IMG/VR virus record: IMGVR_UViG_3300029908_000104
Coordinates: 1-32,261 of that record
Strand: one strand, 5' to 3'
DNA: 32,261 nt
From: a virus
The position numbers and the translations under genes are program-made. Positions 1 through 32,261 of the stretch are shown one piece after another (within the stretch, counting starts at the first letter, position 1; each line of letters begins with the position of its first letter). The notes beneath the pieces are model-generated. The model was not told the DNA's origin, did no database searches, and saw only the letters and a program-made list of their open reading frames with translations.

Positions 1-42
1 TGGGAAACATATCAGCAGTCTTTCGATCCATATTGATCTTGG

Positions 43-67
43 AAAACCCCGCAGTCGCCCAACGGGG
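43..67 (-). terminator. Putative terminator of the late block
   Basis: On the minus strand CCCCG and CGGGG arms flank an 11-nt loop and are followed by TTTT. It lies about 100 nt beyond the stop of the last late gene, where a Rho-independent terminator is expected. The stem is only 5 bp and the T run short, so it may be weak. Confidence 0.4.
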
Positions 68-80
68 GTATAGGCGCGCG

Positions 81-112
81 AGGTTCATGACAGAATTACA
101 AAAGGTTCATGA
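81..112. repeat. Direct repeat AGGTTCATGA x2, 22-bp period
   Basis: AGGTTCATGA occurs at 81-90 and again at 103-112, exactly 22 bp apart, between the last late gene and the terminator-like hairpin. Mu transposase end-binding sites are about 22 bp long and lie in tandem near the phage ends. This place, beyond the last structural gene, is where a phage end could lie. The link to transposase binding is inference; the phage-host junction is not identifiable here. Confidence 0.4.
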
Positions 113-163
113 AACTTGGCTTTTTTGATGGTCTGTGCATTGTGCTGCACGAGGTGTGCAGGG

Positions 164-733
164 TCAATTCTGAGGGGTTGCAGGAGGGGTTTCTTTGGCC
201 TTGAGGAGGACTTTGCGGGCGCGATGGATGGCGAAATCTACGATTTTTCCTGCGGACATGGCGTTGAAAGGTAGGGGAAGGTTGGTGAATGGGACTTTCC
301 GTTTGGCTGCTTCTTCGGCGAGCCAGGCGATGATCAGGGTGCGGTTAGCAGCGCACCAGTCTGGGCCGTTGGCATCCATCAGGGCAGCACGAGCATTGCA
401 GGAACAATCAGGAGTAGCGACGATGCCGATCCTGCTGAGGAGCTTTTTCAATTCGGTGCCGGGACCGGAGGAACTGAGTTTTAAGGTTGGCTGATCAGTG
501 GGGACGGCACTCCTGTCAACCTGGTAATCCCCCCACGCCTGGCAAGCCAGAGCAGCAGCCTCTGGGTTTACTATGAGGCGCGTGAGCCAGATCCCGGCAA
601 GGCGTGCATGGATGCCTTTGCGGTGGTTTCCGCGAGAGAGCCAGAGGGCGGCACGTTTCGGACGCGTGCGACGGGTCAGACCGAAGGCGATCTGGATGAT
701 CTGATCGTGAGTTAGATGGCAGGCCGCGTCCAT
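164..733 (-). CDS. Conserved-looking small protein at end of tail module
   Basis: A protein of 189 residues if it starts at ATG 733, which lies one base after the TAA of the upstream Cys-rich gene; a GTG at 751 would add six residues and overlap that gene. The middle has a CSC-x8-MD-x-NGPDWC pattern followed by IIAWLAEEAAKR and, nearer the end, AGKIVDFAIHRAR. Short proteins with a Cys pair, MDxxGPxxC and WLxxEAxKR are familiar at the ends of phage tail modules; their function is not known to me. The cysteines could bind a metal, but this is a guess. It is the last gene of the leftward late block. No signal peptide or membrane segment is seen. Confidence 0.65.
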   Translation of the reverse strand: MDAACHLTHDQIIQIAFGLTRRTRPKRAALWLSRGNHRKGIHARLAGIWLTRLIVNPEAAALACQAWGDYQVDRSAVPTDQPTLKLSSSGPGTELKKLLSRIGIVATPDCSCNARAALMDANGPDWCAANRTLIIAWLAEEAAKRKVPFTNLPLPFNAMSAGKIVDFAIHRARKVLLKAKETPPATPQN

Positions 734-734
734 A

Positions 735-1532
735 TTATCCAGTCCAGACACAGTTCCCGGTGTCAGATGAATAGGTGAACGAGGGAGGGCAGCAATGTCC
801 GCCCGTATACTCTGTCCACCCCGATGCGCAGCAATTACAAGTTACAGGGTCGCTAAAAGATGTTGCTTGGTAAGGATCTCCCCCAAACTTTATAGATCCT
901 GACGGGAATCCATTGGTTGTATTATAAAGAGCGGTGATGTTAAACGTGAAGGTCGTGGACAAAGATCCGTAATTGTAGATCTCCTCAGTTATCGTCCCCA
1001 GTGCAGTATACCCTTGGGTGCAGTCAGCGGTGCCGTTGTCAACAATTGTGTTAGTCCCTCCAGTAAGATTGTAGACTAACCTGTGGTAGTTAAAGTAGCG
1101 GGGATCGTATTGAGGTTGGCCCGGCCAAACTGGGTCGGACTCATCCCAACTAGCGTCATAAGCTGGCGGACCCGAATCGTAGGTGTATGCAGGAAAAACG
1201 GCGGTCCGATAGACAGTTACTGACGGATCGCAAAGCACCATACTTTGAGATCCAAGAAAAATGTAATTCCAGTGATTCTGACCATCGGCGGTAAAGCAAC
1301 AGCCAATATATTGGCATCCGACTGGTGTCACCGGGCTAGGTGTGCAATCGCTGTAGCAAGTCACCTCGACACCATCCGCGCACGTATGAGTGATCGCCGT
1401 TGAGGATGACCCTGTAGCACATGTGGGAGGGCAATCGGTGCCGGTGGAGCAGGGAGCGCAGCTGCAGTCACATGTGCAGACGTTGTGGTCGCATTGACTA
1501 ATCTGCTTTTTAAAAAGGGCAAGAAGCGTCAT
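735..1532 (-). CDS. Cys-rich putative tail-tip protein
   Basis: A 265-residue protein with 22 cysteines, 14 of them in the first third as closely spaced C-x-C, C-x2-C and CC pairs, and a second group (CNCC, HCCPP) near the C-terminus. The middle is rich in Tyr, Thr, Asn and Asp and looks like a beta-structured extracellular domain. Its ATG lies inside the stop of the tail hub gene (ATGA overlap), so the two are probably translated together. After the tape measure and hub, a tail-tip or receptor-binding role is reasonable, but no family is recognised. The Cys density suggests disulfide or metal cross-linking, unusual for a protein folded in the cytoplasm. No signal peptide is evident. Confidence 0.65.
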   Translation of the reverse strand: MTLLALFKKQISQCDHNVCTCDCSCAPCSTGTDCPPTCATGSSSTAITHTCADGVEVTCYSDCTPSPVTPVGCQYIGCCFTADGQNHWNYIFLGSQSMVLCDPSVTVYRTAVFPAYTYDSGPPAYDASWDESDPVWPGQPQYDPRYFNYHRLVYNLTGGTNTIVDNGTADCTQGYTALGTITEEIYNYGSLSTTFTFNITALYNTTNGFPSGSIKFGGDPYQATSFSDPVTCNCCASGWTEYTGGHCCPPSFTYSSDTGNCVWTG

Positions 1533-3361
1533 GGCGTGTAGGGGGCTGTGGCGACTATCTGCACTTTTTGCCCGGTGACGCAGGTGTCCATTTCGACAAT
1601 GCTGAGATAGCGACCGTCGAGGCTGTCTAGGTCGAGATAGATCTGGGAGCTGTCAGTGCCGATTAGTTGGATAAAGCCTCCATCGGTGGAGATATTAGCC
1701 TGTGTTCCATCGGAGTTGGTGATGGAGATGTCGTAGTCGGAAATGAGGACCGTATCACCGGCTGCTCCCTGGATCGTCACGAGCGGACCGCCCCCGGCGT
1801 CGATCGTGATCAGATCACCTCCGACTGTCTTGAGCGTGAACGACGTGATCCTGATCATGTAGATGTTGGCCGTCTTGGTCTCGCCGCTGCCGAGGGTGAC
1901 TGTGGTGTCCTCACTGACTCCCGGATCAATGTTCCAGCCGAATCCTGCGGCCACGCTCACCGTGTACGATCCAGGTGGAAGATTACTGAAGGTGGAGAGG
2001 CCGGTGCCAGCGACATCTTGGGTCACCGATCCATTAGGGCCGGTCACTGTCACGGTAATGTTAGAGAGCAGGTCAGTCAGGTCGCCTGAGTCGCCGCTAC
2101 TGACATGCATCTGGACATTGATCACTCCGGGCGTGCTGCTGAGGCCCCCGCCACCGCCGAGACCACCGGCTTGCGGGGTGTTCTTTTTGAAGAGATCCAG
2201 GAGGTGCTGCAGGCCGAGATGAACCGGAGGGCCGACATGGACCGTCATGCGGCCACTGAAGAGATCGCGTGTGATGCGCTGCGCCTGCGAGGTGTAGGCA
2301 TTCCACTGACTGGCTACCCCTGAGAATCCCCAGGTCTCACCCGGTACCCATACCCAGAAAAGCGTGTCACTCACGACCGTGAAGTCGGTCTCCACGGCGA
2401 GGCGGGAGACAGCGGCGGCGTAGGAGGGAGCGATCGGAAAGGGAGCGGAGGTATTTTGCACCCAGGCGCTGCCGGTGAAGTTCATGCCCGGAGGAGGCTC
2501 GTTCTTCTGGAGAGGAAAGGTCAGCTCGATATCCGCGCCTCCCGTGTTGGCGAGGGTGCCACCGACGAGGCCGGAATCATCCACGACCAGCTGCCGGTAC
2601 TCCTGATTGTTGAGCCCATTAATGTAGATCCAGATGTAGGTGATCGTGACGCGACGGGCGAGCAGATCGAAGCGAGGCGTGAGGATGAGGCGGGAGGTGT
2701 CCGCCGTGGTCTCGGAAACCTGCCTGGTTGCCGCTGTGGCCCATTGAGTGATCCGCAGGGTGGGCGGGGTTGCCGTATAGTCCCACCAGACAGAGCGGTC
2801 GGGCAGCCAGGCGAGCTGATCGCGCACCACAGAGGCACAGGTGACATTTTGTTTTTCGCTCCACGGTACTTCGAGCGTGAGTGCGGCCACCTCGTCGGCA
2901 TTGTAGGCGATGACAGCTCCGTGCTTGGCGATGACGGCATCCAGCGCAGCTTTGACGACGGTAGCGAGGGAGAGTTTGATCAGCACACCGCTGTCGTTCG
3001 TGCCCTGATTGAGCACGGGGGCCTGCATCGGCTGCGTGGTGATCGTGGGAGGCGTCGTGGTCATGTCGATCCACGTCTGGGCAAAGGTCGTGCGGTCGAG
3101 CCAGCGCCATGGCCCGGATAAGGTGAGAGAGACCTCCTGGTGCTTCCCCTCGGCGGAGCATTCCGGTTTGTCGAACCAGCCGATAAAACAGGTCGTCTCA
3201 TCCTGAGCGAGCGTTACCTGAGCAAAGGGGGCAAAGGGGAGCGCACCGGTGATATCCCGCTTCAGGGTGACCACGAGCTTGTCCTCAGCGGAGTTGGTCA
3301 CCACCAGCGATGCTGATCCCACGTTGAGGGAGGGAAAGGTCTGGGTGTTGAGGGTGAACAT
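1529..3361 (-). CDS. Putative tail hub protein with Cna_B-like domain
   Basis: A 610-residue protein directly downstream of the tape measure. Residues 1-390 resemble the hub or tail-tip protein of transposable siphophages: the stretch RDQLAWLPDRSVWWDYTATP (about 180-199) and GPPVHLGLQHLLDLF (about 377-391) match patterns I associate with that family. A glycine-rich linker (about 399-406) leads to a domain at about 413-503 with the FSNLPPGSYTVSV signature of Cna_B/SpaA-like beta-sandwiches. The C-terminus (about 505-610) is beta-rich, with repeated D-G-G and T-I-D turns. The first part probably closes the tail tube; the added domains may contact the host surface. The start has no Shine-Dalgarno sequence. 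Function is inferred from position and patterns. Confidence 0.7.
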   Translation of the reverse strand: MFTLNTQTFPSLNVGSASLVVTNSAEDKLVVTLKRDITGALPFAPFAQVTLAQDETTCFIGWFDKPECSAEGKHQEVSLTLSGPWRWLDRTTFAQTWIDMTTTPPTITTQPMQAPVLNQGTNDSGVLIKLSLATVVKAALDAVIAKHGAVIAYNADEVAALTLEVPWSEKQNVTCASVVRDQLAWLPDRSVWWDYTATPPTLRITQWATAATRQVSETTADTSRLILTPRFDLLARRVTITYIWIYINGLNNQEYRQLVVDDSGLVGGTLANTGGADIELTFPLQKNEPPPGMNFTGSAWVQNTSAPFPIAPSYAAAVSRLAVETDFTVVSDTLFWVWVPGETWGFSGVASQWNAYTSQAQRITRDLFSGRMTVHVGPPVHLGLQHLLDLFKKNTPQAGGLGGGGGLSSTPGVINVQMHVSSGDSGDLTDLLSNITVTVTGPNGSVTQDVAGTGLSTFSNLPPGSYTVSVAAGFGWNIDPGVSEDTTVTLGSGETKTANIYMIRITSFTLKTVGGDLITIDAGGGPLVTIQGAAGDTVLISDYDISITNSDGTQANISTDGGFIQLIGTDSSQIYLDLDSLDGRYLSIVEMDTCVTGQKVQIVATAPYTP

Positions 3362-3413
3362 GGATCAGAAAGGAGTCAGGAGAGAGTGGTCAGGATATGG
3401 AAGATGGGAGGGG

Positions 3414-6047
3414 TTAGGTTCGTTTGATGCGCTCCACTTGGGCGGCGAGTTGCTCGAAGCTTTTGGTCTCGGCCTGCATGGCCGCTAGGATTTTCCCCAT
3501 CGATGTCGTAATCACGGCCGCCTGCTTCTGAGTCTCGCTGACAATTTTCCCGGCGGTATCCTGCACGGCCTTTGCAGGGTCGTTTCCGGAGGCTGCACCA
3601 GCACCGGAGGCACTCCCGGCGAGAGCACTCCCTGGACGGGATGCCGGAGCGGGAAGAGGGAGCGCCTCCCAGGGATGACGCATCGCACCGGGAGCCTGAC
3701 GGGCTGCGTAATCCGCAAGGCGGTCATGATGCGAATCATCGATATAGCCCTTGCGCTGGGTCACATCGGTATCGAGCACCTGCCCCTTGGCAGGAAGGGG
3801 AATCCAGTGATCGATGTGCCCGTCGAGACCTCGATCCACGGTGAATTTTGTCAGATCATCGGGACGTTTCCCAGCGATGGAGTGATCACGGGTCGTCTGC
3901 TCAGCCGATGCAAGATCCTGACGGGTCTCACGGGCAAGCGAGGACTCGCCCTGGAGCGATCCGATCTGGTTCTGGAGATCGAGGCGCTTGGCGGCCACCT
4001 CATCCTCGATGCGGACGCGCTCGGCGGCGATCTCGCGCTCGTTTTTGTTACTGGCTTCCAGTTCGGCGAGACGCTTCTTGGCCTGAGCCTCCAGGAGCGT
4101 GTCCTGTTCCTTCAGCCCGTCGATTTGCTTTTGACGGAGATCATCGGCGGCTTGGTCCTGGGCTTTCCAGGCGGCAAGATCAGTGCGCTCCTTTTCCTTT
4201 CGGAGACTCTCCCACGAGGAGTCGATCGAATCATTGATTTTGTCACGGGAGGCAACGAGTTTCGGATCAGCTTTGGGATCGTCAATGCGGGGATTAGCAG
4301 CGGCCTGGGCGTGCAGTGCTGCCATGCGATCGGAAATGGCACCGGAGTATTCTCCACGCTCCGCTGCCTTGGTGGCCAGTTGCACGGCCAGCTCATTGTC
4401 GAGCTGCATCTGGTGGGCCGCACGCTGTTCCGCACGGGCCTCGGCACGCTTGGCATTGGCCTCCTCGTTTTTCTTTTGTTCCTCTGCGAGTTGCGCGGCT
4501 GCTTCCTTGGCAGATTCATCCTCTTCCTTCTTCTTTTTGGCATCGGCGTTCTTGTGGATCTGCTCGATGGGCATCGCCGTGACATGATTATAGAGAGCAT
4601 CGAGTTCCTTGAGCTTGGAATCGACGGCTTGCTTGCTCAGAGAGTCAGCGACACCGAGACCGGCGCGTTCCGCGTGCAGGTCGGATTGAAGTTTGTCGAT
4701 CTTGTCGAGCAGCTCCTTGAATTCCTTGGTCGAGGAGACACCGCTTGCCTGACGCGTGAGCTGAGCGATGGGAGAGTTATCTTTTTGCATCTCCTCTGAG
4801 CGCTCCCTGTCCATGTCATTCGTGAGGTGACCCGTGGCGAGGCTCGTGGTGGGATCAATGCCCCATCTGTCCATGGCCTCACCTGCGGTGACACCGATAG
4901 CGACCGCCGATAAAACCGATCCTGCCGCACCCACAATTCCCCTGACTCCTCCACCTACTGCAGCATTGGCCACCTTGGAATCGGTGTTGGCGTTCACCGC
5001 AGCCGTCTCAGCAGCCCAAATCGTGGTATTGGTAGCAACTCGCAACGCAAGCGATCCGAGACCGGCGACGAGGTCGGTGATTTTCAACGCAGCAAGAGCA
5101 ATGGCCAGCACTCCTGCGGCCTCGGCCCATCGGGTGAGAGCGCTGGAGTTTTTCACGGCCCATTCGGCCAGTCCCATCGCACCCGTCGCCACATCGCGGA
5201 TCTCCATCCCCAGGTCCTTCAGCCCCTGTTTTCCCTCCGGGCTGGCCAGCGCTGCCGAGAGTTCATTGATCTCTCCCGTCAGATCGTCAAAGAGCGGCTT
5301 GGTGAGCGAACCCAGGAGCATGTCCCATTCATTTTTTAGACCCCTCAGAGCACCTGATTGCGTGTTGGCGGCAGCGGCACCGGCCTCGCCGTAGGATTTC
5401 AGCGAATTGGTCAGCAGCTCGTAGAGGGTGCCCTGTTCCTTCGCTGATTTGATCGCTTCATTGGTGACGCCGTTGGCCTCCAGTTCCTTGCCGAGGAGTG
5501 TGCGCTGGCCCATGCCATTGAGGATGTCGATGATGTCGCGCTGCGCCTGGAATCCGTCGATCCCCTTGGCGGCAGCCGTCTGATTCAGCAGGGTGATCAG
5601 ATCGATCATCTTCTGAGTGTCACGGATGCCGGCGTGCCACATCGTTGGGACATTGACGCTGAAGGTCTCGATCAGGGATTGAAAATCAATGTGGAGATCG
5701 AGCGCCTTTTGCCGGAGCTGGTCCAGAGCTTCCCCGCCCTTTACCTTGGCCTCTGCGAAGGTCTGCGAGGGATCGACGGACTTCAGGGCACCGGCGATGG
5801 CTATCTGGCTGTCCTGCATCGTGCGATTGTATTCCAGCCCGCGAGCTGTGGCTTCCCGCAGGAGGTCGGGTATCTCGCGGATGCTTTCCACGATCTTGCC
5901 GCCCAGGTCGATCCCGACACCGAGCTTGAGCGTGTTGATGAACTCCTGGGCCTTTCTTTCGCTCTCGGTGAGTTTGGAGTCCAGCTCGTTTAGACCCCGC
6001 ATGTCGGCAGTCGATCCGACGCGGATATTGAGGGATGGGTCGGACAT
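3414..6047 (-). CDS. Tail tape measure protein
   Basis: At 877 residues this is the longest protein in the window. The N-terminal 250 residues have the features of a tape measure: a RGLEYNRTMQDSQIAIAG segment, QSLIETF, and a region ending SGALRGLKNEWDMLLGSLTKPL. Two hydrophobic stretches (about 305-335 and 375-395) follow, then a long Lys/Glu/Ala/Gln-rich coiled coil (about 430-720). The C-terminus is low in complexity (Pro, Ala, Gly, Ser) before a final coiled coil. In siphophages this protein sets tail length and helps DNA entry. It lies directly after the frameshifted tail chaperone gene, the canonical order. A heptamer inverted repeat occupies the leader and no Shine-Dalgarno sequence is seen. 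Confidence 0.9.
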   Translation of the reverse strand: MSDPSLNIRVGSTADMRGLNELDSKLTESERKAQEFINTLKLGVGIDLGGKIVESIREIPDLLREATARGLEYNRTMQDSQIAIAGALKSVDPSQTFAEAKVKGGEALDQLRQKALDLHIDFQSLIETFSVNVPTMWHAGIRDTQKMIDLITLLNQTAAAKGIDGFQAQRDIIDILNGMGQRTLLGKELEANGVTNEAIKSAKEQGTLYELLTNSLKSYGEAGAAAANTQSGALRGLKNEWDMLLGSLTKPLFDDLTGEINELSAALASPEGKQGLKDLGMEIRDVATGAMGLAEWAVKNSSALTRWAEAAGVLAIALAALKITDLVAGLGSLALRVATNTTIWAAETAAVNANTDSKVANAAVGGGVRGIVGAAGSVLSAVAIGVTAGEAMDRWGIDPTTSLATGHLTNDMDRERSEEMQKDNSPIAQLTRQASGVSSTKEFKELLDKIDKLQSDLHAERAGLGVADSLSKQAVDSKLKELDALYNHVTAMPIEQIHKNADAKKKKEEDESAKEAAAQLAEEQKKNEEANAKRAEARAEQRAAHQMQLDNELAVQLATKAAERGEYSGAISDRMAALHAQAAANPRIDDPKADPKLVASRDKINDSIDSSWESLRKEKERTDLAAWKAQDQAADDLRQKQIDGLKEQDTLLEAQAKKRLAELEASNKNEREIAAERVRIEDEVAAKRLDLQNQIGSLQGESSLARETRQDLASAEQTTRDHSIAGKRPDDLTKFTVDRGLDGHIDHWIPLPAKGQVLDTDVTQRKGYIDDSHHDRLADYAARQAPGAMRHPWEALPLPAPASRPGSALAGSASGAGAASGNDPAKAVQDTAGKIVSETQKQAAVITTSMGKILAAMQAETKSFEQLAAQVERIKRT

Positions 6048-6065
6048 TGAGAAGGGGCGTGGGGC

Positions 6066-6161
6066 GAAAGTTGAAGGGTGAAAGCTGAAAGCTGAGTCAG
6101 AAGGGAGTGGGATCGGTGAAGGGTTTTACTCAGGTTTCAAGTTTCAGCATTCAGGTTTCGC
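6066..6161 (-). repeat. Heptamer inverted repeat, copy A
   Basis: On the plus strand GAAAGTTGAAGGGTGAAAG... (6066-6096) faces CTCAGGTTTCAAGTTTCAGC... (6129-6160). The arms are imperfect reverse complements built from seven-base units of the type CTGAAAG, with a spacer of about 32 nt. It fills the gap between the tail chaperone frameshift stop and the tape measure start, so a transcript would form a long hairpin just before the tape measure start. Confidence 0.75.
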
Positions 6162-6163
6162 GG

Positions 6164-6735
6164 TTACCTGATTTCCATTCCGTGGAGGGTTGCGTCGAGT
6201 CGGAGGCGGGCTTCTTCCTTTTGATACTCCCGCTCCAGGAGCATGACGCTATCCAGGAAGGCGATCGCGTCGGCTTCCTCGGGAATTTGACGCAGGATGA
6301 GGGCGAGATCCATGGTCTGCAGGTCATGCTCCTCTAGCAGCTCGTCACGTCCTCGTGGTTGAGCTGGATCTTTTTTTTTTGGAGTTCCCGCATGGCTGCC
6401 GCCAGATCGACAGCGTGAGCCACCTCGATGCCATGAAACTTGGCCACCATCCCGGTCATCACATCGATCTCCTCTTCGGGTGTCATCAGATCGAGAAACT
6501 CTTGCACGGTGAGTGCTGCACCGGTGCAGTCGGTGGCCTTCCCGCGCTCCAGCATGATCAGGAGCCGCTTTTCGCGGAGATCAGCGACTTCCATCCTGGC
6601 ATCGCACGCACCTGCCTCCTCCTGCTCCAGGGCGTAGAGTCGTCGCATTTGCCCGCGAGTGAGCGGAGGCACGGAAATACGTGCCGAACTATCAGCAAGC
6701 TCAAAAGGGATTGGTTCGATGTGACGGAGTTTCAA
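6164..6735 (-). CDS. Tail assembly chaperone GT, -1 frameshift product
   Basis: If the ribosome slips by -1 on the A10 run (6380-6371), the product continues past the 6334 stop and ends at TAA 6166-6164, giving about 190 residues instead of 133. The extension starts KDPAQPRGRDELLEEH, then carries an acidic, helical segment (IPEEADAIAFLDSVM, LLEREYQKEEARLRL) and ends HGMEIR. This is the G/GT arrangement of long-tailed phages, where the T part recruits the tape measure and G the tube protein. The -1 frame stays open to just before the leader of the tape measure gene, as expected. The slip signal and stem-loop are listed separately. Translated by hand from the minus strand. Confidence 0.8.
6334..6735 (-). 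CDS. Tail assembly chaperone G, zero-frame product
   Basis: A 133-residue protein, mostly helical and acidic, starting at a TTG codon (MKLRHIEPIPFE); I find no ATG near it in frame and no Shine-Dalgarno sequence. It reads TRGQMRRLYALEQEE and TPEEEIDVMTGMVAKFHG, and ends LQKKKIQLNHEDVTSC. Position just before the tape measure, size and the frameshift signal near the 3' end identify it as the short form of the tail assembly chaperone, which keeps the tape measure soluble and brings tube subunits to it. The real start could lie elsewhere given the unusual TTG. The leader carries a heptamer repeat (6757-6800). Confidence 0.8.
   Translation of the reverse strand: MKLRHIEPIPFELADSSARISVPPLTRGQMRRLYALEQEEAGACDARMEVADLREKRLLIMLERGKATDCTGAALTVQEFLDLMTPEEEIDVMTGMVAKFHGIEVAHAVDLAAAMRELQKKKIQLNHEDVTSC
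6338..6380 (-). promoter_or_regulatory. -1 programmed ribosomal frameshift signal
   Basis: On the minus strand codons CAA AAA AAA AAG (run of ten A, 6380-6371) contain the heptamer A AAA AAG, the slip site of dnaX. After a 3-nt spacer a stem-loop follows: CAGCTC (6366-6361) pairs with GAGCTG (6343-6338), with an inner CACG/CGTG stem closed by an AGGA loop. The zero-frame TAG lies directly after the stem. Slip site, stimulatory stem and an open -1 frame together make a convincing signal. Confidence 0.85.
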
Positions 6736-6756
6736 GAGGGTGAGAGAGGTGGAGAC

Positions 6757-6800
6757 GAAAGCTGAAAGGTGAAAGGTGAAAGGTGAGAAAGTGGGAAGGT
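6757..6800 (-). repeat. Heptamer repeat, half copy
   Basis: The plus strand reads GAAAGCTGAAAGGTGAAAGG and continues with one more GTGAAAG-type unit. It is a run of about five seven-base units equal to one arm of the inverted repeats at 6066, 9944 and 10451, here without an opposing arm. It lies in the leader of the tail chaperone gene. Confidence 0.65.
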
Positions 6801-6825
6801 TAGGAGATCGCCACTCTCTGCCGCG

Positions 6826-7152
6826 CTAGGAAGTTGGAGGATTGATTGTCACCGTTCCGTCAGTGTGAACCGTGACGGCTGGGATCTGCGCAGTGATCGC
6901 AGAAAGTTCCGCAAGTCCCTCGGTATCGCCATTGGCCGTCAGGCGTGCGGTGACATAGGTAATGAGCGCTTCCAGCTCGGAAAAGAGGCTGGCCGAGTTG
7001 GTGCCCAAGACATCAAGGGTTGCCTGGTTGAGCCGAGGCAGGGAATCCCGGAGAACACCAAAGATCGTCGTCTTGATGGACTGAATGTTTGCGAGGATCG
7101 CCTGGGCATTGGACTGCGCAGGAGTGATGAGAGAGGCGTCGAGGATGGACAT
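6826..7152 (-). CDS. Hypothetical small protein in tail-fibre region
   Basis: A 108-residue protein between the fibre-like gene and the tail chaperone. The first 85 residues are predicted helical, rich in Ala, Leu, Ile, Ser and Thr (AQAILANIQSIKTTIFGVLR), with a short Thr/Val-rich tail (VTVHTDGTVTINPP). No family is recognised. A small tail or fibre-assembly protein is possible from position only. The leader is C/A-rich (AACCAACAACCCAAATCC) and lacks a Shine-Dalgarno sequence, a style shared by several other starts in the window. Codon usage looks like that of its neighbours. Confidence 0.6.
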   Translation of the reverse strand: MSILDASLITPAQSNAQAILANIQSIKTTIFGVLRDSLPRLNQATLDVLGTNSASLFSELEALITYVTARLTANGDTEGLAELSAITAQIPAVTVHTDGTVTINPPTS

Positions 7153-7175
7153 AATTTTGGATTTGGGTTGTTGGT

Positions 7176-9107
7176 TTAATTATTTTTTTGCTGAACACTG
7201 ATGCTGGTGAGTATCGCGGAGGGAGTGATGGTGCTCGCTGTGGCGTTGTAAAACTGCAGCACGACACTTGATCCTGATTGATACGAACCCTGGAAAATAT
7301 ATCCTGTCGGCAGCGATCCCGAGAAACTCGCTCCCACATTGGCTAAATCGTAAGGAAACGATGTTGCTGCTGGAGCTGGCTGTTGCATACCAACGGGTAC
7401 TGAGACCGTTCCAGACGCCCCCGCAGAGAGGGCGGGAGGAGTTACCATGAAATTTCCGACAAGGTTTGGGTTAAGGAGGCTTACTCTAACACTTGTATCT
7501 GGATACGGGCCGGGGGAATTTGCCGTAGCGTATGGCGTGACACCAGTTGCACCATAGGGGATATACGCAGCAGCGATACAAACTGGAGTTGAAGTTAATC
7601 GCACCTCAAGTCGCCACGAAGATGCCGTCATAGATGCTCGAATGTGCGAGATGTTGTACGCCCCTTCGGTAGCTTGATTTCGGAGCCACGCTGCGCTGTA
7701 TACTGATCCCACGGCATCAACGGAAAATGATGATCGAGAACCCATGTATCCCACCACGCCGACGACATGACCAATAGGCTCTCCAGTCCCAGCGAAAAGT
7801 AAAACCCATTGGTTGGCGGCAGTTACGGTGCTTGATCCATCATTTGTCGCAGTGATGACTGAAGCAGTCGTGTAACTAAAACTATTGGTTGTCGCATTAG
7901 TGATGATGAATTCTCCGTTGTATTCTGCGTGATTGGCCGAGGAGATCGTGATGCTCATGCCGTTGGAAAACGGCAGATTGGTGCCCGTGGCTACGGCATT
8001 GCTATTGGTGCCAGTCAGCGTCACTGGGTAATTAGAATAACCAACGCTAGCATTCGTTGCTGCGACGGACTGTGCGCCCGTATATATATCTCCGGATGGA
8101 CCAGGTGCGGCGGGAAAATAACGGGTATCAAGAGAGCCGATATTGGCGAAGTCCGTACTGCCAAGATTGGTGGCATTAGCGGCAATAAAGGTGCCAGCGT
8201 TGACCGTGACGGTATCCCCGGCTGCATCACCAAGTGTGGTGTTGCCGTTGACCGTCAGATTATTAGTGACGGTGAGATTGTTTCCAACGTAGGCATTTGA
8301 TGGAAAACCGCCATTTGTAGCCCACACGAAGTTGTTGCTAACCGCCGTGATCGCCGTGGCGTTGCTGGTGATGCCAGCGGCAAGCGTGTTACTTGCTGCG
8401 GTCAGGCTGGCGTTGACTGCATTGCTCACCACAGCTGCCGCACCATTGGTATCGGCATTAGTAAGGAAGAGATTTCTCAGCGAACCCACATTTGCAATGT
8501 TGTTGCTGGCCAGACTTGTGGCATTAGACGCCGTGAGAGTGCCAGCATTTACCGTCAGCGTGTTCCCCGAGACTGCACCGAGAGTTACGCTGTTATTAAA
8601 AAATGATGCCCCGCCAAAGACCCCCGAGCCCGAAACATTAAGCACCCCCGTGACAGACGCCCCGTTGTTGGCAAAGAAATTATTGGTGACGGTGAGTGAC
8701 GAGAGTGTCCCAGATCCGCTTATCGTGCTCGACGCGCTAAGAAAAAGAGTGGGTGACCCACCGTTGGTTACAATGGTGCCACCTTCATACGTTGATCCCG
8801 AAAGTAATAAAATCGAACCACTGCCACCGTTGGTCTGGACGTAGTTGGTCAGGGAGTTACCAACCGCCGTGATTGCGCTAGTGTTGGTAGTGATCTGACC
8901 TTGCAGAGAATTGCTCACAGCAGTGAGCGCCCCGTTAGTGACGACCCCGTTGCTCGCGAGGATCTGGGTGGCGGTGAAGCCAGGGGCGAAGAGTGCGCCA
9001 TTGGTCGCGTTGATTTTGACAGAGGGAGTCTGCCCCTGCAGCGATGCTGCAAGGAGAAGACTCGCGCAGAGACGCAGAGACGCTGAGAAGGAGAGAAATG
9101 GTTTCAT
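7176..9107 (-). CDS. Fibre-like protein with repeat-derived signal peptide
   Basis: A 643-residue protein beginning with what reads as a Sec signal peptide (MKPFLSFSASLRLCASLLLA, then a likely cut near SLQGQ). The body is Asn/Thr/Ser/Ala-rich with repeated units such as SNATAITAVSNNF and NTSAITAVGNSLTNYV, resembling the trimeric coiled coils of phage fibres and adhesins, and shorter beta units (TVTNNLTVNG, GDTVTVNAGTF). The last 200 residues look globular (QWVLLFAGTGEP, VVGVVGYMGSRSSF). A fibre or surface-binding role is inferred. A signal peptide is odd for a tail protein. Its codons are made of a GACGCAGAGACGC-type repeat, and the leader is another repeat. It may be an acquired host gene. 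Confidence 0.65.
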   Translation of the reverse strand: MKPFLSFSASLRLCASLLLAASLQGQTPSVKINATNGALFAPGFTATQILASNGVVTNGALTAVSNSLQGQITTNTSAITAVGNSLTNYVQTNGGSGSILLLSGSTYEGGTIVTNGGSPTLFLSASSTISGSGTLSSLTVTNNFFANNGASVTGVLNVSGSGVFGGASFFNNSVTLGAVSGNTLTVNAGTLTASNATSLASNNIANVGSLRNLFLTNADTNGAAAVVSNAVNASLTAASNTLAAGITSNATAITAVSNNFVWATNGGFPSNAYVGNNLTVTNNLTVNGNTTLGDAAGDTVTVNAGTFIAANATNLGSTDFANIGSLDTRYFPAAPGPSGDIYTGAQSVAATNASVGYSNYPVTLTGTNSNAVATGTNLPFSNGMSITISSANHAEYNGEFIITNATTNSFSYTTASVITATNDGSSTVTAANQWVLLFAGTGEPIGHVVGVVGYMGSRSSFSVDAVGSVYSAAWLRNQATEGAYNISHIRASMTASSWRLEVRLTSTPVCIAAAYIPYGATGVTPYATANSPGPYPDTSVRVSLLNPNLVGNFMVTPPALSAGASGTVSVPVGMQQPAPAATSFPYDLANVGASFSGSLPTGYIFQGSYQSGSSVVLQFYNATASTITPSAILTSISVQQKNN

Positions 9108-9148
9108 GAGGTTCGTGGATTTCGTGATTTTCGTGGTTAAATTTCTTG
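9064..9148. repeat. Two interspersed repeats at start of fibre gene
   Basis: Positions 9064-9092 read CGCGCAGAGACGCAGAGACG and on, the GACGCAGAGACGC type also seen at 23909-23924 and 24316-24336. Positions 9110-9148 read TTCGTGGATTTCGTGATTTT followed by CGTGGTTAAATTTC, a tandem TTCGTG-type repeat. Both types resemble interspersed repeats I have seen in several environmental bacterial phyla. The first lies inside the signal-peptide codons of the fibre gene, the second in its leader. Confidence 0.65.
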
Positions 9149-9154
9149 CGTGTC

Positions 9155-9931
9155 TTAGGAGACGAGGACGAAGAGTTTTGCGTTGGTGGAGGCGTTGAAA
9201 TCAGCGCAGCGGATGCTGCCTGGTGCTGCTGTTGCGGCTGTCCCAGCCTGTACTTGGTAGTTCAGCAGGCCGCTTCCTGGCACAATGATCTGGATGAGCT
9301 GGCCGACGGGCCGCGCAAGAGCGTTGAGGCCGTCGAGGTTGGTCGATCCCCCTCCGGTCACGCCGGTGATGGTCGGGATGAAGTTGGAGGAGGCCGCCGC
9401 GATCTGGGCATCGACCTGCGCAGCGGTGTAATAAGTCGGATTATTGACGACCGTGCTCGGGGTTTCACTCAGGCCGCTCAGATAGACAGTGCCCGCCCCC
9501 TGGCCGATGGTGATCGGACCAGCGGAGGTCTGGAGGGTGATCGACCACCAGATATCCAGCTCGGTAGCCGGGCTGCTGATGGTCCAGTTGGTCTGGGTCG
9601 GGGTGAGCTGGAATCCGAACTGATAGTCAGCCTGTGTGCTCCAGTTGGCATAGGTGCAGACCGGATTGTTGAAGGAGGCATAGGGGACGGTCCCCTCATA
9701 GAGCAGCGTCCCGGCGGCATTATTCTGGTAGATGTCGAGTGTGGCGGACGTGACGTTCGTTATCGTGTCGAGATTCGCCGCGACGCTCGGATCTCCCGTG
9801 AAGGCGGCACAGTTGATGGCGACCGCATTCCCGGTCGGGATGGCCATGGCGGCATTGGAGACCGCATCAACAACGTCTTCCTGAGTAGCCTGATTGAGCG
9901 GGAGCCAGAAAGTTTTGGCAGTGAGTTGCAT
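9155..9931 (-). CDS. Putative tail or fibre structural protein
   Basis: A 258-residue, Thr/Ala/Asn-rich protein without signal peptide. The N-terminus (MQLTAKTFWLPLNQATQEDV) resembles an attachment domain; the middle alternates short beta strands (TSATLDIYQNNAAGTLLYEG, ATELDIWWSITLQ). Near residue 165 YYTAAQVDAQIAAASSNF resembles the short helices that precede fibre shafts. The C-terminus (GQLIQIIVPGSGLLNYQVQ) looks beta-rich. It sits between the minor tail protein and the fibre-like gene, so a fibre-base or minor tail role is likely, but no family is assigned. The leader contains heptamer repeat copy B and no Shine-Dalgarno sequence. Confidence 0.65.
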   Translation of the reverse strand: MQLTAKTFWLPLNQATQEDVVDAVSNAAMAIPTGNAVAINCAAFTGDPSVAANLDTITNVTSATLDIYQNNAAGTLLYEGTVPYASFNNPVCTYANWSTQADYQFGFQLTPTQTNWTISSPATELDIWWSITLQTSAGPITIGQGAGTVYLSGLSETPSTVVNNPTYYTAAQVDAQIAAASSNFIPTITGVTGGGSTNLDGLNALARPVGQLIQIIVPGSGLLNYQVQAGTAATAAPGSIRCADFNASTNAKLFVLVS

Positions 9932-9943
9932 GGATGATTACAG

Positions 9944-10016
9944 CGAAAGCTGAAAGTTGAAGGGTGAAAGCTGAGGGGCCGAATTCGAAGGGATGGTTTT
10001 CATTCAGGTTTCGCGG
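9944..10016 (-). repeat. Heptamer inverted repeat, copy B
   Basis: GAAAGCTGAAAGTTGAAGGG and on (9944-9975) faces ATTCAGGTTTCGCGG (about 10002-10016). The core GCTGAGGGGCCGAAT is shared exactly with copy C. It lies between the stop of the 10023 gene and the start of the 9931 gene. Confidence 0.7.
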
Positions 10017-10022
10017 TTTTGG

Positions 10023-10436
10023 CTAGGTGCCGATTTGTCCGGTTTTGATTTCGTAGCGCATGATGGTCAGCGAGCCTTCCCAGTGTTCCCGGGTGACCTT
10101 GATCGCGCCTGTGAAGGTGAGCGTTTTGGTGACATTTCCCGTGGTGGCAGATATCACCCAGAGACTGATGGTGGCGAGGTGGGGCACTGTGTCCGCGTGG
10201 GTGTTGTAAAAAAGACACGCCGCATCCGCTGCCTTCCAGAAGCGGGAGACCCGATAGTTCAGCACATTGGAGACATTCCCCCGGTCGTGCAGCAGCTTGG
10301 CCGCGCTTCCGATGATGTCATCCTCCTGCAGCGTCCAGTCACAGGGACCGGCGAGGCCCTCGACGAAGCTCTCCGGATTGCTCCCGGTGAGTTCGAGAGG
10401 AACTGACGTTCCGACCCCTGTGACAAAGATGCGCAT
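10023..10436 (-). CDS. Minor tail protein, unassigned
   Basis: A 137-residue protein, beta-rich, beginning MRIFVTGVGTSVPLELTG, with a DWTLQEDDIIGSAAKLLHDRG segment in the first third and NVTKTLTFTGAIKVTREHWE near the C-terminus. It lies directly downstream of the tube protein gene, a common place for small tail completion or tip proteins. No domain is recognised with confidence. Heptamer inverted repeat copies lie on both sides (B downstream, C upstream), so its transcript segment is bracketed by two potential hairpins. No Shine-Dalgarno sequence is visible; the leader is pyrimidine-rich (CCCTCTCTCTAA before ATG). Confidence 0.65.
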   Translation of the reverse strand: MRIFVTGVGTSVPLELTGSNPESFVEGLAGPCDWTLQEDDIIGSAAKLLHDRGNVSNVLNYRVSRFWKAADAACLFYNTHADTVPHLATISLWVISATTGNVTKTLTFTGAIKVTREHWEGSLTIMRYEIKTGQIGT

Positions 10437-10450
10437 TTAGAGAGAGGGAT

Positions 10451-10535
10451 GAAGGGTGAAAGCTGAAAGCTGAGGGGCCGAATCTGAGCTGAGTTTTTTC
10501 ATTTCAGGTTTCAAGTTTCAGCTTTCAGGTTTTGC
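10451..10535 (-). repeat. Heptamer inverted repeat, copy C
   Basis: GAAGGGTGAAAGCTGAAAGC and on (10451-10474) faces TTTCAGGTTTCAAGTTTCAG and on (10502-10535). It is the clearest copy in the late block and nearly matches, in reverse complement, the copy at 27824-27910. It fills the gap between the tube gene stop and the next start. Confidence 0.75.
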
Positions 10536-10546
10536 AGTCCGTTGGC

Positions 10547-11500
10547 TTAGGAAGTGCGGACAGCGAGGGTGAAGTTGTTGCCGAGGACGCCGGAGGTGGA
10601 GAGGCGCTCTCCGATGAGCGTGACTTCGCCGATTCGGCTCTTGTTGTCGAAGCCGAGCGGCCCCTGGGTCGGCACAGCGCAGGGCATCGTGAGATTCAGA
10701 CCTCCAACGATGGAGGAGGTCACCGTGAGCGGCAGACCGTCGTTGTTGAGGATCTTGCCGATACCCGCATTGGCCGAGTAGAGCTGCACCAGGTTGAAAA
10801 AGTCGCCACTGTCCAGGTTGAGCGGAGTAAACTTTGCCGTGGAATCGACTCCATCGATGCGGTAGTTAATCACGCCCCAGAGATCGGTCTCGACCGGGGT
10901 GAGCTTCACCGTAGGGGTGAACTTCACGCCCCCCTTGGCCGTCTCGATGGCGCTGAAGGGAGAGCTGCTTCCCCAGGCGACGGTATAGGGATTGCGCAGG
11001 CGCAATAGCGGATTGGTGGAAGGAGCCGTGAAGGCGCTCGACTGCACGAGAGCGACATTTGCCGCCGCAGTGGGATCGGCCTCAAAGGCGCTCAGGCAGG
11101 TGATTTCCGTCTCCCCGAAGATATCCACATTGGCGGCAAAGTTAATCTCCGGCATCTTGGTGACAGCACTGGCAGGATAGGTGATGCTCTTGCCGTCGCG
11201 GGTCTGGATCACTGCCGGAGCGTCTGTGCTCGGGAAAATGAGCTGCCCGATCATATCGCAGGTATAAGGCAGCAGATACGCCAGCAGGGAGGCAAGGTTG
11301 CCCGTGGTGGCAATCACCTTGCCGGTGATTTTGGTCTCCACATGCATGCGGCTAGCGCCAACTTGGCCATGCAGATTGGTGTTGATGGGTGCGGTTTTGA
11401 TTTCGCTCTGGGACTTCCATCCCTCGGCAAATTCCATCGTGAGGCCTCCCGCCGTCAGATAGGCGGGACCGGCGGGATAATTCGTGCGTGTTTGGGACAT
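10547..11500 (-). CDS. Major tail tube protein
   Basis: A 317-residue protein with the alternating beta-strand pattern of siphophage tube proteins: an N-terminal GGLTMEFAEGWKSQSEIKT, a middle VKFTPTVKLTPVETDLWGVI, and a C-terminus GEVTLIGERLSTSGVLGNNF. It is followed by a minor tail protein and preceded by tail-terminator and head-completion genes, the usual place of the tube. No sheath gene is seen upstream, so the tail is probably non-contractile. The leader (CCTAACACCCACACACA before ATG) lacks a Shine-Dalgarno sequence, surprising for a protein needed in many copies. Identification rests on position, size and predicted fold type. Confidence 0.65.
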   Translation of the reverse strand: MSQTRTNYPAGPAYLTAGGLTMEFAEGWKSQSEIKTAPINTNLHGQVGASRMHVETKITGKVIATTGNLASLLAYLLPYTCDMIGQLIFPSTDAPAVIQTRDGKSITYPASAVTKMPEINFAANVDIFGETEITCLSAFEADPTAAANVALVQSSAFTAPSTNPLLRLRNPYTVAWGSSSPFSAIETAKGGVKFTPTVKLTPVETDLWGVINYRIDGVDSTAKFTPLNLDSGDFFNLVQLYSANAGIGKILNNDGLPLTVTSSIVGGLNLTMPCAVPTQGPLGFDNKSRIGEVTLIGERLSTSGVLGNNFTLAVRTS

Positions 11501-11519
11501 TGTGTGTGGGTGTTAGGAG

Positions 11520-11822
11520 TTAGGATTCGGAATGCTGGGCGTTGATCTGTGATTCCTGACTGTTGCCTTCGGACTCCGATGCCACCACGGGAGTGGCAGG
11601 TTCCGATGGGGTTTGAGGAAGCGGCGAAGTTCCGCCAAGCTGCGCGTCGGCTTTGGCCTTGGCATCAGCGAGTGAGAGTGAGCGGTTGGCCTGGATGAAC
11701 TGCCAGGCGAGCTTGTCGCGCTGGGCCTCATAGTCGATTCGGGCATTGAGATCGGCGGTTTGGGCTTCCTTGAGCGCCTTGGCCTCATCGGCGGCGGCTT
11801 GGAGTTGTTCTGGTGTGAGCAT
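11520..11822 (-). CDS. Small helical protein between tube and terminator
   Basis: A 100-residue protein, strongly helical in the first 65 residues (TPEQLQAAADEAKALKEAQT, DAKAKADAQ), then Ser/Pro/Glu-rich and probably disordered (PLPQTPSEPATPVVASESE). It is acidic and lacks membrane segments. It sits between the tail terminator-like and tube genes. No family is recognised; small helical proteins at this place often help head-tail joining or tube assembly. The leader CACCACTAACTAAAAACACC before ATG is typical of the C/A-rich, Shine-Dalgarno-free starts of the window. Confidence 0.6.
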   Translation of the reverse strand: MLTPEQLQAAADEAKALKEAQTADLNARIDYEAQRDKLAWQFIQANRSLSLADAKAKADAQLGGTSPLPQTPSEPATPVVASESEGNSQESQINAQHSES

Positions 11823-11832
11823 GGTGGTGTTT

Positions 11833-12327
11833 TTAGTTAGTGGTGGAGCGTGAATTTCCTTCGAAGCGCAGCTTCAGCTTCATTCCGACAATGAGTGATC
11901 CTTCTTGAGCGGCTGGGAGTTCCTGCAGGGGAGTTTCATCGAGTTCCGGAAAAATGTCGTTTTCCAGCGCGGTGAGCTTGAGGGCGGCTACGATCTCCTC
12001 GGCATACGCCCAGGCACCCGGCAGCGGTCCCTCGATTTCTTCCTGCTCCTGCTCCATGATGTGCAGCGGTGATTCGACCACATGGATGAAGAGTCTCACC
12101 TCTTCCCAAAAGATGGTGCGGCTTTGAGATCCGGATTCCTTGGCCGTCTCAATTCCGACCATCACGACAAAATCGCTCTTAGCCAGCAGCTCATCGAACA
12201 TGCTTTCGATATTGCCTGCCTTGTGCTCCAGCACCTGTTCTTTGCAAAAAAACGGAAGGGTCCTCAGCTTATTGGCCACAATGCGGCGGGCTGCCTCGAT
12301 CTTGGAGGGGCGAGGACGCGCGCTCAT
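11833..12327 (-). CDS. Putative tail terminator / head-tail joining protein
   Basis: A 164-residue protein starting at ATG 12327, which overlaps the stop of the G-like gene by ATGA; a longer reading frame upstream overlaps that gene and is not favoured. It opens MSARPRPSKIEAARRIVANK and ends in beta strands (SLIVGMKLKLRFEGN). The middle (KESGSQSRTIFWEEVRLFIH) has the strand pattern of small tail terminator proteins. In Mu-type phages a DUF1834-like protein lies in this area and could be its equivalent, but I could not confirm motifs. Its place between the G-like protein and the tube supports a head-tail joining role. Confidence 0.6.
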   Translation of the reverse strand: MSARPRPSKIEAARRIVANKLRTLPFFCKEQVLEHKAGNIESMFDELLAKSDFVVMVGIETAKESGSQSRTIFWEEVRLFIHVVESPLHIMEQEQEEIEGPLPGAWAYAEEIVAALKLTALENDIFPELDETPLQELPAAQEGSLIVGMKLKLRFEGNSRSTTN

Positions 12328-12902
12328 GGAGTTACCTCCCTGGCAACGAAACGCTCCGCAGCGGTGACAGCAGCGGCGGCCATGCTCTGTACCGGTGGCA
12401 GGACCGTCGGATCGGCGGGAATGACCGCCTTCTTGGCCAGCCAGAAATAAACAAGTCCATCCTCCTTGCCTGCGATGGCGTAGGGCTGCCGGGCAGCATT
12501 GAAGAGCCACTTGCAGCCGCTGTATCCGGGGAAGAGTTCCTCGACGCGCTTGCCATGGGCCTCAGCCCTCGCGGGAATGGTGAGCCACTTCTTATTCACC
12601 GGGACAACCGTCCCGCCGTAGTAGTGGAGGCGGACTCCCCGGTACGGGATCGAGACGGTGGCGCCGGTATCATCGGACGTTGTCCGCACGCTGGAGCGGG
12701 CCTTCATCCAGTAGCCGGTCGAGGGAGCACCGAGTTTATTAGGCACCGAGGCCTTCCGGGCGAGCTGATCCTCTACGGTCACCTCCACGGCTGCACCCAT
12801 GGCGGCGTGCAGGCCCTGGCGGTTGGCCAGACGCGCAATCGCTGATCGGAGCCAGGGAGAAACGTGATCCTCGTAGGAGATGGAGAGGTTGAGGTAGTTC
12901 AT
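12324..12902 (-). CDS. Virion morphogenesis protein, Mu G-like
   Basis: A 192-residue protein that fits the phage virion morphogenesis (Mu gpG, tail completion) family by place and pattern: an N-terminal helix with RSAIARLANRQGLHAAMG, then VRLHYYGGTVVPVNKKWLTI, followed by AIAGKEDGLVYFWLAKKAVI. In that family the HxxGG and P-x-R segments in the middle are conserved, and similar ones (HYYGGTVVP, TIPARA) are seen. The protein would close the head or join it to the tail. The ATG lies within the stop of the F-like gene (ATGA), with GGAGG about 7 nt upstream. This is one of the few starts with a good Shine-Dalgarno sequence. Confidence 0.75.
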   Translation of the reverse strand: MNYLNLSISYEDHVSPWLRSAIARLANRQGLHAAMGAAVEVTVEDQLARKASVPNKLGAPSTGYWMKARSSVRTTSDDTGATVSIPYRGVRLHYYGGTVVPVNKKWLTIPARAEAHGKRVEELFPGYSGCKWLFNAARQPYAIAGKEDGLVYFWLAKKAVIPADPTVLPPVQSMAAAAVTAAERFVAREVTP

Positions 12903-13951
12903 GGCTGATCCTCCTCGTCCTTAAAAAAGGCCAGTCCCTTCCAGAGATCATCGGGCACCTCGCGCACATCGAGGCGCAGCAAGAGGCGCACGAAATCTTC
13001 CCAGGCATCACGATCTCCCTTCTTGGCGAATTCCTCCGGATCTCGCAGATACTTGCGGAGGGCATCGCGCTGCAGGAGCGGAAAGCCGTCGGGCAATCCC
13101 TGCTCCCAGATGCCGCGCAGCTCCTCGACGCTGGTGCGACGGGTGCCGTTCGGATCGGTGAACTGGAGGGTATCTCCCTGGAAGCGGGCAAATCCCTGCA
13201 GGGCCGATGCAAGACCCGTGCGAATGGTGGAGGAACGGATCTCGGGAGTCGCAGCGAGGGAGGCATTGAGGCTCTCATGCTGAGGCTGCATCATGGCCTG
13301 GAACTTCGCAGAGGAATCCTTGCCCGGCAGGAGGCCGAGGGAGCCTGCCTCCACGTCGTCGATCCGACGGGTGCCCATGCCGCTGCCGAACTGGAACGGG
13401 GGATAGGGAGAGTTGAACGCCGAGAGAGCAATCCAGATCGGGTGATTCACCAGGGCGATCATCTGCGGAGTGCCGGTGGCTCCCTCGCGGGTGGTGTGAC
13501 TCAAGGCACGCTCCCAGAGGGTGAACCAGGGGCGCTTCTTCTTGCTGTTGCGCACCCGGATGAGCTGCTGGGCGGGGAAGCTGGACAGGCTCTCCTGCTG
13601 GCGTGCCCAGCGTGCCCAGCCGTTGACCTGTTCCAGATTGGTGTCCAGGACGACATTCTGCCGATCGACGGTGCGGAGATCCTTGATGGTGCCCTCCTGT
13701 CCTGGGAGTGGTTTGTAATTGAGGCGCTTGAGGTGATCACTGAGCTGCTCGCGCGCCTCACTCCTGCCGATCTCCCCGCGTGTGTACGCGGCGGTTGTCT
13801 GACGGAAGGCATCGAGCACCTCGGCACGGTTCACGCTCGCCATGAAGAACGCCCGCTCCCTGATCCAGAGATCCAGACGCGACCACTCCGCCGATCGGAG
13901 ATCGGAGGGGATGGAGACCTTGAGGTCGAGGAGTTCGGAGCCGGTAGGCAT
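12899..13951 (-). CDS. Minor head protein, Mu F-like
   Basis: A 350-residue protein resembling the Mu F / SPP1 gp7 head morphogenesis family. The signature region is at about 85-120: IKDLRTVDRQNVVLDTNLEQ followed by VNGWARWARQQ, matching the R-x(n)-T-N-x(n)-A/G-x2-W pattern of the family. An N-terminal helical domain and a C-terminal helical part (LRKYLRDPEEFAKKGDRDAW) surround it. Such proteins sit inside the head near the portal. In Mu the F and G genes lie between portal and protease; here they follow the capsid and a glycosyltransferase, so the order is changed. The leader AATCCATTTTCCC has no Shine-Dalgarno sequence. Confidence 0.75.
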   Translation of the reverse strand: MPTGSELLDLKVSIPSDLRSAEWSRLDLWIRERAFFMASVNRAEVLDAFRQTTAAYTRGEIGRSEAREQLSDHLKRLNYKPLPGQEGTIKDLRTVDRQNVVLDTNLEQVNGWARWARQQESLSSFPAQQLIRVRNSKKKRPWFTLWERALSHTTREGATGTPQMIALVNHPIWIALSAFNSPYPPFQFGSGMGTRRIDDVEAGSLGLLPGKDSSAKFQAMMQPQHESLNASLAATPEIRSSTIRTGLASALQGFARFQGDTLQFTDPNGTRRTSVEELRGIWEQGLPDGFPLLQRDALRKYLRDPEEFAKKGDRDAWEDFVRLLLRLDVREVPDDLWKGLAFFKDEEDQP

Positions 13952-13962
13952 GGGAAAATGGA

Positions 13963-14469
13963 TTAGGTGTCGTCGCTAGGACCGGCGGGGTTGGCGTACT
14001 GCTCGCAGGGAGGCGAGTACTGGGTTCCGGGACGCGGGGTCGGGTCCGTGCGCATGACGAGCTTGTTTTCTGAGTTCCAGTTTCCGAAGCGGCTGTTGGC
14101 GACGGCAGGCGTACCAGGCGGCTGCACGGCCCACTCCTGTTTGGAAATCATCCGAAGCTTTTCCAGTCCTTCCTTGCAGGCCTGTTTTCTGACATCGGTC
14201 TGAAGCGTCTCGGCTGCCTTGGGAAGAGAGACCAGGAAGCGCCACCGGGCTACGGCGATGAAATCACTGTGCAAACCAAGAGGGAGAGTCCCGGCGGTAT
14301 CGAGATCCGATCCGCTCGCCATGATGGCGTCGTAAAATTCTCCCAGGACACGCGCTGCGATGGCCGGAAGATTATCAGCACCGCCCTGGAGACGCTGGAT
14401 CAAGCCAACCTCACTGGCGGTCATCTCACTCGTGATGTCGGTTGCAGATGGTGCGGTGGGCCAGTTCAT
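13963..14469 (-). CDS. Head-tail connector, DUF1320-like
   Basis: A 168-residue protein. The first half reads like the DUF1320 (Mu gp36) family: TASEVGLIQRLQGGADNLPA, then an LGEFYDAIMASGSDL helix, a short link with LPLGLHSDF and IAVARWRFL, and a following helix with a DVRKQACKEGLEKLR segment. The C-terminus is Pro/Asn-rich and ends NPAGPSDDT. DUF1320 proteins are thought to bridge portal and tail. It overlaps the preceding glycosyltransferase gene by 4 nt (ATGA), so the two are probably translated together. Confidence 0.7.
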   Translation of the reverse strand: MNWPTAPSATDITSEMTASEVGLIQRLQGGADNLPAIAARVLGEFYDAIMASGSDLDTAGTLPLGLHSDFIAVARWRFLVSLPKAAETLQTDVRKQACKEGLEKLRMISKQEWAVQPPGTPAVANSRFGNWNSENKLVMRTDPTPRPGTQYSPPCEQYANPAGPSDDT

Positions 14470-15305
14470 TTTGTCTTCCTCCGCTTGAGGGTTGGGACAG
14501 ATTGCGCCGGTTCAGAAAGCAATCTCTGCACGGATTCGATCACGGCCTCCGGAGGCAATTCAAAGAGCATGCGGCAGCCGACCTCGCAGGCCGGTCGGTA
14601 GCTTCCCCGGTAGTAGCATCCCGTGCAGGAACCTGGCCGATCGCGGTTAAGGACTGTCACTTCTGGAAGATGCTCAAAGGTGGGCAACCCGGTCGGCCCG
14701 GCGATCACCAGAGTCTTCACACCCAGCGTGCCTGCCAGATGCGCCGGGCCACTGTCGTTGCTGATGACCAGGCGAGCGGAGCGGATGTGGGAAAAGAGTT
14801 CCCTGTAGGGAAGAGCGGCCATCCAGAATGGCACACGCCCCTCATAGCGGGGATCTCGATCCTGCAGGATGACGACCGGATCATATCCAAGCTGCTGCAG
14901 GAGGTTTGCAAGCTCGATCCAGAAAGCGGCGGGCCACTGACGACTTGGCCCCTTGGTATGGGGGAAAAGAAGTACTCTCCGCTCCTGACTTGATTCAAAT
15001 TGAGGCGATGGCCTGACAGGGGCGGCGGCGATACCAAATTCCCGGCGCATCGCTTCGAGATAGGAAATCTTCTCTCCCCTTGCCAGCGCATCCTCAAATC
15101 CCCCCACAGATAGATAGCTTCCCTCGGCATCCTCGCTCCGGTCGGTCGATGTGACACCGAGCAACCGCAACACCTCTGCCCTCCACCCCGTGGCAAACCA
15201 GGCGATCTCCTCGCCGGTGGCACGGCACCCGGCGGCCAGCCATGCGAAGCAGATCAGGTCACCGAGACCAAGGTACCAGCCGTTATTGCAGTTGATCGTT
15301 TTCAC
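14466..15305 (-). CDS. GT9-type glycosyltransferase in head module
   Basis: A 279-residue protein starting at GTG 15305. It resembles glycosyltransferase family 9 (ADP-heptose:LPS heptosyltransferase type): VLLFPHTKGPSRQWPAAFW at about 111-129 and the signature LVISNDSGPAHLAGTLGVK at about 179-197, followed by VIAGPTG. It is shorter than the usual 320-350 residues; the N-terminal domain, which binds the acceptor, is reduced. A Cys-rich tail segment (CTGCYYRGSYRPACEVGC, about 227-244) recalls the C-x2-C segments of some GT9 enzymes. It sits between the major capsid and a connector gene, joined to the latter by ATGA. It could modify capsid, tail or host surface sugars; the target is unknown. 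Confidence 0.8.
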   Translation of the reverse strand: MKTINCNNGWYLGLGDLICFAWLAAGCRATGEEIAWFATGWRAEVLRLLGVTSTDRSEDAEGSYLSVGGFEDALARGEKISYLEAMRREFGIAAAPVRPSPQFESSQERRVLLFPHTKGPSRQWPAAFWIELANLLQQLGYDPVVILQDRDPRYEGRVPFWMAALPYRELFSHIRSARLVISNDSGPAHLAGTLGVKTLVIAGPTGLPTFEHLPEVTVLNRDRPGSCTGCYYRGSYRPACEVGCRMLFELPPEAVIESVQRLLSEPAQSVPTLKRRKTK

Positions 15306-15347
15306 TTTGGAAGTTGGAAGATAGGAGGTCGGGTTATCGTCTCACTG

Positions 15348-15373
15348 CTGGCCCCGCCCGAAGGCGGAGCCAG
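15348..15373 (-). other. Hairpin with UUCG loop after major capsid gene
   Basis: On the minus strand CTGGC-T-CCGCC (15373-15363) pairs with GGCGG-C-GCCAG-type sequence (15358-15348) around a TTCG tetraloop: ten pairs with one mismatch. A C(UUCG)G loop is exceptionally stable in RNA. No T run follows, so it is probably not a strong terminator. It may protect the capsid mRNA or lower downstream expression, as seen after capsid genes in other phages. Confidence 0.6.
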
Positions 15374-15387
15374 TGTGTGAAACTTCC

Positions 15388-17529
15388 TTAGCTGGCGAAG
15401 TCTGGGGTTCCTGCGCCGGTGCCTGTCAGGCTACCGGAGCTGAGCAGCAGGAGAGCTGCCTTGCGAATGGCTGCTGCCACTCCATACATGAGCGCCTGGC
15501 GCTGGGCCGCGTAGCCGCCCTGATGGGAGACATACTGGGTGACCAGCGTGGAGATTCCCAAGTCTGGGTCGGTGACGACGGCCACATTGCCATAACCCGC
15601 GCCTGGCAAGATGGTGGTGTAGTCGTTAGGCACCCGAGCCTGGAAAAGTGTCGCCGCCTTGTGAATGGCAACACCGGCCAGGTTGTTCGTCGCGGGAAGA
15701 CTCTCGGCCTCCAGCGGCTGGAACTTGCTGATGGGCATCAGCTCCGCATCGGTCACGATCCCAGGCTTCTGGAAGGCCGCAAAGCTCACCAGATTGGTAT
15801 CATTGACCAGATCGTTGTAATAGGGGCTGTTGAGCAAGAACGCGCGGTTGATCTTGGGCACACCAGCAGGGTTCATCGCGACGGAAGCTTTTCCGATCAC
15901 CGAACGATCCATGCTACCGGGAGCGACCGTGAGGGCGCTGTAGTAGTTGAAGTTCGCCGGTGTGAAGAGTGCGTAGAACGCATTGATCACATTGTTGGCC
16001 AGTGCGTAAGCCTGACCCTCGGTCTGCTCGTCAAAGAGATTGCGCACCGTGGAGGCCAGGATATTGGCACCGAAGACGATCTCGGTAGCGATATGCTGGT
16101 TGAGCGTAATCTGCACATCCTTGGACTCGGCGGGGGTGGTGACGGTGTAGCCTTTTGGACGGCCATCTGATCCGAGAGTCGGATCATACGAGAAGACCGC
16201 AGGGATCATCTCGACGCGCGTGGTGGTGGTCTGGTTGAAGTTGGCAGGAATGTCGCTGAAATCCGTGGTGATGTATTTCAGCAAGCTTCCGAAGGAGAGC
16301 TTGAAAAGCTCCAGACGTCGCTGGGCAACCAGCGTGCCTGCCAGCGTTCCGAGGTTAGGATCGGTCACATCTCCCGCCTGAATCGGCGAGTTCAGGAAGC
16401 GATCGTTGTCGCGCATGTCCGCCGCGTAAATTGCGGCCATTTCCTTGGAGAGAATGATTTTCTCCGCAGTTGTTGCGCATTGCAACTGTTTGGCCCGAAT
16501 TGCGTCGTAGGCTTTGGCCGTGTCGCGAGGATCGGAGTCCTCAACCTTCGTCTTCTGACGCGCCGAGATTGGCTCCTTATTGAGCACCGAATTTCCCGCC
16601 TGTTTGGCAAGCAGTGCGGCGGCAGTGGGATCAGCGATGATCATGGCCCTCCACTGCTTCTTGGTATCCTCATCCTTGGCGGCGATGGCACCACGGGTGA
16701 CAGCCTCCTCAATGGCGCGGTCGGCATCGGCCTCGGCGCGTTTGGTGGCTGCTGCCTGGAGATCCTTGTTCTTGGCAAGGATGCCCTCCAGCTCCAGCTT
16801 GCCCTTGTTGGCTTCGAGTTCGGCGGTCTTGGCGCGGATCTCGGAAGCGACGAGCGTGTCGCTCTCGTTCTTAGCCTTGAGGGCCGTCTGGTCGTTCTTG
16901 AGCTTATTCAGCTCGGTTTCAAGCTCCTTGTTCTTCGCCTGGAGCGCAGCGATCTCTTCTTCTTTCATGGTGGTGTTGTTTTTTGGTTGATCGCTGGGGG
17001 CTCCAGCGGCTTCCCGCGATTCTTTCGCGAAAAATGGTGTCATTTCAGTGAAGGCAGCATCGTTGACGAGGCCTCCCATGTTGGAACTCTTGGTACGACC
17101 GGCGCTGATGGCGTCGATGATCTGCGCGGGCTTGACGCGCTTATTGTCCACGTGGAAGACGGGAGAGAACTCCCTGAACTCCTTGCCCTCCACGGCAGCA
17201 CGACCCGTCGGCGTCCATTCACCTCTGGCGTAGATGCCGGGAGCCGGAGACTCCTTCCAGTAAAAGGCCTCTGGACGGAAGGAAGCCGGGCCGTCCTCGT
17301 GATTGAGGTCGAAATAAGGACTGCGCCCACTCGCTACGATCGCCTCCCGCTGCTGCTCGACGATCCGGGCTGCGGCAGCATCGACCTTCACGTGGATCGG
17401 TTGCCCGATGCCACCACCGACCGGAGTAATGGTTTGCATGCCGCCTGGCATCCACATCATTTCCGGTCCGCAGACAACGGGTGCCGGGCAGGCCATGCGG
17501 CAAAAGATGGGGTCGTTTTCTGATTTCAT
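15388..17529 (-). CDS. Fused prohead protease, scaffold and major capsid protein
   Basis: A 713-residue protein in one frame. Residues 1-185 resemble the Mu I-type prohead protease: SPYFDLNHEDGPASF (about 70-84, possible catalytic His 77), EFREFSPVFHVDNKRVKPAQ (about 117-136) and SSNMGGLVNDAAF. Residues about 188-300 are a Glu/Lys/Ala-rich coiled coil, the usual shape of a scaffold. From about 365 an HK97-fold major capsid protein follows (LFKLSFGSLLKYITTDFSDI, PKINRAFLLNSPYYNDLV). An internal ATG at 16968 (Met 188) has a C/A-rich leader like true starts here and would give scaffold plus capsid alone (526 residues), as Mu Z is made from within I. Joined to the portal gene by ATGA. Confidence 0.85.
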   Translation of the reverse strand: MKSENDPIFCRMACPAPVVCGPEMMWMPGGMQTITPVGGGIGQPIHVKVDAAAARIVEQQREAIVASGRSPYFDLNHEDGPASFRPEAFYWKESPAPGIYARGEWTPTGRAAVEGKEFREFSPVFHVDNKRVKPAQIIDAISAGRTKSSNMGGLVNDAAFTEMTPFFAKESREAAGAPSDQPKNNTTMKEEEIAALQAKNKELETELNKLKNDQTALKAKNESDTLVASEIRAKTAELEANKGKLELEGILAKNKDLQAAATKRAEADADRAIEEAVTRGAIAAKDEDTKKQWRAMIIADPTAAALLAKQAGNSVLNKEPISARQKTKVEDSDPRDTAKAYDAIRAKQLQCATTAEKIILSKEMAAIYAADMRDNDRFLNSPIQAGDVTDPNLGTLAGTLVAQRRLELFKLSFGSLLKYITTDFSDIPANFNQTTTTRVEMIPAVFSYDPTLGSDGRPKGYTVTTPAESKDVQITLNQHIATEIVFGANILASTVRNLFDEQTEGQAYALANNVINAFYALFTPANFNYYSALTVAPGSMDRSVIGKASVAMNPAGVPKINRAFLLNSPYYNDLVNDTNLVSFAAFQKPGIVTDAELMPISKFQPLEAESLPATNNLAGVAIHKAATLFQARVPNDYTTILPGAGYGNVAVVTDPDLGISTLVTQYVSHQGGYAAQRQALMYGVAAAIRKAALLLLSSGSLTGTGAGTPDFAS
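16966..16992 (-). promoter_or_regulatory. Putative internal start of scaffold-capsid
   Basis: The minus strand reads TCAACCAAAAAACAACACC (16990-16972), then ACC and ATG (16968-16966). The same C/A-rich style precedes independent starts at 26174, 30052 and 31499. It falls exactly at the junction between the protease part and the coiled coil. Internal initiation is inferred, not shown. Confidence 0.5.
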
Positions 17530-19256
17530 GGAGTGAGGGATCGGGATTTTGGAGAGGATTGCAGGTGCTTGAGCAGGGCCTGGAGGCCACGATCAAACTG
17601 CGCGTCATCCTCCACCCGGAAGAGCGCGTCAAAGGCACACGCCTCTACCGGAAATGGCAGCTCGCTCTCGACATCCTTGAGCGTAGAAAGAAACTGCTTG
17701 GTGAGATCTCCCGGCACCCCGGCATCCTTGGACTCCAGCGCATCCTGCGGGGAGTCGGAGGGCTTGGGTGGCTGGACGGCACCGGCATTCTGCGCAGGCT
17801 TCATGATCTCTTCATCCTCGTCGGGTGCAGGGATGTTGTATTTCTGGCGCATGAAGTTCACTCCGACCGGCAAACCGCAGGCGATGAGCACCTGATCGCG
17901 CTGTGCCTCCGGAAGACCGCCTTCCTTTTCGTTCAGGAACTGTACCTCGGGACATTCGGAGTCATCCCCATAGTTGAGCGTGAGGATGGAGGGGATGAGC
18001 TGGGTATTGATCACCCCAGCCACATACTTGGCACAGGCGTTGCCCCTCTTCTCCTTGACCCCTTCCTCGACAGTGCCAAAGGCCTGCCCGCCTCCCTTGC
18101 CCATCGAACCATGAGATCCCGACATCGTCTGGCCAAGAATCACAAGCCGTGCATAGCGGTCCGCCCGATCGAGCAGTTCCCCCTGGGGAGAATGGTCGCT
18201 TCCCTTGGGAGTATCTTTGAGTTCGAGCGTCGTCCCCGCCGGGAAGGCTGCCCATCCAGCACTGCCCATATTCTGGAGCATGGAGCAGATGGCGTCGATC
18301 GTGTCCTGCGGAGCATTGGTGTCGTAGTTGGCCCAGCGGAAAGGCAGGCCGAAGACCTGAGCCAGATTGAGCACCCAGTCGCTGGCGAAGTTCGCGGCAC
18401 ACCACCACCAGGCGAGAGGCCTCAGCATCGCACCACCGAGCGCGGTACCAGCCTTGGCCTTGTGAATGCCCACCAGAAACTTGTGATCAGGGAAGGGAGC
18501 GACCGAGGAAGGGAGCGGCTGCGTGCTGGTAGATCCAGTTAATCCCCTGGCATCGCTCCGCAGGCCAAGCTCTCCCTCCGAGTTCCAGGCAAAGTTCACC
18601 GGATGCACCCAGAAGGTAGCGCGCGGCACGACACACCTGCCAAGCCCACCCAGCTGAGATACCTGCCAATCCACCTCCAGGGCGGTGACTCCCCGGAACC
18701 AGCCATCCACTAGATCAGCAATCGTCCCGTCACTGTTATTCTCATCGGCGGTAGCCTTCGGCTTCATCGAGCGCCAGGCGCTGGAAACCAGACGACGCTT
18801 CTCCAGGGCGCTCTCGGTGGGCTTCTCCCCCTCCTCACACCAGGGACTGAAGACAGGATTCATCCCACTGACCAGATCGGTCAGTTCCTGGGCACAGGCA
18901 GAAAGCTCCGGCCAGGAGTCAAGCATGAGGTCAAAGAGTTCCCACTGCTGCACATGGCTCCCAGCGAGAGCGCCGCGCAGGGTCATCTCGATATACTGCG
19001 GGGTGATGGCGGCCAGGGAGGGTAGCAGCCACCGGGTAGCCGCTTGAGGACGAAGGATGCGACCGATCCCCGGAGCGATCCCTGGGGGAAGATTTTGTGA
19101 CTTTTTGCCAACGGGTGCGGATTTTTGGGAGCTGGTGGTTCCAGACCCCCGCTGCATGCGCTGCATAGCCCCCTTAAGGGCATTTTGGTTGCCAGACTGC
19201 GTCAATGTGGCGGAATAGGGATTTTTACCCGTTTTTTTGGCATTACGCGCGCTCAT
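17526..19256 (-). CDS. Portal protein, DUF935 (Mu gp29-like)
   Basis: A 576-residue protein matching the Mu gp29 / DUF935 portal family: LRGALAGSHVQQWELFDLML near residue 95, YRGV-type segment GWFRGVTALEVDW, HKAKAGTALGGAMLRPLAWW, and RLVILGQTMSGSHGSMGKGG (about 365-385) followed by GTVEEGVKEKRG. The first 50 residues are basic, Ser/Gly/Gln-rich and probably unstructured. The C-terminus has an acidic Pro-rich region, then a helical end. The portal forms the dodecameric ring for DNA entry. It lies 2 nt after the large terminase stop and overlaps the protease-capsid start by ATGA, so the packaging genes are tightly coupled. Confidence 0.85.
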   Translation of the reverse strand: MSARNAKKTGKNPYSATLTQSGNQNALKGAMQRMQRGSGTTSSQKSAPVGKKSQNLPPGIAPGIGRILRPQAATRWLLPSLAAITPQYIEMTLRGALAGSHVQQWELFDLMLDSWPELSACAQELTDLVSGMNPVFSPWCEEGEKPTESALEKRRLVSSAWRSMKPKATADENNSDGTIADLVDGWFRGVTALEVDWQVSQLGGLGRCVVPRATFWVHPVNFAWNSEGELGLRSDARGLTGSTSTQPLPSSVAPFPDHKFLVGIHKAKAGTALGGAMLRPLAWWWCAANFASDWVLNLAQVFGLPFRWANYDTNAPQDTIDAICSMLQNMGSAGWAAFPAGTTLELKDTPKGSDHSPQGELLDRADRYARLVILGQTMSGSHGSMGKGGGQAFGTVEEGVKEKRGNACAKYVAGVINTQLIPSILTLNYGDDSECPEVQFLNEKEGGLPEAQRDQVLIACGLPVGVNFMRQKYNIPAPDEDEEIMKPAQNAGAVQPPKPSDSPQDALESKDAGVPGDLTKQFLSTLKDVESELPFPVEACAFDALFRVEDDAQFDRGLQALLKHLQSSPKSRSLTP

Positions 19257-19258
19257 GG

Positions 19259-20887
19259 TCAGGTAAGCCTCCGGGGGGTGAAAATCTGCGCCCGAGAGGG
19301 ACCATTGCCACCGAGGCGGATCACGCTCGGATCGGTGATCGCTCCACGGGTATTAATGAGCGCATATTCGGCGGCGCTGCCGGAGGAGAAGGTATCCCCA
19401 TGCGCCCCGGTCAGGGAATCGACGGCGCATTCGTACCTGCCGCCACTCTTGATGGTGGCACGCTGATCGGCCTTGAAATACTCCCCGGACGGCAGGTCAT
19501 AGCGGTTGTCATTGATGGCAGCACTGTAGATGTCGCCAAGATAGGTTTTGAAATTCACCGGCTCGTCGTAACCGGGCGGATGAATACTCTCGCTCTCGAT
19601 GAGGAGATCCGTGGGGACAAGATGCCGCACGGCATCTGCAAGCAGCTTGCAGAAATACCGCTCGCTCGTGGCCAAGGCGCAAAACCGGCGCGTCTTCCCA
19701 CCAGCAGGCCGCGTGGCAATCGTCTCGAAGATCCTCTTCATCCTGTCGATCACGACGCTGGGTTCCTTCTCCTTCCAGCAGATGACCATCCGCTGTGCAC
19801 GGGAGACACCGGTTTGTTCCGTGATGGTGATCGCTGAGGGATTGGAGGTCTGCTTATTGGTGGTAGCAGGATCGAGACCGACCCCGATCGCTCCGGCACC
19901 CAACAGACCGCGCAGTAGATGCAAGACCCGCTGGAAATCGGCCTCATCGTCCACATAGACAAAGGCGCAGCTCTGGGCACCACGCTGCTGTGCGGTGAGG
20001 ATGGCGAGCAGGTCGATAGCGGCACTTCCCCCCATCTTGTGCTCCAGATCGTAGTTAAAAGGCATCTGAGGCTTGTTGCCGGGCATCCGCGCAAACTGCT
20101 CATAGGTCATCGGCTGGCCCTTGTTGTCGTAGAGCATGTGTCCCGCCGAGTACGCATCCCGCAGCGTCACGCGATGGATCAGGATGCCGTTCTGACCCCG
20201 GTAGAAATTCCCGGACTTATTGACTGGAAACTCCGTGAATCCATCCTGGGGCAATGTCATCTCGAAGAAAGGGTGCCTGTCATCCCTAGGGAGATTGGAG
20301 GCATAGATCATCTTGAGATCCGGCTGATCGCGGAACATCGGATCGACCGCCTCACGGAGGGCAGCTTCCAAATTGGCAGGAGTGAATCCGGCCTCATCCC
20401 GAAAGACGGTACCGCGCCAGCCGCGAGCCGTGGCAGGATTCGGAGCGATGACCAGCTGACGGGAATACGCCGTGCGGTCATGGTAGAGCCGCATCTCCAG
20501 CCGCTTGCTCTTATACAGATCGGCAAAGTCCTCGCGCGTCATCCCGTGGTATATCTTGCCGGTCTCGGCATTGGCGCACTTGAAGTCGAGCTGCTCGGTC
20601 GCCGCTTGATTCTCAAAGATGCTCTGCACGGCCTCTGCCTCACTGGAGACCAGGATCGCCTGCTCAGTCGCAGAGACAGTCATATTGACCAGCTCGGTGC
20701 CGAGCAGCAGCGATGCTGAAGCAGAAATCACCGTCTTGCCGGATTCGGCAGACATCTCGTCAAAGGCGATGGCTCCGAGATTGGTACTCTTGCGGCAACG
20801 GCGTGCCCAGAAGGCCACCACGACGCGCTCTGCACGCACAGCGACTTGCAGGGTCTGCTCGTAGAGACGGCGCGGGGAGAACTTCAT
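19259..20887 (-). CDS. Terminase large subunit, Mu gp28-like
   Basis: A 542-residue protein if it starts at ATG 20887, which overlaps the small terminase stop (ATGA); an upstream in-frame extension overlaps the small terminase and reads like noise. ATPase part: Walker A-like ARRCRKST (about 28-35), NPATARGWRGTVFRDEAGFT (about 150-169) with Walker B acids D164-E165, and IYASNLPRDDRHPFFEM as coupling motif. Nuclease part: GVGLDPATTNK (D339), then IYSAAINDNRYDLPSGEY near the end. This pattern matches Mu gp28. The Walker A segment has Arg instead of Gly before Lys, which is unusual. The protein cuts and packages phage DNA into the prohead. Confidence 0.85.
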   Translation of the reverse strand: MKFSPRRLYEQTLQVAVRAERVVVAFWARRCRKSTNLGAIAFDEMSAESGKTVISASASLLLGTELVNMTVSATEQAILVSSEAEAVQSIFENQAATEQLDFKCANAETGKIYHGMTREDFADLYKSKRLEMRLYHDRTAYSRQLVIAPNPATARGWRGTVFRDEAGFTPANLEAALREAVDPMFRDQPDLKMIYASNLPRDDRHPFFEMTLPQDGFTEFPVNKSGNFYRGQNGILIHRVTLRDAYSAGHMLYDNKGQPMTYEQFARMPGNKPQMPFNYDLEHKMGGSAAIDLLAILTAQQRGAQSCAFVYVDDEADFQRVLHLLRGLLGAGAIGVGLDPATTNKQTSNPSAITITEQTGVSRAQRMVICWKEKEPSVVIDRMKRIFETIATRPAGGKTRRFCALATSERYFCKLLADAVRHLVPTDLLIESESIHPPGYDEPVNFKTYLGDIYSAAINDNRYDLPSGEYFKADQRATIKSGGRYECAVDSLTGAHGDTFSSGSAAEYALINTRGAITDPSVIRLGGNGPSRAQIFTPRRLT

Positions 20888-21483
20888 TTGGGCAGTACGA
20901 CCTTGCCGGAGGCCTCTAGTTGATCCACATCCGCAAAGAAGCGCTTGCGCAGCCGGGAGATCTTCTCCGAGTTGCTGAGACTGCCGCTGGCAATACCCTT
21001 GGCCACCTCGTCCCTCATCCACTCGATGAACTTCTCGCAGGTTTGGATTTCCAAACGCTCCTGCGAAATCTCCACTTCCTTGGTCTTGAGACGAAGCGCT
21101 TTCTCCTTGAGTTTGAGCGTTGCCGTATCGTGCTCCACCTTTAGGTGATCCATGAGCATCTCGTGTGAGATCTCCCCAAGCACTTCGCTGAAGCGGGCAT
21201 CCTTGAGGGCCTTGCGGATCGTTTCGTCCAGATCCTTGGGCAAGTTCTTGTCCATCACCTCGCGCGCCTTCGCCGCTTCGGCCATGCGCCAGACCGAGGC
21301 CTCCGAAGATCGGTGCAGACGGCTCAACGCTCCCGCCGTCGTCGCACAGCCATGCAGATCCAGCCATTCCAGTCGCTCCGCAAAGGAGGGACGCTGTGAG
21401 AGCCACCAGCCGAAATACTCGTCGAAGATCTCGGCGCGTTTCAGCCTGGCGGCCAGTGAATCTGTTCGTGAATCGGCGCACAC
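20884..21483 (-). CDS. Terminase small subunit-like, DUF3486 (Mu gp27-like)
   Basis: A 199-residue helical protein starting at GTG 21483, directly behind the TAA of the gp26-like gene, with a strong GGAGG about 7 nt upstream. It shows an N-terminal helix-turn-helix-like part (LARLKRAEIFDEYFGWWLSQ; TTAGALSRLHRSSEASVWRM), a long coiled coil (KLKEKALRLKTKEVEISQER, about 125-145) and a C-terminal helix (RLRKRFFADVDQLEASGK). Mu gp27 (DUF3486) lies at the same place before the large terminase and has the same layout. It would recognise phage DNA ends for headful packaging. The 4-nt overlap with the large terminase suggests coupled translation. Confidence 0.75.
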   Translation of the reverse strand: MCADSRTDSLAARLKRAEIFDEYFGWWLSQRPSFAERLEWLDLHGCATTAGALSRLHRSSEASVWRMAEAAKAREVMDKNLPKDLDETIRKALKDARFSEVLGEISHEMLMDHLKVEHDTATLKLKEKALRLKTKEVEISQERLEIQTCEKFIEWMRDEVAKGIASGSLSNSEKISRLRKRFFADVDQLEASGKVVLPK

Positions 21484-21714
21484 TTATTTTCCTCCCTTGA
21501 GATAGGCGATCCCCGCCTTGGTGATTTGCCAGGAGATGTCCTTGGTCAGCGGATTGACGGAGGACTCGATAAACTTGGCGTTGCGCAGCTCGCGCAGGGC
21601 ATCGGCAAACTCGGTCTCCCCGACACGGCGCTGCAGCTGCGCCTCGGCCTTGAGGGTTGATTCCCTCAGTGCGAATTCGACGCGCTCCAGGATGATGAGA
21701 AGGAGCGTGGTCAT
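21484..21714 (-). CDS. Winged-helix small protein, Mu gp26-like
   Basis: A 76-residue protein with the outline of a winged helix: helix VGETEFADALRELRNAKFIE, then a beta wing DISWQITKAGIAYLKGGK. Mu gp26 and relatives, between gp25 and the small terminase, have a similar size and shape. The exact role is unclear; DNA binding during packaging or regulation of late genes is possible. It overlaps the gp25-like gene by ATGA at its start and abuts the small terminase GTG, so these three are coupled. Confidence 0.65.
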   Translation of the reverse strand: MTTLLLIILERVEFALRESTLKAEAQLQRRVGETEFADALRELRNAKFIESSVNPLTKDISWQITKAGIAYLKGGK

Positions 21715-22133
21715 TCTTCTAGTGTGGTGATTTTCAGACGGCCTTCGACGCGGCCTAGCCTGGTGGAGATGCGCTCGATGCCGGTAAGCACGCCACCGAT
21801 CCGGTCATAGATGTGCTTGCCTCTCTCGCTCCCGGCCGCGATGATCTCCGTCTTGTCGGTCTCCATCTTGCGCTCGATCTGGGTCATGCGCTGTTCGAGC
21901 TTGTTCTGCTCACGTATGTTTTCGTCCCGATGAGCGCGGAGTTCCTCCTTGGTGGCCATGTCCTTGAGCACATCGACCTTGAGAGGCTGCTGGATGTTGA
22001 CCTTGTCGGGGTTGCTCTGTTTCCAAAGGAAAGCGGCTGCAACGGCCAAAGGACTCGCGATAGCGATAATGGTGTTGAGGATGTGCCAGTTATTGGCAGC
22101 TTCAACTGTCGAGGTAATGGCTTCAGCAATCAT
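21711..22133 (-). CDS. Membrane-anchored coiled-coil protein, Mu gp25-like
   Basis: A 140-residue protein with one transmembrane helix near the N-terminus (about 18-37, LNTIIAIASPLAVAAAFLW) and a long coiled coil after it (KEELRAHRDENIREQNKLEQ, about 62-81, then RMTQIERKM). The end (ERISTRLGRVEGRLKI) continues as heptads. Mu gp25 (DUF2730-like) and spanins share this N-in membrane anchor plus coiled coil. Its place between endolysin and terminase genes fits gp25, and a lysis (inner spanin) role is also possible. No known function is assigned. The gene starts 4 nt after the endolysin stop. Confidence 0.65.
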   Translation of the reverse strand: MIAEAITSTVEAANNWHILNTIIAIASPLAVAAAFLWKQSNPDKVNIQQPLKVDVLKDMATKEELRAHRDENIREQNKLEQRMTQIERKMETDKTEIIAAGSERGKHIYDRIGGVLTGIERISTRLGRVEGRLKITTLEE

Positions 22134-22137
22134 GATT

Positions 22138-22740
22138 TCAAAAAATGCGGTCCAGGGCGGCGGCGACCCGTTGCCAGAAAGAGGGAACCGAGGGGCTGGA
22201 TGGCCCGTAGCCCAGCACGCTCAGCATCCCGGCGCATCCCGGCTGCTGATCTACCTCGGAGGGATCAAAGTGATCATCCTCGTCGAATTTCCCCTGGGTG
22301 TAGTGATTGGTTCCGGCCCAGAGGTAGGGGCTGAAGATCCCCTCTGCGCGGTAGCCGAGACCGTTGAACCGCTCAATGCGGTAGAGAGTGGACGGCAGAT
22401 CGCTCCAGTTCAGTCCAGCCAGACCTTCGTAGTGAAGCGCATCGACCGCACTCTCTTCCCAGGGGAAAGGAGGATTGCCTTCAATGGGCCGTCCAGCGGG
22501 GACATGCACCGTGCGTGCCGTGAGCGGATCGCCATTGTGGAGATGACAAGTGAAGTCACCCCCACTCTCCCGCTGATGCAGGCAGCCGATCACCATCCAG
22601 GGAACACCCGTGCGGGCCTCGACGGCGGCATAGCGAGATTTGCCACGTTGGATGGCATTGCGGGGTGCAATGAAGCGCGGGAGGTCGGTCAGCTCCATGC
22701 TGTCCCAGAGAGCGGCGAGATCGGGAGTGGCGGGGTTCAT
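22138..22740 (-). CDS. Endolysin, lysozyme-like
   Basis: A 200-residue protein resembling a family of phage lysozyme-like endolysins: GVPWMVIGCLHQRESGGDF (about 45-63, likely catalytic Glu 58), then CHLHNGDPL, TVHVPAGRP, PFPWEESAVDALHYEGL, IERFNGLGYR and SPYLWAGTNHYTQGKF, ending in DEDDHFDPSEVDQQPGCAG. These blocks occur in this order in the family. It would cut the peptidoglycan sugar chain at lysis. No signal peptide or membrane anchor is seen, so a holin is needed; two candidates follow on the 3' side of the plus strand. The start overlaps the stop of the upstream membrane protein (TGATG). Confidence 0.8.
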   Translation of the reverse strand: MNPATPDLAALWDSMELTDLPRFIAPRNAIQRGKSRYAAVEARTGVPWMVIGCLHQRESGGDFTCHLHNGDPLTARTVHVPAGRPIEGNPPFPWEESAVDALHYEGLAGLNWSDLPSTLYRIERFNGLGYRAEGIFSPYLWAGTNHYTQGKFDEDDHFDPSEVDQQPGCAGMLSVLGYGPSSPSVPSFWQRVAAALDRIF

Positions 22741-23363
22741 CAGAACTCAATGCCTCCGCGAAGTGTCAGGCTCGGACCGTAGATGGTCTGGCCGTGCGAG
22801 TTGGTACCGATGTCGATGCCGGGAGAGAGCCGAAGGCTCTGGAAGATGGAAGACGGAAGATTGGAGATGGGGTTAGTCGAGAGATCGGGATGCAGCACAC
22901 GGGGAACTTCCGGATCTCGTTCGGGCCTGACTTCTGACTTCTGACTTCCGACTTCTGGAGTCTGCGGATGACAGGCGATCAGGATGCCTACAGAAATAAA
23001 GCAAAGTCCCAGCATCCCAAGCGCACCGGGATAAGCGTATCCTCCGGAAGAGCGGCGAGCGTCGATCGACGAGGGCAGAGGTCCGGGAGGTACTGGCTCG
23101 GCCTTGCGTACCTCAGCCTGTGGATTGAATGCTCCACCGGGAACGGTGCCGCGCATCCAGATGATGGGCTGAGTCCGCTTGATCGTACGGTACAGCGACC
23201 AGATGAGGCTAAGGATGGAAATGCCCTGGAGAACGTAATTCGTGAGGGCTGGCTTATCGACGTGATACCCGAAGAACTGGAGCACCACGGCAATCAGTCC
23301 GACAAAAGCGCCGACAAAAGCGCCGCTCTGCCAGGGAAGTTTGCCTGTGGTGTTCCAGTCCAT
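22740..23363 (-). CDS. Three-TM lysis-module membrane protein
   Basis: A 207-residue protein with three hydrophobic helices (about 14-35, 42-61 and 111-131) and a proline-rich stretch between the second and third. The third helix ends LIAC, which looks like a lipobox. The C-terminal 75 residues are polar; part of it (VGSQKSEVR, then SNLPSSIFQSLRLS) is encoded by heptamer-type repeats (22923-22964 and 22838-22872). It lies upstream of the endolysin and overlaps it by TGATG. A holin or spanin-type role is likely by place but not proven. The end GPSLTLRGGIEF looks beta-like. Confidence 0.6.
   Translation of the reverse strand: MDWNTTGKLPWQSGAFVGAFVGLIAVVLQFFGYHVDKPALTNYVLQGISILSLIWSLYRTIKRTQPIIWMRGTVPGGAFNPQAEVRKAEPVPPGPLPSSIDARRSSGGYAYPGALGMLGLCFISVGILIACHPQTPEVGSQKSEVRPERDPEVPRVLHPDLSTNPISNLPSSIFQSLRLSPGIDIGTNSHGQTIYGPSLTLRGGIEF
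22838..22964. repeat. Heptamer-type tandem repeats within a lysis gene
   Basis: At 22923-22964 the plus strand reads GCCTGACTTCTGACTTCTGA and on, with units of the type ACTTCTG; at 22838-22872 it reads GGAAGATGGAAGACGGAAGA and on. Both are seven- to eight-base units related in style to the CTGAAAG family. They are translated as part of the membrane protein's C-terminal region. Confidence 0.6.
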
Positions 23364-23393
23364 TTGCGCGGGTATTAGGGGTGAGTGTTCGGA

Positions 23394-23771
23394 TCAGGAG
23401 GCCGCTTGCTCCGGCACGACCGGGCTGGACTCAGCAGAGGTAGATGCAGGAGGCACCTGCGTTCCGCTGACTGCGGTGCTGGTCTTCGGCAGATTTGCCA
23501 CGGCCAATTCGATGGCGATGTTGACGGCCTGGGCTGTGGCCTGGATGCCTGCGGCCTCGGCGGTGCTGGTGATGGTGGAGAAGGCAGCTGCCTGCTTCTC
23601 CTTGCCGCTGATGGAGCTAGTAGCCAGTCCGACAACGACCTGCTCGGCGATGGGGAGCAGCTCGGTCAGGAGTGCGGAAAGATCGCTTTCCAGCACGGGC
23701 AGGAGAGCGGCGATGAGGGATTTGCTGGCCTTGGTGATCCAGGCAATGAAGTTGATGAGTTCTTGATGCAT
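23394..23771 (-). CDS. Holin-like first gene of late block
   Basis: A 125-residue protein, largely helical: an amphipathic/hydrophobic N-terminus (INFIAWITKASKSLIAALLP), alternating short hydrophobic runs (LLTELLPIAEQVVVGLATS), helical Ala-rich centre (ATAQAVNIAIELAVANLPK) and a Pro/Ser tail. The style recalls LL-H type phage holins, but no clear membrane-spanning segment is seen, so this is a weak call. It is the first gene of the leftward lysis-head-tail block. Its leader consists of CCCAAA repeats and lacks a Shine-Dalgarno sequence. No promoter is identified upstream. Confidence 0.55.
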   Translation of the reverse strand: MHQELINFIAWITKASKSLIAALLPVLESDLSALLTELLPIAEQVVVGLATSSISGKEKQAAAFSTITSTAEAAGIQATAQAVNIAIELAVANLPKTSTAVSGTQVPPASTSAESSPVVPEQAAS

Positions 23772-23773
23772 GT

Positions 23774-23800
23774 GGGTATTGGTTTGGGTTTGGGTTTGGG
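23774..23800 (+). repeat. GGGTTT hexamers, G-quadruplex motif
   Basis: GGG tracts at 23774-23776, 23786-23788, 23792-23794 and 23798-23800 form a telomere-like (GGGTTT) run on the plus strand. Four G3 tracts could fold as a quadruplex. It is on the template strand of the late block directly before the first start codon; the mRNA has the C/A-rich complement. Confidence 0.5.
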
Positions 23801-24345
23801 TTACTGACAGAGGGGAGAGTTCTCGCGCAAACCAGCGACTGGCGGGAGCTGGTAGGACTGCGAAGCAGCCCCTTTAGGGGCGAGCGGCGTGGGCACGCCC
23901 GAGTTCAAAGACGCAGAGACGCAGGGGGGAAGGGCACCGCCGCCGGGCGTAATGACTTCCCGACGGCGGCTATTCACATACGGAAATCTTGAGGAGGCAC
24001 CGCCGCCTGACCATGACGGCAGACGACGGTGCCGGTTGTTCCCCCCAGAACAGACGAGATGGAGCAACGCTCCAAAAGACGTGATCGCCACAACGGCGCG
24101 ATCCGGGCCATGGCCTAAATCCATGCCCATGATAAAAGGGGCTTTAGCGGGCGACTGATCGTCGCGCTTGTCTAAGATTTTTCCTTCCGAGGGGTGCATG
24201 CCAGCAAGGCTGGCACAAAGCATCAAAGGGCGTTAGCTGACCCCAAAAACCGCAAAAACTATAAGAGTTTTTTTGCCTCTAGGTGGCATCCGGTGGGGAA
24301 AGAATGAGTACTCGCGCCAAGACGCAAAGACGCTAAGGGGGCGGA
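23801..24345. other. Gene-poor region with hairpins and repeats
   Basis: No convincing gene is found. The region carries a series of hairpins: 23886-23899, 23939-23970 (GCCGCC/GGCGGC), 23996-24033 (GGCACCG/CGGTGCC, 10-bp stem with one mismatch), 24060-24074 (TGGAGC-AAC-GCTCCA), 24083-24103 (GATCGC/GCGATC), a palindrome GGCCATGGCC at 24106-24115, 24199-24215 (TGCCAGC-AAG-GCTGGCA) and 24254-24272 (AAAAACT/AGTTTTT). GACGCAGAGACGC-type repeats lie at 23909-23924 and 24316-24336. An open minus-strand frame at 23801-24223 crosses these hairpins; its short stretch MGMDLGHGPDRAVVAI could be a relic of a small phage protein. Confidence 0.5.
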
Positions 24346-24429
24346 CTATTTCCTTGAGATACCGATGGCAAAAACCGCAGCTACAAACAGAATCGAAACG
24401 AGGAATTCTGTAAAAGGATCAGGGGGCAT
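24346..24429 (-). CDS. 27-residue hydrophobic microprotein
   Basis: A small frame starts at ATG 24429, 3 nt after the TAA of the superinfection immunity gene (TAA-TCC-ATG), and ends at TAG 24346. It reads MPPDPFTEFLVSILFVAAV with an FAIGISRK end: a polar N-terminus, one hydrophobic helix of about 16 residues (about 9-24) and a basic end. This is the typical shape of a single-pass membrane microprotein with the basic end in the cytoplasm. Close coupling to the membrane immunity protein suggests it may act with it. No family is known to me, and no ribosome binding site of its own is visible; translation would depend on the upstream gene. Confidence 0.45.
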   Translation of the reverse strand: MPPDPFTEFLVSILFVAAVFAIGISRK

Positions 24430-24432
24430 GGA

Positions 24433-24924
24433 TTACTGAGTTCTCTTTGGGCTCACGATGGCAGCAATAATGCAGGCAATCCAAACAACAACAGTCCAAC
24501 CAAAAAGGAGATTCAAGAGCGCTATCCATCCCACCCATTCAGATTTTGAGGCCATCAGCGTGGGAAGGAAGTAGATGACTGCAAAAATCAGCAGCGGCCC
24601 AACTGGAGGAAGATCGGAAAGCATCGGCCACCCGCGATAGGTGCCGAAAAGGCCATAAAGAGTAACTGCGCCAGCAATTAGAAAAGCCCATAGAATGTGT
24701 TTCCAAAACTTTCCCCCGAAGGATTTATAACGGGGAGGGCGAAAGAAAACCGCCATCTCCTCGGAAGCAATCAGAGGCTTCCAGGACGGCCAGCCATCCG
24801 CGCAGTAAAGAGCGTCACGCGTGATCTGACCCGACTTCCATCGGGTTGCGATTTCCTCCATTGGCAGCGGCCCAATCTGCACGCCCTGGTCATGGACAAA
24901 GAAGGTCGCGGCAGGTGAGGTCAT
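24433..24924 (-). CDS. GYF_2 - superinfection immunity (Imm-like) membrane protein
   Basis: A 163-residue protein of two parts. Residues about 6-58 look like a GYF_2 domain: FFVHDQGVQIGPLPMEEIA, then a WKSGQITRDALYCADGWPSW segment. After a basic link comes a membrane helix (about 74-93), then the superinfection immunity pattern of T4 Imm-like proteins: LLIFAVIYFLPTLMASKS (about 111-128), and IALLNLLFGWTVVVWIACII (about 134-153). In T4, Imm stops DNA injection by related phages. Here it lies in the leftward operon behind the RHH regulator (ATGA overlap), so it is probably expressed in the lysogen. The GYF_2 part may bind a proline-rich partner. Confidence 0.8.
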   Translation of the reverse strand: MTSPAATFFVHDQGVQIGPLPMEEIATRWKSGQITRDALYCADGWPSWKPLIASEEMAVFFRPPRYKSFGGKFWKHILWAFLIAGAVTLYGLFGTYRGWPMLSDLPPVGPLLIFAVIYFLPTLMASKSEWVGWIALLNLLFGWTVVVWIACIIAAIVSPKRTQ

Positions 24925-25253
24925 TTCTTCTTACTTGGCTTTTTCCCCGCCTTGGCAGTGGATGCACCCCTCTGAGGCGTGGATGCAGAGGGTGAGTGAT
25001 ATATTGTCTGAATACCCTTAGCTCCTTTCCCTTTGATTTTCTGTGTCGCATTAATCAAGGGCCTCGCTCTGTCGGGTGCGTTAATCCATTCACCTGGAAT
25101 CTTGTGCCCCATGCCCTCAAGTTTCTCGGCTATTGCCTCTCGTAGATACTGACTGCGGCTCTTTCCTCCACGCATCGAGTCCATCAAGGCCAACATCTCG
25201 GCATCAAGGGCTGCTGCAATCAGGGTTTGTCCATCAGATCTTTTTCCGGGCAT
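24921..25253 (-). CDS. RHH regulator of the leftward immunity operon
   Basis: A 110-residue protein starting at ATG 25253. A longer frame runs upstream but overlaps the divergent RHH gene and lacks meaning. Residues 8-46 have the ribbon-helix-helix outline: strand TLIAAALDAEM, helix LALMDSMRGG, then KSRSQYLREAIAEKLEGM, as in CopG/Arc-type regulators. The rest is Lys/Gly/Ser/Pro-rich and ends KAGKKPSKKK, a basic tail that could add DNA contacts. It resembles the divergent RHH protein at 25332 (RS-Q/K-Y-L/I-R-x-A-x-x-E/R-KL). First gene of an operon with the Imm-like gene, it is the best candidate for the phage repressor, replacing the Mu c repressor. Confidence 0.75.
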   Translation of the reverse strand: MPGKRSDGQTLIAAALDAEMLALMDSMRGGKSRSQYLREAIAEKLEGMGHKIPGEWINAPDRARPLINATQKIKGKGAKGIQTIYHSPSASTPQRGASTAKAGKKPSKKK

Positions 25254-25331
25254 GGGTGTATAAAAGGTTTTTTTGCTCACCGCGTCAATTTCTTGTTGAC
25301 CGGTGTATAATTCAATTATATTCCATTCAAT
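25254..25331. promoter_or_regulatory. Divergent promoter-operator between two RHH genes
   Basis: Leftward: TTGACG (25288-25283), a 17-nt spacer, TTTTAT (25265-25260), which would start RNA about at the ATG 25253, i.e. leaderless. Rightward: TATAAT (25306-25311) with a weak -35, and a leader of about 13 nt without Shine-Dalgarno. GGTGTATAA occurs at 25255-25263 and 25302-25310, overlapping both -10 boxes. ATTCAAT occurs at 25310-25316 and 25325-25331, 15 bp apart. GTCAA and TTGAC (25285-25301 area) form an inverted repeat. These are candidate RHH operators. Confidence 0.6.
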
Positions 25332-25508
25332 ATGTCTGACAGCACAAAGCCAAAACAGCGCCAGAAGGCGGCTCTCGTCGCCGTGTGGATGCCCAAGAAA
25401 ATGAAGGAGACCTTGGATCAAGCCGTCGTGTCTATGGACAGCGATCGGTCGAAGTACATCCGCACAGCCGTCCGAGAGAAACTCGCTCGCGACCTCAGCG
25501 CCGCCTAA
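25332..25508 (+). CDS. Small RHH regulator, first early gene
   Basis: A 58-residue protein. After a basic N-terminus (MSDSTKPKQRQ) comes the RHH core: strand KAALVAVWMPKKM, helix KETLDQAVVSM, turn DSDRSKYIR, helix TAVREKLARDL. Its second helix closely matches that of the divergent RHH protein (SRSQYLREAIAEKL), so the two may be related or may bind similar sites. It takes the place of Mu ner at the start of the rightward early genes; it may shut down the leftward repressor operon, as Cro or Ner do. Found by reading the plus strand directly. The predicted leader is about 13 nt and lacks a Shine-Dalgarno sequence. Confidence 0.7.
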   Translation: MSDSTKPKQRQKAALVAVWMPKKMKETLDQAVVSMDSDRSKYIRTAVREKLARDLSAA

Positions 25509-25521
25509 CCCCTCTAAGAAC

Positions 25522-25854
25522 ATGGCCTCTCTAAAACACTTCCCAACGAAGATTCTGAACGAGCTCCATCCTCACATGCCAGTGAGAGTACTTCTACAGA
25601 ACTGCGAAGGCTCACCGTTCAATATGGCAAGTTTCCGTCATGGGAAAGATCGGGTGAGTTTCCTGACTATCAAGGGCAAAAAAAACGCTGACTGGATCAT
25701 GGCACTGATTGCCGAACATATCCGGCCCTGGAATCCCATTTCAGAGGAGGCCGCTATGAATCTTCGCCATCACCGCAAGGCAATCAAAGCACGGCGCACC
25801 TCGGCCCCTTCAGCTTTCAAGTCTCAGGTTTCAGCCCTTTCACCTGCCGCCTAA
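25522..25854 (+). CDS. Hypothetical early protein with repeat-coded tail
   Basis: A 110-residue basic protein, not recognised. The first 90 residues look folded (HMPVRVLLQNCEGSPF; SFLTIKGKKNADWIMALIAE) with mixed strands and helices. The last 17 residues (SAPSAFKSQVSALSPAA) are encoded by a heptamer repeat (25809-25843) of the CTGAAAG family in the translated orientation. So the end of the gene was probably shaped by insertion of a repeat. It lies 13 nt after the small RHH gene and is presumably transcribed with it. A nucleic-acid-binding role is possible given its Lys/Arg content, but there is no motif to support it. Confidence 0.6.
   Translation: MASLKHFPTKILNELHPHMPVRVLLQNCEGSPFNMASFRHGKDRVSFLTIKGKKNADWIMALIAEHIRPWNPISEEAAMNLRHHRKAIKARRTSAPSAFKSQVSALSPAA
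25809..25843 (+). repeat. Heptamer repeat, half copy
   Basis: TTCAGCTTTCAAGTCTCAGG and on, with units of seven bases similar to the arms of the inverted repeats, here within the 3' end of the 25522 gene, just upstream of the 25874 gene. Confidence 0.6.
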
Positions 25855-25873
25855 CCCAGATCCCGGAATCGCG

Positions 25874-26143
25874 ATGAACAAACCCACTCCAGCAGCACCG
25901 AAGCCCGCAGGCCTGCCTCCGCAACCTGAGTTTGATTTCAAACATCACCTTCCTGCGGACAAGGAGATCTTCTCGATTCCCTTCCTCATGCGCTTTTTCG
26001 GAACCGGCCCGCAGCACTGGATCAACCTGATCGAGTCAGGAGCGATCAAGGCAACGTCTCTCGAATCCCCCAATGCCTCCAAGACGATGTACCGCATCCC
26101 TCGCGCCGAGCTGATCCGCTTCCTCAATTCCCGCACTCAGTAA
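25874..26143 (+). CDS. Helix-turn-helix-like small protein
   Basis: An 89-residue protein. After a Pro/Ala-rich first 20 residues comes IFSIPFLMRFFGTGPQHWIN, a helix-turn pattern, then LIESGAIKATSLESPNAS and YRIPRAELIRFLNSR. Helix-turn-helix followed by ...-Y-RIPR-x-EL-I-x-FL is the pattern of excisionase/MerR-like winged helices, which read a DNA site and end in a helix with I-P-R. It probably binds DNA and regulates early genes or assists transposition. It lies in the rightward early block, 19 nt after the previous gene, and is followed by a C/A-rich spacer. Confidence 0.65.
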   Translation: MNKPTPAAPKPAGLPPQPEFDFKHHLPADKEIFSIPFLMRFFGTGPQHWINLIESGAIKATSLESPNASKTMYRIPRAELIRFLNSRTQ

Positions 26144-26173
26144 CCCACCCCGTAACCCGCAACCAACAACACC

Positions 26174-26500
26174 ATGACACAACAAGCAGAAGTCAGAAGT
26201 CAGGATTCAGAAGTTAGGAATCCCGAATCCGAAATCCTCCCTAATCGCGTCACTCCGCACTGCGACTGGTGCGCGTCTGGCGCTGGCTCCTGCGGCAAGT
26301 GCCCTCCCATGACCAATGCAGACCGCATGGCTCTGATCATCGAGATCCATGGCATCGCAGTGCAACAGAGGCGTGAGCTGACGGTTGCCGAGATGGATGC
26401 CATCGATCGGCTGCGCGATCAGATCCACAAGGAACAACTGGCCTGGATGAACGAACGCTCCCCGATCCCTGCAGGAGCAACCAACGCACTCGAAGCCTGA
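26174..26500 (+). CDS. Small protein with CxxC pairs and repeat-coded N-terminus
   Basis: A 108-residue protein. Residues 1-22 (QQAEVRSQDSEVRNPESEI) are encoded by heptamer-type repeats (CAGAAGT units, 26187-26219). Then two Cys pairs, CDWC and CGKC (about 30-43), suggest a small zinc-binding knuckle. A helix follows (NADRMALIIEIHGIAVQQRR; EMDAIDRLRDQIHKEQLAW). The function is not known. Its C/A-rich leader (CCGCAACCAACAACACC before ATG) is almost the same as that of the ATPase B and the 31499 gene. The N-terminal repeat may be an extension; an internal start is not obvious. Confidence 0.6.
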   Translation: MTQQAEVRSQDSEVRNPESEILPNRVTPHCDWCASGAGSCGKCPPMTNADRMALIIEIHGIAVQQRRELTVAEMDAIDRLRDQIHKEQLAWMNERSPIPAGATNALEA

Positions 26501-26509
26501 TTATGTCTT

Positions 26510-26926
26510 CTAGCTCAATACAGCATGAGTCACGAGGGCAAGCACGGCCAATATCAGGCATCCGCAGAAGCCTCCTTTGGCTGCTCGATACCGCGCGGGC
26601 AGATTGGCACCGACAGGTGAAATTCCAGTCGCGCCGGTCACACTGCGTGATTTTGCCTGTTCCAGCACACGTCTCGTCAGCTCGTGTGCAATCCATACTT
26701 CGCCGTGGAGTGAAAATGCTCCAAGCAGGATACCGAGTCCGAGTGCTACCCAGCCAATCCGCAGAGACCACAGAGACATGCCCACGCTGTGGTCTCCTGA
26801 GCGAAACGCAACCAATGCCGTCAGAGCAGCAGAGGCTATCACCAGCAGTTGGCGAAGCCATGCCTGCTTCTTCTCGTTGCGATCATTTGCCAGGTCACAG
26901 ATCTGACGAAATTCCTCCGTTGTCAT
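26510..26926 (-). CDS. Three-TM membrane protein opposite to the early block
   Basis: A 138-residue protein starting at ATG 26926, with GGAG about 6 nt upstream; an ATG at 26962 is possible but less likely. It opens MTTEEFRQICDLANDRNEKK, then a helix LRQLLVIASAALTALVAFRS (about 24-43), a second LRIGWVALGLGILLGAFSLH (about 55-74) and a third near the end (CLILAVLALVTHAVL). A small membrane protein read in the opposite direction within early genes is typical of phage extras such as exclusion or host-altering genes. No family is recognised. The plus-strand frame over the same region shows no sensible protein. Confidence 0.55.
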   Translation of the reverse strand: MTTEEFRQICDLANDRNEKKQAWLRQLLVIASAALTALVAFRSGDHSVGMSLWSLRIGWVALGLGILLGAFSLHGEVWIAHELTRRVLEQAKSRSVTGATGISPVGANLPARYRAAKGGFCGCLILAVLALVTHAVLS

Positions 26927-26967
26927 CCCCCGACTCCAACCCAGCTGCCTAACCCCCGTCAATATCT

Positions 26968-27810
26968 ATGAGCAAAAAATCCTCCACCACTTTGGCTGCG
27001 CCCGGCAGCCAGTCGCACAGCCACAACAGCAACGAGCCTACATCGGCACTCGAAATCGTCGCACCGGGCCAAGTTTCCAAAGTCACCGCCCGAAGCGGCC
27101 TCGGTCTCGACGCCATGAGTCTCGACGAACTCGGGGCGACCTTTGGCAGGCTTGATGCAGCACGCCTGCATTACGACAAAATCTCCGGCATCTGCGGATG
27201 TCTGCAAGGACTCGCCCTGATCGAAATCAAGAGCCGTCTCGGACACGGCAACTATGGCCCCTGGCTCAAGGAGCACTTCCCGAAAAGTCAGGATACGGCC
27301 AGCCGGTTCATGCGCATTGCCGAAGAGTTCCTGGAAGCCTCCGGAACGAAGGGCCGCAAAATTCCGCATAATGCGGAATTTGCCGAGGTTTCTCTTTTGG
27401 GAGAATTGATCGACAGCCTTTCTACCTTGAATAACGAGTCCATCGACATGGCTCATCCTGTCGTTCAGGCGGTCGCCAAATATGTAGGTGATCGCAGTTA
27501 TACACAACTCTGGCTTGATCTACCCGACCAGCGCGGCGGCTATCGCGGTACCAAGAAAAACGGGGCCCCACGCGCCGAGAAGCGCACCGATGCGGAGATC
27601 GCCCGTGATGAGTACGAGGAGCACGCCCCCGCCGTCTGCCGCCGCACTGCCGAGACGATGGTTGAGCTACTTCTCCTGGAAGGCCCCGGCAAGGAGCGAG
27701 CCTGGGACATCCTGGACGATGAGGAGCTGGATAAACTCAAGCTCCAAGCCCACGACCTCTATGAGGGCGCTCTAGCGAGTCAGAAACGCCGCAAGGCCCT
27801 GCGCAAGTAA
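26968..27810 (+). CDS. DUF3102-like early protein
   Basis: A 280-residue protein. After a Ser/Thr/Gln/His-rich, probably unstructured N-terminus (1-45), residues about 70-125 match DUF3102: GICGCLQGLALIEIKSRLGH, then NYGPWLKEHFPKSQDTASRF and MRIAEEF. This fold is found in phage and plasmid proteins with ParB-like or KilA-type neighbours and is probably DNA-binding. The C-terminal half is charged and helical (RTDAEIARDEYEEHAPAVCR; EELDKLKLQAHDLYEGAL) and ends in basic KRRKALRK. It lies just upstream of the transposase. It may help transposition or immunity control. No Shine-Dalgarno sequence. Confidence 0.7.
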   Translation: MSKKSSTTLAAPGSQSHSHNSNEPTSALEIVAPGQVSKVTARSGLGLDAMSLDELGATFGRLDAARLHYDKISGICGCLQGLALIEIKSRLGHGNYGPWLKEHFPKSQDTASRFMRIAEEFLEASGTKGRKIPHNAEFAEVSLLGELIDSLSTLNNESIDMAHPVVQAVAKYVGDRSYTQLWLDLPDQRGGYRGTKKNGAPRAEKRTDAEIARDEYEEHAPAVCRRTAETMVELLLLEGPGKERAWDILDDEELDKLKLQAHDLYEGALASQKRRKALRK

Positions 27811-27823
27811 CAACAATAGAAAA

Positions 27824-27910
27824 AGCTGAAAGCTGAAACTTGAAACCTGAATGAAAAACAGCCCCTTCACCGCAGCTCCTCAGCTTTCAGCTTTCACCCT
27901 TCAGCTTTCC
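27824..27910 (+). repeat. Heptamer inverted repeat, copy D
   Basis: GCTGAAAGCTGAAACTTGAA and on (27824-27850) faces CTCAGCTTTCAGCTTTCACC and on (27879-27910). Loop includes ATGAAAAACAGCCCC, close to the reverse complement of copy C. This copy is in the plus orientation, matching the rightward direction of the early genes, and lies directly before the transposase start. Confidence 0.75.
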
Positions 27911-27932
27911 TAGTCCTTCGCCTTTTCAACCC

Positions 27933-30020
27933 ATGAGCACTCTCGCCCTCCCTGCCTCTTCCTCAGTGACCCTCTATGATTTCCCGGCCCACGTGCAGGT
28001 CAAGGCCCTGGATCTCAAGCGGGAGTTTGAGGAGATCATCTCCTCCGGTTCCCCCGCACGCTCCCGCTTCCAGGCTCTCTCGGCCCGTCACGGCAAGTCG
28101 GTCGGTCGCCTCTATGCCCTGCTGAAATCCTGGCAGGAGGAGGGGGATCTGGCCCTGGTGGACAAGCGGGAGTTTTCCAGGTTCTGGGATCGTGGAGAGG
28201 ATGTCACTCTCCCCAGGGAGTTCCTGGAATGGGCAGGAGGTCAGATGCTCGGCAATCAGCGCAAGAGCAAGCCAGCCTATCGCCGCATCATCGAGCGATG
28301 GAGGGAGTGGAAGCAGACCGGCAATCCCCGGATCGCCATTCCCGGCTACGCGACACCCCCTCCCACCGGCAGCAGGAATCATCCCGACGGGTGGAGCTAT
28401 ACGAATCTGATGAAGCAGGCACAGCCTCCCAAGGCCGAGCAGGTGCTCGCTCGCGTGGGATCAGCTGCCGCCGCTGCCCATCTCCCCTTCCTCCCCGGCA
28501 CCCGCGAGGGGGTGCGCTGGCTGGAGTATGTCTTTTTTGACGATGTCTGGCATGACCGCAAGTGCAAGGTGCAAGGCTATCTCGATCCTGTCCGCATCCT
28601 GCAGCTCGGCTGCCTCGACTATGCAAGCGGCCTGTATCTGAAATTTGGCCTGCGTCCTGATCTCCCCCGCGACGACGGCACCCGCGCACGTTTGCAACGC
28701 CGCGACATGCTTCTCCTGGTCGCCTCGCTCCTGATGCAGCACGGCTATCCTCTCGATTACCCGATGCATCTTGTCCTGGAGCGCGGGACAGCGACTCTCT
28801 CAGCCGCTGAGGCGCAGATGCTCTATGATCTCTCAGGGGGACAGATCCGCGTCGGCTTCACCAGCATGGAGGGCCGCTTCGTCCTCGCCTGGATGGAAGG
28901 CTCCTCCGGCAATCCTCGTGGCAAGGGGCCGCTGGAGTCCTGGCACAACCTTTTCCACAACGAGCAGGGATCTCTCCCAGGACAGGTGGGCAAGGATCGC
29001 GATCATTCCCCCGCCGCCCTCTACGGCAGCGACCGGGAAGCCGTAGCCATCGCCAAGGCATCTCTCTTGCTTCCCAGGGAACTGCGCGATGAACTCGACG
29101 GCCCTTACCCATCGCTCGACGAGGCACTGATCCAGACGCACGAGGTAGTGGATAAGATCAATCGGCGACGGGATCACCAGATGGAGGGTTTCCGGCAGAT
29201 CAATCTCTGGCGCATCCGGGGCACTCAGGCCGACTTTCAGCATCCACGCGACTTGGTTCACCTGGACAAGGCCCTGGAACCGCACATCGAGTGGCTGCCC
29301 GTGATGGAGTCACCCTGGGAGCGTGGGCAACGGCTCTCAGCCCTCACCCGTGTGGCCTTCATTCCTCCCGGAGCACTCATCCGGTTCTATGAGGATAGTC
29401 ATTTCTCGCTCAAGGTAGAGCGCCGCCAGGCAAAGGTAGAGATCACCGAAAACAAGCGGAAAAAGACTTGGTACTTCGGCACCGACAATCCCGAGGAGAT
29501 GCTCCCGGAGGGCACCAAGATCACGCTCCACTTTGATCCGCAGCATCCTGAGTATGCGCTGGTCATCGGCCCTGACGGTCTCTTCGCCGGTCTCTGGACG
29601 CGCCAGATCGCCAGGCGTGACGATCCCGAGGCTGTGGCTCGCGGGATTCGACGCAATCAGGCTTACCTCAACCACACCGTTGCCAGCGTGCGCGGCAAGA
29701 GGGCCGAGTATCTCGCCGAGCAGGAACGACGCACCTCCAAAAATGTCGATGTGCTCGCCCGCGCTGATCTGATCCCGGAGAGCGCCTTTGACGACAATGC
29801 CTCCGGTCGCACCATCCGCAGCACGCCCGTTGCAGAGGGAATGCAGCGTGTTCTTGAGGCACACAAGAAGGCCACCGATGAGGAACGTGGCCGCGACCGG
29901 TATCTGCGCGATCTACGCGAACGAACAGCCAGTCAGCCGATGGCGACACCATCCCCCGAGGAGGACGGCGGTGACGAGTTCGAAGAGCACCGCACCTCCC
30001 TCGCCGATTTCATTCAGTAA
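27933..30020 (+). CDS. Mu A-like DDE transposase
   Basis: A 695-residue protein (Mu A has 663). The N-terminus has a DNA-binding part (SRFQALSARHGKSVGRLYAL). The catalytic core follows: LEYVFFDDVWHDRKCKVQGY (Asp 203/204), PMHLVLERGTATLSAAEAQM (about 277-296, acidic residue Glu 283) and GNPRGKGPLESWHNLFHNEQ (Glu 335). Spacing 79 and 52 residues is close to that of Mu A. A beta-barrel domain of the Mu C-terminal type (KVERRQAKVEITENKRKKTW; HPEYALVIGPDGLF) follows, then a basic coiled part. The second acid is Glu where Asp is expected, an unusual D-E-E set. It would insert phage DNA by replicative transposition. The leader has copy D and no Shine-Dalgarno sequence. Confidence 0.9.
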   Translation: MSTLALPASSSVTLYDFPAHVQVKALDLKREFEEIISSGSPARSRFQALSARHGKSVGRLYALLKSWQEEGDLALVDKREFSRFWDRGEDVTLPREFLEWAGGQMLGNQRKSKPAYRRIIERWREWKQTGNPRIAIPGYATPPPTGSRNHPDGWSYTNLMKQAQPPKAEQVLARVGSAAAAAHLPFLPGTREGVRWLEYVFFDDVWHDRKCKVQGYLDPVRILQLGCLDYASGLYLKFGLRPDLPRDDGTRARLQRRDMLLLVASLLMQHGYPLDYPMHLVLERGTATLSAAEAQMLYDLSGGQIRVGFTSMEGRFVLAWMEGSSGNPRGKGPLESWHNLFHNEQGSLPGQVGKDRDHSPAALYGSDREAVAIAKASLLLPRELRDELDGPYPSLDEALIQTHEVVDKINRRRDHQMEGFRQINLWRIRGTQADFQHPRDLVHLDKALEPHIEWLPVMESPWERGQRLSALTRVAFIPPGALIRFYEDSHFSLKVERRQAKVEITENKRKKTWYFGTDNPEEMLPEGTKITLHFDPQHPEYALVIGPDGLFAGLWTRQIARRDDPEAVARGIRRNQAYLNHTVASVRGKRAEYLAEQERRTSKNVDVLARADLIPESAFDDNASGRTIRSTPVAEGMQRVLEAHKKATDEERGRDRYLRDLRERTASQPMATPSPEEDGGDEFEEHRTSLADFIQ

Positions 30021-30051
30021 ACCCCCGTAACCCAAACCCCGAAACCAAACC

Positions 30052-31251
30052 ATGACACAAACAGCAACAGAGTTCCCCGAAGAACCCGAGAACCCAGAAG
30101 CAAGCAATCAAGACGACGCAGGAGCCTTGATCCCTGCCCAGTCCGAGATCTCACTTCGTAATCACGGCAGCACCATCCGGCAACGCTGGCCCTTTGCCGC
30201 TCAGGACATCAAGGCCAACATGAGCAACTGCACGCCCTGGAAATCCAAGGTAATGCAGGAGTGCTTCCTCTGGGCTACTGACACCGTTCATCCCAGCACG
30301 CTGGAGGAATTTGCCAAGGCCGTCAGCTATCACCCGACGACGGTTGGGAAGGTCTATCGGGGGAAACACGTCAACCCTGCTGATGGCACCCGCTACGATA
30401 TCCCCGACGATATGGCCGAACGGGCCAAGGAATGGCTCTCCCGTCAGAAAAAGCAGTTCAAGGGTCGCGCCGAGTTCGTCATGACGCCCACGGCTCGCAG
30501 CATCTGGGATCTCTGCGAGCTGGCCAGGGAGAGCAAGACCATCGGCTGGGTCATCGGCAACAGTCACATCGGAAAGACCTGGGCGCTGGAGAACTACTCC
30601 GTTCACAACAATCACGGCGGCAGCCCCTTTGTCCGCATGGAGACTGCTTCCGGCCTCGGTGGAATGAGCGCCGCTATCGGGCGTGTGCTCCGCACCGCCG
30701 AGAAGGGCAACACCAACGACATGAAGTTGGCCATCATCAATGCCCTCTCTCCGGATCGGCTTCTGATCCTGGATGAGATGCACCTGCTCAGACTCACTTA
30801 CCAGAATGTGGCGTTCTTCAAGTGCCTAGAGACGATCCGCGAGATCCATGACCGGAGCGGATGCCCGATGGTGCTCTGCTGCACCAACCTCCTGATGAAG
30901 GAGCTGCAGCCCGGCCAGCACAAGGAGATGGAGCAGCTCCTCCGACGCGGCCCGCACAAGCTCTATCTTCCAGGCATGCCGACACGAGGCGACCTCAAGG
31001 TCATCCTTTCGTCTCGCGGGCTGGATTTTCCAGCGAGGGCGCTCCAGGTCGTCGTCGACGGCCATGTGGAGAAACCCTATGCCCTCCTGTGCCAACTGGC
31101 CAAGGAAGAGGGCCTTCTCTCCATCACCGAGCGCCTTCGCTACGCGGTCATGCACGCCGACCACGCAAAAAAGCCTGTGACCTGGGAACACTTCATAAAG
31201 GTCGATTTGAAAATCCGCGCAGAGGGCAAACCACCCGAGGACTGGAACTAA
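30052..31251 (+). CDS. Mu B-like AAA+ ATPase, target-DNA activator
   Basis: A 399-residue protein following the transposase, as in Mu. Residues 1-140 hold an N-terminal part with a helix-turn-helix-like stretch (TLEEFAKAVSYHPTTVGKVY). The ATPase core has Walker A IGNSHIGKT (about 168-176; Lys 175) and Walker B LLILDEMHLL (D241-E242), with a sensor-like VLCCTNL. The C-terminal part (KPYALLCQLAKEEGLLSITE) looks like a helical lid. It binds target DNA in an ATP-dependent way and activates the transposase. The protein is longer than Mu B (312 residues) by its N-terminus. Leader CGAAACCAAACC, no Shine-Dalgarno. Confidence 0.85.
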   Translation: MTQTATEFPEEPENPEASNQDDAGALIPAQSEISLRNHGSTIRQRWPFAAQDIKANMSNCTPWKSKVMQECFLWATDTVHPSTLEEFAKAVSYHPTTVGKVYRGKHVNPADGTRYDIPDDMAERAKEWLSRQKKQFKGRAEFVMTPTARSIWDLCELARESKTIGWVIGNSHIGKTWALENYSVHNNHGGSPFVRMETASGLGGMSAAIGRVLRTAEKGNTNDMKLAIINALSPDRLLILDEMHLLRLTYQNVAFFKCLETIREIHDRSGCPMVLCCTNLLMKELQPGQHKEMEQLLRRGPHKLYLPGMPTRGDLKVILSSRGLDFPARALQVVVDGHVEKPYALLCQLAKEEGLLSITERLRYAVMHADHAKKPVTWEHFIKVDLKIRAEGKPPEDWN

Positions 31252-31256
31252 TCGCC

Positions 31257-31460
31257 ATGAATCCCAACACCACGGACGGACTTCGCAAGATGAACGGCAA
31301 GCCTCTCACTATGAGCATCTCCGAGGAGCCGCCCGGCACCATCGCCGGTCTCTGCAACTCGGTGAATGCCGCCTGCAACCGCTTCGAGCAGGAGAGGGGA
31401 ACCTCTTCTGATCGGAAACTCCTCTTCGGCTATCGCAGCCGCAGGAAAGCCACTGCTTAA
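31257..31460 (+). CDS. Small early protein
   Basis: A 67-residue protein, starting at ATG 31257 five bases after the ATPase B stop. It reads MNPNTTDGLRKMNGKPLTMS, then ISEEPPGTIAGLCNSVNAAC and ends LFGYRSRRKATA, with two cysteines and a basic end. No family is recognised. It sits where Mu has kil and other small early genes. The frame also extends upstream as an opening within the ATPase gene, but the ATG at 31257 and spacing support the short form. Confidence 0.5.
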   Translation: MNPNTTDGLRKMNGKPLTMSISEEPPGTIAGLCNSVNAACNRFEQERGTSSDRKLLFGYRSRRKATA

Positions 31461-31498
31461 AAAATCACCTCTACCTCGAAACCCAACCCCGCAACACC

Positions 31499-32261
31499 AT
31501 GACAACAACCACGACAGAAAAACCACTCCTCGCCTTTCACAACGATCCGGCGATCAAGAAAAAATACCTAGATCGCGTGCGCAAGCACCGCGAGGCCGAT
31601 CAACTCGTCCAGGGCTACGGTTATTGGCAAGATGGCAAGGGATGCGCCGTAGGCTGCACGCTCCACAGCGGGAAGCATAGTGATTACCCGCGTCTGCTGG
31701 GGATTCCCGAGGTTCTCTCGTATTTGCAGGACAGATTATTCGAGGGCCTCCCCGTGGAAGCAGCCAGGGCGTGGCCCGAGGCTTTTTATAATGCCATCAA
31801 GGAAGGGTCCGACCTGAAATTGGTCTGGCCACGATTTGCCCACTGGCTGCTGATCGACCCAGAATTTGGGGTCATTAAATACGCTTCAACGCCCGACACA
31901 AAATCGGCCATCGAAAAGATAGCAGATCTTTTCGATCATTGGATCGCAGGCAATAAGCCTGCGGACGATGAATGGGCCCGTGCCGACCTTGCCGCCGCCC
32001 GTGCCGCCCGTGCCGCCGCCCGTGCCGCCGCCCGTGCCGCCGACCTTGCCGCCGCCCGTGCCGCCGACCTTGCCGCCCGTGCCGCCGCCCTTGCCGACCT
32101 TGCCGCCCGTGCCGCCGACCTTGCCGACCTTGCCGACCGTGCCGCCGCCCGTGCCGCCGCCCTTGCCGACCTTGCCGCCCGTGCCGCCGCCCTTGCCGCC
32201 CGTGCCGACCTTGCCGACCTTGCCGCCCGTGCCGCCGCCCGTGCCGCCGCCCGTGCCGCCG
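31499..32261 (+). CDS. Early protein with Ala-rich repeat tail (cut by window end)
   Basis: An open frame of 254 codons without stop at the right edge. The N-terminal domain (about 10-140) contains EADQLVQGYGYWQDGKGCAV, GCTLHSGKH, LFEGLPVEAARAWPEAFYN and LKLVWPRFAHWLL, with two short Cys sites (GC-AVGC). I associate this domain, followed by an Ala-rich repeat tail, with unannotated phage proteins. From residue about 160 the rest is only Ala, Arg, Leu and Asp. Start ATG 31499 follows a C/A-rich leader (AACCCCGCAACACC). The gene is part of the early block. The function is unknown; a DNA-modification or host-takeover role can only be guessed. Confidence 0.7.
   Translation, partial: MTTTTTEKPLLAFHNDPAIKKKYLDRVRKHREADQLVQGYGYWQDGKGCAVGCTLHSGKHSDYPRLLGIPEVLSYLQDRLFEGLPVEAARAWPEAFYNAIKEGSDLKLVWPRFAHWLLIDPEFGVIKYASTPDTKSAIEKIADLFDHWIAGNKPADDEWARADLAAARAARAAARAAARAADLAAARAADLAARAAALADLAARAADLADLADRAAARAAALADLAARAAALAARADLADLAARAAARAAARAA
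31976..32261 (+). repeat. Four-codon repeat array GCC/CGT/CTT/GAC
   Basis: From 31976 to the window end every codon of the 31499 frame is GCC, CGT, GAC or CTT, built of units such as CGTGCCGCC, CTTGCCGAC and CTTGCCGCCGCC. CGT/CTT and GCC/GAC differ by single bases, so the array looks like one short unit copied many times with two variable positions. It encodes patterns such as ARAAARAADLAA. The right end is not in the window. Confidence 0.8.

Follow-up and report, generated by a model that had tools for sequence, protein, structure and literature searches.

The heptamer inverted repeats of this phage appear, from their homology to bacterial sequences, to belong to an element that is dispersed in genomes of Chthoniobacterales (Verrucomicrobiota). 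They are asymmetric, and their arrangement follows two rules: paired arms carry their stop-bearing strand outward, and the two arm types follow one another in a fixed order along the direction of transcription. We think it probable that a small asymmetric host element resides in the intergenic gaps of the phage, spreads as DNA and is kept by its fit to gene ends. The window corresponds to an IMG/VR record (32,261 bases), in which gene calls come from a simple hexamer caller and are approximate. Portal, head maturation protease and tape measure proteins are encoded in the leftward block. The phage itself is Mu-like and transposable because, in the rightward block, the gene 3' of copy D (27933-30020) matches PHROG 'transposase' (phrog_310, 1.4e-9) and the gene after it 'DNA transposition protein' (phrog_296, 5e-28); distant relatives include annotated phage 'B transposition protein'. 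The two genes span 27933-31251, with copy D immediately 5' of the transposase gene. Between both gene blocks (24433-24924) lies a protein with GYF_2 and superinfection immunity (PF14373) domains, and the final open frame, where the record ends, contains dense 9/12/21-bp repeats (GCCGCCCGTGCC...) at 31976-32261.

The first-pass annotation had described four paired and two half copies, and all are real, with CTGAAAG-type heptamers at all six places. Two-unit arms (TGA[AG][AGC][GCT][CT]TGA) number 21 in the window, whereas 300 dinucleotide-model sequences had 3.2 on average and never more than 9. The copies are as follows:

6066-6161, minus strand: copy A; arm X 6130-6158, C-rich loop, TCTGACTCAG motif, arm Y 6066-6096; fills the gap 6048-6163 between genes 6164-6313 and 3414-6047
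6757-6786, minus strand: half copy; start-side (Y-like) arm alone, upstream of the leftward gene 6334-6648 (or 6735)
9944-10016, minus strand: copy B; arm X a single unit, loop ending in CGGCCCC, arm Y 9945-9975; fills the gap 9932-10022 between genes 10023-10436 and 9155-9931
10450-10535, minus strand: copy C; arm X 10504-10533, loop with AATGAAAAAA and TTCGGCCCC, arm Y 10450-10478; fills the gap 10437-10546 between genes 10547-11500 and 10023-10436
25809-25837, plus strand: half copy; start-side (Y-like) arm alone, upstream of gene 25874-26143 (taken to 25843, it overlaps the end of a possible ORF, 25522-25854)
27820-27910, plus strand: copy D; arm X 27820-27851, loop, arm Y 27879-27909; in the gap 27811-27932 between the DUF3102 gene 26968-27810 and the Mu-like transposase gene 27933-30020

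The 15-bp core ascribed to copies B and C is exact in both (GCTGAGGGGCCGAAT, at 9970-9984 and 10469-10483) and is found in no other copy. Facing arms with a GC-rich loop had also been described; the arms hold for A, C and D, but copy B is degenerate, its distal arm consisting of the single unit GAAACCTGAATGAAAA, and the loops are C-rich on the mRNA strand rather than simply GC-rich. Likewise, it is true that full copies lie directly before a gene start, but they lie equally after a stop: A, B, C and D each occupy the whole gap between co-directional genes of one operon.

Across eight copies from five phage contigs (this record and four other viral contigs), which can be aligned over both arms, the element is an asymmetric inverted repeat of about 75-100 bp with the mRNA-strand consensus GAAACCTGAAAGCTGAAACTTGAAACCTGA(A)TGAAAAC - loop - (CTTCTGA)CTCAGCTTTCAGCTTTCAACCTTCATCC, where the first arm is X and the second Y. 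Read along the mRNA, a stop codon is followed by the purine-rich heptamers of arm X, with TGA in every frame (GAAACCTGAAAGCTGAAACTTGAAACCTGA), then by a loop that is A-rich and then C-rich, then by TCTGACTCAG or a similar motif, and finally by the pyrimidine-rich heptamers of arm Y (CAGCTTTCAGCTTTCACCCTTCA), some 10-30 nt before the start codon. Unit order exceeds random only about threefold, and a small unit alphabet therefore accounts for part of the similarity between arms.

A search for the repeat in hosts and related phages, as had been suggested, found it in both. Within the species-genome collection, the 19-mer core GCTGAAACTTGAAACCTGA has matches in 53 stretches, for the most part from Verrucomicrobiota (Spartobacteria/Chthoniobacterales, Opitutaceae and others), with remaining matches in some Lentisphaerae, Flavobacterium and others; among viral stretches it occurs in two only, and one of these belongs to a near-copy of this phage. 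In Chthoniobacterales, 89 of 197 genomes contain a degenerate three-unit pattern, with units that vary by lineage. Copy C matches a host element (L068) end to end over 92 nt, including both arms and the position of the loop (E=6.6e-13), and the distal arm (X) of copy D is identical to an arm in a second host stretch, L114 (36/36 nt); reversed-sequence control queries of A-D gave no matches. The inner motif of copy A, searched as the Y motif TGARRSYTGAGTCAGA, was found at 15 places, distributed over 5 of 213 Chthoniobacterales genomes; all five belong to one 22-genome family (the genomes being MAG fragments, with family and order as assigned by the genome collection). A backward control of this search gave a few scattered single matches. 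This family is the likely host range of the phage, and the shared inner motif ties several viral contigs, besides this uncultured Mu-like phage, to a narrow group of hosts. A search of the literature available to us found no paper on these repeats in Chthoniobacterales.

Other repeats accompany the element. Octamer repeats at 9065-9096 and 24315-24337 (CGCAGAGA and CGCAAAGA) also match dispersed host repeats (29/29 bases with L110; 88% with L214), and the phage therefore carries several host repeat families. A nonamer array (TTCGTGGATTTCGTG, 9112-9136) lies in the gap next to the octamer array, and a second heptamer family (CTGACTT / CAGAAGT) is found at 22927-22957 and 26187-26219, both arrays at a possible gene 5' end and one within an open frame. 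Many related phages are without arrays; others (L121, L124, L141, L147) have period-7 arrays of other units (GAAGAAC, AAAGCGG, ATTCCGC, GACCACT), two of which flank the portal gene in L121. One Chthoniobacterales genome, G038, contains another heptamer family at very high copy, the backward control pattern (AGTYSRR units) matching it 554 times. In genome G017, a dispersed element of about 92 bp (L169:13031-13121), noticed beside heptamer arrays, is present in some 25 copies.

The first rule concerns polarity; the count covered 1.87 Mb of host DNA, in which 177 arrays have TGA units. Where neighbouring arrays on opposite strands lie within 200 bp of each other, the order is +- in 24 cases and -+ in none, so that paired arms in host gaps always have GAAA/TGA outward. 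Arrays near the left gene follow the rule 43:8 and those near the right gene 53:10, regardless of gene direction; whichever gene is nearest, the stop-bearing strand is directed away from it at both starts (42:3) and stops (54:15), and stop-bearing units of any sequence show the same polarity (26:3 and 25:12, respectively). Because gene direction makes no difference, this rule is not one of alignment with transcription. Among phage contigs collected by the heptamer pattern there are three -+ pairs, of other unit types.

Comparison of sister host genomes indicates residence with turnover. The element is often kept at the same gap while its units and loops change, and since it persists between species whose flanks are 70-93% identical, movement must be slow or old. 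In one sister pair, L361 against L173, the right arm has been lost; half copies are explained by such loss. Phages L390 and L388 have a common loop and different arm units, and they also differ by an array that belongs to another family. L385, which is related through TnpB (55% identity) and TnpA (31%), points to gain or loss between phages: its transposase gene is preceded by a gap of 33 nt without the element, and the gap before the preceding gene, whose homology rests on gene order and weak similarity (E=0.02), has a Y arm, the reverse of this record. We found no target-site duplication and no clean filled/empty pair, sister species showing only shared or replaced gaps, and no transposase linked to the element. 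A 100% identical element gap in L171 and L348 was considered as a sign of constraint and rejected, as adjacent coding DNA is also 97-100% identical. The window itself is 99.7% identical to contig IMGVR_UViG_3300028762_000055 over 19272-32128, and near the portal gene identity falls sharply to about 80% and lower, marking a recombination junction; that contig includes copy D only, unchanged. Relatives at 43-63% portal identity were too distant for direct comparison of gaps in the structural block.

These data bear on the possibility that no element is inherited at all. In that case replication slippage, with 7 nt as its preferred step, would generate arrays locally, and selection at gene ends would sort them, the stop-bearing strand being retained after stops and the G-poor strand before starts. 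Unpaired single arms do follow the gene-end rule, period 7 is favored for many unrelated units in hosts and phages, and in one sister-species comparison (L172 against L215) the gap is occupied in the sister by an unrelated hairpin whose arms are octamer-like; slippage has also been put forward for heptamers in the literature (PMC4692102). We nevertheless regard this account as unlikely, given that homology between phage and host runs end to end and takes in non-heptamer motifs, that the order of units is non-random and that -+ pairs are absent from host gaps.

The second rule concerns orientation. An inverted repeat has the same gross form on both strands, and direction can be read only from the difference between its arms. 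We used inner motifs as markers (TGAGTCAGA or TGAGGGGCCGA for Y; TGAGTAARA, TGA(A)ATGAAAA and similar for X). With these, 17 co-directional phage gaps run X-to-Y with transcription, with one exception (L386, where the array is within an open frame), although the markers were derived from this record and then applied elsewhere and copies within one phage may not be fully independent. The 17 gaps comprise four each in this record and L063, two in L385, and one each in L028, L035, L382, L384, L387, L389 and L390 (the last being the same gap as in L388, L391 and L392). Leaving out this record, as the source of the markers, a fair count is 13:1 in other phages. Host gaps agree 5:1 (L317, L318, L323, L327 and L331, against L337; L315 was excluded because its neighboring genes are too far away). 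The suspicion that orientation is a mere artefact of the palindrome is true of the gross form and was rejected with arm type as the marker. The alignment with transcription proposed in the first-pass annotation is thus upheld, once direction is defined by arm type.

It had been suggested that this bias reflects a function at the RNA level, and a structured leader in the mRNA, controlling translation or stability, would be consistent with the start-proximal position, with orientation by arm type and with mRNA-strand folds that are better than shuffles in three of the four copies (A, C and D; z -4.9, -4.25 and -3.7). Our data argue against this possibility, which we regard as distinctly unlikely: (i) copy B does not fold beyond shuffles (z -0.8); (ii) the antisense strand folds better in all four copies of the record and is also the more stable in six other phage hairpins (ten of ten, strand set by gene direction); (iii) complementarity between a hairpin's own arms (mean 16.9) is below that with permuted arms of other hairpins (18.8; permutation p 0.999), as expected for two distinct arm types but not if selection maintained the stem, and the same permutation of arms in phage hairpins revealed no co-variation in arm pairing; (iv) host arrays are as common in gaps that have no start (0.67 per kb in convergent gaps, 0.59 in co-directional and 0.27 in divergent ones) and (v) an Rfam search of the repeats gave no match. 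A conserved fold of the transcribed strand supported by co-variation, as in structured cis-regulatory RNAs, was not found. We consider it very improbable that the repeats are bidirectional transcription terminators or insulators. An A-rich arm 5' and a T-rich arm 3' on both strands, and the frequency of arrays in convergent host gaps, would suit that role, but the phage copies are located inside operons, A, B and C show no terminator-like signals and the T-rich part is within the stem rather than a tail behind it.

We favor the possibility that the element is spacer-like DNA, tolerated or mildly useful within an operon. Genes of these hosts are without Shine-Dalgarno sequences: SD-like words occur in 5-8% of leaders, against 15-29% in a reverse-complement control, and positions -20 to -4 are pyrimidine-rich with G at about 0.18-0.21. 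Some Verrucomicrobia have been listed as SD-scarce (PMC10783764). Arm Y on the mRNA strand would fit such a leader, and in reverse it would put GAAGG- and GGGAG-like words before the start. Arm X after a stop gives stops in all frames, a property likewise noted for the TAACTGA repeats (PMC4679880), and may have a role at gene ends. Because these bacteria use G-poor leaders without Shine-Dalgarno sequences, a candidate mobile-type host repeat that spreads as DNA would be kept only where the polarity of its arms suits gene ends. The targeted mode of spread also proposed for these repeats is not shown; three-frame stops after genes and G-poor leaders before SD-less starts can account for the remainder of the bias. 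A stronger version, in which the element is intergenic punctuation selected in SD-less bacteria and their phages, X supplying three-frame stops and Y a G-poor, pyrimidine-rich initiation leader, with units turning over while period and polarity are kept, seems to us rather unlikely.

With regard to known systems, the element shares features with several. Like REP, BIME and REPIN sequences (PMC3116915), it is short, extragenic, palindromic and dispersed, and occurs as singlets and often as inverted doublets, but it differs in its heptamer-array arms, its variable loops and the lack of any RAYT association found. REP-like palindromes do adjoin some host arrays; still, movement by a RAYT (Y1) transposase is highly improbable, as array-bearing genomes G002, G003, G004 and G007 (MAGs, and so incomplete) have no PF01797 match, 28 of 30 Y1_Tnp loci are without a CTGAAAG-type array, only 4 have a period-7 array of any kind and no RAYT gene flanked by the repeat was found. 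With MITEs it shares terminal inverted repeats, a fixed outward polarity and conservation among copies.

The likeness to STRR repeats noted at first pass also stands, in that tandem degenerate 7-bp units are dispersed through intergenic DNA. Cyanobacterial heptamers and the GGGAATC/GGGGATT repeats of Xanthomonas and Nostoc (PMC4692102) similarly consist of mostly intergenic seven-base units with copy-number turnover and some facing pairs (Xanthomonas). The units here differ from those named there, and form a defined two-arm asymmetric element with strict polarity that is common to phages and hosts. The TAACTGA heptamers of Beggiatoaceae (PMC4679880) are also intergenic, near start codons and with stops in all frames of one strand; they are direct repeats whose stop-bearing strand runs forward toward the start, whereas here it points away from the gene and arms form inverted pairs. 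Neither account, to the extent considered, describes a two-arm asymmetric element or an X-to-Y rule. Heptamer repeats are over-represented in many bacteria with no accepted reason, and two countable rules, outward stop-bearing arms and X-to-Y order, make both the question of why seven and the cause of orientation testable. The element behaves as an intergenic repeat of the REP or MITE type whose arms are STRR-like.
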